Shown here one piece after another: positions 1 to 64,000 of a DNA stretch of 64,000 nucleotides (its first letter is position 1; the number at the start of each line of letters is the position of its first letter). Origin of the DNA: Siphonodentalium dalli (Eukaryota > Mollusca > Scaphopoda > Gadilida > Siphonodentaliidae); assembly GCA_032622095.1 (NCBI GenBank), contig CP136065.1, forward strand, positions 40,737,503-40,801,502. The letters run 5' to 3'. The position numbers and the translations under genes are program-made. Below the pieces are notes generated by a model, which made no database searches, was not told the origin of the DNA, and saw only the letters and a list, made by a program, of their open reading frames with translations.

Positions 1-1084
1 AAAACAAATTAACCTTATAAATAGGTAGTTTATCATCGTATATGTCTTGACACATCTCGTGTGGAATGTTTTAACGACTGTGTAATTAATAATTTATTTC
101 AATATTATTTCCAAAACGAATGTAGTCGACGAGTCTGTTATCCTTGTCGGTTGTTAGTTGAGACGGGGCCTCGTGGGGGGTAATATGTTCTGCATGGAGA
201 TTCGGACACATATTACAACATATCGCGGGTGTATATTAACGCCACATATTTACATAGCCTGCCTGTGTTACAATAAATCATGTTAGGTGATTGGTCAACT
301 GCCAATTGGGTCACCCGGTTTACATCCCAATAATGCGAAGAGTGAATCACGAACATGAAGTTATAAAGCTGATGACATCCGAACTAAACACTAAACGCGA
401 TCAGCAGAATAATTGGGCGTGCTTTTAATAGTTCAGCCGAATTGCATCTGAAGCTAATTATTTATATCGATCACGTTATCGTGGCTAAGAGTATAGAAAT
501 CGTATATTGGGCTGACTTAATGTGCTGCATGGGCTAATCTCAAATTATCGGTAGATTTCGCGAAAATAAATAAGAATACACTCAGCTTTTTTATGGGAAT
601 ACACCATCATCAAAAAGCTATATAAACATAAACAATGAAAGTAGTGGGTGTGTTATAGGGGGAAACTGCTCTGTGATCGTTTGGGCACATTTAGTGTAAA
701 CATGCAATTTAAGGAACAGCGTTTATCCCTTTCTATGCTAAGTGCATTATCCCATTGAGATATACAAGGGTCAATTATTCATTTGGAGGGGTGTTGAGGA
801 AAAATGAGCAGACGACAAACAGACGAAAAGATAATATTCCCGTGCAGATGGATTCATATTCATTGGTTGGAAATGTTTAGTTAATAAGTTCAACAATCGA
901 CAAAACGTCAATGTCCGTAAGTACGCCTGCTCTGCGTCTTGCTACTGCGAATTCTACAAACCTTGACCCCACATACCCTAGAGTTTTTGAGAAACACTTT
1001 ACTAATCTTAAAGGGATACTGTACCCAAAATGTTGTTGTTGGTTTCTATAGTCTCCGAGTCGGAGAATAAGGTAACACTTTTTT
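1..1084. other. Unassigned AT-rich DNA with a fragment of TTAA-MITE family B
   Basis: No gene is recognised. Around 719-885 there is a degraded copy of family B (see 5766-6024). It shares the CCCTTTCTAT terminus, the ATTCATTTGGAGGGGTGT block and the GAGCAGACGACA block. The rest shows no coding signal or clear repeat. Confidence 0.5.
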
Positions 1085-1150
1085 AAGGACGACCAGCTGG
1101 GCGCAGCCCAGCCGCGCATATGTTGCGCAACATATGCGCAGGTCGTCCTT
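1085..1150. other. Nested palindrome forming a three-way junction
   Basis: An outer 10-bp stem (AAGGACGACC at 1085-1094 with GGTCGTCCTT at 1141-1150) encloses two hairpins. The first is at 1096-1112, GCTGGGC/GCCCAGC with a GCA loop. The second, at 1114-1139, is a perfect 26-bp palindrome GCGCATATGTTGC/GCAACATATGCGC. Only a few bases are unpaired. This could extrude as a cruciform or fold as a T-shaped RNA. It may be the tip of a foldback element. The fold is seen directly; its function is unknown. Confidence 0.8.
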
Positions 1151-1178
1151 ATACTAAGTTCGCTTTCGAACATGGGCG

Positions 1179-1233
1179 CCGCCATCTTGAATTAGGTGCG
1201 CCGCCATCTTGGATTTGAGGGGCCGCCATCTTG
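1179..1233 (+). promoter_or_regulatory. Three YY1-type motifs at exact 22-bp spacing
   Basis: CCGCCATCTTG occurs at 1179-1189, 1201-1211 and 1223-1233, each 22 bp apart, or about two helical turns. The motif matches the known animal YY1/PHO core (GCCATNTTG). The array begins 29 bp after the three-way palindrome at 1085-1150. No gene start is recognised next to it, so the regulatory role is inferred. It could be internal sequence of a mobile element. Confidence 0.5.
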
Positions 1234-1814
1234 AAACGTCATTGCAATTAAATTAAAACTACAAAATGTTACTTTTCATATAGCCAGCATAACAGTATCC
1301 ATTGCGTTAAGGCATTACATGGTTTATTCTTTGAACAATAATCATGACTTAAATCATAAATATTGTCGACCGGACTCGGGTTGCTATGCCATTCGGGAAA
1401 TGTCGGAAATTTACGTAAAACTGCAAATTTTCCTTAGCCAACTCGCGAAAACAACATAATTCATATCGTAAATATCTTGAATGTTTATCATATAACTAAA
1501 TCAACTTTTCTTTAGTTTAGTAAATTAGTAGAAACATGTTCACGTAAACTGTAAGGTTACGTCATATGTTGTATCCAAAGCGACGTCATATTGGTACGCG
1601 CATTTTCCCGCGAAAGTTATTGACGTTTTGACAGCGACGCGACATAGCACACAAAGCATGCATAATGTTGGCATGGTTCGCATTGGGTTAATTGGTTGGG
1701 TTGACGTTGTTTCATAGTACATGGCTCCGAGTCCGCGCTGGTATAACTGTAGCTCCATGCTATTGTAATCAAACTGATCAAATCCCAACCTATAAAATCA
1801 CTATAGAATTTGTA

Positions 1815-2740
1815 GGGGAAACTGGGGTGGAGTGGGACAGTGGGTGCTGTGGGACAGTAGAGATAACTCAATACCATCCATGAGTTGCCTCAGCTGTATG
1901 GATTCATTTGATGCTCATAAGATGTCCGAAGCACATATGACATGAATAATATGTGTGGCAAGCATATTAAAGTTTTATGTGAAAAAAGGGTTTTTATGGA
2001 ATCTGAGCAATTTTTTTTGGAACACAACATTTTGAAATATTTAATTAAAGTACATATGAGAGATATTTTCTTACCGACTCTGGGCTCTGAAACAACTTTT
2101 TGGGCTTCAAATTGCATATCTGTTTCAATACCTTAGAATAGGCATGTTGCTAGAATATTGACTCAACCGACACATGACCATGTCGGGGTAGAGTGGGACA
2201 TTTGGCTTGGTGTACATTGGGACGGTTAGTTACAGCAATGTATAGTTGAGCAGATCTTTGGAAAATACCATTCCTGGTTGCTTTTATCTTCTGCATGTAT
2301 AGACACCCAACAGAATGTTTTTTAATTATTTTGTCAGATTAGAATTGGGCCCTATGGATCGACACTGTGTCCCACTCCTCCCCGATTGAGTGGAAGTATC
2401 AATAAAACATTATGTTTCAACTATATAAATGTGTGTTACCACATAACTAATTTCCCTCTTTGAATGAATAACTGTTTCGTTTGTTGTTATGGGGTATGTT
2501 ATTGAATTCCAATGGGTGACCCATTGTACCCCATGACCCGGGGAAGTGTGGGACATTTGGGAACCTTGTTTTAAGTTGCCAGCATGGGAAATATATCAAG
2601 TTGGCAATGGTATACACAGTCATATTAGTTGCGGTAAACAATTATGTATAAATCGTACACAAAACAACAGTTGGATATGTAGCACAAATTGAGTTCTGGG
2701 CCTTGGAAGAAAAAATGTCCCACTCCACCCCAGTTCCCCC
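1815..2740. mobile_element. Non-autonomous TIR DNA transposon, about 926 bp
   Basis: The left end GGGGAAACTGGGGTGGAG is mirrored by the right end CTCCACCCCAGTTCCCCC, and both are bordered by TA. The inverted repeat continues inward as AGTGGGACA/TGTCCCACT. The GTGGGACA motif recurs inside (about 1850, 2190, 2370 and 2545) in both orientations, like subterminal transposase-binding repeats. No transposase reading frame is visible. The superfamily is not assigned. Confidence 0.75.
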
Positions 2741-3715
2741 TACAGGTACAAACAAACATGTTCTTGGAAATTGAATGTTCTTCCTTACTTATATTCTAAT
2801 GATTTGGGTTGTGATTTGAAACAAACAAACAACCCAAATTATGAGGGGGTAAACCCAAGTTCTCACTCATAATAACCCCAATTTCCAACCAAGGCCAAGG
2901 GTTGTGGAGGCGAGTACAACTAATATTTCATCCAAATTGAGAATTGGCATATGTGCCAGTCAAAAAAATGGCCCCGGGGAGCCACGATCGAAAGGCTGGA
3001 AGATACATGTATGAGTACAATATGATAATTATGAGGTACCGTGGCAGACCCAACCCCCCTACCACAAGCAACCAACTTCGTGTACGTAATTGGTTATAAG
3101 AAATATTTATAGTTAATTAAATCAACACATATTAGTCTGAGTAGTGCAGGTCGTGACTACACGGTCGTCCTTTTTTACATGGATTTCAATGCCATAATTT
3201 CTTGTTTCCATTATTTGAAAGTCTGTTGAGTACGGAGTAGTGTTGCGGATGGCAAATTTACCGGAATGCAAAAATACAAATTGTCGTTGTCGAGTAATTT
3301 TTGTACAGTTTTCAACCAAATGTATCAAATAAAAGTTATATTATATGCATACTAGTCCCATATACTCATTTAAGTTATTGTATCGTCACTAGTGAGTGAG
3401 TGGCTTGAGTTGTCTCCCCGTATCATCATAATGTTTTAATCGATCGTGTGTGCGATCGGTTTACCAATCCAGTATCCCTCAATAAATTTGATTACGTTTT
3501 GTACACGGAAATTCGTAATTTAATTGACGCCATTTTATGGCTCCAGTCATAAATTCAATTTATATCAAATTATTAACTTTGATTTTAAGATAGCATATTA
3601 ACCTGAGCGTTTACAGAATACATCTTCGACTCAAATTACTTATGTTTCTATATATTATCGATAATAGATCGTTGTTATCACCGGAAATTTATTGAAAATG
3701 GCGTACATTACCCCT
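2741..3715. other. Intergenic, no gene seen
   Basis: AT-rich sequence. The only visible structure is a short inverted repeat, ATTTGGGTTGT near 2802 with ACAACCCAAAT near 2829. No coding or RNA gene is supported. Confidence 0.5.
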
Positions 3716-4219
3716 TTAAAGGCACGGGCGGCCTTAATTGTCGAAAATATTCATATTTGTTCCAAACACCGTAAACAGAAAAACATTAACACGCATACAG
3801 TTCCGTTCATATATACCATGACCATCGCGTAAACAGCATGTTATCATAAAGACCTACTATATTTTACCTAAGTAAGAGTCTGATTGTGTTACAGAAGACA
3901 GCACAATGCTACTGGCTAATCACACACAAATGGATAAACGCTCTTTATTAGTTCCATAGCAGGTATTCACCAACAAAGTACGCTTTTTATGTTTACCATC
4001 ATAATATAATCATACACCAGAAAAGTAACTTTTTATGCTTTTGTTTACATAACAATGATGGTCAGACATATGACCATAACATACTGTTTATGCTATATTT
4101 CTCATTTGTATACGGACAAAGTCTATCTACATTTTGATGTTCTTTCTGTTTGTGGCGGTTTTTGACGGGTGGAGATATTTTCACTGGATTCCCACCGCCA
4201 AGGCCAACCGTGTCTTTAA
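3716..4219. mobile_element. TTAA-flanked MITE, family E, copy E1
   Basis: The copy is bounded by TTAA on both sides (3716-3719 and 4216-4219). Ends AGGCACGGGCGGCC and GGCCAACCGTGTCT are inverted repeats. Shared family blocks include AATCACACACAAATG, AACGCTCTTTATTA, TTTTGTTTACATAACAA and GCGGTTTTTGACGG. Length is 504 bp. TTAA target duplication is characteristic of piggyBac-type transposases. No transposase is encoded, so the element would need one in trans. Confidence 0.85.
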
Positions 4220-4787
4220 CGTTAAAGTGATGTGAAACACTCCGATAGGGTGTTCAAATGGAAATGGAGAATAATCTTGTTCAAACTAGTTCAGTATTTT
4301 TACAAATATTATATTCAAATTGATAATACACACCATCATTCGTATATACTAATTAAATGCAGTGACTATCGATGTCGAAATCGTTTTCCTTAGTTTATCG
4401 CCGATCGATGCGTACCGAATTTATAGATATAATATTTACAATTGGGCGTAGTTCAGACGATGTTTTCTATGGAGTGGTACGGTCGATTTGCTACAAAGTG
4501 CGGATGACCATATCATACCTTTTTGGAAAGTTCGAATACTTATCTAGTGACAAGAAGAAGCGGAATTTTGATTTTCATCCCAGGTTGGTTATTATTGAAC
4601 ATTATTAAAAAGTAGGTCACCATTGTTTATCATTGTTTATAATATTTCCCTCAAATGTCACAAATCAAAACATAAAATGAAAATCTGCTTTGCGTTGTCA
4701 CTAGATACTCAAACATTCCAATAAGACATAAAGTATTATTCTACGAACAAATTTGATTTTTGAGACAATGCAAATTTCTTGAGATTG
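4220..4787. other. Intergenic, no gene seen
   Basis: A 78-codon open frame exists at 4372-4608, but it has no recognisable domain and no splice context. I see nothing else. Confidence 0.4.
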
Positions 4788-4867
4788 GGTGGGATACGAA
4801 CCCCGGCCCGACGGCGAGCGGGCCTTGCGACTCAAAGTCCGACGTCAATACCACACGGCCACCGAAG
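4788..4867 (-). repeat. tRNA-derived SINE head
   Basis: On the minus strand, GGCCGTGTGGTATTGACGTC resembles a tRNA A box. About 45 bases on, GGGTTCGTATCCC matches the RNA polymerase III B box (GGTTCGANTCC). There is no clean cloverleaf with a full acceptor stem, and the sequence runs into AT-rich DNA. A SINE promoter is more likely than a functional tRNA. Confidence 0.6.
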
Positions 4868-5357
4868 CATATTATTCTACGGTTTGTAAATATTGAGTAA
4901 TCTTGTCTTGAAAATTAACTCTGAATTCCCAATTTAAATGTTGCCGCTTTACCTCCCTCTTAACAAAGTGTCCACATTGCAAGCACCAGAGTTTATTACA
5001 CAAGTTGCTAACAGGAAAAAACGGCATATTGGATCTGCACAAACAGACGACGGTGGTTGGAGTCAAATTTAAGTGACAATAAACATCTACAGGGAACACT
5101 ACCAAAACCTTGTAGAGCGAACACAAAATCTAGATATAAAATCTGTTCTCAGACAATGGATACCTTAACAAAGCGTGCATAACACACGCATTCGGTCACA
5201 CATCAGCATGGCCACTATTGCCTACACGGGGTTCTCCTGTTAGTCTTGGATTTGTGTAGACGATCCGAGAAGAGTTTTGTAGACACGTTCCGGGTTTGTG
5301 TGCATAGTATCGTTCGCTCGGTGTAATCATGTTGGATGTTCTCAGACCAGGAACAAC

Positions 5358-5628
5358 AATTTGCTATGATGTTGGTTGGTCCTACTAATCGGCTATGATG
5401 TGGGTTGGTCCTACTTATTTGCTATAATGTAGGTTGGTCCTTTTAATTTGCTATGGTGTCGGTTGGGCCTGCTAATTTGCTATGGTGTCGGTTGGCCCTG
5501 CTAATTTGCTGTGAGGTCAGTTGGGCCTGCTAATGTTATATGATGTCGATTGGCCCTGCTAATTTGCTGTGAGGTCAGTTGGGCCTGCTAATATTAAATG
5601 ATGTTGGTGTGTCCTACTGATTTAGCTA
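5358..5628 (+). repeat. 29-bp tandem repeat array, about 9-10 copies
   Basis: The unit is close to TTTGCTATGGTGTCGGTTGG followed by GCCTGCTAA. Later copies also pair into a 58-bp double unit. The array is followed (5629-5735) by sequence matching the arms of the foldback element at 7627-8085: GGGGCAAAGTGATGTCGTT, CCCGTTATTTT and GAAACATTCAAG. One or two copies of the same unit sit in that element's arms. Confidence 0.85.
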
Positions 5629-5765
5629 TTTCGGTGGGGCAAAGTGATGTCGTTGAAGTCCCGTTATTTTCTCAAATTATCATTTTTGCAATGTTTCGAT
5701 GAAAACCCAGTGTCGGCATGAAACATTCAAGTACATATATACTTTAAAACTATTTGCTATTGTTG

Positions 5766-6024
5766 TTAAACCTTTTCTATAGTAAACACTCATTGAAGAG
5801 TAGTTCCCATAGGGAATGTTCATATAATAATTTCAACAAAGGCTTTGTTGAAATTGTTATCTGAACATTTCTCACAAGTAAATATGATCCTTCTGCACGT
5901 GTGTTTCGTATGTCTGTCGTCTGCTCATTTTTGCTCTGGACACCCCTCCAAATGAATGATCGACTATTCCAATGTATACTTTTATAACTGAGTGGGAGAA
6001 TCCATTCAGTATAGAAAGGGTTGA
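5766..6024 (-). mobile_element. TTAA-flanked MITE, family B, copy B2
   Basis: The left end TTAAACCTTTTCTATAGTAA and right end CAGTATAGAAAGGGTTGA are inverted repeats, so the right TTAA has decayed to TTGA. Internal blocks ATTCATTTGGAGGGGTGT, GAGCAGACGACAGACA (minus strand) and a TTCAACAAAG/CTTTGTTGAA palindrome recur in the other B copies. The open frames crossing it are not conserved between copies and are not genes. Confidence 0.8.
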
Positions 6025-6173
6025 ACAACTATCGAAGGAGCCATCTTTATTATGGTTACTTTTCTTCGAATCGTTCATATTAGCCAAAGCCCGCTAAACC
6101 TTTTATCAACAACCTCATCTTGTCCCATCAACATCATAACTGTATCATCAGGACGCAATGGGTTATTAGCAAG

Positions 6174-6537
6174 CCTGGGTTTAGTTTGCCTGTCATTTTC
6201 AGAATGAGGTCACCAGAAGGTGAATTTAGTGACGATATTCCGCATATCCGGCATGCATCACTAAACTCACCTTCTGGGAATCTCATTATGCATGGCCTCA
6301 TCTACTATGGGAGACATAGACTCTGATTGAAGTTCCCAAATGGTGAATATTGTGATGAACATCCATTGGGAACCTCGATTATCAATGTGTCTTCTGCCAA
6401 TTTGGGGGTATAGATAATCTAAACTAAAAAAAGAAATAGAATCTATGTGAAATTTGATAATAAAGAAACTTTACAAAGAAACTAAATTCACCATTTGTGG
6501 ACATCATTCTGCAAATGACAGGCACACTAAACTCAGG
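6174..6537. mobile_element. TIR MITE, family D, copy D1
   Basis: The left arm CCTGGGTTTAGTTTGCCTGT then CATTTTCAGAATGAGGT is mirrored by the right arm ACATCATTCTGCAAATGACA then GGCACACTAAACTCAGG. A second copy is at 23222-23553. Inside, short inverted blocks CACCAGAAGGTGAATTTAGTG and CACTAAACTCACCTTCTGG form a hairpin. No protein is encoded. Confidence 0.8.
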
Positions 6538-6772
6538 CCTGGTGACTAGTGTGTACATTTATCTCGCCAGAAAATGTCTACCAATTGTTGCATGTACCAT
6601 ACTTTGATACGCTAGGTCCAGACAAGCCGATATAGTTCAGGAGTGTGATTAACATGCTTCGCACGTTCAGTCTGATACTATTTATGGTATGTCTACATCT
6701 ACAGAAAGGGGAGAATATCAGATTAATCCTTCCATGACTGAAGCTTCCTGAAATTTTACGAACACCCTGTGT

Positions 6773-7266
6773 CAATGCATTATCTTATATACAAGGAGCC
6801 TCGCATATATAACAAAATGGATTGGCAACTTTACCCAACAGAACGGCCCTGTGCCAATGCATTCTCTAATATATGCGAGTCGACCATAGGTCGCCTCGCA
6901 TATATAAGAGAATGCATTGGCTTAACACATATTAAAAATGATAAAATTGTCAAAGAATGTAGAAAAATATTTAAAAAATTGTTAAAAAATGTAAGAAAAA
7001 ATTGTTAAAGAATGTAAGAAAAATGGTAAAAAGCGTTTTTTTAGGCCAATGCATTCTCTTATATATGCGAGGCGACCTATGGTCGACTCGCATATATAAG
7101 AGAATGCATTGGCAAAGGGCATAACTGTAACCATCACAATGTGGTCAATGAACCGGTTCCAATGCTATCCATATTTGTATGGTGTTATTGAGACAGACCG
7201 AAGATATTTTAGGCTGTTGAAACTTTATTTGGGCGTTTTTGGCCGGTTTGTTGGGTAAAGGGTTAA
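6773..7266. mobile_element. TTAA MITE, family A, copy A1, with hairpin modules
   Basis: The right end GGTTTGTTGGGTAAAGGG then TTAA (7263-7266) is intact. The left end (TTTACCCAACAG near 6830) has lost its TTAA. Two copies of the 69-nt hairpin lie at 6853-6921 and 7045-7113. A degenerate hairpin (6773-6827) precedes the left end, so it may belong to an older insertion. Between hairpins is an A/T spacer also found in A2 and A3. Confidence 0.8.
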
Positions 7267-7387
7267 CAATATTTACCTTGGCATTGCAAGCCAGTGCAAT
7301 CTCTTTAAAATACGAGGCTATAAGAGAATGCGCTGTTACATGATCTTTTATGTTGCATCGCGTGCAGCTCCCGCCATGAAAGGGTTA
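7263..7387. mobile_element. TTAA MITE, family G, copy G3, abutting A1
   Basis: This copy starts at the same TTAA that ends A1 and closes with GCAGCTCCCGCCATGAAAGGG then TTAA (7384-7387). Its right end matches the left end of G1 at 49445 in inverse orientation (CCCTTTGGTGACGGGAGCTG). Inside is a degraded version of the ATGCGAGGC/CTTATATA hairpin. It is probably a decayed copy inserted next to A1. Confidence 0.6.
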
Positions 7388-7626
7388 AGTATTGAAATCC
7401 TTGGTCGTGTTAATTTATTTGGAATGATTTATTTTTACAATATTCTATATATAATAAATTCATACATTTTGCATGTATATAATTAACAAATAATCTACAT
7501 GTATGTGAATCAAACACGCTGTCAACAGTTGAAAAACGTGTATATAGGTGGTATTGTGAGACTGTCTTTCATTATTGACAGAATCGCAGCCACATATAAT
7601 ATGCGGAACGTGTTTTCAACTGCAGG

Positions 7627-8085
7627 AACACCCCTGGTCAAGTGGTCCTGCTAATGTGCTATGATGCTGTTAGGGCAAACTGATGCTGTTAACAAAAAGT
7701 GCCGTTATATTTTTTTAATTAGTCCGTTTCGCGGTGTTCCGATAATCTGAACATATCCAACGAAAGCCATTATGCATATCAAAAATTTAAAAATATATTT
7801 ATTGCGAAATATTTGTAATACTTTTTATTAGTTTTTGAAAATCGACTATAATCAAGATGGTTATTCGCGTCATTTTAGAAACATCAGCGCAGTCATTATT
7901 ATATTTAAAAAAATCTATATATGCTCTTGAATGTTTCAAACACACAGTTTTTTCTCTCAAATCACAACTTTAGAAAAAATAACGGCACTTTTTCGTAACG
8001 TCGTCAGTTTGCCCTAACCGTATCATAGCAATTCAGCAGCACCGCCAGCATCATATCATATTAGCAGGACCACTTGACCAGGTGT
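7627..8085. mobile_element. Foldback element with long inverted arms
   Basis: The left arm (CCTGGTCAAGTGGTCCTGCT, then GGGCAAACTGATG and AAAAAGTGCCGTTAT) is inverted at the right (ATAACGGCACTTTTT, CAGTTTGCCCTAAC, AGCAGGACCACTTGACCAGG). The arms are about 80-100 bp with an AT-rich centre. The left arm holds one copy and the right arm two copies of the unit that forms the array at 5358-5628. No coding capacity is visible. Confidence 0.85.
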
Positions 8086-8466
8086 GAGGCAGTATGTGCC
8101 TTTCTGTGTAGACGTGATCAATTTGTCCACCATCGCAATAAATCATAGTACTTCACAAATGAATAATAAATATGACCAGAATGGGAAGAACAATTGGTCA
8201 ACTGTTGCAGGAATACATTTTGTCTGCATGCATGTGTACTAAATGCTCTCATATATTAAACTATAAAAATAGCATCTGCATGGCATTGCCCCTAATACAG
8301 GTCATGTGATATATCGTGAAACTCTGCCACATGGAATAAATAGGCACTGACAACACTATTTTTTCAGCAGTTTTCCCTCGTGCCACTATAAAGAAGTAGT
8401 CCAGGTTTGAAAGCCAGAGTTGGGATCATTAGTATAACCAAAATATGTGTGAAGGACTATTTAGTG
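8086..8466. other. Intergenic, no gene seen
   Basis: AT-rich sequence without a recognisable repeat, open frame or RNA signal. Confidence 0.5.
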
Positions 8467-9004
8467 TTAACCCTTTACCCAACAAACCGGCCAAAACCGG
8501 CCAAATAAAGCTTCAATAGCCTAAAATATCTTCGGTCTGTCTCAATAGAACCATACAAATATGGATATCATTGGAATCGGCTCCTTGAGCACATTGTGAT
8601 AGTTACAGTTATGCCATGTGCCAATGCATTATCTTATATATGCGAGTCGACCATAGGTCGCCTCGCATATATAAGAGAATGCATTGGCCTAACAAAAATC
8701 TTTTTTTACCATTTTTTCTTACATTCTTTAACAATTTTATAATTTTTAATGTGTTAAGCCAATGCATTCTCTTATATATGCGAGGTGACCTATGGTCGAC
8801 TCGCATATATAAGAGAATGCATTGGCCTAAAAAAAATCTTTTTGTAACACTTTTTACCATTTTTTCTTACATTCTTTAACAATTTTATAATTTTTAATGT
8901 GTTAAGCCAATGCATTCTCTTATATATGCGAGGCGACCTATGGTCGACTCGCATATATAAGAGAATGCATTGGCACAGGGCCCTTCTGTTGGGTAAAGGG
9001 TTAA
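8467..9004. mobile_element. TTAA MITE, family A, copy A2 (complete), three hairpins
   Basis: TTAACCCTTTACCCAACA at the left and TGTTGGGTAAAGGGTTAA at the right give an intact 538-bp element with TTAA at both ends. Subterminal GGCCAAAACCGGCC is followed by a block (AGCCTAAAATATCTTCGGTC) also found in A1, A3 and (partly) A4. Three copies of the 69-nt hairpin are at 8620-8688, 8758-8826 and 8906-8974, separated by an A/T spacer. Each hairpin plus spacer is a 138-148-bp tandem unit. Confidence 0.9.
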
Positions 9005-9905
9005 TAGATGTATATGGAAAGTGTTTATTTTTATTGAACATATATATTTCTCTTTATCTGGAGTATATCGTCCCAATGTTCAGAATTCCTTTCTCTGAGA
9101 CAACAATGATTCTACACCATATACCATTGACATATTCAACGATGCTCTGTACACCCATGATATCAATGGGTAGATGATAAAATCCGCAAAAGGGCCAAAT
9201 TCGCCAGTGTCGCGGTTATTGAAACATATTAATTCCATTGCCATGTTGTATCTAAAGCCACACGCTATGGAGTTAATTGTTGATATTAAGGATTCCGACA
9301 TTGTATAATACTGATTTGACACACAACAAGGACCACCCCTTTAATCTGTTTCCATGGCGCTCGCTGTATCATCCAGATGTCGTGCTGTCAGTAAAATGCA
9401 TGGCCTGCACAACCAACATCAACATTTTGAATGACGATGCGCAAAGCCACCATCTGAGGTGGATCATACACATAACATACATGTATATACACTAGGTACA
9501 TGGCCTAATATCTTCACGAAGCATTATAAAAGTAACACATGCTTCATACAAATCAAAATAAACACAAATCATTGTGGATCAATTCACAAAAATTATTCAC
9601 ATTGTTTAAGATGCTGTACTTGCCAGATCACCGGCAAATACTATCTCAGTTTTCGGAAGATTTATTTCAGAAATATGCTCACCCGCTCCAGGAGCGACAT
9701 AATTATGTTTTATCAATAACAACCATAAAAATTATCTTTCGTAGGAGATAACAAATAGTATTTTTGGAATATTCTGTTCACGAATGTCTGTGAATTCATT
9801 ACATACTATGGGAATGTGGTATTCGTCCCCTATCCAGTTAAAAAATTGGTCACAAATATACTTATTTGAGTTCCTCTATAGGCTATAGCGCCACTGTCCT
9901 TTTTA
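9005..9905. other. Intergenic, no gene seen
   Basis: Several short open frames overlap on both strands, none with a recognisable domain or splice context. Confidence 0.4.
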
Positions 9906-9916
9906 TATGGGAATTC

Positions 9917-9956
9917 GGTGGTTCGAAATTTCACCATGGTGAAATTTCGAACCACC
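9917..9956. repeat. Perfect 40-bp palindrome
   Basis: GGTGGTTCGAAATTTCACCA is followed directly by its exact reverse complement, with no loop. The outer flanks TATGGGA and TCCCATA extend the symmetry with a few mismatches. It may be the core of a foldback insertion. No second copy was noticed in the window. Confidence 0.9.
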
Positions 9957-10210
9957 TACGTCCCATAGAAAAGTTATAAGGGATCTGGTAATTTGGCAAA
10001 TAAAGCAAGTATCAGCTAATACCAGGGCGAGTCTTTTGTTTTGCCATAAAAAGATTCTCTCGATGAGTCCGATGTTTCCAGATCGCTGACAAGTTTACCC
10101 CAATGCTGTTCTATGAGAAATGATTTAATGTTTGCGCATGTCCTGTTTGGATACAGCGTTCAGCGTTAAGGAGGGCGCGTTTATTTTAGATAGAGGGAAT
10201 AGTTACAAAA

Positions 10211-11259
10211 TAAACACACTGTATTATCGAGCTTACACACTGTATTATCTAGCTTATAATAAACACACTGTATTATCGAGCTTATAATAAACACACTGTA
10301 TTATCGAGCTTATAATAAACACACTGTATTATCGAGCTTATAATAAACACACTGTATTATCGAGCTTATAATAAACACACTGTATTATCGAGCTTATAAT
10401 AAACACACTGTATTATCGAGCTTATAATAAACACACTGTATTATCGAGCTTATAATAAACACACTGTATTATCGAGCTTATAATAAACACACTGTATTAT
10501 CGAGCTTATAATAAACACACGGTATTATCGAGCTTATAATAAACACACTGTATTATCGAGCTTATAATAAACACACTGTATTATCGAGCTTATAATAAAC
10601 ACACTGTATTATCGAGCTTATAATAAACACACTGTATTATCGAGCTTGTAATAAACACACTGTATTATCGAGCTTATAAACACACTGTATTATCGAGCTT
10701 ATAATAAACACACTGTATTATCGAGCTTATAATAAACACACTGTATTATCGAGCTTATAATAAACACACTGTATTATCGAGCTTATAATAAACACACTGT
10801 ATTATCGAGCTTATAATAAACACACTGTATTATCGAGCTTATAATAAACACACTGTATTATCGAGCTTATAATAAACACACTGTATTATCGAGCTTATAA
10901 TAAACACACTGTATTATCGAGCTTATAATAAACACACTGTATTATCGAGCTTATAATAAACACACTGTATTATCGAGCTTATAATAAACACACTGTATTA
11001 TCGAGCTTATAATAAACACACGGTATTATCGAGCTTATATTAAACACACTGTATTATCGAGCTTATAATAAACATACTGTATTATCGAGCTTATAATAAA
11101 CACACTGTATTATCGAGCTTATAAACACACTGTATTATCGAGCTTATAATAAACACACTGTATTATCGAGCTTATAATAAACACACTGTATTATCGAGCT
11201 TATAATAAACACACTGTATTATCGAGCTTATAATAAACACACTGTATTATCGAGCTTAT
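10211..11259 (+). repeat. 28-bp satellite array, about 37 copies
   Basis: The monomer is AATAAACACACTGTATTATC plus GAGCTTAT, nearly invariant. A few units are shortened by 3-4 bp (near 10670 and 11120) and single-base variants occur (GGTATTATC near 10520 and 11020). The high identity suggests recent amplification or strong homogenisation. A single inverted unit lies beyond the foldback arms at 11629-11650. Confidence 0.95.
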
Positions 11260-11650
11260 GAACCCATCTGGTGTATGCGCTCACTCTACCATTTGAAATA
11301 ATTACTGTCTGCGAAAATATCAATATAACATTTTTCATTGCATGTTTTAGTTCTTTGGTGGTAATTTGAGAACTTTTTTTTCGTGTGAAATACCAAACAA
11401 AAATTATTCAACCACGTTTACAATAATCTGGCAGACATAAACACTCAATACTGATTCATTTTTTTCAGACATTATGTTGTTTTACGGTGATGTTTCCTCC
11501 AGAAAATAATTCTGCAAATGGCTACCAAAGAAACTGAAATATGCAATGAAAATTTTTTGATTTATTTTCTCGCAGACAGTAAAGATCTCATGCGGATGAT
11601 AGACTGGGCGCATACACTAGTTTGGTCCATAAGCTCGTTAATGCAGTGTA
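11260..11650. mobile_element. Foldback element attached to the 28-bp satellite
   Basis: The left arm (CTGGTGTATGCGCTCA, ATTACTGTCTGCGAAAATAT, TTTCATTGCAT, AGTTCTTTGGTGGTA) is matched inversely by the right arm (GCTACCAAAGAAACT, ATGCAATGAAAA, TTTTCTCGCAGACAGTAA, GGGCGCATACACTAG). The right arm is followed by ATAAGCTCGTTAATGCAGTG, a diverged inverted satellite unit. The monomer was therefore part of this element's inverted repeat before one side expanded. Confidence 0.8.
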
Positions 11651-13183
11651 CCTAAACAGGTTTTTTTTTTTTTTTTTAAACCACTCTTTTTTCTGTTTTT
11701 GCATAACTAGAACATTTATATCATATTGTAAGAATAAACAGGTGTTGCTATAGTACTATAGCAGAAGTAAAAATCTAGATCGAGTTCACTTGGAGTATTT
11801 ATAACATAGTTAAGCCATTTCGACTTACATGAGTTTTACGGATCGCTGTCGTTTAATAGATGTGCGATCAAATATATAGTCGTGGCCAATTCCGAACCGC
11901 CTTCACTGGAAATTATCGTTGACCAGTATGATAACAATCTACACTTTATTTCAGCTAAAATTGGATGCCTATCCAACTCTTCAATTTTTCAATTCAATTC
12001 AAATAATTTATTCTCAAACCAAATATATATGGTAATAGATACACAATATATCAACATGCCCCCCCCCCCATAATTTTATTTTCATATAAAATATTCATGT
12101 ATAATTATGCATTTTCATTAAACCGAAGTAACTATATTCACATGGGGTGAGCGATGCCGATAGCTATTAGTTCGCATGCGCCGGCATACATATAATACGT
12201 CTATTTTATATAGACATGAGTGTTCGGGGTAATTTCCATTATTAGTTCAAAATTTTATCAATGTAGCTAGATAGAGTCGTTCTAGTGTGACCAAACTGTA
12301 TGAATATACATCCACACACATTTGATTGTATAATGATTGCGTTAGTTCTTAAAAAAACTCACTTATACATGTATCTACCTTTTACATAGTGACGACCCCC
12401 TCCCCCAGACACCATCCCGTCAACAATCCAATAAATTCAATTGACACCGTTCGCAGCCGATGGGAGAGATGTTCTGAGTGCACGTGCTAAGCGTTCAAAA
12501 AAAACAAACGCAGGCGACACCGATGGACGCATCTTGATATAAACAGTTCAGATCTCTTTAGGTCAGTGTCGCGAAGTTCGACTTGGGTTCGGGTTGTGTT
12601 TTTGTGATCTACATGAATTGCTGCATTTCAACGTTTACCTTCTTAGTGCATGGATATATTAGCACCCTGGCACTTGGCTACTGAGAACAACATCCCAGCA
12701 TAACGGTACATATGATAATAAGAGATTGGTGAGTATGACTTGTTACTGAATAGTCGGCAACTATGACGTCAACTTTGAAACATATATGAATACAGTCACG
12801 AACAAAACATGTATAACAAAAATAATCTTCGTGCACCATAAAATACTATTTTACAAAATGTCATAGGCAGAGTCCGAAGCGTGTGGGTTCTTTCGAAACA
12901 CCATATTTCGCTACATATATAATTATTGGCATGATCATAGAATTAATCCGAATTGCACTGCGCGTCTATTTGTGATGTCATAATCAGCATATAGCTCACA
13001 TGGCTGTCAACTGTATGTGGATGAGTGGACTCACGAACCCTGGAATAGAATAGATTGTAGTATAAATTAATTACATCAGACCTTCCATCATATACAGTCA
13101 TTAACTTTAGTTATAAAATATATGAAAACTATACTATTGGTGCCATTTATATATTTAATTCAAGTTGATGCAATGTATAACGG
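11651..13183. other. Intergenic, no gene seen
   Basis: Contains a T homopolymer near 11661 and a C homopolymer near 12059. A 63-codon frame at 11882-12073 has no recognisable domain. Nothing else is supported. Confidence 0.4.
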
Positions 13184-14217
13184 TTAAGATAAGATAAGAT
13201 AAGATGATTTATTGCAATACACCAAATGGAGGCAGTTGCAAATAACAGTTAATACATGAAAAGTTACACATTAAAATAAAATACATGTAATTATGCATAT
13301 GTACGATAAATGATCATTAGTATTATAAATTAATACTTTCAACTTTTATTTCCCCATATTGACATTCTGTCTTTTTAGAAAGAATAACCGGATCATGTTG
13401 CCCACGGAATTGATTATTTGTTTGTCTTTGTTTTTCATTATAAAGATGAACTTATTATCATCACTCATGTTTATTAAATCTATGCTATACCTTTGAGCAA
13501 TATTAAACAAGTCTTTTCTAGAGTCAGCGTACGCACTGCATTCCATAATAAAATGTTTTTCTGTTTCAACTTTACGTTCATCACACATGTGACAAATTCG
13601 GTCTTTTAATGGCGTCTTCGGTTGCGTATGTCGACCCTTTTCTATAGCTAAAATATGATTGCTAACACGTAGTCGATTGAACATCTCTCTTGCCGCGGAC
13701 GATCGAACGTGCCTCAGGTACGGTTCTATGTCATAATTGTCTTTAAAAGTTCTGTAAGTTCGCAATTTATTAGCACCACCTGGTTATGTTCTGATTTTAA
13801 CCTTTCAATTATTAGTTTGTCTGTCACTCTTACTGTTGTATTAGATTGTGATATATTGATACCACTTTTGACTAATTGTGCGTCCCAAGTTGATTGATTA
13901 GACATGAGGGATTCCCTAAAAGAATCATGCATTAAAGTTCTTGATTTTACTGCACGCAGTTTAGTTAGATATTTATACATATTACCAATAGCATTAATTG
14001 CTATGGGATATCGACCCAGTTCAGCCCTCGAAGCATGATTTGAGGCCTTTTTATTCAACCTGAGTATACTCTTACAAAATGTCAAGTGTGTTTGCTCAAG
14101 TGGGTTAGTGTCAATAAATGGAATTTTTAACTCGGATGCCCATATTTCAGAACCATACATCAATATAGGCATTATTAATTTGTCAAACAACTTACATTTA
14201 GTATTGAGAGACAAGTC
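13184..14217 (-). pseudogene. 5'-truncated non-LTR retrotransposon, reverse transcriptase C-terminus
   Basis: Remains of the polyprotein of a CR1/L2/Jockey-like non-LTR retrotransposon, which copies its RNA into the genome. The first part (14214-13726) starts DLSLNTKCKLFDK and contains LMYGSEIW, typical of the region after the RT catalytic palm. The second part (13765-13346) has LRTYRTFKDNYDIEPYL and a terminal C..C...H....C motif (CHMCDERKVETEKHFIMEC). The two parts are in different frames, with a one-base frameshift near 13770. The catalytic YADD core and endonuclease are missing. The 3' end at 13184 is a short tandem of ATCTT units, usual for such elements. It is dead. Assignment to RT is sure; the clade is not. 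Confidence 0.9.
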
Positions 14218-14719
14218 TATATGTGAATTCAGTTATGTACATGCATAAGCAGGATGTGCATGTAAACTATCCGTATTCCATATTCTGTATTTAAATGCAC
14301 ACCAGGGACGTGGTTACACGGAGGGGTATCATCGTCCACGGTTGGTCCTTATTTTAACAGTTACAACATAGGTTGGACATTTCAGACAAAAAGAACGTTT
14401 TAAATTGTATCTCATAGTTTGCTTTCCCAACAAGTATCTCGTGTTCAGTCTGTTGTTTTAGACCAACGTCAAATCATTTCCTACTTTCGGTCAAATTGTT
14501 TTGGAGGTTGGACTGAAATGCCAGTGAGTTGAAATTCAAAAATCTCAGGACTTGGGACTTCGTTTCTGGTTCAAGGGGTGCACATTCTATGTTGGACACC
14601 CCTCCAAATGGAGACCTTGTCGTCACGTTCTGATCTTCAGGGTCGCAACCGGCAGGATTACAACAACCCGGTCATGTTTGTATAGGCCAAACTCAATATA
14701 GCGGTATGGTGATTTATGG
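14218..14719. other. Intergenic, no gene seen
   Basis: No coding signal. A block near 14595 (GGACACCCCTCCAAATGGAG) resembles the internal block of family B MITEs (ATTCATTTGGAGGGGTGTCC in reverse), suggesting a small fragment. Confidence 0.4.
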
Positions 14720-15474
14720 CACTGAGAACAAATTCGGTTCAATATGACTAATTTAGGGTTAGTCACAAGCATTTGGGATCACTATGGCTAACTCTGGTGT
14801 TAGTCAAAGTGACCAAATTACAGCAAGAATAACTCTAATTGCAACACTGCCTTGAATTATGCTTAATATTCATTGCTACATATTCATTTTCCAGTTTATC
14901 TGAGTTCTATTGGACCTACAATTGAACGAATGTTATGGGAGGATATAATGACATATATAGCAGAATTTCCCTCCCACATCAAAGGCTACACTATTAGGAT
15001 AAAATGTTCTTATTCCATGACACCACATATATTTCGGAAACATAAACTAATTAAACAGACCTATATCGCAAACTATTGTTATACTGCTCAATAGACAAAT
15101 ATACTGAAACATGTGTTTTAGAGAATGGATCGATTTTTTTCCAGTTTTCAATTCAGTCTCTGATTCTTGATAATATATCATCTGGTTGAGTATTTAATTT
15201 ATTTGCACACAATTTCCACCAAATTACTTATTCCCCATCAGTGACTCAGTTAGTCATTGTGACTTAATTCTGGCCATTTTGACTAACACAATTGTATTCT
15301 GATCCTAATTAGTCCTTTTGACTAACCATTCCTTAGTAGTTATGACTCACACCACCCTAGTTACTGTAACTAAGTTGCTGTCTTGGTCATTATGACTAAC
15401 CTAAGTTATTATGTTGTGGAAAAACAGTTGACTAACCTAAGTAATTCATATTGACTGACTTTTTTTCTTCAGTG
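14720..15474. mobile_element. TIR element with CACTG ends, about 755 bp
   Basis: The left end CACTGAGAACAAA and right end TTTTTTTCTTCAGTG are inverted repeats, followed inward by TCAATATGACTAA and its counterpart TTCATATTGACTGA. A motif close to TTAGTCA/TGACTAA is repeated more than ten times near the two ends (14740-14815 and 15240-15460), like subterminal transposase sites. No transposase is encoded. CACTG-type ends recall the CACTA/Chapaev group, but this is only a suggestion. Confidence 0.65.
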
Positions 15475-18144
15475 GGTGTATTCTTATTGGAGTACGGATT
15501 CATTGGCGAATTCAATGGACGATAAATAGCTCAGGAGTAAGGTACACGTAACGTTTACCATAAAAGTCGGCGAGTTTAGACGTCCGCACGCCATCAGATG
15601 AAAATAGACCCTTATTCATCTTGAAAAATTAGAAACAAACCACAAAACATGACAACCAAGTCATTTCTCAGTTCCAAGATTCCCAAGAATAAGACGATTT
15701 CGGCAACTTGCAACAGATAGGTCAAACAACTGAAGTTGAATTTATCTCAGATTTATATCTCGGACCCAGTACGGGTGTGCATTGCTTCCAATGTGCTTGC
15801 TTCAGTGAGCATGAACAAATTCTCATTCCTTACCGATGTCCCTCAACTCAGATGAAGCTTTAAAATCGGTCCAGATTTTCGTCCATGTCGGTGTTCGAAC
15901 CCGCGCCAACCTCGTCCAGCCCAGACTGTGATGGTCATTTAAAAAGAAGCCCTTTCGCCAAGAGCTGGGAAGGGTATCAGTCTGAACACGTGTTCAAATA
16001 TTGACACACAACGGATCTACCATTATATTGGATCAGCACTAAATGAATTTCCTCCGAAATTGTATATGTGACCATATGATTACTAGTACTGGCGAAAAAT
16101 CAGATTATGGAGGCGCAGATTAAATGTTTGGACATAAATTCCCCAATCAGATTATTTTATTTTAAATTTCTGAAGCGACATCCGAAGAGTCGGGGCTCCT
16201 GAATGAATTGTTGAAATTTTCTTTGCCGTGTGCACTTCCAAGAGGTGTATTTTTTGTCGTGGTCGGGATTTTACATGAATTTAGTGTTTAGTGATAACAC
16301 TTACCTACACCTCAATACGTCCGTCTATGCAGCTATCTGTGTCCTCATCTGAATTCCTGTCTTGAACTGTGTTGCGACATCTGTCGAAGAGGATGGAAAT
16401 CTTAAATTATTAAATAAAGTGATTTATTATACACTCGACGCTGGATTCTATAAATTTATTTGCATGTAAATAATTATCGTCACCCCGCACATTTGGGTGT
16501 AGAAATTGCCACGTTCCTACTATCCCGTCGCAAACGACCCATTCACTTACATGTCCCAATACGCGACAGGAATAGATTTTAGAAGCGCACTAATCGCTAG
16601 AGTTATACCCTTATTAATGTTATTATTATTAAATAGCATGACAACGTTTGGCGTTCTTATAGGGACAGCAATGGATTAATATACCGGAACTATATATATC
16701 TGCGGCACGGTAAAGCAATGCTAAGTAAGTGGATATATATCAGCTTCCTATATGATGCATCGATTGAAGGTGATTTGGAGAATATATATTGGTGCAATGA
16801 ATGTAATCTTCTCTGGAAACGCGTGCGTAAAAAGAAAATCAAGTGTTTTTGAGTGGATAATTTTGTCTCGGTCACTAATGAGACAATTTTGGACATACAC
16901 TCCAAAACAGTAGATATCCTCTATGTATCAGATAATAACTACCCACGGCATTCACACATATAATCCATCACCTGGATAAATCTAACAAAGTTCGAGCAAG
17001 GGAAGTATAAATTTAAATATCTGAAGAACAAAATAGGTTCATAAACTCGAGCTCTAAAGATAATATAGCACAATAATCGAGAACCCAATTGTATTATTTA
17101 ATTATATCATATTACTAGGAAGAATCAGTTATTACGTTTCTCGTCTTATTTAAAATATATTTAAAACAAACTTATGTTTTGTAGACGAAACATCTAAGAT
17201 TGCAACAGTCACCTCCCACCGGAATCCAAATTCGAATAGCACACTCTGCATGTAATCACCTGAAATGTCATCGTTTTCTATTTTCGGTGTTACCGCAAGA
17301 ATTTTAACTTCTTTTATTGTTGGATGGCGTTAATTATGCAGCCACAATTCAATCATCATATATATACACGTATATAATTGAGCATGTATGTATGCATCAA
17401 AACCATGCACCATGAATGTTAACTCATCCGTACCCGGGGTTGTAACTTGTTACTGGAATAAATGCTCAACTATTCTTCAAATATAACTTTTATAGGTTTG
17501 TTGTTCATTTGCGTGGGCAATATTAACGCCATGAAACAACACAAAAGCGAACAACTCTTACCATGGCGCCGATAACATAAACATAATAATAACAATTCCA
17601 GTGTTCGAATGGGAATTTCGTAGAGATCACTTTTTGTGTGAAACTCTTCTCATACCAACACGGTACGTAATCTATCGCCAACGTTGTGACTGCATACCGT
17701 GTCTATATATGTTGCTTCATAATGTGAAGAAATTATATAATTAATTTGATACACTCCATTTTCATTTGAAATTCGGCAGCGTAGCATAGAATAAATGCAC
17801 ACCGAGAACGGGACGTATAACTGTACCGAGAACGCGATGAGGTACAGAACAAGCTCGACAGCGAATATACGGACGAGAAGTGGTATTGCGAGACAAGCAC
17901 ATTCGATGGGGGATATATATATATACCATGTACCCCAGAAACACGTATTTTCCTACAGTCTTAAATTATAGTGTGCGACAAAATTAAAAGCAATTCTATT
18001 TCCGACGACAGAAGCTTTTGTTGATTGATGCCTCCCACTCAAAGTTTCTATTTTATACCCTATAATCTGCATAAAAGGTTTATAAAGGAGACAAGAAAAA
18101 AGGCGCTTATTTGCTAAACAATCCATGGCTATCTGTGTATAGAA
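15475..18144. other. Long stretch without recognised features
   Basis: AT-rich DNA with scattered short open frames on both strands. I could not find a domain, a repeat family or an RNA gene. A diverged or first-exon host sequence cannot be excluded. Confidence 0.4.
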
Positions 18145-18167
18145 TTCTAATTTGGGTTAGCTCGCAG

Positions 18168-18236
18168 ATGGATCCAATTAAACAGAAGCTCTCGGATTTT
18201 GATGCTGAAATTGAACAAGGATTGGCCATGAGTTAG
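18168..18236 (+). CDS. Candidate 22-residue micro-ORF or coding exon
   Basis: The open frame begins MDPIKQKLSDFDAEIEQG and ends LAMS. Hydrophobic residues (I4, L8, F11, I15, L19) fall in a near-heptad pattern, as in an amphipathic helix or coiled coil, and the composition is charged and protein-like, unlike the surrounding AT-rich frames. It is preceded by TTAGCTCGCAG, which could be a splice acceptor. The segment before it (from about 18144) has a diverged partner near 18419-18470, where the frame is not kept. I do not recognise the peptide. A chance frame remains quite possible. Confidence 0.2.
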   Translation: MDPIKQKLSDFDAEIEQGLAMS

Positions 18237-19159
18237 CGCCCCAGGCATACGTTCGTGTCTGCCTGTTTCCTCGTTAAGCCTGTCTACGTTTTGCTCAAAG
18301 TTTTTTTCCACTCTTCACGCGTACTACGATACTTTTATATCTGTATAAGCAGTTCAGAAAAGAGCCACCACGTCGTTAAACAGGATTCTCCAGGCGTTAT
18401 CAGTTATCTGTTTACAACATTCTAATTCTGATTGGGTCGCAAAATAGATCCATGCATGCCATGAGTGTCATGCTTGTTACTTCACGAAGCCTGAATGTAT
18501 AGGTATTGTTCCAGTTGGCGCAAAGTAAACAGAAACGTAGAGGTCAACACCATCCACGTGGCATGATATTCTACAAACTCCCGGGAAATGCAAAATAACA
18601 TCACCCTGAGTATGTATAGAGTGCAGTATCCTTCCAGAATATCGGAAAGATATAGAGAGGTGAGCATTTCATATATATACGTATAAATACAAGTTATATA
18701 CACTCATCAACCAGTATATATATCATACGTGCGTTCTATCTCATGTTAAACCATATGAGACAACTCAGTTTGAGGTTTGAACGCGAGAAAAACAGATGTG
18801 TATTGAGCACCTACAATTCACGTCTGATTAGGATTTGATGTCACCATAGGGTAACTAACCAAGAACATCGGAATGTTCCAAATTCAACATCCCTTATAAC
18901 CCTCGGTTATGTATGTCTGATGCAACAGCCACAAGGTTTACACACCACATACACTATAATAATCCCAGCTTCCCGGAGTACCTGCGTATATAGGTACTAT
19001 ACTGTCCAGTGTAAACTTTAACTCCTCTATCCTGGTTTCATTTACGACCCGAATAAACACGACGCGACATACATGTAACCTCTGACTAATAATCTTCCTA
19101 TTATACAATGGTGTTACCACCAATTTCCCACATATCTTCTGGACTGACGATTAACGCTC

Positions 19160-19700
19160 TTTACTCATCATATAATCTATTCCCACTTTTAAGTCATCTG
19201 AAGTCAAATGTAAGAAAGTAATGTTTTATTCTGAGCCAGTATACGTCTACCCCATGACACTCCCCTGGTAAGGTGACCCATCTGTACCAATTTTTCTACT
19301 CAAAGAACGGACTTTATTGCTCATATTTGCCCCTTTAAGTCGTCTGAGGTCAATGGAATATAACGCATTATATTCTACGAGTCAATTTATCCACGTGTTT
19401 CAATTTTTACTGACCGGATGCAACCATTTTGGGTATATCAATAATTATCTAATGGATTAATTATTAGTGGCCCTTTAAGACATCTGATGTCAGCAGAACC
19501 TATCTAATAAGATTCACCAGGTCAAATTATCAATTTGTACACATTTTCAGCTCCGATGGTCCAGCCGTTTCTGGACATTAAATAAAAAACCAATTGCGAC
19601 AGCCTTTCAAATTTGACACTAGTAGTCCCTCATGTGACGTCACCTGAAGGAAGATTAACAATACAGACGGCATAATCCGTAATGTAATATTCAATCGCAT
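19160..19700 (+). repeat. Degenerate tandem repeat of about 150 bp, 3-4 copies
   Basis: Each unit carries a version of CTTTAAGTCATCTGAGGTCA (near 19191, 19335 and 19471, with a weaker one near 19630), followed about 90 bp later by CAATTTTTACT-like sequence. The third unit includes GGTCCAGCCGTTT, also present in the element at 25733-26440. These are old tandem copies of a dispersed repeat. Confidence 0.5.
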
Positions 19701-19824
19701 GAATCGGCATAACTTCAGTTACGGGCGGCCTATCACAAAACACGTCACCAGAGTACATGGACAGGAACCCTGATACATGTGCTGGTACTATATGGGGTAC
19801 CTAATTATGATAGTATGTATTCCT

Positions 19825-20041
19825 CAGGTCAGATAAATCGTGAAATCGAGGTATTAAACTTCAAATTAAGTTAAAAACACATCGAGGTTCTTCTAGATCA
19901 TGTGACCAATCACATGGATTCCAATGCACAGTGTAAGATGAAATACTACATAATATATTAGTTTTATTAGTATAGAACCTCGATCGGGGTTTTGTACTTA
20001 ATTCGAGGTTTAAAATCTCGATTTCAGAAATTCCCGACCTG
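19825..20041. mobile_element. Foldback element of about 217 bp
   Basis: The left arm CAGGTCAGATAAATCGTGAA, ATCGAGGTATTAAACTT is mirrored by GAGGTTTAAAATCTCGAT, TTCAGAAATTCCCGACCTG. A second inner pair is ATCGAGGTTCT and AGAACCTCGAT. The whole could fold as one long imperfect hairpin. No coding capacity. Single copy in this window. Confidence 0.7.
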
Positions 20042-21360
20042 CTCCCTGAACGTTGAGTAAAATTTGTCCAAATTTCTTAATTCGTGTGTAATTAAAGAAA
20101 ACATTATAAATCAGGCATCTCAAACATGTCCTGGTGAACAACCTTTCGATCTATAATAGCCCGATCGGTCTTTCACAGCCAGCATGCACTTAGGAGAAGG
20201 GGATTCAATCTAAACTGTTCTATAATTATCACACAGCCAACATTTAAACAAAATTAATTATGATTTCTTTTGAAAGACACGGAATAATCATTTACTGAGA
20301 ATATTCAAACTCTTTAAACAAACATAATTTCAATAGTCAGGAAGTTAGAGTTCACTCTCAACAGTAAGCACTGTGCCAGAACGACCGATCGGTCTATTTT
20401 AGCCCGATTGGACTATTAGTGATAGATTTGTGGTTCACTCAGACCTGTTAAACCTTTAAATTAGTCAGACAAGGCTGACAACCCGATGGTCCAAAGCCAT
20501 TTCACCACATGTTCACATGACCAAATTGGATTCAGAAGACCATCCTATGCCGCCATGTATTTATTGTCTGGTCGTTGAGACTCTATTTTGAGTTGAAACT
20601 AGAACAAATTGTTGACAAGCTGTTTTTGGTGTCATTTTGTCGTATTTATTGCTTTTTGTGCAAATTTTGCTGTTCCTTATTAGTCCAGTCAAGCTGATGA
20701 AAAGAAACACACAACCGTGAACTAATTGCCATGCAATGTCTTTTGGTATGATTGAATGTGACTACACCCATAAAATAACATAACCAATATCCCCATGAAT
20801 CCCAGGGTGGAAAAGTCGTTATTGTCTGGTCAAAAGTCAGGAATATGTAAAAAAAAAAATGGTGAAAATTGTAATTTTCTGGTTAAGACTCAAATTTTAA
20901 GGCGAACCTATATTAAATTAGCAACAATCTGTTTCGGTGTTAATTTGTAGGGCAGAATCTAGGAAACAATATATCCAATATTCGCTTTGGGGAAATTTTT
21001 GCTCAAACTATTTTGACGCTAAAATGTGGCCTTGTATGTATCAGGCAATATGGAGGCCATTTCATGGAGTGTACTACCAATCTATTGAATGTCCTCAAAA
21101 TCTATTAATGTGACAGAAACCTGCAATAAAACGCATTATTCTTGTTGCCACAGTATTTTCCTGCCATTCCGTGAATAACTTGACTGTAAAATTATAAAAT
21201 GGCGAATCCTAATCAATTGTAATAAGTCATATCCCGATGATTTGATAATTCTGTGTATAAAAAGCTTTCAAAATGACAGCAAAAATGGCAGTCGGAAGTG
21301 AACAATTGAAGTGTTTTTTGTTTGTTTATTTTTTTTACGAAATCTTACGATATCAAATAA
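20042..21360. other. Intergenic, no gene seen
   Basis: The motif CCGATCGGTC appears at about 20161 and 20384 in inverted context, and TTATTGTCTGGTC at about 20560 and 20819, suggesting old duplications. No gene is supported. Confidence 0.4.
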
Positions 21361-21384
21361 ATGTATAGCCAATATGTAGTGATA

Positions 21385-21765
21385 TATGCACCATACGAGT
21401 TTCCAAAGCCACCAACTAGTTTCGTAATACATCAAATGAGATTCCCAAACCAACTAACGAATGCGCCAAACCATATACAGAGTAACACAATCCATCTAGT
21501 ATCCAAAAACAAACATGCGAGTATCCCAATCCATACAACGGGTGCCCCAAATCCAAGTATTGTCACAAACCATCGGATGGGTGTCCCAATCCACCAAACG
21601 AGTTTCACAAACAACCCAGACTGATGTAGACTAATGTAGGTACGATACTCAACTGGTATCATAACCCACTGTTTTCCCACACCTATAGTCTCCATGCATC
21701 TGGTATTCCAACACACAAAATGAGTGTCCCAAACCACCAAATGAGTGTCTCAATCGACCTGATTA
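21385..21765 (+). repeat. Degenerate minisatellite, about 29 bp
   Basis: Repeated versions of CGAGTTTCCCAAACCACCAA occur roughly every 28-30 bp, strongly diverged. The open frames across it on both strands (87 and 102 codons) come from the repeat composition and show no domain. Confidence 0.55.
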
Positions 21766-23221
21766 GGAGTGACTGGTCTGGTTCACACGTCATTTCGCAA
21801 TCATTAGTTCCGAAGCAGAGACACAAATATCGACACCCCAAATTGTGACCAACCAATTCCGACTAAACTTTCTATGATGTTCTATTGTTTTTGTTGATAT
21901 TGTACTGTACTAGTCACTAGTGGTTGACGTCAGAGCTCTTGTGAATTATGCTGGTGCGTTTATACTCGTGTCTAACTTAATTCACAGTCGCATCACTGCT
22001 ACACTGCCAGTGTCAAGTGTAACAGCCTTGGCTCAAAATACCGTTGAACAGTCGAATCAACAACTGGAAAATATCTACACCGGTCGGTATTAACATCTTG
22101 TTCGGTTCAGATGCCGACCGTAATCAGATAGTGTTGACATTATTCCAGAACTTCTGCGGTGCAAGAAGTAACTATTTGATTATATTTCGCCCAAATTGAC
22201 CAATATAAAATATTTATCATTTTACGACTTCGTTAGTTCTTAATACCACCAAGTCATGGTACAACAAAGCCTTTTTAGGCAACACTAAACATATAAGTTT
22301 AGGCCGAATTCGGCTCTAAATAAAAGGCGTAAGCGGGGTGTTATGTCGTTTTCTCACTTGTTATACGGTACTTTAAAACGATATATCGTGCACCAAATGA
22401 CCAACACACGTGATTGCCGCATCCAATCAGCTTGGAGTCAACGAGTTGGCACTCTGTGGAACCTAATATTTTGGCTCTACAACCATATAATACCGTTGGC
22501 TCTAATGTTACACAGTTAGGCACCCAGGTCTTATATGCACCTGACGTCAAGCTCCATATATAATTCAGTCCCATACGCAGGAGTCAGGACTTTCCGCTGC
22601 CCGCGCCTACATGTTGTGAAGAAATGTCGCATTTATTTATTTGATACTTCAATACAAATAATAGATTTAATTAAGAAAATACACATGCCGGCAGCGTTCA
22701 GACATAGCGTAGCGATGGGACAGAACTCTGCAGCTTGCCCTAGAGTGCCTGTTTATCTAAGAGTCTACCGCTCATTTATCTCGAGAATGCCGGATTCATA
22801 ATGTTTGCTACCACCCTACACATCCCGATAACGGAAATGGATGGTGACGGAAAAATTTAAAATATACACACGATATCGAAAAATGGCAACGATAATGACA
22901 TATCTAATGTATTCACCTCTGGCCACTCTTCGCCGAATTAGTTGATACGGAATATTATGTATACTCTCTCTGAGTGTGATGTGTGTAAACGGTATAGCAT
23001 CTGCTCAGGTTGCGGAAGATGATTAGATAGAAAAGCTTCAATGTCGAACGTCAAAACGTTGACACACTATAACTATTTATACATGTCGCGATAATATATG
23101 ATATATAGAAAGCATGACTTGGAGATGCAAATTGACTATGCGGCTCGTGGACTTTTCCTTCTCATGGACCATTATTGCACCTATGCATTATATGTTATAT
23201 TATATCGGTTTCAAGTCTGTA
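21766..23221. other. Intergenic, no gene seen
   Basis: Short open frames (for example 22535-22801) lack domains or splice context. Nothing else is supported. Confidence 0.4.
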
Positions 23222-23553
23222 AATAGTGTGTCTGACATTTTCAGAATGAGGCTTCCAGAGGGTCACCAAATTCACCCTCTGTGGACCTCATTCTGCTGTA
23301 GCCTCAACTGCTATGGGAGATCTAGGATCAGATTGAAGATCCCCAGTTGAAGTTGGTGATGTTCATCGATTAGTCACCTCAATTATGCAATTTATTTTCT
23401 GCAACTTATGGGATATAGAAACTGAACAGAAGGGGGGAAAGTAACTAAAATCGATATACTTCCCAGAAGCAGAATAAGGTCCCCAGAGTGTGAATTTGGT
23501 GATACTAGCCCGCTGTGCTAGACCCCATTCTGCAAATGTCAGCCACACTATAT
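23222..23553. mobile_element. TIR MITE, family D, copy D2
   Basis: The left arm AGTGTGTCTGACATTTTCAG then AATGAGG is mirrored by CCCATTCTGCAAATGTCAGC then CACACT. The inner block CTATGGGAGA, the ATTGAAG.TCCC block and the paired CACCAAATTCACCCTCTG/CAGAGTGTGAATTTGGTG sequences match D1. Its right end lies 15 bp from family A copy A3. Confidence 0.75.
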
Positions 23554-23568
23554 ACACGCTTGGGCTGT

Positions 23569-23968
23569 TTAACCATTTACCCAACAGAACGGCCCTGTGC
23601 CAATGCATTCTCTTATATATGCGAGTCGACCATAGGTCGCCTCGCATATATAAGAGAATGCATTGGCTTAACACATTAAAAATTATAAAATTGTTAAAGA
23701 ATGTAAGAAAAAATGGTAAAAAGTGTTAAAAACAGTTTTTTTTTAGGTCAATGCATTCTCTTATATATGCGAGGCGACCTATGGTCGACTCGCATATATA
23801 AGAGAATGCATTGGCACAGGGCATAACTGTAACTATCACAATGTGGTCAAGGAGCCGGTTCCAATGATATCCATATCTGTATGGTTCTATTGAGACAGAC
23901 CGAAGATATTTTAGGCTGTTGAAGCTTTATTTGGCCGGTTTTGGCCGGTTTGTTGGGTAAAGGGTTAA
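23569..23968. mobile_element. TTAA MITE, family A, copy A3 (complete), two hairpins
   Basis: TTAACCATTTACCCAACA at the left and TGTTGGGTAAAGGGTTAA at the right give a 400-bp element with TTAA on both sides. Hairpins lie at 23599-23667 and 23747-23815. The right half, including GACAGACCGAAGATATTTTA, matches A1 and the left part of A2 in inverse order. Confidence 0.9.
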
Positions 23969-25732
23969 CGCCAAGAAAATCTTGGAGCTGCAAGTTAGCT
24001 ACACGTATCCTGCAACTTGCAAGTTACATGTAGCCATCCTGCACCTTGCACCTGCAAGTTAGCCATCTCACACGTGAAACGCTGAGTAGGTTGGTCCCGC
24101 GAGGATCACATAGGAATATATTACTGATATTAGCGTTGCAAATCGTATAGCAATATACTACCCCGTTCATAACATACGCGACAAGATGGCAGGGCAACGG
24201 AGTGAGTTTCGGATTTATGGTAATTCATTTTTTTTCTGGCGGCGGAATTGTTTCCAGGAACCAGTTCTTTGGTTTAGTAATATCTCTCAGTGGCAGTAGG
24301 TGGCAGGATTGTGGTCCTGGTGGTCCTGGAGGTCCTGGAGCTTTCTATGTAAACCCTGTCCCGCTCGGGAATGGTATAACTACTTTGACGTCGCGAAATC
24401 CGTATATTAAAAGAGACATTCCAGAACAGAAATCCTGCGTGTACCCATCCACTAAAGACTGAGAGCTAGTATAAAAAACACCGCTCAAAAAACTATTTGA
24501 AATCCGAAACGCTCCTCGTGGGCATACTCCTCCAACCATCAACCCTCTCCAAAATATATAGGCTATAATGTGAGGGACGCGGCGATGTAGCGTTATTGAT
24601 CCCACCCCATCCCACCAGGACATAATGGTTGATATATTACTAATTAACTTTTACGTTAATATCGACATTACCATTTTTAATTAACAGCTTTTTCAATGGA
24701 AATCGCGCATAGGAGTGTAATAAATATTTATAATGGGTCGGCAGCCGTGAATACCTATTCGCACCACCCGTTGTCGATAGTGGACGCTTTCACATCACAA
24801 ATGTGTATCCCTATAGCACTGTCCATTAGTATATATACAGACATATTATTTCATTTGTGTTGTGGGTGGAACAAAGCTTACTTTGGTGAAGACCGTTGTA
24901 CTGTAGGCAGACGTGCAGTCCCGATTGAGTCCAATGGATGGCGTTCTGTCATTCCCAGTCTTAGATCTACACTTTAATATGGATGTCATTCCTGCAAAAC
25001 ACGGATTAGCAGAATGAAAAATATTTGTCATAACGAAACAAACATACCATACCATACCATACTGACCAATCAGTCGCGTCACCTCAGCGCAGATGGATGC
25101 CTCACATGCAATGCTATTTGGAATAGTTAAACCCCTTCCTAATTAGGGGGGGGGTAAACCATTTGCAGGAGCGTTTGCCGTGGTTGGGTGAGTGGTCCGA
25201 GAGGCAAAAAACGCATTTTTAACAATCTCGTGTAATGTTTTTTACTAAAGGCCCTTGTGCCTATATTTGACATGTATAACAGTTTACAACACATTATAAC
25301 TTGCATACTATAGACGTGGATATTCGGTATTATTCATCAATAGTTCAATAAATATATAGATGCAGCTGATGCACCTGGATATTGTCGTTCTGGTATGAAC
25401 AAACGACAGTTCTTAAACATCCACCCACATAAGGTATATTTAATATAAATGTGTTAGTTCGTGAAAAATCACATACATTTATCTCATATAATTATATGAC
25501 GAAGGGGCCCCCCAGACTCCGTACATCACATCCCACTTGATCAGCAACAATATATGACGTATATATAAGTCCCTGGTCATATTGCCCTTAGCCGAACTGG
25601 GCACCTTAGATAACTAAAAACTAATAAATTAAAAACTATTGATGCATTCCTTCTCACAGTGTTATTGCAAAAGTAAGTGCATGCCAGGACAGGGGGTGGG
25701 GGTAGAAAAATTAGTTGTAGAAATATATATGA
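23969..25732. other. Intergenic, no gene seen
   Basis: Small direct repeats of CTTGCAAGTTA-like sequence lie at 23985-24065. A GGTCCTGG triplication near 24315 gives a short GPGGPGG peptide but no collagen exon. Nothing else is supported. Confidence 0.4.
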
Positions 25733-26440
25733 CTAGCAGTTGACCCGACGTCGTCCGGGCCTTGACCTTGAATTGACAGTTTTGAAGGTCAATGTCAGGT
25801 CGGGGTAACGATTTGACCCGTCCAAAACACTCCCCGGACAAAAGTAGCCCTATGTATAAAATTTCGTCGAAATCCGTCCGTTTTACCCGATTTGACCTTG
25901 AATTGACCATTTTGAAGGTCAAGGTCAGGTCGGGTTCACGATTTGACCCGTCGAAAACACTCCCCCGACACAAGTATCCCTAGGTATTTAATTTGAGTTA
26001 ATTCTGACTTTTTAATCAAGAGAAATGATGGTACCCGTCCCGTGATGGTATCCGTCCCTAAAAGAGATATGTTTGTGGGTACCCGTTTCAAGGTGAAGAT
26101 CATTTCGGGCGGAAAAACTTACCCGATGAAAATCTCCCCCGTTCCTTGGATCCCCTAAGTACGAAGACAGACATAATAATCACACAACACGCTCATGTCT
26201 GTATACAGACACAGTCACGTCTGGCCCCAGACATAAGCATCACACTACACGCAAACGCTCTTTATCAACGACACTGCGGATACGAACGCTCTTTATCTAT
26301 CAACGCGATTAAGACCTACAATGCCAAGGACGGTTATTTTGGTGACTGGAAGTGGAGAAGGAAGTTTGAGCTCAATCGGTCCAGCCGTTTTGCCGGCCAT
26401 AGCTAACACACAGACAGACAGAAGACCCAAAATATATATT
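25733..26440 (+). mobile_element. Non-autonomous retroelement-like repeat, CTAGC...CGTCCGGG type
   Basis: The head CTAGCAGTTGACCCGACGTC, GTCCGGGCC, and the tail TCGGTCCAGCCGTTTTGCC, then a CACACAGACAGACAG run, resemble a widespread animal repeat class whose heads read like ACTAGCTG...TTCGTCCGGG and whose tails end in CAGACAGA. Inside is a 145-bp tandem duplication (from about 25757 and 25897) with GACCTTGAATTGAC, AGGTCAGGTCGGG and ACGATTTGACCCGTC. A related head is at 57632. An RTE-like 3' end is likely but not proven. Confidence 0.55.
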
Positions 26441-26460
26441 AGATTGGTGGTATTATTGTG

Positions 26461-27710
26461 CAACATATCGTAGTGCAAATAGGTTCACATTGGACCTACA
26501 TATATTCATATGGGTTCATATCGGACTTACATATATTCATATATGTTCATATTGGACCTACATATAGGTTCATATTGGACCTACATATATTCATATATGT
26601 TCATATTGGACCAACATATATTCAGATAGGTTCATATTGGACCTACATATATTCATATAGGTTCATATTGGACCAACATATATTCACATAGGTTCATATT
26701 GGACCAACATATATTCATATAGGTTCATATTGGACCTACATATAGGTTCATATTGGACCTACATATATTCATATAGGTTCATATTGGACCTACATATATT
26801 CATATAGGTTCATATTGGACCAACATATATTCATATAGGTTCATATTGGACCTACATATATTCATATATGTTCATATTGGACCTACATATATTCATATGG
26901 GTTCATATTGGACCTACATATATTCATATAGGTTCATATTGGACATACATATATTCATATAGGTTCATATTGGACCTACATATATTCATATAGGTTCATA
27001 TAGGACATACATATATTCATATAGGTTCATATTGGACCAACATATATTCATATAGGTTCATATTGGACATACATATATTCATATAGGTTCATATTGGACC
27101 AACATATATTCATATGTGTTCATATTGGACCTACATATATTCATATAGGTTCATATTGGACCTACATATATTCATATAGGTTCATATTGGACCTACATAT
27201 ATTCATATAGATTCATATTGGACCAACATATATTCATATAGGTTCATATTGGACCTACATATATTCATATAGGTTCATATTGGACCTACATATATTCATA
27301 TAGGTTCATATTGGACCTACATATAGGTTCATATTGGACCTACATATATTCATATGTGTTCATATTGGACCTACATATATTCATATAGGTTCATATTGGA
27401 CCTACATATATTCATATAGGTTCATATTGGACCTACATATATTCATATAGATTCATATTGGACCAACATATATTCATATAGGTTCATATTGGACCTACAT
27501 ATATTCATATAGGTTCATATTGGACCTACATATATTCATATAGGTTCATATTGGACCTACATATAGGTTCATATTGGACCTACATATATTCATATAGATT
27601 CATTGGACCTACATATATTCATATAGGTTCACATTGGACCTACATATATTCATATAGGTTCATATTGGACCTACATATATTCATATAGGTTCATTTTGGA
27701 TTTATTTGAT
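26461..27710 (+). repeat. 31-bp satellite array, about 40 copies, with a 240-bp higher-order repeat
   Basis: The monomer is GGTTCATATTGGACCTACAT plus ATATTCATATA. Some units are shortened to 23 bp by joining CTACATATA directly to GGTTC. The segment 27111-27350 (seven 31-bp units plus one 23-bp unit) is repeated without visible change at 27351-27590. The array runs at its right end into a dispersed repeat (family J, from 27690) that carries the same monomer. Confidence 0.95.
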
Positions 27711-27860
27711 TATGGAATTATAGTGGACTTATACCCGTTTTTCCGTTTTATGGTGCGGACCACAGTGTAAACAAAATTTAAAGAGCGTACATCTGGTAAG
27801 TCGTGAGTTCGTGTATTCGTGTTATTTTCAGATCACAATAGGGTCCGCGCTGGCCCGAAA
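27690..27860 (+). repeat. Dispersed repeat, family J, copy J1, at the satellite edge
   Basis: Contains TTATTTGATTATGGAA, GACTTATACCCGTTTTTCCG, TTTTATGGTGCGG, ACAGTGTAAACA and ACATCTGGTAAGTCGTGAG, all shared with J2-J4. The final 31-bp satellite unit is its left portion. Confidence 0.7.
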
Positions 27861-29537
27861 TGTACTTTTGCCAACTGAACCAGCCTGACTGAACAATAAA
27901 CTATAGATTCAAGATCAATATCAACTTCTTTCTGGTCTGAATATTCGAAATGATGGGTCAGACATGAAGTCTTCAACTATTGAAACATTTGATCACTAAA
28001 GACCCAAATCACCAGGGTCTCTGTTTTATAGACAATAATTGACTGGGAGATGGTTTAGCTATTGGATTTCATTGTTCACTGCCGGTGGTTTCAACCCATG
28101 TCCATATACTTGTGGAACATACCGGATCAATCGTGGAACAATAACTGTGCCGATCAATCGTGGAACAATAACTGTGATATAGCTTGACGCCCACAAGCCA
28201 AGTAATTCATTAATATGAATACCTGCGACAGACAAAGGACAATGTGGGTAAGTTGCCATCATGTATTGTTATTCCTCCCCATACTCTTATTGTCTTCAAC
28301 ATAATTGTCAAGTTTGTAGTCTTATTCCAAATTGTATGCTTATTTGGACACCGAGAGTAACCAGTTCTTATTTAACAAAAATACTTTTCGTCTAAATGTG
28401 CTAACGTCGAGATTACTTTGAGACTTTGACAAGCATACATAATTGGGGTGAAATGTAAGGCATACCACACATAACAGCCTCGATTACCAACTGTTCGACT
28501 CGTAATTATTATCTGCGATGCTTGAAACACCAATCGATTGACATTTCTTATCGTCTTTCTCGCATACAGCTATTATCTATCGCGAAGTTCATTCAGATGT
28601 AAATAATATGAAAATAAGCCGGCAGATCGATACGGAACCGGGTACACCCGGTGTCCGGAAATTATATGATGGACGTTAATTATATTGAGTTCTCAACCCG
28701 CTGGGAGTAAATCTGACAAGACTGTCTTAGAATAGTAATCCACATTTCTCGTGTCCTGGTGTAGGAGCGTCACATTCTCACGAAAAGGAAGGTAGAGGGG
28801 TAATGTCGCCGAGAACTTTACTCGTCCTTGACCTCGATCAATGGTATACTCGTAGGGCGCGCATCTATAATATCAAATCGACTCCACCCACCCCGCGTGT
28901 GCAATTTGACTAATATATCAAGATGTTCCACCAACTTGGGTGTTCTAGAAACCACCCGAAAGAGAACCGTTAATTACTAGTAGTTGAATATAACGTGACT
29001 TCTGAGGTGAAGGTCGAGCACAGCTCTTGCGACATTACCCCTCAACCGAAAAAGAATGCATGATCCGCAATTCATTTTGGGAGCTTTCTCACAACACGGA
29101 ATTTTAGGGTAGAAAGTACACGTATGCTCCGCCATGCACACTATATTGTGAGTACGTTCACACTAAGGGAATGTATACATACATGGGTTCTTCGCCATTT
29201 GCGCAGCATTGTGAGAATGGCCTCGCGACACGGAATGCATGTTCCGTCGTCACGCAATGCATGATATAGGTTACAAGCAACGAGATCATTGAAATTATGA
29301 TCCTTGACATTTTGTGTGGAGAAACTCGAGTCAGTATTAAAATAAATCTGGGGGCTGAATGGTGCAATTAAGTTGTTCAACGTGATCGGAAACAATAATA
29401 TGCAACATAAATTCCTCAAACATGTATGTGGGTTTGTGTTCGTTAAACGACCATATTTGACGGCATATTGTGGTGAGGTACATTTTATGTGTATTTTTCT
29501 CTACTGAACTTTTATGGTAAAGTGATACTTGCGGAAA
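27861..29537. other. Intergenic, no gene seen
   Basis: A direct repeat of GATCAATCGTGGAACAATAA CTGTG lies near 28124-28175. Open frames at 29141-29639 have no recognisable domain. Nothing else is supported. Confidence 0.4.
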
Positions 29538-32106
29538 TAGTCCAGGCACATTAGACATGGAAGTGGAAAAGTAAGGAAATAAATCGGGGAAAGCTGATTT
29601 TTTTTTATTATTTTGGCCATAACATCGCGGACGCGTCACGAAAAGTCCCCTAAAATCCGATTTGAGCTTTCTGAGTTACATCATTTTTTCCATATAATTA
29701 AACAAAACAATATTTTTCACAATGATGGAAATAATTGGATGTTGTAACAATTATTCAGCCGAAACGTATACAAAAAGCACTCAATATTGTTCGATATACA
29801 ATTCTCGAACCAACGACACCCATTCAAAGGGAAATATCGAATGAATTTCGCATATATAGATATGAAATAAAACACTGAGCCAAAATACTGACGATTTTGA
29901 AGACAAACTGATGTATTCGATGTCGGATTTCTCAGGCTTCTCGAAACATAGGCGCAAGCTATCTATTTTAAAAACTGCACAGACACCACCCCGTCGCTAT
30001 AATAGGCAGAACTAGCGAGTACGCACATCATAAGTTGTCAAAACTTGTAAAAACATAACCCTACCCCCGAAACTGGTTGTCAACGATCTGGTCGTATTTT
30101 GATATTCTATTTTGTCTAAGCTAGTCATATGCATTACTCAGTTATACCAGTATATGTGAAATATGAGTACGAGAGCGAATATAGTGACACGATCAGAATA
30201 CTACAAACGCGGTCATGAAATGGCTGTCAAAATGGCCGCAACCACCAAGCTAAGCCGAAATGATGGCAACTTATTATATAACCACCTAGTAGGTAAAATA
30301 CGTATTAACAATATACAAGTCTGTTGTTAAATATCTTTAAAGGTACACAGTTCATTAAAACAGGCCCATGTGGAGGATTTATCGGCCATTGCAACGCAGG
30401 TCAAACCCAATGAATTACGTCTTTAAAATTTCGGGTTTTCTGTTTACAGTCGGGGCCAAAAATAATAATTTCGGGCATGCAACATACGAAGTAATGTTTC
30501 GCCACACAGTGTATGGTAGTTTCGTTCGGCGTGATGATAAATTATTGAATGGAACGCAGAAACTTAAGTGCATATCCTTGCGGTATAAATAGTAGTTATA
30601 TTTCCGGATTGTTCATCACTGTACATGATAATAAACCACACACGTATGTTGCAATTCTTATTATATTGCAAAGAAACCGCCACCTCTTCAAAAGATTAGC
30701 ACTGCATCACACCTGATCAAATAGACAGCACATCGTACATTTGATATACGACTAATTTTCGTGCTGCTTCCAAACCGGTCTCTTAGTAAACAATTTGTTC
30801 AACTTACTTCAGTCGGCAACTTGCAACTGGAATATGCTATTACGCAATGTACAATATTAGTTTTCCGTATTTTGTTGTTTGAAAATATCTTGCCAAAACC
30901 ACCCATGAACTTGTGCAAAATATCAGGTGATCATCGTTTAAAGCTGTTATTTCAGCGTTGAACATTGACTCAATGTTGCTAGTTATGGTTGTTAGTTCAG
31001 CAGATATGTGTAACATTAGGGAGAAGGGATACACACGGTAATGCGGTTGCAGAAAACATAGTACCCTTCGCGTATATGTGACCTTGGTGAATATAACCAA
31101 ATATTATTTCCAGGTGTAAAGACAGTCTCTGTCACAGAGTATGTGGGCAATTTTGGTCAAGTTTAGATTTTTTTAAAGAAAGTATATGGTACTCCTTTGT
31201 GTTTTGATAAATTGCTTTCATAGTATACCACCATGCATTCTTGTGATAACAGCGAAATATTCGTGTTTTATTACTTATTCTTAGGCAAAAAGTACTAATA
31301 TTTTAAGACACGGAGAATATAATCTACACAATTCACCCATTACTCTATGAATATCTCTCATACTGCTCTATAGCAGTGTAATTCGAAAGGTTTGATGGCG
31401 TATATATCAAAAGAAACGATGACCGGTCACATTAGTGATACTGCTATGAGCACATATATTTCGGCTTCTATGAAAGGTCACAGAATCAATTCTTCGCTAT
31501 TAAATTTCATTTTACAGTGTAGTGTACATATATATCACACGATTCAAGATAAATAGTGCAGAAAAATTTGCCTTATTCTCCCGTTTCTTTGCGGTCAAAA
31601 AGTCCAGATTTAACCATTTTATGAGATCTTGCTTTTCGCTATATCTCTCGCGATATATATTAGAGATAATTCGCACATACCCGATAAAATGTTTCTCTTA
31701 TTCTCTGCAACCATTCTTCCTCACATATTTCGAGCGTCTTGTCACTCTTATGGGACTAGCTATTCAATTATGCTTAAAATGTAAATTTCATTCTATTTTG
31801 GCCATTTTGGCGGCCATTTTGGGACTTCAATTCAACTTATATGGTTCACGGCTAAGCATTGTTTGTATGTATGTCAATGTATTATGAATTTGGAATTAAT
31901 TGATCTACACATGACTGCATTCCCATATGGCCTGATGGAGATGCTTCAGAATTTGAACCATTCCGAAAAATCAAGATATCTCAAAAAGCTCAACTCGGAT
32001 TTTAGGGGACTTTTGACACGTTGTTCATAAACATGTTCTTATTGATCCCTGAAAAAATCAGTTTTCCCCGATTTTTTACACTAGTGAAACCTTATGTGCC
32101 TGGACT
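29538..32106. mobile_element. Candidate 2.6-kb TIR element
   Basis: The left arm TAGTCCAGGCACATTAG, AAATCGGGGAAAGCTGATTT, AAAAGTCCCCTAAAATCCGA then GAGCTTT (29538-29690) is mirrored by AAAGCTCAACTCGGATTTTA, GGGGACTTTT, AAATCAGTTTTCCCCGATTT and TGTGCCTGGACTA (31965-32106). The 2.2-kb interior has open frames up to 121 codons but none that I recognise as a transposase. It may be a large internally degraded or non-autonomous transposon. Confidence 0.7.
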
Positions 32107-32247
32107 AAAATGGCATTCTATTTCAAAGAATAAGTATGCTTTGGCACAATTTCATTTTTGTCGTATTATGTCCGACGACATTTGAAATGGGAATTGTGTC
32201 AGTTGTGGCAGCTTCGTGATCTGATTCGTTTGATGAGCAACATATCC

Positions 32248-32420
32248 TCATGCAAATAGGTTGATATTGGAACTAAATATTCACATATGTTCATATTGGA
32301 TATATTTGATTCTGCAATAAGCCTATATTAAGATCATACCCATTATTCCGTTGAATGGCGCGGGCCGCAGTGAAAACATATTATAAAAAAGCGTGAATCG
32401 TGTTAGTCGTGTCGACGAAA
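32248..32420 (+). repeat. Dispersed repeat, family J, copy J2
   Basis: Starts TCATGCAAATAGG. It has two diverged satellite-type units (GGTTGATATTGGAACTAAAT and GTTCATATTGGATATATTTG), then ATACCCATTATTCCGTTG, GGCGCGGGCCGCAGTGAAAA and TTAGTCGTG. Confidence 0.7.
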
Positions 32421-32916
32421 AAAATCTAGATAAAATAGTGCCAGTATGTGCTTATTTTGTAAGCAAATAGTTTCATATTGGACTGTTCTAAAAAAAAACG
32501 TTTTAGGTCCATATAGAGCGTATATTGAGTTCAAATAATACCATTAAAATAAGCCCGCTATGTGCTTATTTTTATGTGAACAGGCTATATGGGCACGGAC
32601 AACTTTGAATCAAGGCCACAATTTTTGCTATCATTCGTCAAGACTTGAGATATCACGTGCTTGATGGACTAGATTATAATCTGGGTACCTTTGCATATCT
32701 GGCAGATCATGGGTAAACTATACTACACACACATAATACGATAATGCGCAATTCATTGAGGGGGCGGCAGTAAGACAGTCTAGCCTGACTATGCCACCCC
32801 CTCGAATATACAATGTAATATTTGTCAAATGTATCATGCATTAATATGTGTATATTTAAATAAAATATCATATCCTTGGTGATGACAATGATTGCGTGTT
32901 AATTCAAAACTCCATC

Positions 32917-33080
32917 ATCATGCAAATGAGTTCATATTGGTATTCAATATTCCCATATGTTCTTATTGGACTTATTTGATTCCGTAGAACGCACATAGTA
33001 GACGTATACCCGTTCCGTTTTATGGCACCAATGAAAACACATTATAAAGAGTATACATCTGGTAAGTCGATTTAGGTTCA
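32917..33080 (+). repeat. Dispersed repeat, family J, copy J3
   Basis: Starts TCATCATGCAAATGAG. Two satellite-type units (GTTCATATTGGTATTCAATA and GTTCTTATTGGACTTATTTG) are followed by ATACCCGTTCCGTTTTATGG and ACATCTGGTAAGTCG. Confidence 0.7.
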
Positions 33081-33145
33081 TATGAAGCGTATAATTTCAA
33101 CTTGTCAGCGCGCACTTATGTTCATAACCGGCCCATACTATCCGC

Positions 33146-33300
33146 GTGCATGGGTTCATATTGGATTGTTTTATTCTGAAATCAGCGATATTTGACTTAT
33201 ATCCGTTATTCCGTTTTATGGCGCGGGTCACAGTGAACACATATTTTAAAGAACATATACATCTGGCAAGTCGTGAGTTGGTTTATCTGTGTTTATTATG
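33146..33300 (+). repeat. Dispersed repeat, family J, copy J4
   Basis: Begins with one satellite-type unit (GGTTCATATTGGATTGTTTT), then TTATATCCGTTATTCCGTTT, TATGGCGCGGGTCACAGTGA and ACATCTGGCAAGTCGTGAG. It closely matches J1. Confidence 0.7.
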
Positions 33301-34459
33301 AGTCAATAATAAGCTAATCTTTATAAGCCGATACTATGCTTATTTTCGTGAGAACAGGCTAGTAATTCAGATTGAAATAATGCCGATATGGGCTTATTTG
33401 TGTGTTTGAAAGAAGTTCAATATGAGCTGATTTTCAGTAGAACAGGCTGAACAATTCATTGGAGTGGACATTGTAACATATATAGCAAGTCAGATATCCC
33501 CCAAATTTACAAATAACAATATATTTATTGAAGTAGAATACATAATTCATAGTGCCAGGTAGAGTTTATCGAGTGTCCGAAAACATAGTTCTGGTGTGAA
33601 TTGAACAATGATATAATTTGTTTGAGAAGGCAATCAATTTGATCTGTTCAGGTAGGTTGGCATGCAAATAGCACTTAATCAGAAGTGTTGTGATACATAA
33701 TTGGCAGACTTCCGGTCGATGTACATTCAGCTTAAAAATCAACGGAAGTGTACTGCCCCCATCAACCTCCCAACGACAAAGAGATCAAAGTTTTATTTGA
33801 TAATGATATGTAGTATTCGAAATAAATGTTTGTTTATAATGATAAGTATACTTACCAGTGATTCGCTGTCATTGTAATTTGCAAATTATTAAGGTACATG
33901 TACCAGTAGTTACAAATAATTATTTATATATCATACAGTTGTCATACAATGTTTAAGCCGCGACGCTAAATTAATATGACTGTCATACTGAAGCTGCAAT
34001 GAATACCAAGTTGTCTGTATACATTTAATTTACATGTTAGACATTTGAATTCATAGTTGTTAGTCTATAAATAATTACGCTCTCTGATTGTGTATATTGG
34101 CAAGCAAGCAGATACGGCCATGTCGTAGGAGATGGACTAAATGTGATTAAACGTACTGGGTATTTGCGTACTTGAACCATGTGACGAAGTTCGTGTGTGG
34201 TTATTGGTGTTTCAATGCAATGGGCGTTGCGTGTTTACCGATCAACTGTCAACCAATTGGAACGAATGCGCCCTTTGTGAACACATATTTTACGTGACGC
34301 ATGGTGCGTAAATATTTCATAATTATCATAATTTTAGTTTGGCACGTCCGTTTTTTTTAAATGTTATCACATGCTTTATCACCAAGCACCCACATAAGAA
34401 AACAATACATATTAACGCTATATATTTTATGTATGCCTAATAATATGACAGTGAGGGCG
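33301..34459. other. Intergenic or 3' flank of the GPCR gene, nothing named
   Basis: Downstream of the TM7 exon on the minus strand. A last GPCR exon or 3' UTR could lie here or further left, but I cannot identify one. Confidence 0.4.
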
Positions 34460-34527
34460 TTACCATTTCTGACTATGGTTTTCTTGTTTATGTTTATTCG
34501 AGTGAAATGAGTTAAAACATAACGAAC

Positions 34528-34636
34528 CTGATCGGAACCTTTGGTTGAACCCAGCATAGATGAGTGGATTCAGGGCGCTGTTGGCGTCAGCCAGGAAGTA
34601 TGCGAAATACTGAAACTCATCGTACCAGCGTGGGAC
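34528..34636 (-). CDS. Peptide GPCR, TM7 exon
   Basis: Seventh transmembrane exon of the class A GPCR whose other exons are at 50458-50354 and 57463-57030. The acceptor CCTTTGTAG precedes 34636, and the frame continues in phase 0 from the TM6 exon. The peptide begins VPRWYDEFQYFAYFLADANS and continues ALNPLIYAGFNQRFRS. NPLIY is the conserved NPxxY activation motif, and the FNQRFR end is the start of helix 8. ANSALNP recalls orexin/allatotropin, kisspeptin and QRFP-type peptide receptors, so the exact subfamily is open. A donor GTTCGT follows at 34527. Alternatively the frame reads on 22 codons to a TAA at 34462-34460, giving a short Ser/Lys-rich tail. Confidence 0.9.
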
Positions 34637-34741
34637 CTACAAAGGAAATTTAACATTAGTTTTATGTTCACAGATAACTACATGTATATAGAGAGGTTCG
34701 GCTTGTAACCCGCAACGTGTATGGTACATTACATTGTGTGG

Positions 34742-34800
34742 AGCTCCGTGATCCAGTGATTAGCGCGTCGGCCTTATTACGCGCGCCGCGTGTATACTAA
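34742..34800 (+). repeat. tRNA-like SINE head, degraded
   Basis: AGCTCCGTGATCCAGTGATT, AGCGCGTCGG resembles the A-box half of a tRNA-derived SINE (compare TGGTCCAGTGGTTAGCG at 48233). No good B box is seen. It lies in intron 2 of the GPCR gene. Confidence 0.4.
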
Positions 34801-35129
34801 TGTCCAAATTATTGTTTCGTCTGGGCGTTGCCATAGCGCTGGGGGATCTATTTATATAATGTTAATTATTGGGACACATTAAAAGCTGTAGTGCGACCCC
34901 GAGGCCGAGATGTAGTGCGACCCCGAGGACGAGCCCGGTAAAACGTGTAGCTGAGAATTTAAATTTCGTTTATTGGCGTTTACATTATGTCAATAATGTT
35001 GATTTTTGGTTTGTGATAAGCTATGCCAATTACAAATAACAGAAATGAAAAAGATTCTATAATTATAATCATGGGTATATAATATATGATATTGAGCGCG
35101 TTACCATTTCTGACATTGGTTTTCTTGTC

Positions 35130-35215
35130 TTCCCTGTCAACACATCGAGATGAGTTCGCTGGTCTAATGTGAGTTTCACACAGCAGTGGCTTGTCCGAAT
35201 TGATCAGCGTGCCAT
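35130..35215 (+). repeat. SINE-like fragment shared with 48226-48355
   Basis: CAACACATCGAGATGAGTTC, GCTGGTCTAATGTGAGTTTC and AGTGGCTTGTCCGAATTGAT match the B-box half and body of the repeat at 48265-48355. The A-box half is missing here. Confidence 0.65.
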
Positions 35216-35469
35216 TGTGAGATGTTATATCACTCTTATAACTAACGTGTAGGTTTTCTACACAAAATGGGTAGCCCTGCTACCCGTTCATATTTAATTT
35301 TGTTATCTTAAACATATTGTGTAGTATATGTGTTATATCACATAAGTACACAAATTGTGTAACTTTTTTTCTACAAATTAATTATAAGAGTATACAGTGT
35401 TCGAATTTCGCGCAAAGCTGTGACCCCTTGAGCAAGGTCGCTCGTACTGTGTCTGCTTCGTACCACCCA

Positions 35470-36575
35470 ATACGTTAAAAAGGGGGGACACGACAATCTG
35501 CGGGATGGGATGGAATATGGAATAGAACGACAATGTGCGGAACAGAATTTCAAATTGCGTGGAACGGCCGTTATCTCGAGGAATACAGCACGTAGAGGGC
35601 TCCTTTTGGTGTCATACATATTAACTCCGCCACTGACCGGACACCAGAAGTTGCATTATTCGGTCGCCAACTAAAATTGTCGAAATCAAGGCCGTGGACC
35701 AGCTGTAGAAATGCATTTTTACAGCGATAACGCTATGCCCACAAGCAAACTTGGTATTAAAATGAAGTTTATCATCTATTGCACAACAAAAATCTATTAA
35801 TTCGAGCGAAGCTGCGATTTATGCACACCTAGAGACCGATTAACCCACCCATGCGAAGGTGCCACGAAAAACTGAGTTCGACATCAATGTTTAGAATTTA
35901 GATTTCTCGATGAATACGCTAGCAAACAACAAGTTTTAGGTACCAAATGACGCAGTGGAATACTGCGCATTCGTTTTAGCTACAATATGGCTGTTTTATT
36001 ACGAGTACTCTAATGGCGAACACGCAAACACGCGCCGATGAAAACAGCTAAAAATAGACTCGATGTTTACAATAACAGGATCGATTTCAGCTGATATATT
36101 CCATATAATGGGGCGTATAGTATATCAAATTGTAGGATTAGACACAGGGAATGTAATTTTGTCCAAATGGGTCCACTACGCAGTGAAATTGTTGCAGAAA
36201 TTCGCTCCAAGAAAGAGCGCTACTTTTTCTCGTAAAAAATAGAATGGCCGACTGAAGCCGTTTTTTCGTTCAAACTAAACCTGTTCTTAGCAGCACTTCA
36301 TCCACAAAATACGAATATACACCATGTATCAGAAGACGTATCAAATGTGATTTTTTAAGGGATTTGCGCTCTCCATTTGTTATAATTCGCACTTATTTTT
36401 TATTTCAGTTCTGACTAAAAGCCCAGATGCCGGAAGCATGTGTCCGGCGATTACAAGCCAAGCTGTATTCATCGAGATATCGGCCGTTCCACGCAATTTG
36501 AAATTCTGTTCCGCAGATTGTCGTTCTATTCCATATTCCACCCCATCCCGCAGATTGTCATATCCCAAAAAGCGT
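35470..36575. mobile_element. Element with inverted arms of about 120 bp
   Basis: GACAATCTGCGGGATGGGAT, GGAATATGGAATAGAACGAC, GGAACAGAATTTCAAATTGC and GTGGAACGGCCGTTATCTCG (35493-35580) are inverted at 36466-36560. The symmetry extends to GAATACAGC on the inside and weakly to ACG..AAAAAGGGG on the outside. The 0.9-kb centre shows no protein. It lies in intron 2 of the GPCR. Confidence 0.8.
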
Positions 36576-37429
36576 ACCTGATTATGAGCAGTGAAATATA
36601 TTGTCAATATGCTAGCTGTATCCCCCTGCCCCCGGGGAGCAGTAGATTTGTCAGCGTAGAGTGTTCATGCTCCTCATGGTAATAATTGTCACACACATTG
36701 ACTCTAATTCCAGTCTACTGATACATGTCACATGCATGTAATTACATGATTAAATCGATTGGTATTATTATATTATATTATGGCGATATCTTGCCTAACT
36801 TTAAAGAATATCTCGTTCCACCAATTTTGAACAGGACTTTGGTAGTATATTAAAGACATATTATGGATTTATTCCATTCAATAAAACCAATCAGTTAGTA
36901 TCCAAACACTACCCCATTGGAAGAATGTATACATGAACTGATTGTCGAAAATTCCAACAATTCCATCATTTCAGAGAACAACGGTTGAACTACCGACAAA
37001 TGTAAAATTTACTACATTATTCGGGACACATTATTGGGCACAAACATTGCGGAAATGATTGCGAAAATAGTCACTGTTGTTAATTCGTTTATTTCAATGA
37101 TGCTGTCTTTTGACAATTTGGATATAAAATTTATGAAAATAACATATTTTGGCATGATTGTTTGTTATTTCATTTGGTACCCCCCAGCGCAGTGTTTCAC
37201 ATTACTTTAATAAATGTCGTTTCAATATGATAACTCTATAGAAGTTGAAGTCAATAGAGCTTGTGACAATCGATTGAGTTATATTTAATTGGTTATAACT
37301 TATAAGTTGGGATGATCAACCATCAAAGTGCATGTATTATACTATAAATGACCCTGACCTATGTCCCAATTCGAATGAATCGCGTATATGAATTGAAATA
37401 TTATATTCTGAAGATAGAGTTTAAATATT
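36576..37429. other. GPCR intron 2 sequence, nothing named
   Basis: AT-rich, no recognisable repeat or gene. Confidence 0.5.
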
Positions 37430-37605
37430 TCTATACTAAATACTCATTGACAAGTAGATTCCTTGTGAAATGTGATAATAAGTTCAACAAACGACCAGTT
37501 GAACTTATTGTCTCTGAACATTTCCCAGCAATGAACATGAATCATTCTGCTCTTGTATTATATGTTTTTTCTGTCTGTCGTATGCTTTTATTATCTGGAA
37601 TCGCT
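37430..37605 (+). mobile_element. TTAA-MITE family B fragment, copy B5
   Basis: CTATACTAAATACTCATTGA, AGTTCAACAAA.../TTGAACTTATTGTCTCTGAA, CATTTCCCA and ATTCTGCTCTTG, CTGTCTGTCGTATGCTTTTA are all shared with B4 (44999-45234) and B2. Both TTAA ends are lost. Confidence 0.65.
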
Positions 37606-38459
37606 TCATCATAGAAAGATTTCCCCCGGTATGGCTCCCAGAATGCAACATAATTCAAACTAAAAATGTATTTTAAATGGAAGGGAATAATGAAATGTGT
37701 ACACAGAACACCAAGTCAGTATCTCAACAAAAACAACATTTACACAGTTTATTACGCCAAATACGTTGATAATACAATGTTTTGGAGCTTCCTCTTTCAA
37801 ATCGTATATAATATGGCATATATTTTATCTACAATTATCTGGGCGTTCGAAAATGAAGTGGGCCTTTAACGGGTTGTTGGGCCGATAATAGCGCGATTAA
37901 TATACCACTTGATCTGAACGGTGCTGTATTGCAAAAGTGCCTTCTAAATAAGTAGTATGCACATGTTGCTTTTGTTGTGCGTGCTGCAGCGGATAGACAG
38001 ACAATATTAAACTAAATATTCCAAAAACCATAATGTTTCACATCATACTGAGATGAAAAATATTTTTTGAACTAAGCACGCGAAGCGTGCCTTTGGCGGC
38101 ATGGCCAGGTCATTCGATGTCAGCAGCGAAGCGCAATTAAGGGTTTAGATAATTGAATACAAGCGAATAATTACTAACGGAAAGAGGTTCCATCTCCAGG
38201 CTGCCATCCTCTTCCGCATGTCGTGATTAAATCTCCCACGGAACCTCCGCGGCATTTAACTTCTTCCAGTAATAGTCGCAACAGTCAAGTTCTAATTCAG
38301 CCTCCTAGTTGTTTATCAGAGTAAAGAACGCCTTTGGGAATGTGTTGGTGCAATTTGTCAGGGCACAAATGCGTCCAGTAATCGGACAACTGAGCGTGGA
38401 ACAAGTGAGTTTATTTTGAGTCGTATATGAAAATGGACACCATGTTCTCTATAATATGC

Positions 38460-38924
38460 TCAACCCTTTACCCAAGAGTCGGGATTTTTTTTACCCTGTG
38501 CCAATGCATTCTCTTATATATGCGAGTCGACCATAGGTCGCCTCGCATATATAAGAGAATGCATTGGCCTAACAATTTTTTACAATTTTAATAACTTTTT
38601 CTTGTATTCTTTAACAATTTTATAATTTCACCCATACAGAGACCCAGACAAACATGAGCAGACGACACTCTTCTATATGCTTCTATATATGTGTGGGGCT
38701 CCCTGCAGGGTAATGGATGTTTTTTATTTTATGTCCTAAAAATTGTAAGAAACATTTATTTAAAAAAAAAGATAAACAAATTGTTAGGCCAATGCATTCT
38801 CTTATATATGCGAGGCGACCTATGGTCGACTCGCATATATAAGAGAATGCATTGGCACAGGGTAATTTAGGCTGTTGAAGCTTTATTTGGCCGGTTTTGG
38901 CCGGTTTGTTGGGTAAAGGGTTAA
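38460..38924. mobile_element. TTAA MITE, family A, copy A4, two hairpins
   Basis: The left end is TCAACCCTTTACCCAAGAG (TTAA mutated to TCAA), and the right end is GGTTTGTTGGGTAAAGGG then TTAA at 38921-38924. Hairpins are at 38500-38568 and 38788-38856. The spacer between them is longer than in A2 and contains unrelated DNA (about 38630-38720), perhaps a further insertion. Confidence 0.85.
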
Positions 38925-39063
38925 AACATGCTACCTACATCTCCGGTGTCTGTGGCTTGTTTGTTGCCATCATAGCAAAAAGTCCACGAAATGCGCTGTC
39001 TTAACTATTGTGATATCGCGTGTTGACAGTCTCAACTCTTTGATGACAAACATTACGCAGGGG

Positions 39064-39517
39064 AATACTCAACGAGATGTCCTATTAACAACTGCGCACG
39101 GCTGGTGTGCAACATACTCAAATGAGACAGCATCACACACATTCTGATTAAAGAGCACATCGTGACTTTCAGTTTCAGTTTCCAATTTAAATGTGCAGTA
39201 ACTATCCACAACTCTACCCTCCAAGCAAATCCTTCATACATATCACAACTGTTTGTGGTCAATGTTTGAGCGGTCGGAGCTCGGACTCACTCTATATCCT
39301 GCTGCCAGGATATAAAAAAAACTATTGGAAGCCTGATAACAGCTATGGACACCGTTCATTTCAGAATTTCCCTACATCTGTTTGGAATAAGCTGCCGCTC
39401 AACATTCGACGTTATGATACTTTACCAGCGTTCAAGCAAAAGCATAAAGCGACATGGCGGTTTGAGCTCCAAAATACAAATAATATATTAGCTTTTGAAT
39501 TTTTCTCGGTATCGAAA
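39064..39517 (+). pseudogene. Non-LTR retrotransposon RT C-terminal remnant (CR1/L2-like)
   Basis: Remains of the last part of a reverse transcriptase polyprotein. An early frame reads NNCARLVCNIL, then FQFKCAV, then NPSYISQLF, matching the usual NNCARLV...FKI...PSYL order. A second frame from about 39300 reads SYGHRSFQNFPTSVWNKLPL then NIRRYDTLPAFKQK, the familiar YG.RSF...WN.LP..IR...FK tail of such elements. Frame changes and an in-frame stop show it is inactive. It belongs to a different subgroup from the C..C-tailed element at 13184-14217. It lies in intron 2 of the GPCR, opposite to gene sense. Confidence 0.8.
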
Positions 39518-39644
39518 TAGGTCTATAAATATCTTAACTACCTTCCTACGAGCATTCTGTACCCCAAAACAGACGCATTGAAGTAATGAAAATGCAACTA
39601 TGAACAAGGTGTTTGGGTCCCAAACACAAAAACAGCCATTTGCA

Positions 39645-39890
39645 CGACATGGAACAGAAAAAGAGCGTTCCGTGTTATACTATTCCTGATATGGTAGCAA
39701 TAAAGAGAGTTTGTCTTACTTTGGGCGAAAAATTGAAAACTGCTGGAAAATGACTGTGACTTTGTCAAGTGTTTTTCAAAGCATACGAAGCCGGCATATC
39801 AATATTTCGTGTATGTATCGACCTATCGTGTCCGTCCCTGCAAATTACGTAGACAAAATTTGGATGTTCGAATGAGCCATGTCCGTTTAA
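39645..39890 (-). repeat. Left arm of an inverted repeat pair
   Basis: Shares GAGCGTT, GCGAAAAATTGAAAACTGCT, GGAAAATG, TACGTAGACAAAAT and ATGAGCCATGTCC with the inverse of 41046-41288. The inner end reads GTTTAA, corresponding to TTAAAGGGACATGG in the other arm, so these may be two head-to-head copies of one TTAA-type element. Confidence 0.75.
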
Positions 39891-41045
39891 AAAACACCAT
39901 TTCCGTCTGTGCTTCAAACTGCAACAAACACAAACACAGTAGATCGTCTACTTGTTAGTTTCAAGACAGCTGTGTTGTTGACCAATTGTTTATATTGTGA
40001 ATTGTTTATGTATTTTACGTAAAGCGATTGAAATTAACTGATGTCTAATGTTTTGTTTAAATATATATATTATAATGATAATAACTAGAGGTCTGATTTC
40101 ATTAAATCAGATGCACTTCCATGGTATCCTCACCCAATGGATGTACTATTGTACTGTGTGCATATTCTAATTCCTCGTGTAAAGGTAGCCTGGGTTCCGT
40201 ACTATCACTCCCTAAGTTTGTAATTTCAGCGTTCCTACGTAATTTCCTAAATTTGTTAAGTGGGACTTGTGTTCTATAGTACTCGACCAGATGTATCCTA
40301 GGAAATTACTTGCTTGTTTACTGGAATTTAACACTAGTAGATTTCTCTTTGTTTTCAACATTCATCGACGTGAAATGACATGTTTTTGATCTTCTCGGTG
40401 AGCCATCATTAACATGGAACAATTTCTATAGCGCACTGCTTGTTTTTAGAAGCAAATGGAGTGCCCGAAAACTCCATCATTTTGTTATGCTATAGTACTA
40501 GAATGACCTACCTTGGGATAAACCAAGAACTCACTTGATGGCCTGATAATTTACGGTAATGTTCGACTTTTGGCCTAAAACAACGAAATTCACTCTAAAT
40601 ATACATTATTATACATCGGTATCAGATGAGACCCAATGTTATAACAAGCAATGTAGTGCGATAAAGCGACGTGGGGAGGGGGTTAAATTGTGGATAATAT
40701 TATGTCCCAGTGGAGAGATATAAATCCGTCTGGTTGTTCTCTGTTGTTCAATGGATTCATCCGCATCCGAAACATGAGCTCGAAGGCATCCGTCGTACGC
40801 TGGTTTGGCATCAGAAAACACCATAACAGATCCCGAATCCGGTGTCCGAAAATGGGGGTCGTTACCCTTTATTATGCTTCTGTTATTTAATGGAGTCGGT
40901 CTACCTTGCATGTTTGTGGATATAGTACACACGATTAGCCGTGTCTTTATTGACATGTTTTGACATACTTGCAAAAAGTTTTTATCTTTAACGACGATCA
41001 ACACGAGGTTTGAAAATTATGTGTATCTAAATGTTCAGGCCTCAA
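39891..41045. other. Spacer between inverted arms, nothing named
   Basis: A 121-codon minus-strand frame at 40639-41004 has no recognised domain. No other feature. Confidence 0.4.
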
Positions 41046-41288
41046 ATTAAAGGGACATGGCCCACTCGAGCTTCCACATTTTGTCTACGTAGTTTGAAAG
41101 GAGGTATAAGATAGGTTGATACATAACGAGATACTGATATTCCGGCTTAATGTGCTCTGAAAAATATGTTCCATGGTCACAGCCATTTTCCAGCTGTTTT
41201 CAATTTTTCGCACAGTAGATAAACAAACGCTCTTTTTCTACCATTTCAGGATTAGACTAACACGGAACGCTATTGTCTTTTCCATTTC
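41046..41288 (+). repeat. Right arm of the inverted repeat pair
   Basis: Begins ATTAAAGGGACATGGCCCAC and contains TTTTGTCTACGTAGTTT and CATTTTCCAGCTGTTTTCAA, TTTTTCGC. See 39645-39890. Confidence 0.75.
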
Positions 41289-41807
41289 GATCAAAGTTGT
41301 ATTTTGATGACTTCAATACGTCTTTCTGGGACAAATAATGCCCATAGAAAGGTAGCTGAAGTATTTATCTACCTATTTCGGTACCGGGAATAATTAAAAA
41401 GTGAATATTATTAGGTGTAGTTTAGAGCGCAAACCGCCATGTGGATTTAAAACAAGTAATCCTCCTTTTTAATGGATTTGTGGGTCAAAATAGGGCGACC
41501 AGTGAATTCACTAAATCATTATATACGGAAATGAATTCCTGGAAACAGTTACGGGAAATATTGCACCAGAAAGATACAAGTCCCTTGTCTATAGCATCTG
41601 ACAATATAGAGCGTTCGTTGATACATATTTCTGATATGTTATACAGGAGCACTTGTGTGAAAAGTTGAACACTTGTAATACATTTCCGTCACGCCCTATC
41701 GTTTCGCGGTCGTTTTCGTAGCACATTATGTAATGTGACGTACAGGGCCAGGAATCTACGTCACCAATCAAGATTCTTACCCAGATGAGTTTTGATTTAA
41801 TATTCGT

Positions 41808-42131
41808 TTAACCCTTTTAGTGCCAGGGGCCGATCTCATCTGTAGAGTGCCCGAAAAAAAAAAAACTCAAAACTATCACCAAGTATTCATAGTAATAATT
41901 TTGATGCCCATGAAAAACGTAAGATTCCCTGGCACTAAACCTACAAAATAAGTCTGTTAAAGAATATAAGAAAAAATTATTAAAATTGTAAAAAATTGTA
42001 AAATATAATAACAAATGATGAAAAATTGTTAGGCCAATGCATTCTCTTATATATTCGAGGCGACCTATGGTCGACTCGCATATATAAGAGAATGCATTGG
42101 CACAGGGTATATGGGTTGATCAAAGGGTTAA
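41808..42131 (-). mobile_element. TTAA MITE, family C, copy C1, one hairpin
   Basis: TTAACCCTTTTAGTGCCAGG at the left and GATCAAAGGGTTAA at the right. The left half (GGGGCCGATCTCATCTG, ACTATCACCAAGTATTCATA, AGATTCCCTGGCACTAAACC) matches the right half of C2 (54307-54781) in inverse order. The 69-nt hairpin lies at 42033-42101, followed by CAGGGTATATGGGTTGAT as in C2. The right terminus has lost a block of about 20 bp relative to C2. Confidence 0.85.
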
Positions 42132-44998
42132 AAAACATATATAAACGTTTGTCTGGCGGGCTAATTTAATACAAGAGCTATGAAAATTCAAAATGCACAT
42201 TCAAAATTCAGTAAATATTAACAATTCATATTTATATAACTAAAATATGTATCGATTGCTCCGAATTTGAACATCAAACACACGTCAACAACGTAATAGA
42301 TGTTCGAAAAACGCACATAATCATGTTGGTGTAAACAATATTTATTCTACCCTCAATTAATACATGTATACATGAAATAAGACATTGAACAATATGAGTT
42401 AAATTAAATGACAGGTTAGAAGAAAAGGAGGGTGAAGAGGATCTAACAACAAGCGGGTCACCGCTTATTTGAAGTTATCTCCTCGGAAAAGAAAACATGC
42501 AGAATAGTATGTAGAAGGAGCGTATGGCAAGAGGCTGAGTTAAAGAGAACAGGTTGGGGTAATGAAAATAACAAGTTACTAACATTAAGTTGAGGCAGAA
42601 GAGATGGAAGGAGTGGGACAGAAGGTGAGTTACTACTGTTGTGTGTTTACAAGTATTCTCAAATATATCTATCTTTGTTTTTCATGACTTGTTTACAAGT
42701 ATTCTCAAATATATCTATATTTATAGATCTTTATAACTTTGTTTTTCATGATGATTGACACTTAACGCAAATTTAACGGAAATTCACTGAATCGGGCAAC
42801 TATGCTACTTGATTAAGTGGACGTATATGGCCAAAGTTTTATTCAGTACTGATATGATTCTATAACTTATGATAAAGGACTGAAACATTCACTTCTGGTA
42901 ATGAAAGTTTGGGTTACTTTAAAGATTTTGTGGTTGGTGCTAAGTGTAAGAGAATTTGAGCCATTTAAGAGTATTACACTGTCTCTGTATTTTGTTTCTA
43001 ATGGCATAAAGCATTCATGTTCACTCTTAATTACAATAACCCATTCAACATTATCAAGCCCATCCACTGCATGATATCCATATAGCTATCCAAACGTATG
43101 AAGCGACGGTTAAGATATTGCATTAGTGACGTATAGGTTCATGCGTGGCCCTGCATGGTGTTTAGTGACTTTCTTCGTCAAAATGACTGTCATGCGTTAG
43201 TAAGAGCAAATGGAAAGCACTCTGGCTGTTGTCAGAAGTCAAATTAGATTTCTGTGTCAGTGCCATTCTGGTGTGTAATTTAATATTGGAAAATAAGATG
43301 GACGAAGAGTTTATCACGCAAACCGCCGAAAGCCAAATAGGAACCAATGAGGTGAATAATTCCAGTTGACTTGGTACAAGCGTGGTTTATAATGTTCGAG
43401 TTTAAAACGAAACCTAGAATTTGCTCACATTTCTCAGGTTCAGGGGAGTAAGTATGTCGACAAATACCTACCATACGTTTTTGTGAATGGCAGCCATAGA
43501 TGAGTTTCGACGGTTTATATGCCTTCGCGAATGAGTTCAACTTGTGAGTATTCTAACGGCTGCTGTTGCATGGACTTAAAATTACTCATCGATTAAGCAA
43601 AATAGTCTCCTTTCAACACCCACCTACTTATATTTGCACATGATATGGTCACGTGATTGGTATCATTGGAAACTACAGTCAATATCCCATCGCATAATTC
43701 AATAAGAAAGAGGATAATAATGTAACATATAGTACGGCGTCCAAAAACCTAATGTAGCTATGTTGGCAGGAACATTGATCGAACGCATAGCGAGAACATG
43801 ATTGAGACATATAATTATACTGAATGCGTATAGATTTATATTCCTTTCCACTAAGTGCATCTAAAATTGCCGAACACATCAGCAAATGACACAGGTATAG
43901 GCATGTGATTTTCGCGATGAAACATAGAACCATTATATGTATATTCGTTCAAAAGAGCAGCGGTCAAACCACCATAAAATCATTGCAATACAGGTAACTG
44001 TATTCATGGTTGTGGTGGCTATATAAAACAACAGTAAGTTTAATTTTTCCCCCGTGAATGGCAAGAACAAAATTATTATAGTTTACTTATTTACTCATTT
44101 ACCTTCTGTAAGAAAGTGGAATCATATATGTCTATTATCTGACAAACATACATCGATTAAATGTCATGTGACATGCATGCGTTCAACGCGTTATTCAGTG
44201 GTGTTGCATTCAATTATATTCCACATCTTGTAACTGAAAGTCTGGATCCCTATATACATCTTTAAATGTCAGTGAAATATTTTGAATCGCCATGCTGTTT
44301 TCCCGCACCCACATTATGTTATTAATTCATGTTCCTTATTACCATGTATTATTGGTTATTGGAATAAAATTATCAAACAAAAAGTCTTGAAATCGGCATT
44401 GCTCGTTCAGAACAGAAGCCACCTGGCATGTTATCAGACTCCAAATCGTCTGCATGTATCTTACTTCCTCAGTAGCGCGCATGTTGTACAGCATCGAGCT
44501 TATGTCATCAGGAAATCGTTCACTTATCCATTTAATTTCCATGTTTTATGTCCGTTCGTGGTTATTTGGGTCTGGTGCTGCAACTCGCGAAATCCAAGAA
44601 AGGCGCCAAATTCGACAAACGTAATTTGCCCAGTGAATGTGTGACAATAAAATGTCTTGGCATGGTGGCAAAAGCGACAATTCCATAATCTGTTTTTCGT
44701 TCTGATATTTCTCCCAAAATAGTTGCTACCGTGTTGTGTTGCAGCTGGATGGACGTTTATTGCCATATATCTTGCACACAGCGTCCACTTAAACGGGGGG
44801 GGGGGGGTCATTAATTTGTAGGTGTTACGACTTGAATTCATGCGCTTTTTCAAGCGGCATATAGACTCCCTATAATATTATTTCCCGAATGTATTGACCG
44901 TGTATGTTGATCCGTGTAACAAACGCGAGCATAATTTCAGCCGTCAAACTGAACTGCAACGGGGCTTTAACCATTATATACTAAAACATAATTAATGA
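42132..44998. other. GPCR intron 2 sequence, little recognised
   Basis: A direct repeat of GTTTACAAGTATTCTCAAAT, ATATCTAT lies at 42648 and 42690, and a G homopolymer near 44799. Open frames up to 120 codons (44282-44644) have no domain. Nothing else is supported. Confidence 0.4.
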
Positions 44999-45234
44999 GC
45001 AGTTACCAACGAAATGTTCTGATAATAACTTTATCAAACCATAGGCCGTTTGTTGAAGTTATTACCTGAGCATTTCCCATAGAATCAATGAATATAAATA
45101 ATTCTGCTCTTCGATTACATGTATCTGTTGTACTGTCTAGCATATACTTTTATCACATGAACACCCCTTTCAAATTAATACTAGACCATTCCAAAAACTG
45201 ATTGGGAGAATCCATTTAATATAGAAAGGGTTAA
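44999..45234 (-). mobile_element. TTAA MITE, family B, copy B4
   Basis: The right end TTTAATATAGAAAGGGTTAA is intact (TTAA 45231-45234). The left end is decayed around 44999. Shared blocks are GAGCATTTCCCATAGAATCA, ATTCTGCTCTTCG and ACACCCCTTTCAAATTAATA. Confidence 0.75.
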
Positions 45235-46099
45235 CATGGACATGGTTCATTTTGAATATCCAAATTTGTATTCAATCAATTATAAAAAAAAAATGCCACA
45301 GTTACTATAGCAGTCTGGGTGAACGTCCACTCTATATTTGAAATATAGAGTCTGGAGCTAATGTCGCCAAAACCATTTCTGTTCAGCGAAGAGCTTCCCC
45401 AAAATGACGTCACGGATTTTTAAAAATACATCGATGATTGACAGGTGTCCCCACGTGTTATTTGTTGTGCTTCGCCGACTCATCAACCCACATAAGGCCT
45501 GTGTCGCGACATAAACTTACAGAAGATAATATTTGTCGTGTGTGCGACTATTCTTTTTCGTGAGATGAACTCGCTGCATCAACGGGAAAGCTGCATCCGA
45601 GAGCAAAAAATAAGGTCGTCATCAAAAATGATGCTTTAGAACTATTTAAAAGCATAAAATTAAGTCATTTCCTCGGTGTTTGACTTTCAGATGACTTTTT
45701 TACGGCAAATAATTTGATTTGCAAACCATGTTACAATAAAGTAAATCAAATACACGGACATGAGTAAAGTTCTATTTATATTTATGGGCGGCCAAGTTGG
45801 TACCATACGCATGGCTATCTATCAGGTCCAGCACATCCTTCAAATTAATCGGAATCCTACCGAATATATAATTTCGAAGCCATTTTTTCTGTCTGTTGTA
45901 TTTGCAAGCCTCGAAATTCCGCTCTGTTACTATATTTAGAGGTGACATTATGGGAGTCTCCGCCCACTAACACTTGTTTATTAACCCATACGGTTTCATT
46001 GGACGGAAAATAATTTACGCAATCAATCAGATTACGGAATCCCGAGGACTTGGAAATGAGATAGCGATGTTATCCGTCAGACCTAATATTCAATGTTGT
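45235..46099. other. GPCR intron 2 sequence, nothing named
   Basis: No recognisable gene or repeat beyond short palindromes such as CTATATTTGAAATATAGAG near 45332. Confidence 0.4.
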
Positions 46100-46109
46100 A
46101 ATGAATATT

Positions 46110-46945
46110 TAGGTATGAGTTTACTCAGACTGTTACTATAGTAGAGCAGTGATAACCATTTTTTATCATGGTACTTTTGTGTTATTTGCATATCATGTTT
46201 GGGTTTACCATAGTTTGCGTGTACTCAGTCTGATAGAGTTATACATTGTACAATTCATGGTTTAACCACAGTTACCATGGTAGTCATGATAATACTATGG
46301 TTTTAATTTACCATGTATACTTTGACCATGGATTTTATCGTAAAACCATTTTCGGAACTGGTGAATCCATAGCTTACTACAGTTTAATCATGGTTTTACA
46401 ACGATAACTATGGTATTACTATATAGTTTTATGTACGATATGACTTTACTATGGTTTTGTGGTAGAACCTATATCAAGATGAAGATCTTTTATACTCAAC
46501 CATAGTTATGCTATACCACACAATGATACTACCATGTACACGCTAATATTGTACACCGGTTAATGTGCGTGGCATATATAGTTTTGTGACAGTGTTCTAT
46601 ATTTCATGATCGTACGTATACCGTAAACTCTCTTGATCACTATGTCTAATTTTGCAGGTGAGAGTTTACAATGAATTTCGCAACTATACCATAGTAAAAC
46701 AGTGGCTTAATTAACTACGGTATGCACGATGGTCACGATAATACTATGGTTTTGATGTAACATGTATCATGATTTTTGTGGTAAATCCAAGGGGAGATGG
46801 GTTTTTAGCAGATCATAACTGAATAATGGTTTCAACACGATAACCATGGTATTGCGAGCTAGTTCTAATGTTCGATTCATTGTTTACTTGACCATAGTAT
46901 CGTGGTAAAAATGTTACTGTCTTTAAGCTCTTCTAAACTCAACAA
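46110..46945 (+). repeat. ACCATGGT/ACTATGGTTTT-rich region with a tandem duplication of about 445 bp
   Basis: The words ACTATGGTTTT, ACCATAGT and CCATGGTA recur about twenty times on both strands. The segment from about 46235 to 46500 is repeated, diverged, at about 46680-46945. Paired landmarks are GATAATACTATGGTTTT, CATGTAT, ACGATAACTATGGTATT/ACGATAACCATGGTATT, GTGGTA and CTC..CTAAACTCAAC/ATACTCAACC. Confidence 0.6.
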
Positions 46946-47831
46946 CTAGATATTATTCCACGGAGTGAAACAATGGACAAATAACTCGATTTTTTAATCT
47001 TATGCAGATATATGCACGTTGTAATTCAAAGAAATAGATCGTAATTTTACGCTGATATGAATTCCGGATTTTTCGCCGTCCACCTTTATATTTTCGTACC
47101 CTTTGCCAAGGTGTATTCCATCGATTGACAGCTGTTTGCCAGAAGATATGTGGCGGAAATAACTTTCACCAACGTTTTGTTATGAAGTTACAAAAAGCGA
47201 CCAACATTATAAAAATATATGACATTTCATCTTTAAACAAAACAAGTTTACACTAATTATAAATTAGAACTTCAAATATTGGTTTGAAATTTCCCATTAA
47301 TGTTGCGCCAGGCATGAACTTTCCAACTGTTGCAAATGTTGATCAAATATTTATGGGATGGACACCACCTCCCCAAGCCACGTCCTGAGTGCTAGCACTG
47401 GGCAGCAGATGCCCTCCATAGGCGTTGTCCCAAGCACCTGCGCTTCCGAATCTCGTTGATATAAGATAATTGAGAGAATTTAGCAGCTAAGGGAAGCGAG
47501 TTGGCTGAATAATACTAAGGAAATAGGAGCCACAACACTGATTAGAAAGTCAATTCACGTCCTGGCTGTCCGATGAATATTAGCTCTCTGGATACTTTGA
47601 TTGCACCCTGGGGTCATTGGTGACAGCCCTGATCATGTAATTATTTGGAAATCGATTTTATATTGTATTACTTCCTTCAGTAGTTTTGTGAAGAAGATGA
47701 TCAGAATGGGCATATGACTGTCTATTTGCCAATTATTGTCGCCTAGTTAAAAGAATTGACAACATTACCCGGTGGACCACTGTCCAAGTTGATTTCCTAC
47801 AATAGACAACGAGAAGTCCCACGCTGAGCTA
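46946..47831. other. GPCR intron 2 sequence, nothing named
   Basis: No recognisable gene or repeat. Confidence 0.4.
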
Positions 47832-48172
47832 CAGTACCAGTCAATAGAAGTGGTATATTGAGGCGCGCCTTTATTGCGATATTGAGCGCGCTTAATTTCG
47901 AAAAAGGCGCGATTGTAGCGCAATACCAAAAATCTGTCGCGCTTATTACTGCGATATTGGACGAAAAATATTGCGATATTAAGCGCGCTAAATTACTTAC
48001 AGACCCGATAGTGTTATGTGTATATTAGATAAATACTGGGTATATAGTGTACATATAGCATTTACAACTATAATTATATACAAATCTAAAACATTTGTCT
48101 CTAAAATATTGCAATAATATCGCAAGCGGTGCGCTTATAAGCATTTGCACTTGCAATATTATTGCGATCTAA
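47832..48172 (-). mobile_element. TIR MITE, family F, copy F1 (right end truncated)
   Basis: The left end CAGTACCAGTCAATAGAAGT follows TA. Sequences rich in ATTGCGATATT and GCGCGC follow (GAGGCGCGCCTTTATTGCGA, TTCGAAAAAGGCGCGATTGT, AGCGCAATACCAAAAATCTG). All of these appear in inverse orientation at the right end of F2 (61333 inward). The AT-rich middle (ATATAGCATTTACAACTATA) also matches F2. The far terminus is missing. Confidence 0.8.
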
Positions 48173-48225
48173 CACACCTCAAGCATTTAAATGTTCGTAA
48201 AATGCACATAATCTCTTTTACTCTC

Positions 48226-48355
48226 CGCTCCATGGTCCAGTGGTTAGCGAATCGGACTTTCCTTCGCCGTCAACACAGCGATTTGAGTTCGCAGTCCGCG
48301 GCTGGTCTAATGTGAGTTTCACACAGTGGCTTGTCCGAACTGATCACTGAACACA
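48226..48355 (+). repeat. tRNA-derived SINE with A and B boxes
   Basis: TCCATGGTCCAGTGGTTAGC matches a tRNA-like A box (TRGYNNAGTGG). GATTTGAGTTCGCAGTCC about 45 bases on resembles a B box. The body GGTCTAATGTGAGTTTCACA, GTGGCTTGTCCGAA is also at 35160-35215. It lies in intron 2 of the GPCR. The tRNA of origin is uncertain, perhaps Glu or Asp type. Confidence 0.7.
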
Positions 48356-48491
48356 CCTGCCCAATGTACGTACAGTCCTCCAGTTTACTGCATATTCTGT
48401 CGACATCACTTACTTTTCCCTCAATATAAGAAACTTTCATTGTTAACACAGTAAGCTTACTCTCCGTCACATCAAGCTTGTTCACCTTCAT
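48356..48491 (-). pseudogene. Coiled-coil ORF1-like retroelement fragment
   Basis: The minus-strand frame from 48491 reads MKVNKLDVTESKLTVLTMKV then SYIEGKVSDVDRICSKLED, a regular heptad pattern of L/V/I with charged residues. It resembles the coiled-coil N-terminal part of non-LTR ORF1 (gag-like) proteins. A stop codon precedes the first Met by three codons, and the frame then runs into the SINE-like repeat, so this is only a fragment. It could also be a chance frame or another coiled-coil protein. Confidence 0.4.
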
Positions 48492-49444
48492 GACCAGCTA
48501 CTGAAATATGTTGGAATTCAGCATGAAATCTTCAGCGCCCCAGAATACTATTTCTACCGCGGACCGGTTGTATTGCCTGAATGATGGTTGCCATTAGGTT
48601 CTCCGTATGCCTGGTATGACTAAACGTTTACGTCGTTTCACATATATATATAGTCTGTTCTCCAACTACGAATAACCACTGAGGGTATAACATAATCCAT
48701 CACAATACATGGCGTCAGCGGCGCCAGTGACTGAACAGAACATATTGCATCGATAAATATGTCAAGCAGTACTGGGTAGCCGAAACTTTGGACGATACTG
48801 GATCTATGACGTAGTCGATCGGGGTGATCAGCCATGGGACAGAAGTTTAGATGTTATTTTTCCAAAATACACAATCTAGGCAGAAAAGATTTCCACAGTT
48901 TTGTAGTAGCCGTTGTTGTTATTGTTATATCTGGTGCAATTACAATTGGGGCACCATCTAATAGCGCCATCTAACAGCGCCAGCCTCCTGGAATTGTGTT
49001 AACAAACTGCACCTAAAATATACGTCCGAACACTATTCACACCGTCAGCCCCTCCAGTCAAACATCGACAAAATCTTAAAGTGAAACTGGCGTTAACCAA
49101 ACGGGAAGCGCTCGGGTGTAAACTGTTTGGTTTATTGACTTGGCACCACTTGGCGCGTGAACCGCATATACATTAGTACACCCCTTAATGTGCCGGTTGC
49201 TTTATTTATATTGGTGCAAAATGTTATCAGTATCGCTCTGGACACCGCCGACAGACAGTTATATAGCACATATACGTGAACCTTTAACTATATTATAATG
49301 GATTAGACGTAAAATGAGAATCAATTAAGGATTTTACGTATTTGGTATACAATGTTATTTGTAGAGACTAAATGAATGGACCAGTTCAATGCTAGAGGAA
49401 AAGTAGTAATTATGATGGAGTTTCTTTTATATAATTTGTCATCA
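48492..49444. other. GPCR intron 2 sequence, nothing named
   Basis: No gene or repeat recognised. A short duplication, CATCTAATAGCGCCATCTAA CAGCGCCA, lies near 48955. Confidence 0.4.
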
Positions 49445-49685
49445 TTAACCCTTTGGTGACGGGAGCTGCGCTTGTGCAGCATTCAGGATCCTATGCCAGG
49501 GCATTCTCTTACTTATGCGACTCTCATATATGGAGCCTCGCATATATAAGATAATCCACTGGCTTACAGTGTCAATGTAGATATTGTTATGTCAATGCAT
49601 TATCTTTTATATGCGAGGCCCATTGCGAGGCATTGGAACAGGGTTTTCGCAAACATTTGGGAAGCTCCAGTCATGGAATGGTTAA
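49445..49685 (+). mobile_element. TTAA MITE, family G, copy G1
   Basis: TTAACCCTTTGGTGACGGGA at the left and AGTCATGGAATGGTTAA at the right, with TTAA on both sides. Two hairpin-like segments (49499-49562 and about 49600-49635) use the same CATTCTCTTA/TATATGCGAG vocabulary as the 69-nt hairpin but are diverged. Confidence 0.75.
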
Positions 49686-49853
49686 ATATATTAAATTCCT
49701 AGAACGAGTTTCTGTTGATGATAATGGACATATGAAAGTTAACAGTTTACCGTTTGCCAGTGGATGGACCAATTTTGCAAATGAATAGGACGTTCGATAA
49801 CGCACTCCAACAATTATTCAGTCAAAAGCTCTTCAGACTGTTTACATCCGGTG

Positions 49854-50067
49854 TTAACCCTTTCTATACTAAATGGATTCCCCCACTCAGTTATAAAAGT
49901 ATACATTGCAATGGTTTATTATTCATTTGGAGGGGTTTTCAAGAAACACAAGTAGACGACAGACAGAAAAACTGATAATTCGGAATTCATATTCATTGGT
50001 GAACTTATTATTTGAATATTTCCAAAGGGAACTACTCGTCAACCAGTATTTAGTATAGAAAGTGTAA
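49854..50067 (+). mobile_element. TTAA MITE, family B, copy B3
   Basis: TTAACCCTTTCTATACTAAA at the left and TTTAGTATAGAAAGTG at the right (right TTAA now TAAT). Blocks CCACTCAGTTATAAAAGTAT, ATTCATTTGGAGGGGTTTTC and GTAGACGACAGACAG are shared with B2. Confidence 0.85.
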
Positions 50068-50085
50068 TATAAAATTTATCTTATT

Positions 50086-50300
50086 TTAACCATTTTATGA
50101 CTGGAACATCGTTGGTGCAGCATTAAAGGTCATGTACCAGTGTATTCTCTTATATATGCGAGTCTCCTACAGGGAGCCTCGCATATATAAGAGCATACAC
50201 TGGCTTACTATATATGTCAAGGTACATATTGTTATGCCATTGTATTGTCTTATATATGCGAGGCTCCCTATTGGCACATGGTTTTCGCAAAAATTTCAGG
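50086..50300 (+). mobile_element. TTAA MITE, family G, copy G2, next to the TM6 exon
   Basis: TTAACCATTTTATGACTGGA at the left. A hairpin at about 50135-50204 (GTATTCTCTTATATATGCGA, then CTCGCATATATAAGAGCATA) is followed by a second half-hairpin at 50236-50275 and GGTTTTCGCAAAAATTTCAG. The right terminus is missing. The element ends about 55 bp from the TM6 exon's splice donor. Confidence 0.7.
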
Positions 50301-50353
50301 ATGTGCAAACGTATAATAAGTGTTTCTTTTATGGGCGGAATGAAGAAATTTAC

Positions 50354-50458
50354 CGTGACTTTAGCATCTGCGGCATATTCAGCATATAATATTGTCACCT
50401 GCAGCGGCATCATGCAGATAACGTAGGACACCAATATTACTATCAACATAATCACAAC
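50354..50458 (-). CDS. Peptide GPCR, TM6 exon
   Basis: A 105-nt exon encoding exactly 35 residues in phase 0. The acceptor TTTCTTGCAG precedes 50458, and the donor GTAAAT starts at 50353. The peptide is VVIMLIVILVSYVICMMPLQ followed by VTILYAEYAADAKVT. It joins directly to the Lys-rich end of the TM5 exon, as expected for the intracellular end of TM6. The family's CWxP motif (C6.47, W6.48, P6.50) reads C-M-M-P, so the tryptophan toggle residue is replaced by Met. LYAEY is the start of extracellular loop 3. The gene is on the minus strand. Intron 1 (57029-50459) and intron 2 (50353-34637) flank it. Confidence 0.92.
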
Positions 50459-50609
50459 CTGCAAGAAATAGTGATATTAGTTTAATCATCACAGTGGGAT
50501 CATATATTTTTGGAGATACCAGAATCAAACGCGATATATATTTCAAAATGATTAGTAGTGACAAGCAATAACCAACGGGTGATGATAGAAACACACCGCA
50601 ACAAGAACA

Positions 50610-50882
50610 TTAAAGGCACGGGCGGCGTTCGTTGCAGAAATATTCACATTTGTTCAAATCGCCATCAACAGAGGGAATATTAAAATATATAGTTTTGTTC
50701 ATATGCCCAACATAATCAGCGATTAAATAGTATATAGTCGTCAAGACGTACGATGGTGTACGTAAACAAGAGTATGCTCGTGTTACAGATGTTGTGCTTC
50801 TGTTTACATAACACAGCGCAATTCTAATCACACACAAATGATATAAACGTTCTTTATTATTTCCATATCAGGAAAACAGTAA
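50610..50882 (+). mobile_element. TTAA MITE, family E, copy E2, left part
   Basis: TTAAAGGCACGGGCGGCG, ATATTCACATTTGTTCAAAT, CGTCAAGACGTACGATGGTG and AATCACACACAAATGATATA, as in E3. It breaks off after AGGAAAACAGTAACG. The missing continuation resumes at about 52009. Confidence 0.85.
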
Positions 50883-51208
50883 CGAACTAGAATGCACTCA
50901 CTGGAGCTGCCTATACTTGCGCCCATCACACATTTTGGCATGTTGTGTGGTGTCTTGCCGACAACAGTTTGAACCACGGGTGCTGGCCCCTCGTTTGAGA
51001 GATCGATAACAAAAATCTAGATATCAAATCTCTGTTCATCCATCGCTGAAATAGTTGTGTGTACGGACATAATATCCCTGTTATGATGATATGGACCCCA
51101 GTTGGCTGCATATTAGGAACGATAACTCTATCCGATCTAATTACAGGTGAGACATATTGGTAGTGTTTTTTACCTGTTAACCAACTATCAGATTTAGGCC
51201 ACTCCTAT

Positions 51209-51540
51209 GCATGGTGTATTATCTACATGTATATTACGTGAGGACCTTGATGGGGATAGCTTCAGTCTTGAATGTTAAAGTGACACACTGCGCTCGCTGA
51301 ACGAAGTCTCTCCATGTGAACGATGTATTATCTACATGTATATCACGTGATGACCTCGCTGAACGATGGGCAGCTTCCGCCCTGAATATTAAAGGGACAA
51401 AATGCACTCAGTATTTGAATATTAAAGGGACAATAGGCTCTCACGGGGGATGATTGTTAAAGTGACACAAGGCACTCACTGTGGATGAATGTTAAAGTAA
51501 CACTAGGCACTCACTGTGGGATAATGTTAAAGTGACATTT
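51209..51540 (+). repeat. Diverged minisatellite, 35-110 bp units
   Basis: ATTATCTACATGTATATYAC GTGA is duplicated 109 bp apart (about 51218 and 51327). Then five or six shorter units follow, each with GTTAAAGTGACAC or ATTAAAGGGACA followed by GGCACTCACTG. Confidence 0.7.
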
Positions 51541-51659
51541 GCATTGAAAACTTCAAAAACTTCAAACGCGTTGACGTGCGCGTTACTATGACTGACCCGC
51601 AGTTTATAAGGGTATACGTCTTGGTGGTAATTTGGCGCCTATAAAAATTACTAAGTTTT

Positions 51660-51765
51660 TTGAAATTTGTTAAATTTGTGAAATTTTTGAAGTTTTTGAA
51701 ATTTTTGAACTTTTTGAAATTTTTGAAATTTTTGAAATTTTTGAAATTTTTGAAATTTTTCAATA
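51660..51765. repeat. 9-bp microsatellite (GAAATTTTT)n
   Basis: About ten near-perfect units. Because 9 is a multiple of 3, the minus strand stays open and reads as a KNF repeat. This is a composition effect, not a gene. Confidence 0.9.
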
Positions 51766-52008
51766 TTGTTCATTTATGAACGATATATTACCAAAATAAA
51801 ACCAGATAACAATGCAAATTAAGTATATATATATAAATTTCCAACTTCAACGCTTCATAAAAATTACTGGAACAACAACGCATGCGCGTTGCCTCTTTTT
51901 CTGCTTCCGTTATCTCGGTCATGACGTAACATATTCCCGGAAGGACAGACAACAGACAAAGATCCGGACCGAAAACATTACTTGCGTCCAGTATGGACTG
52001 GCGCAAGT

Positions 52009-52244
52009 AATAACGCTCTTTATGTTAACCATATCCGGATCTAAACAAAAGCCAGGTAACGCAACGTTTTTTTGCTTTTGTTTACATAACAAAGGAAAAA
52101 TAAGTGACAATAACATACTGTTTATGCCGTATTTCTGATTGGTATAAGAACAAAGTCTGTCTATATTTTACTGTTTATAACGGTTTTTGACGGAGTTGAA
52201 TATTTTAACAGCATACGCACCGCCAACGCCGCCCGTATCTTTAA
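52009..52244 (+). mobile_element. TTAA MITE, family E, copy E2, right part
   Basis: AACGCTCTTTATGTTAACCA, CATATCCGGATCTAAACAAA, TTTTGTTTACATAACAAAGG, GCGGTTTTT-like block and the terminus AACGCCGCCCGTATCTTTAA (TTAA 52241-52244). It is collinear with 63321-63566 of E3. Confidence 0.85.
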
Positions 52245-52370
52245 GTACAAATACACCACGTGCATCAATTATATCCCAACACGAATACTAGTCCATCTTA
52301 TTCAAAGCCTCTGCTTAAAACGGTAATACATTTCAATTATTAATGTTGTTGACTAATGTGGCCCTATAGT

Positions 52371-53020
52371 GACGTAGTTTTCTCAGTTAGATCGACCAAG
52401 GCTGCCCAGAAATAAATAATCCAGACGGAATTTGAAAGTACAAGAGGTTGTTTTGAAGAATGAGATGGGACCAGTTCGAAGATTGATCCAACTAAGATGC
52501 ACAAGAACAGTGGGCAACTGGCCACATATTGACGCAATCTTCAAGTTAGATCGATCAAGAGTTCCCAAAAATAAACACCCCAGACGGCATTTGAAAGTAC
52601 ACGCGGTTGTTTTGGAGAATGATATGGGAACAGTTGGAAGATGGGTCCATCTTAGAGCACAGGAACAATGTGCAACTGACCAATGTGGCCACATATTGAC
52701 GTAGTCTTCTAGTTAGATCGATCAAGACTTCCCAGAAATAAACAACCCAGACCATGCAAATATCATGCAAATATCCACAGCAGAAGTTATATATTAACCA
52801 GTTGTCTGGGAAGTAAATCTAACTAAGGTGCACAAGAACAGTGGGCAACTGGTCACACATTGACGTAGTATTCTAGTTAGATCAATCAAGACTTCTCAGA
52901 AATAAACACCCCAGACGGCATTTGAAAGTACACGCGGTTGTTTTGGAGAATGAGATGGGAACAGTTCCAAGATCGATACAACAGAGATGCACAGGAACAG
53001 TGGCCAACTGAACACTTTGG
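52371..53020 (+). repeat. Tandem repeat of about 160-167 bp, four copies
   Basis: Units start near 52371, 52531, 52698 and 52862, each with GACGTAGT.TTCT.GTTAGAT and CCCAGAAATAAACA, then CCAGACGGCATTTGAAAGTA CACG and AACAGTGGGCAACTG. The third unit differs in its middle. Two units are open on both strands, because the period is near 162 (54 codons). The third and fourth break the frames, so I treat it as non-coding. It lies in intron 1 of the GPCR. Confidence 0.85.
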
Positions 53021-54306
53021 CGAATTTTCTCTCAAAAATCACAAATGAGAGTCTCCATACAGTGAGGATATGTTGAAATGTTTCCAAATTCATCATATAT
53101 CTATATGTGCATTATTATAAGTTAGGAACAATATCGATGTAATGAATATCAAATATGTTAGGCATCACGTGAGCTACAATATTGTCTTGTCAAACGTATT
53201 CACATCCAATTATTTAGGGATTACATGCATGTAGTATACTATTCCTGCTGAACGTTTTACAAGTTAATTCTCTCATATTCTTATTATCGGTGCCTCTGGC
53301 AAACCTTGATGATCAGAATAATATCCATCTTCTGTATATGGAATACCCAATAGGATTGCTGCGCACGGAATTTTGGCACTTTTATAAAAAATCATTGACT
53401 GGTTCACATACCTGGTCTTGAAACGAGATTCATATTTTCTCGAAAGTGGTAATTCAAGAAAGCGGAATGATTTATATTTAATTGTAGTTCGCGTGTACGT
53501 GTTCAGTACGGATTTGTAAATATTGGACAATGTAATTATTGGAACAAGCGTCTAATATATATATACATGTATTTACATGGGAACATTGCGCTGTCGACGT
53601 ATAAAACGCGTTCGGTTTTTCTAAATTTGATCCCATACTTAAAGTTTCCAAATGAGCAATGCTATCCGCGAAAGTGAGTAGAACAGAACATCCGCTTCTC
53701 AATAACATGCTATTCCCAGTCAGACAGTCAATAATGTGGTTCGCTGTGACAAGCGACAGCCCTAATTAATGAAACCTTACTGAATCCGACAGTCCTTAAC
53801 GAAATAAATGTATAATGATCACAGACTCCTGTAATTATTGTATCGAATAGGGCCCTCAGCCACTGATAACGTGGTTTATTAATCCCACAATCAGCATTCC
53901 CGAAAGCCAGTTGAGAAGTAATATCTCTAGTATGGCTTTGATCGAGTTCCATAGTGCTTCTGTACTCATTTTACATCAAGGGCAATCACCTATTTCATAA
54001 TCATAATGTTTTTGGAGAACAGTACAGTGTTGGTGCACGCTACCGCCTATCACATAATATGGTAAACATCTGTTAAATGGGTGCTACACGCGTTGCCGAC
54101 AATTTATTAGACGCCTTCCAATTTATTCAACGGAAAATATCCTCCAAATGAATTAATTTGAGACGAGGATGCGTGCTGAGTTCACACGCATACTCAAACG
54201 AATCGCAGATATCAACATGAAAATTACAATAAATATAGTTTATGACTCGAGCCATAAACTCGATTACGATATTTTTGAAAGTTTCAAATTTTGAATGTAA
54301 CCACAA
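53021..54306. other. GPCR intron 1 sequence, nothing named
   Basis: Several short minus-strand frames with no domain. No repeat recognised. Confidence 0.4.
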
Positions 54307-54781
54307 TTAACCCTTTCAGTGCCAAGTCCGATTTTTGTATCAACCCATATACCCTGTGCCAATGCATTCTCTTATATATATATAAGAGAATGCATTGGCC
54401 TAACAATTTTTCATCATTTGTTATTATTTTTTACAATTTTAATAATTGTTTCTTCTATTCTTTAAAACTCTTTCAGTGACAGACTTATTTTGTAGGTTTA
54501 GTGCCAGGGAATCTTACGTTTTTCATGCGCATCAAAATTATTACTATGAATACTTGGTGATAGTTTTGAGTTAAAACATGCCCCTAAGGTTTTATCCAGT
54601 TTGTTTTTAAATTCGCTATAGCGTGCTTAGGCATACCCAAAAATAATTCAACCCAAAAAAACAAATCTAAACAAATGTTTTTTATTTAAAAAAAAATTTG
54701 GGGCCGATTTTATCGGCTCTGGCACTCTACATACCGTAAATTAGGGCCGATGAGATCGACCCCTGGCACTGAAAGGGTTAA
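54307..54781 (+). mobile_element. TTAA MITE, family C, copy C2, shortened hairpin
   Basis: TTAACCCTTTCAGTGCCAAG at the left and CCTGGCACTGAAAGGGTTAA at the right, with TTAA on both sides (475 bp). The hairpin at 54358-54399 is a perfect 42-bp palindrome. It lacks exactly the central 27 nt found in the 69-nt copies. A second CTTTCAGTGACAGACTTATT block near 54471 resembles the terminus. Confidence 0.9.
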
Positions 54782-54854
54782 AGAACGGGCGTTGGATCGG
54801 GATATTTAGAAAATAAGCACGCGCCGTGCAGAAAAAGCAATCACAAACTAAAGA

Positions 54855-55215
54855 TAAAAGATAAAGATAAAATGTATTGACAGATACGCCCCCTTGAGGC
54901 CCATGTCAAAACAGTTACATAAATAAAAAGTTATTATAAGTATAGTAACATAAATATATTAATGTTCAATGTTTGGTGATTCACACCGTTTATGTAGAAA
55001 GAGTTGGACCATGTTGCAAATGATATTACATGTTTTGGGTTCATCATTTCTCAAGATGATTAAGAATTTCTGTTGGTCAGCCATATTATTAAAGGTCTGA
55101 ATATTGTCGCTTATTTCCGTAAATAAACGTTTTCTTAGATTTTTATAAATGTGCATCGCATAATGAAGTGTTCTTCGGTTTCTACCTCCATTCCACACTT
55201 TTTGCTAATTCTAAA
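54855..55215 (-). pseudogene. Non-LTR retrotransposon 3' end, RT C-terminal remnant
   Basis: On the minus strand a frame reads KKCGMEVETEEHFIMRCTF, the same C...E.E.HF...C tail as in the element at 13184-14217. After a stop and frame change the second frame (55198-54959) continues RKRLFTEISDNIQTFNNM to the C-terminus. The 3' end near 54855 carries TTTATCTTTATCTTTTATC, again a short tandem tail. Only the last fifth of the protein remains. It sits in intron 1 of the GPCR, in gene sense. Confidence 0.75.
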
Positions 55216-55504
55216 ATGCACATTAGAGTCTTCGGTTCACCGGGCGATACTGAATCGAAGTCTCTTAATGTGCATTTTAGCAACTATGACATATAATTCA
55301 AGACATCCACTGTTGAGTTATCAAAGTATGTATTATAGAAAGGGTTAACACACTGCACGAGACGCACTTTTGATCGACAGTTCATGCCATTGCAGTAAAA
55401 AAGGTACTTCACTGGTGTTACTAAGAACAGTATATGAATAACTGAACAACTTCCTGTTGATCAGCGAACAATCCACGACCTTCTAATATTCGCAGTCTAC
55501 CTCT

Positions 55505-56500
55505 TAACTTGTGCAATCGCTAGCATCAAATGTTCATCTTGTTCATAGGGTACAGTAGCATCAAACGTTCATCTTGTTCATAGGGTGCCGTAGCATCAAA
55601 CGTTCATCTTGTTCATAGGATGCCGTAGCATCAAACGTTCATCTTGTTGATAGGGTGTCGTAGAATCAAACGTTCATCTTGCTCATATGGTGTCGTAGCA
55701 TTAAACGTTCATCTTGTTCATAGGGTGTCGTAACATCAAACGTTCATCTTGTTCATATGGTGCCGTAGCATCAAACGGTCATCTTGTTCATAGGGTGCCG
55801 TAGCATCAAACGTTCATCTTGCTCATATGGTGCCGAAGCGTTAAACGTTCATCTTGTTCATAGGATGCCGTAGCATCAAACGTTCATCTTGTTGATAGGG
55901 TGTCGTAGAATCAAACGTTCATCTTGCTTATATGGTGTCGTAGCATTAAACGTTCATCTTGTTCATAGGGTGTCGTAGCATCAAACGTTCATCTTGTTCA
56001 TAGGGTGCCGTAGCATCAAACGTTCATCTTGTTCATAGGGTGCCGTAGCATCACACGTTCACCTTGTTCATATGGTGCCGTAGCATCAAACGTTCATCTT
56101 GTTCATATGGCGCCGTAGCATCAAACGTTCATATTGTTCATATGGTGCCGTAGCATCAAACATTCATCTTGTTCATATGGTGCCGTAGCATCAAACGTTC
56201 ATCTTGTTCATAGGGTGCCGTAGCATCAAACGTTCATCTTGTTCATATGGTGCCGTAGCATTAAACGTTCATCTTGTTCATAGGGTGCCGTAGCATCAAA
56301 CGTTCATCTTGTGCATAGGGTGCCGTAGCATCAAAAGTTCATCTTGTTCATAGGGTGCCGTAGCAACAAACGTTCACCTTGTTCATATGGTGCCGTAGCT
56401 GGCGATAGCATCAAACGTTCATCTTGTTCATAGGGTGCCGTAGGTTCATCGTGTTCATAGGGTGCCGTAGGTTCATCTTGTTCATAGGGTGCCTTAGGTG
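55505..56500 (+). repeat. 35-bp satellite array, about 28 copies
   Basis: The monomer is GTAGCATCAAACGTTCATCT plus TGTTCATAGGGTGCC, with alternation of AGGG and ATGG variants that suggests blocks of older duplications (55560-55700 resembles 55840-55990). The last copies are truncated (GTAGGTTCATC). A short direct repeat (GGGCGATAC.GAATCGAAG) flanks the region at about 55240 and 56890. Confidence 0.9.
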
Positions 56501-57029
56501 GCGATTGTATCAATTACGACAAGGATTAGGTAAGTAACTCCAATATATGTATTTTAAGCGTGAATTGACCACATAATGATGTTTGACCATTAATAAATGG
56601 ACAATCTGTACCTAAAGTTTCATTAATTAATGGTCAATCTTGCAACACGTGGTACGTGAGCTTGGGATTGACCACTAAATCACGACATATATAGATAATC
56701 ATGCATGTCAGCTTCATATTTAATCTGAAGTTACTCGGACAGCGCCAGAACAACTTTCTGGTAATCGTATCTAAAAAGTAAACAACATTCCCTTTTAACT
56801 TGATTGCGCGTCTCCTAGTCGTGCGGTGACGTATTTCATGCACGTCGTTCCGAGCAATGTGTTCCATTCCAATGTGTCCACAAGTCACGGGCGATACAGA
56901 ATCGAAGACTCTAATGTGCACTTTAGTAACAACTGTTCAACTTGAATTACATTACGTCCTATACGGCAAAGAATAATAAGAACGATAGTGTGGTCCAAAA
57001 ATCACCGTTTTGTGCACATTTGTACAAAC
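56501..57029. other. GPCR intron 1, start, nothing named
   Basis: Begins (in gene sense) with the donor GTTTGTAC after 57030. A block at 56888-56932 repeats 55238-55285. No other feature. Confidence 0.5.
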
Positions 57030-57463
57030 CTTCTTTTTCTTTTCTCTCTGGCTTCGCTGCTGCGAATCAGCATTAACGCGTTCACCGGGCATTCTAGCCC
57101 GCAGAAGTGTCAATGTTATTTTCGAGTATGCCACTGAAAGCACAAACACCGGTAGGAAAAACATCACAATTGTCATGAACGTCCAATAAGTCCGTCTCGA
57201 TAACATAAAATCCTCGTGGCTAACCTCACGTCCGAACGTCCAGTCATCGTCACACGACTGTTCTAAGTGATCGAGCCACTGAACTTCACTTCTCTGTCTC
57301 GTGAACAGCAACGGCATTGCAACTGAAGCGGCAATGACCCACACAACGGCGATAGTATAGGCTTTCCGCTCCAGCACATGAGCCTTCATGGCGAACACTA
57401 TCCCGTAAAACCGGTCGCATGCGATGAAGGTCAAGGTCATGATGCTGCTTACAAGTGAGAGAA
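57030..57463 (-). CDS. Peptide GPCR, exon for end of TM3 to TM5
   Basis: Class A (rhodopsin-type) G-protein-coupled receptor exon, 434 nt. The acceptor TCTTTTTCAG precedes 57463, and two bases complete a split codon. The peptide starts LSLVSSIMTLTFIACDRFYG, the end of TM3 with DRF in place of DRY. TM4 is AYTIAVVWVIAASVAMPLLF. Extracellular loop 2 carries SCDDDW, whose Cys normally bonds to TM3. TM5 is WTFMTIVMFFLPVFVLSVAY, followed by SKITLTLLRARMPGE, close to the I..LW.R..PG block of NPFF/QRFP/orexin-like peptide receptors. It ends REKKKK, phase 0, with donor GTTTGT. The ligand is unknown. No TM1-TM2 exon was found up to 64000. Confidence 0.93.
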
Positions 57464-57631
57464 CTGAAAAAGACGAAAAGATTTTTCAGCTACATTCATA
57501 TTTCTAAAATGTTTTCACGGATGCTTGATTACACTTTTGTGCATTGTGAAAATAGTCGACACCATATTGTTATCGTGTCGTGAAACAACCCGGTAGGGTG
57601 AAAACACACGCCTTCATTCTTATATATTAAC

Positions 57632-57805
57632 TAGCTGGTGTGCTCGACTTCGTCCGGGCTAACTTATCAATTTCAAACATCGAGCAAGTCCATATGTCTT
57701 TGAATTTAGAATGCCCAAATTATAATCGGGACTGGGACATAAAGGCTCGTATTCACCAAGTGTATTTGTGTAGTGGGAGTATTAGGGCGCGAAGCGCCCG
57801 GGTGG
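57632..57805 (+). repeat. Retroelement-like repeat head, CTAGCTGG...CGTCCGGG type
   Basis: AACTAGCTGGTGTGCTCGAC, TTCGTCCGGGC matches the head of the element at 25733. It ends near GGGCGCGAAGCGCCCGGG, a small hairpin. It is cut by the foldback element starting at 57817. Confidence 0.5.
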
Positions 57806-57816
57806 TCGAAAATAAT

Positions 57817-58481
57817 GAGGACCATTGACCATCATTAGGCAGACTGCGACATTATGCAGACGAAATCCGGTCTGCCTAATTTTTGCATGCCAGTCACAAC
57901 TAGTTATCTTGCGCTTTAATTGTTAACACCTCTCCTTGTTCAAACGATTTAGGTTGTATTTTTTCTATAAAATGATGGGATTGAAAACATTGGTGTTAAG
58001 GGCATTTCCGCCCCGATAATTTTGAGACATGTATATTCCATCGATATATAGTTTCATCATTGTGCGGTCTTTTTTCAATCCCGAAATTTGTAGTCAATTT
58101 CGATGTATGCACCAGATTTCTCGATGTTTTAATGAAATTTGGCCAGTTATATCCTTTTTTGCTGCATCCTATACATAAAAGATGCAAAACCAGAAAAGTT
58201 GATTTTTGCATGACCGCTGTGGGTGTTTCGACAGCACAATGATGAAACTATATATCGACAGAATATACATGTCTCAAAATTATCGGGGCTGAAATGACCT
58301 TAACAAACAAATTTCATTCTCATCATTTTATAGACAAAAGACAGCCTAAATCGGTTGAACAAGGAGAGGTGTTAACAATTAAAGCACCAGATAACTAGTT
58401 GTGACTGGTATGCAAAAAATAGGCTGACCGGATTTCGTCTGCATAATGTCGCAGTCTGCCTAATGATGGTCAATGGTCCTC
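57817..58481. mobile_element. 665-bp foldback element with arms of about 250 bp
   Basis: The left end GAGGACCATTGACCATCATT, AGGCAGACTGCGACATTATG is mirrored at the right end. The symmetry continues through CGAAATCCGGTC, GTTAACACCTCTCCTTGTTC, CCCCGATAATTTTGAGACAT and ATATATAGTTTCATCATTGT. Only about 150 bp in the middle is unpaired, and it holds another small hairpin (TGCATCCTATACATAAAAGATGCA, with mismatches). Nearly the whole element would fold as one hairpin. No protein is encoded. Confidence 0.9.
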
Positions 58482-60371
58482 CTAACATTAGGCAGACCTG
58501 AGAATTTGTATATTTCATATTACTTGAGGAATCACAAATTCCCATTGATCATAGCTTGGTGGTCACATTTAGAACAAAACTAGAGAAAGAGTGTTTAAAA
58601 TTGAGCAGTTTTAAAGTATGACGCGTCACTATTGAACATGGCGTCAGACACAACACAGTGACGTTATTTTCCTTTTTTCCTTGCCTACACTTGCATTATT
58701 ATTCATTTCACCAGCGGAGACTGTTCTAAACGCGGCTCGGCTTTCTTTTCTTTTCTTTTTTTTTACACAAAAGACAGTTAGCATATAGCACGCTGTCTCA
58801 GCCACTCACACTGGCCGTGGTTAAGTGATCTTCCAAATCAAAAAACCAGAACAAATCGGGCCAATTGTCTGTAGTCCGTAGACGTGCCCCAGGCTACTGG
58901 TGGAAGTGTAGTAATTAACAAGAAACGAGGCGAAACTTTTATCCAACGTTGTTTCGTGACAATACTCATATACGAGGCGATAATATGGTTCCGCGTGGAG
59001 GAATCATTTTCCGATTATGAACGCTTGATAAGTATTGCCATCCCAATCGGCGCAAATGGCACCCAATGTCTATGGTCCATCGAATTAATGAGACTACGTT
59101 TTTGCCCCAGAGGGGGTAAGCCTATATATATCACGCTTAACGTGTAAACAACTTCACTTCGTATCGCGTAAGTATATGTAACCGAATTGTCTGATCAGAG
59201 TGCGTTGATGAGTGAGATCCGGGCCTTGCTTGTTGGTTGTAATGTTCGCATGCTCTTTAACCGTTCGTTTCCGATTTTCTGTCTTCTGCGCATTAGCCAT
59301 TCACATTCTCGTTCTCGGTCTTTACGTCCGATCGTAAACCGTCTACTTCCGGTCCAGCCAATGATGAGAGTAATGGTGACACTTCTTCGCCATGAATTAA
59401 TTTTGAGGTATAGCCTGTTACCAATTATTCGAATAAACCAGATCCAATAAGTAGACATTTCATGTGTGTTCTATTAGTTTAGTTCAAACATATGTATCTG
59501 TCTAATTGTATAAAACATGGTGTATGTGTATATATAACACAAACAATGTTATACAGACAATGGTATTGGTCGGGTGTGTCCGGTGAGCATCGGCACAGTT
59601 CCCACCAAATATATTCGGCTCATACACTTGTATGTATCCTGGAAATTATTGCCGAATTCTGACAAGGAGTTTGCTCGGGAGCTATAATGATTTAGTGTAC
59701 GGTTATTCAGTATGGATTAACTGTTGTTGTGTGTAGACGATACAGAGCGATAGTGGCGTAATCTGTCAGCAAGGGACTAGTCTAGACTAGGGACTAACAA
59801 TAAGGACTCCTCCTGTGGCGGGCCTGCTTGCGCGGAGGTCATCGAAGGTCGGACGGGTCAATCTTTTTCCGCAGGCACATAGTTTGATCCAGGCTCCACC
59901 GTTCTGACCTCTTCAACAAAACATGATGCGACGACCAGATTAATTCAATGTAGTAATAATATGTATATTATATGAAACGTATTTAAGTTCAGGTATGATC
60001 GAAATGTAACTTTTTGTCGAATCAAATTAACTTTTCCGACATTCGGGCAAATATCGTTTAACTATAGAGGAATTTCGAGGAGACAAACGATAGTCATATA
60101 ATAAATGTAATTATCAACATATGTTAATCCACAGAACATGCCAAGCGAGCTGCTATTAGGTTTAATTTATCTCTTCAATATTATTGTATTTTGCTTTACG
60201 TCTGTGACTATTCTCGCACGAAATAAAAACGTACAATCCCCCACTTTACTCCGGGCAATTTCCGTGTGCGAGCAATGAATAAATTTGTAATTTTGCAGCC
60301 GCGCTATATGGAATTATATGTTGATGCCATGGTAGATGGTTGATTTAAGACCATCAATAAAATGAATGGAT
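58482..60371. other. Upstream GPCR intron or flank, nothing named
   Basis: An 87-codon frame is open on both strands at 59187-59458, with no domain. No TM1 or TM2 exon is recognised here. Confidence 0.4.
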
Positions 60372-60590
60372 ACGAGAATCGATTCTGATAAATGTCTTGG
60401 ATTTATCTCGATGTGAAAATCGTGGAATTGGTGTTCGGTTATACCGTAGATCAGACGTAATTATGTATGTGTTGTCATCTCATATTTGTCGACTGCCGTC
60501 AGTATCGTCACTATTTTTATGTTTATATGGATCGATCGGGCTTTGTACTAGCTCCCGAGTGATTTGGTAGCCGTTCGTTAGGATCCAAAG
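60372..60590 (+). repeat. Duplicated segment, copy 1
   Basis: GAGAATCGATTCT, ATCTCGATGTGAAAATCGTG, GAATTGGTGTTCGGTT, GTAGATCAGACGTAATTATG and GACTGCCGTCAGTA are repeated in the same orientation at 62640-62840. Confidence 0.85.
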
Positions 60591-60916
60591 AAAACGGTAT
60601 GTAATATGATGTGGTATATCATGCTATGAATCCCTACTCGGTTTACGGCTTCATGGACTATGGACTTCATGTTCCACCATTTCAAATCATGGGAACGTGT
60701 TGTAGTACAATATCACGGGCAATTTTATAACATCGAACAAATAAAACAAATGACATATTTCTTACATTTTTCCTTGATAATGCATTCCATAGCAAGCGAA
60801 GATCTCAGCTCGTAATTGCACTATTTGGGCGACTTTTGTGAGTCAATTTGGCGACACATTAATTGATTATACCCCGGGCAGAAATTGGATGATTGACAGT
60901 GATGCAAAATCACATA

Positions 60917-61333
60917 CAGTACCAGTCAAAAGAAGTGGTATATATAGTGGAAACGCTTATAAGCGCACCGCTTGCGTTATTATTGCAATAATTTGCCCTT
61001 AATATCGCAATATTTCGCGCTTAATATTGTGAATTAGAATGCTGAAACTACCCGTTTGGCATAAATAGAGACAATGTTTTAGATTTGTATATAATTATAG
61101 TTGTAAATGCTATATGCACACTATGTGCACAGTATTTATCTAATAATAAATATAACACTATCGGGTCTGCATGAAATTTTGTCGCGCTCAATATTGCGAC
61201 AATGTGCGCTTAATATCGCAATAATAAGCGCGACAGATTTTTGGTATTGCGCTATAATCGCGCCTTTTTCGAAACTAAGGGAGCTCAATATCGCAATAAC
61301 GACGCGCCTCAATATACCGCTATACTGGTACTG
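60917..61333 (+). mobile_element. TIR MITE, family F, copy F2 (complete)
   Basis: The left end CAGTACCAGTCAAAAGAAGT and right end CGCTATACTGGTACTG are inverted repeats, with sequence rich in ATTGCGATATT/AATATCGCAAT and GCGC words inside each end. 417 bp. It lies in inverse orientation to F1. CAGT-type ends after TA on the left would fit a Tc1/mariner-like MITE, but TA is not kept at the right border. Confidence 0.8.
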
Positions 61334-62639
61334 TGACATGATACAAGTATCTCTTCTAAGTACATTATATGGAACAGCACCAGATGCTGGTATACCGTTT
61401 ATATATATACACGTGGTATATGTGAGATATACACAATGAGACCACGCATATACACCATGGTTTGTATTGATAAGCTATGCCTTGTGTATTTTGTAGTCGC
61501 GTCCGTTGACCATCGTTGTCGGTAACTCGGTATCATTTCGACAACACAATCAACGCTTTATATACATGTATAGGAATGTAGGACGTCACCCCGTATGATC
61601 GCCACGGGAGATAGAACAAATATATGCCGAAAGCAAAACCAAAGACGTGAGAGGCACACCAGGAAAGTGTCCATATTATAATTTGTTGGAAAAAATTAAG
61701 ATATTCACGAAAAAACGGGACACATAGCAGAAATCAGGGGGAAATAAACAACAAGACATGGGATCTGACAACAACAAAATGCACGAGCCCAATCAACGCA
61801 CACGGGTATTGTTTCTTTCCGTTGGCCTCTCATTAATCAAGGGCTAAAAGTCTCGATCATTACTTCCATCGACAATCAATATCGCGCAGGAAATCGTCAT
61901 CGAAATGACCAACAACAACTCTTAAACCCAAATGACGTGGGATTTCCTCGCGCTCGTGTTGCGCAAATTCTAACATAAAAAGTGCGTCTATGTCAGACAT
62001 AAAAACCGCGAATCGCATTTCCAATCTAACAACACGATTACCATTCAAAACTAGAATGCACTCAGAGAGATGCCAACGTGCGCAAAAATGTAATAACAAA
62101 TAATTAAAAAAATAATTTCACTGTATTTTACTTAGTTTATTTAATTTCATTTCATTTAATGTTAGCAAAACAAACACAATTACAATAACACCGCAGGTGC
62201 TCACATGTTACGCATATTACGTCCATGCAACCACAGGCACACACGCCATGGCTAAATACAAGGTTAAAAGCACTCCGTTTTTTTGGTACGGTTATATTTT
62301 GTTAATACATGCGTGTATATATAAACAGTTACCAGCATATGGCCGCAGACAAGACCCCATGCGCCATCTCCGTGGTGGGCATTAGTCACGTATTGTTTTC
62401 TGTACCATAAGGGGTGGCAACGTGACTAGGTCGTGAGGGATGCGAAGCAAAATCGCCTCACACAGCGCATAAATTCATGTCATATGGAGCTGGTCATTCA
62501 CCTAATATAAAATATATTGTTGAGCGATTGGTATTAACAAAGCAATATATTACTCGTGTTACATTATGTAGCAACCTTTTGGTAAGAGAGCTACAATATG
62601 TTTTCATATGTGGTTTAATTTGCCTTTCACGTAATTATG
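61334..62639. other. Intergenic or intron, nothing named
   Basis: A 79-codon minus-strand frame at 61860-62099 has protein-like composition but no recognised motif or clear splice sites. Nothing else is supported. Confidence 0.4.
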
Positions 62640-62840
62640 TCGAGAATCGATTCTTGGATCTATCTCGATGTGAAAATCGTGGAATTGGTGTTCGGTTCTA
62701 TCGTAGATCAGACGTAATTATGTATGTGCTGTCATCTCATATTTTTCATCTGCCGTCAGTACCCTTACTATTTGAAATTGAATTAGATACATGTAGCTAG
62801 ATTGTGGTACGTCCGCTCGCATGTGATTTGGTGGCCTTTT
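62640..62840 (+). repeat. Duplicated segment, copy 2
   Basis: Second copy of 60372-60590, about 2.27 kb downstream, diverged mainly in the final third. Confidence 0.85.
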
Positions 62841-62842
62841 GT

Positions 62843-62975
62843 GAAATATATACGTAGTTATGATCCACGGAACTGGTGGGATATGCGATATATGTAGTGA
62901 TGATCCACGGAACTGGTGGGATATGAGATATATACATAGTGATGATCCACGGAACTGGTGAGATATGAAATATGT
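62843..62975 (+). repeat. 40-42-bp tandem repeat, three copies
   Basis: Each unit has GATCCACGGAACTGGTGGGA, TATG and ATATATGTAGTGAT. It lies just before family E copy E3. Confidence 0.85.
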
Positions 62976-63015
62976 GCCGCGTGGTGTGTGCCGCTTACAC
63001 ATTTCACCATCAGGT

Positions 63016-63566
63016 TTAAAGGCACGGGTGGCGTTCGTTGCAGAAATATTCATATTTTTTCAAATCGCCATCAATAGAAGGAATATTAAAATATATATAG
63101 TTTTGTTCATATGCCAGACAAAATCTGCGCGTTAATAGTATATTGTCGTCAAGACGTACGATGGTGTGCGTAAACCATCGTACGTCTGCTCGTGTTACAG
63201 AAGTTTTGCTCGTGTTACATAAGTTTTGCTTCTGTTTACATAACACAGCTCAATTCTATTGGTTAATCACACACAAATGATATAAACGCTCTTTATTATT
63301 TCCATACAGGAAAACAATAGCAAATAACGCTCTTTATGTATACCATATCCGGATCTAAACAAAAACCATGTTCTGTAACGTTTTTTGCTGTTGTTTACAT
63401 AACAAAGGACAAACATTTTACAGTAACATGCTGTTTATGCCATATTTCTGATTGGTATAAGAACAAGGTCTGTCTATATTTTACTATTATTTCTGTTTAT
63501 GGCGGTTTTTGACGGAGGTGAATATTTTATCAGCATACCCACCACCAACGCCGCCCGTATCTTTAA
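63016..63566 (+). mobile_element. TTAA MITE, family E, copy E3 (complete)
   Basis: TTAAAGGCACGGGTGGCGTT at the left and ACGCCGCCCGTATCTTTAA at the right, with TTAA on both sides, 551 bp. The terminal inverted repeats are imperfect but extend about 85 bp. An internal hairpin at 63149-63185 (AGACGTACGATGGT ... ACCATCGTACGTCT) is longer than in E2. Confidence 0.9.
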
Positions 63567-63678
63567 TCGGTGATGGTTCCAAGCTTACACCCGGCTTTAC
63601 AGTTGTCGTCATACCTTAGTTCGTCTTCAACATCCAGTTGTAGTAAATCTAGTTTAGTCCCTTCTCTCTAACTGATAT

Positions 63679-64000
63679 TTAAAGATACGGGCGGCGTTGG
63701 TGGTGGGTATGCTGTTAAAATATTCACCTTCGTCAAAAACCGCCATAAACAGAAAGAATAGTAAAATATCGACAGTCTTTCTTCTGATACCAATCAGAAA
63801 TATGGCATAAACAGTATATTATTGTCAAATGTTTTTCCTTTGTTATGTAAACAAAAGCAAAAAACGTGACAGAACCTGGCGTTTGTTTAGATCCTGGTAT
63901 GGTAAACATAAAGAGCGTTATTTGCTATTGTTTTCCTGGTATGGAAATAATAAAGAGCGTTTATATCATTTGTGTGTTATTAACCAATAGAATTGAGCTG
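63679..64000 (-). mobile_element. TTAA MITE, family E, copy E4 (runs off the window)
   Basis: Starts TTAAAGATACGGGCGGCGTT. Reading rightward it is the inverse of the right part of E3 (63566 back to about 63240). The window ends before its other terminus. Confidence 0.9.

Follow-up and report, generated by a model that had tools for sequence, protein, structure and literature searches.

How has one 69-nt hairpin come to lie in MITEs whose ends are otherwise unrelated? In the window, by which we mean the whole 64,000-nt stretch of Siphonodentalium dalli DNA that was analysed, a first-pass annotation noted such a hairpin at about a dozen sites, and proposed that it either moves on its own or is exchanged between MITEs, that as RNA it would resemble a precursor of small RNAs, and that the matched arms hint at gene conversion or selection on the fold. 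Our reading, to which we give a probability of about 70%, is that the hairpin is a cassette of high-copy MITEs that has been spread by their transposition and joined to different termini partly by recombination, with its arms staying nearly constant in the lineages that transpose.

The hairpin and its hosts in the window

The 27-nt arm matches the window 26 times with at most 3 mismatches, against none in 100 shuffles, and at this threshold both arms were recovered at all ten of the full-length sites named by the annotation. Its description of the arms as perfect over 27 bp holds at six of these sites (7045, 8758, 8906, 23599, 38500 and 38788), where both arms equal the consensus, and not at the other four (6853, 8620, 23747 and 42033), where one arm has a single mismatch; the arms are therefore not invariably matched. 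The inner stem CGACC/GGTCG and 3-nt loop are present as described, together with a G-A mismatch that is unchanged across 15 hand-picked aligned hairpins, and the folding energy of the consensus is -54.3 kcal/mol (z = -13.7). The site at 54358 is indeed a shortened copy, and the diverged forms of family G could be located at 6773-6826, 49495-49563, 50136-50204 and 50236. The attribution of the hosts to families A and C could be refined: the copies at 42033 and 54358 lie in elements of a further family, E, and at 38.5 kb the host is chimeric, with a C core and A termini. The elements (given without strand) and hairpins are as follows.

6723..7388, family G MITE with TTAA on both flanks, split by a nested family A element
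6827..7266, the nested family A MITE, lacking its left-most bases and carrying the hairpins at 6853 and 7045
6853..6921, minus strand, hairpin with one mismatch
7045..7113, plus strand, perfect hairpin
8467..9004, family A MITE, TTAA on both flanks, containing three hairpins whose starts are spaced by 138 and 148 nt
8620..8688, minus strand, hairpin with one mismatch
8758..8826, plus strand, hairpin with perfect arms and one change in the inner stem
8906..8974, plus strand, perfect hairpin
23569..23968, family A MITE, TTAA on both flanks
23599..23667, minus strand, perfect hairpin
23747..23815, plus strand, hairpin with one mismatch
38460..38924, A/C chimera, C core in A termini, left junction of type 2, flanked by TCAA and TTAA
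38500..38568, minus strand, perfect hairpin
38788..38856, plus strand, perfect hairpin
41808..42131, family E MITE with one hairpin, right boundary set by eye
42033..42101, plus strand, hairpin with one mismatch
49445..49685, family G MITE, TTAA on both flanks, two hairpins, one at 49495-49563 and the other degenerate
50086..50330, family G MITE carrying the hairpins at 50136-50204 and 50236, with its right end placed approximately
54307..54781, family E MITE, TTAA on both flanks, shortened hairpin near 54358

Genome-wide architecture, movement and exchange

The recurrence of the hairpin extends far beyond the window. In the 2.2 billion bases of genome searched, a 20-mer of the arm has 312,227 exact matches (156,189 plus 156,038), the reversed control has none, and hairpin copies number well over 100,000; the same 20-mer has no match in viral contigs. 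The arm joined to ACAGGG has 156,842 exact matches, and most sampled hairpins have ACAGGG or a near variant on the outward side and TTAR on the inward side. At least four MITE families (A, C, E and G) carry the hairpin as an integral subterminal cassette, CCCTGT-hairpin-YTAA. In an unselected sample, consisting of the window and 20 stretches of 10 kb (200 kb) at set positions, every family A end (16/16, seven in the window and nine outside) and every family C end (7/7) led into a hairpin. Genome-wide, 35,139 of the 39,190 copies of the exact A terminus run on into CCCTGTGCC, counting exact continuations only. Family E has a single hairpin, at one end only, and two hairpins are therefore not required.

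The hosts have inverted terminal repeats and target-site duplications (TSDs), and the distance between their paired ends is mostly 210-530 nt, or longer where elements are nested; elements of such length have hardly any room for a transposase gene, a question for which open reading frames of at least 110 aa in the window were listed. Overlapping or duplicated loci (L003, L004, L005 and L008) were excluded, and nine more (L007, L030, L032, L035, L037, L038, L040, L041 and L046) were left out of the flank-divergence and TSD sets. TTAA was found on both sides in 24 of 29 A and A/C pairs, in 7 of 10 family E rows (one right end being common to two rows) and in three of five for family G, and it is described as the target duplication of piggyBac-type elements (PMC7351741). 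Family C has instead an identical AWWT in 8 of 10 pairs (ATAT five times, ATTT twice, AATT once), which corresponds to the 4-bp AT-rich AWWT duplication described for Sola2 (PMC3627910), and we call it Sola2-like by its TSD alone. The termini of A, E and G all start TTAACCCTTT (9/10 nt at one G end), with nothing clear in common beyond it; that of C has no clear likeness to any of the three, the nearest being E, at a level equalled by 19 of 300 shuffles.

Genes for piggyBac with open frames occur in the same genome. In one such family two left ends start TTAACCCTTT at the point where the flanks diverge, and another piggyBac family has 15 of 17 nt in common with the family E end; the transposase link of the A, C, E and G ends extends no further than 10 to 17 nt, and piggyBac right ends were not found in the four downstream flanks fetched. 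Derivation of the hairpin from an autonomous piggyBac found no support: of the 128 matches, 12 elements had their flanks fetched, 12 on the upstream side and 4 on the downstream side, and none of these 16 flanks contained an arm at up to 5 mismatches.

Under independent movement, the mobile unit would be the hairpin or its core, inserting at TA and then travelling with the MITEs it had entered. The cassette in C and E does have TA at its outer boundary, and one or two cores apparently have clean ends without MITE termini, namely an apparent core at L011 7077-9541, with TA at each end and no C termini, and a further candidate, L079. In A and G, however, there is no TA at the cassette boundary, and the arm followed by ACAGGGTA and then G, which continues neither as C nor as E and is the sole foreign continuation counted, has 97 exact matches against the 156,842 in which the arm runs into ACAGGG. 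Eight of the 97 were read, and consisted of four C point mutants, three A or C copies with truncations or alterations, and one candidate. The search for hairpins outside MITEs with their own TSDs and empty sites leaves these one or two candidates, so that independent movement is not borne out as the route of spread, and we consider this explanation highly improbable. The idea that family C was a simple palindromic MITE entered by the core was likewise rejected, since a search for the empty C site gave five exact matches at three places, none with the expected empty-site sequence.

The other proposed route, exchange between MITEs, is backed by multi-copy chimeras in which A termini surround a C core. 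The chimera junction has 278 matches with at most one mismatch, the 100 matches listed sitting on six contigs; TTAA is present on both sides in 9 of 12 copies read, there are two types of left junction, and one copy lies in the window. If the hairpin had merely been inherited from one ancestral MITE, whose ends diverged with no exchange and which retained the hairpin by chance, the relatedness by eye of the AT-rich inner parts of A, C and E, and the CTAACAAT that G has in common beside the hairpin, would be accommodated. Such inheritance is at odds, however, with an identical hairpin consensus in A, C and E despite their unrelated ends, with the chimeras and their two left junctions, and with the small number of shared arm variants described below. 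As a full account it fails, being contradicted by the chimeras unless these are assembly artefacts, and we regard it as distinctly improbable. MITE families are not necessarily lineages, as cores and ends may differ in history.

Decay of copies and constancy of the arms

Pair changes were counted in 80 copies of families C and E mixed, 12 copies that were duplicates or lay in arrays and 8 copies with indels having been left out of the 100 matches listed; a family C-only set comprised 95 of 100 matches listed (4 duplicates and 1 indel left out), with 25 nt of each counted. The 80 copies have 59 one-sided pair changes, 18 of them giving a G-T wobble, one two-sided change and none that restores pairing. 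Neither compensatory change within copies nor the suggested gene conversion between the arms of one hairpin thus finds an example among the 60 changed pair cells, and individual copies decay without compensation.

Variants shared between copies occur in the arms at 0.37% per site, a four- to fivefold deficit relative to the inner stem (1.8%) and the C terminus (1.6%). The arm-inner difference persists without CpG sites, and both it and the arm-terminus difference persist with each variant counted once. Singletons are at 0.56%, 0.67% and 0.88% per site, respectively, differences that are not significant; the figure for the C terminus becomes 1.04% when reduced to 80 copies, and it is therefore unproven that arms and terminus decay equally. 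Between families, the 15 hand-picked hairpins have double changes in 6 pairs and 18 cells, where slid controls have no more than 4 and 6, respectively, and pairing is maintained through double changes between A/C/E and G. Compared with shuffles, neither the number of doubly changed pairs (equally high in 68 of 500) nor that of pair types (267 of 500) is unusual, only the number of cells, the percentage paired and the covariation score being so. The arm versus flank divergence figures come from few copies and were left out of the main claim.

Selection on the fold, as hinted at by the annotation, finds support only in the propagating lineages and in the comparison between families, not in individual copies, and homogenisation among source copies would look alike. 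Because shared arm variants are scarce and double changes occur between families, the arms of spreading lineages are either under constraint or held uniform by recombination. We infer that the scarcity reflects functional constraint rather than homogenisation of the sources by recombination.

Role of the hairpin and comparison with known systems

The hairpin might work as RNA, with a 32-bp stem in read-through transcripts giving rise to small RNAs or stabilising the transcript. The high stability of the fold, the invariant G-A mismatch and the double changes between families would suit such a role, but the 3-nt loop sets the hairpin apart from canonical pre-miRNAs, a search of the window against Rfam found no hit reaching the gathering score, and small RNAs from a MITE's own sequence would tend towards silencing that MITE; we think this quite unlikely.

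On our preferred reading, spread by MITE transposition, the cassette would not depend on movement of its own. Together with its surrounding core it would have been joined to termini of two TSD classes, TTAA (piggyBac-like) and AWWT (Sola2-like), at least some of the joins arising by recombination within or beside the shared hairpin, and the recombinants would then have transposed; single copies decay uncompensated, and the arms stay nearly constant in lineages still transposing. Given this near constancy, an intact hairpin probably favours propagation. As the hairpin serves ends of two classes, its role would not be that of a binding site for one particular transposase, and may be something common to both classes, for example a fold adopted by the DNA, a site for a host factor or a patch at which recombination occurs. 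A bolder and unlikely extension is that the hairpin drives MITE amplification in cis and independently of transposase, being retained because it boosts the copying of any termini joined to it and crossing transposon superfamilies as its own recombination patch, a parasite of parasites. These observations bear on what lets MITEs become so abundant and on why so many of them form folds, and one hairpin kept across two TSD classes despite swaps of ends makes an effect on copying testable, by comparing the same element with and without the hairpin.

In the literature searched on the hairpin and MITEs, the precedents were limited to AgaP2-P12MITE, SINE domains and MER6, piggyBac palindromes and REP/REPIN elements, and four end and arm strings had no occurrence. 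REP/REPIN elements consist of inverted hairpin pairs with a short spacer, and family G, with its paired inverted hairpins and short spacer, resembles them. In contrast to these bacterial elements (PMC3116915, PMC3733652), the present hairpin lies in a eukaryotic MITE context with TSDs. The available text of a report on hairpins across genomes (PMC13155455) gave no help in interpreting it. The ends of piggyBac and piggyBat have subterminal palindromes, to which in piggyBac the transposase dimer binds through two C-terminal domains (PMC11707139), and as TTAA elements with palindromes close to their ends they are like the families described here (PMC11707139, PMC7351741). The palindromes in that account are, however, at most 19 bp (PMC11707139), whereas the present hairpin is 69 nt, has a G-A mismatch and occurs in AWWT elements too. 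Highly conserved domains are common to SINEs, and the V domain also lies within the MER6 MITE (PMC6887750); these domains and the present hairpin are alike in being conserved inner modules of differing elements that are amplified by riding along, although the description of the domain in the sections available includes no hairpin (PMC6887750), and the present module is a palindrome lying subterminally in DNA transposons. AgaP2-P12MITE of Anopheles gambiae is a composite MITE with ends from two autonomous-element subfamilies, for which its authors suggest that stable secondary structure may confer a transposition advantage (PMC1562414). As described there, both of its ends belong to one superfamily (P), in contrast to the core described here, which is joined to TTAA and AWWT termini, contains a near-perfect hairpin and has a very high copy number.

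Abundance and anatomy of the hairpin cassette

Every hairpin listed in the first-pass annotation, ten full and one shortened, was located in the window, where the 27-nt arm has 26 matches at three or fewer mismatches and shuffled sequence has none. In the genome to which the window belongs (2.23 Gb in nine contigs of 190 to 301 Mb each), the arm's initial 20-mer has 156,189 + 156,038 exact matches and the reversed control is absent. Assuming two exact arms per hairpin, the hairpin would occur about 70 times per Mb and make up 0.48% of the genome, figures that underestimate the truth because mutated arms escape exact matching. The hairpin lies within a cassette, CCCTGT-hairpin-YTAA, which reads outward as TTAG or TTAA, the 27-nt arm, a mismatched G, CGACC, the loop TAT, GGTCG, a mismatched A, the second arm and ACAGGG, with departures from this standard in some copies such as the middle hairpin (8758) of a triple element. 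Elements of MITE families A and C typically have a pair of oppositely oriented cassettes, each with its ACAGGG facing outward; those of family E have a single hairpin, and those of family G two diverged hairpins separated by about 27 nt. Features of the window are:

8620, 8758, 8906: family A element with three hairpins
38460-38924: chimera, an element with family A termini and a family C core
10235-11259, 26479-27700, 55521-56443: long minisatellites with units of 28, 31 and 35 bp
56952-57485 (-): open reading frame resembling, by eye, a portion of a G-protein-coupled receptor

Beyond ACAGGG the sequence is family-specific, being GTTGGGTAAAGGGTTAA in family A and GATATGGCGGGTCAC in family C; the hairpin-side end of family E is GGCACTCAAAGGGTTAA, and family G ends take two forms, both finishing GGGTTAA. 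Shortened hairpins with internal deletions were seen at window position 54358 and twice in one genomic locus (L002, 2049-2100 and 2237-2274), and such deletions would be expected of unstable palindromes.

The sample of element ends comprised the window, which was chosen with hairpins as its finding, and 20 stretches of 10 kb at set positions. Here the hairpin was entered from 16/16 A ends (seven in the window, nine outside), from 7/7 C ends, all outside the window, and from 14 of 18 G ends (three of the 18 being one repeated end), the remaining four showing hairpin remnants by eye; the figure for family E is 1/3 because the hairpin sits at only one E end. Exact A termini number 39,190, with exact continuation into CCCTGTGCC in 35,139, and the 10% loss across nine further bases could be explained by point changes and short indels. 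The flank pair of families C and E has 29,813 matches, with hairpin sequence in 100 of 100 among the matches listed. These counts mark the hairpin as an integral part of the elements and not a passenger in them. Hairpins are also contained in the units of tandem arrays on contig 1, which lie at about 0.820-0.921 Mb and 0.735-0.786 Mb and repeat roughly every 11.17 kb and 14.56 kb.

Exchange between elements and movement of the hairpin alone

It had been proposed that the hairpin either moves on its own or is exchanged between MITEs, and exchange is supported by the chimeras. Their right junction is present at 278 places genome-wide at one mismatch or fewer, with six contigs represented among the 100 matches listed. 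Nine of the 12 chimera loci read have TTAA at both flanks and differing flanks, one of these (L073) having lost its left hairpin; another has TTGA/TTAA, and two are without the left terminus. In seven loci the A terminus meets the C core at CCCTGT-hairpin, a junction that recombination within the hairpin would give, while in L074, L076 and the window copy the A terminus is joined within the C terminus. These two types of left junction indicate that left ends were swapped at least twice and that the recombinants then transposed.

Movement of the hairpin alone fared differently. Closed-up C termini, as would mark an empty site, gave five exact matches at three places, none with the expected empty-site sequence. 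The foreign continuation counted, the arm plus ACAGGGTA and then G (as in neither C nor E), has 97 matches against 156,842 for the arm plus ACAGGG. Eight of the 97 were read: four are point mutants of C, three are A or C copies that have been truncated or altered, and one (L079) is a candidate core without termini. A second solo candidate, L011 7077-9541, has TA at both sides and an insert inside. Rare solo movement is therefore possible, yet the spread of the cassette does not seem to have come about in this way. The left hairpin of L079 (about 158-200) is shortened, with arms off consensus at three pairs yet mutually matching, and TAGATCATG adjoins the core on the right and stands 19 bases off on the left.

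Variation and possible constraint in the arms

The arms were also said to stay matched, which was taken as a hint of gene conversion or selection on the fold. Both arms match the consensus perfectly at six of the ten full sites in the window, and one arm carries a single mismatch at the other four. Among 80 non-redundant copies of families C and E there are 70 substitutions, with 59 pair cells altered one-sidedly (18 leaving a wobble pair), one two-sided change (0.55 expected by chance) and none that restores a pair. With no restoring changes against 59 one-sided ones, these copies show no sign of one arm having been corrected by the other.

Single-copy changes, which mostly arose after insertion, do not differ significantly between arms (0.56%), inner region (0.67%) and family C terminus (0.88%; 1.04% at 80 copies). 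Shared changes, mostly inherited from source elements, amount to 0.37% in the arms, 1.8% in the inner region and 1.6% in the terminus (p ~1e-6 and 2e-7), and when each shared variant is counted once there are 7 variants over 54 arm sites, 8 over 15 inner sites and 15 over 25 terminus sites (p 0.002 and 3e-5), p values that are guides only because the listed copies are not independent and all come from contig 1, within its first 8 to 15 Mb. The difference between arms and inner region persists without CpG sites. Homogenisation of the source elements by recombination could imitate such constraint. Between families A/C/E and G, in 15 hand-picked hairpins, two-sided changes occur at six pairs and 18 cells, including both inner-stem pairs at which the families differ. 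The counts of cells, the percentage paired and the covariation score lie above all 500 shuffles and every slid control; the numbers of two-sided pairs (68/500) and of pair types (267/500) are unremarkable against shuffles. Selection on the fold is thus favoured by the few shared arm variants and by the double changes between families, but not by the 80 copies, which have no compensation.

Likely transposases, possible role of the cassette and known parallels

TTAA stands at both flanks in 24 of 29 pairs for A and A/C elements, in 7 of 10 rows for family E (two rows having one right end in common) and in 3/5 for family G. For family C, eight of ten pairs are bordered by identical 4-bp duplications of the form AWWT, and AWWT target duplications are published for Sola2 elements (PMC3627910). 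The termini of A, E and G have TTAACCCTTT in common, one G end matching at 9/10 bases; past this ten-base start, likeness between families does not clearly exceed that of shuffled sequence, and in this comparison the C terminus has no clear likeness to A, E or G. Domains of piggyBac give at least 128 matches genome-wide, a good part in open frames. Many of the frames are long and some scores are equal (examples are C1:161101192, C1:177559656 and C3:181299240 of the genome, G000), which suggests recently active elements. In one open-frame piggyBac family two left ends begin at TTAACCCTTT, exactly where the flanks diverge, and another family begins TTAACACGTTGAGTGCC, with 15/17 nt as in family E; right ends were not found within the stretches fetched. 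From the duplication classes and the start shared with piggyBac we therefore infer that piggyBac-type transposases most likely move A, E and G, and that C depends on a different one, perhaps of Sola2 type.

The simplest account would be that the cassette aids propagation of its elements and, as a long stretch in common, may also serve as their recombination site. A binding site for one transposase fits poorly, because both TTAA and AWWT elements keep the cassette; it may instead act as a DNA fold, a host-factor site or RNA. We met no precedent for this combination of features in the open-licence literature, and the parallels concern its parts. AgaP2-P12MITE is likewise described as a composite MITE (PMC1562414), the V domain is reported as a conserved module common to different elements, SINEs and MER6 (PMC6887750), and in piggyBac subterminal palindromes are described as bound by the transposase (PMC11707139).
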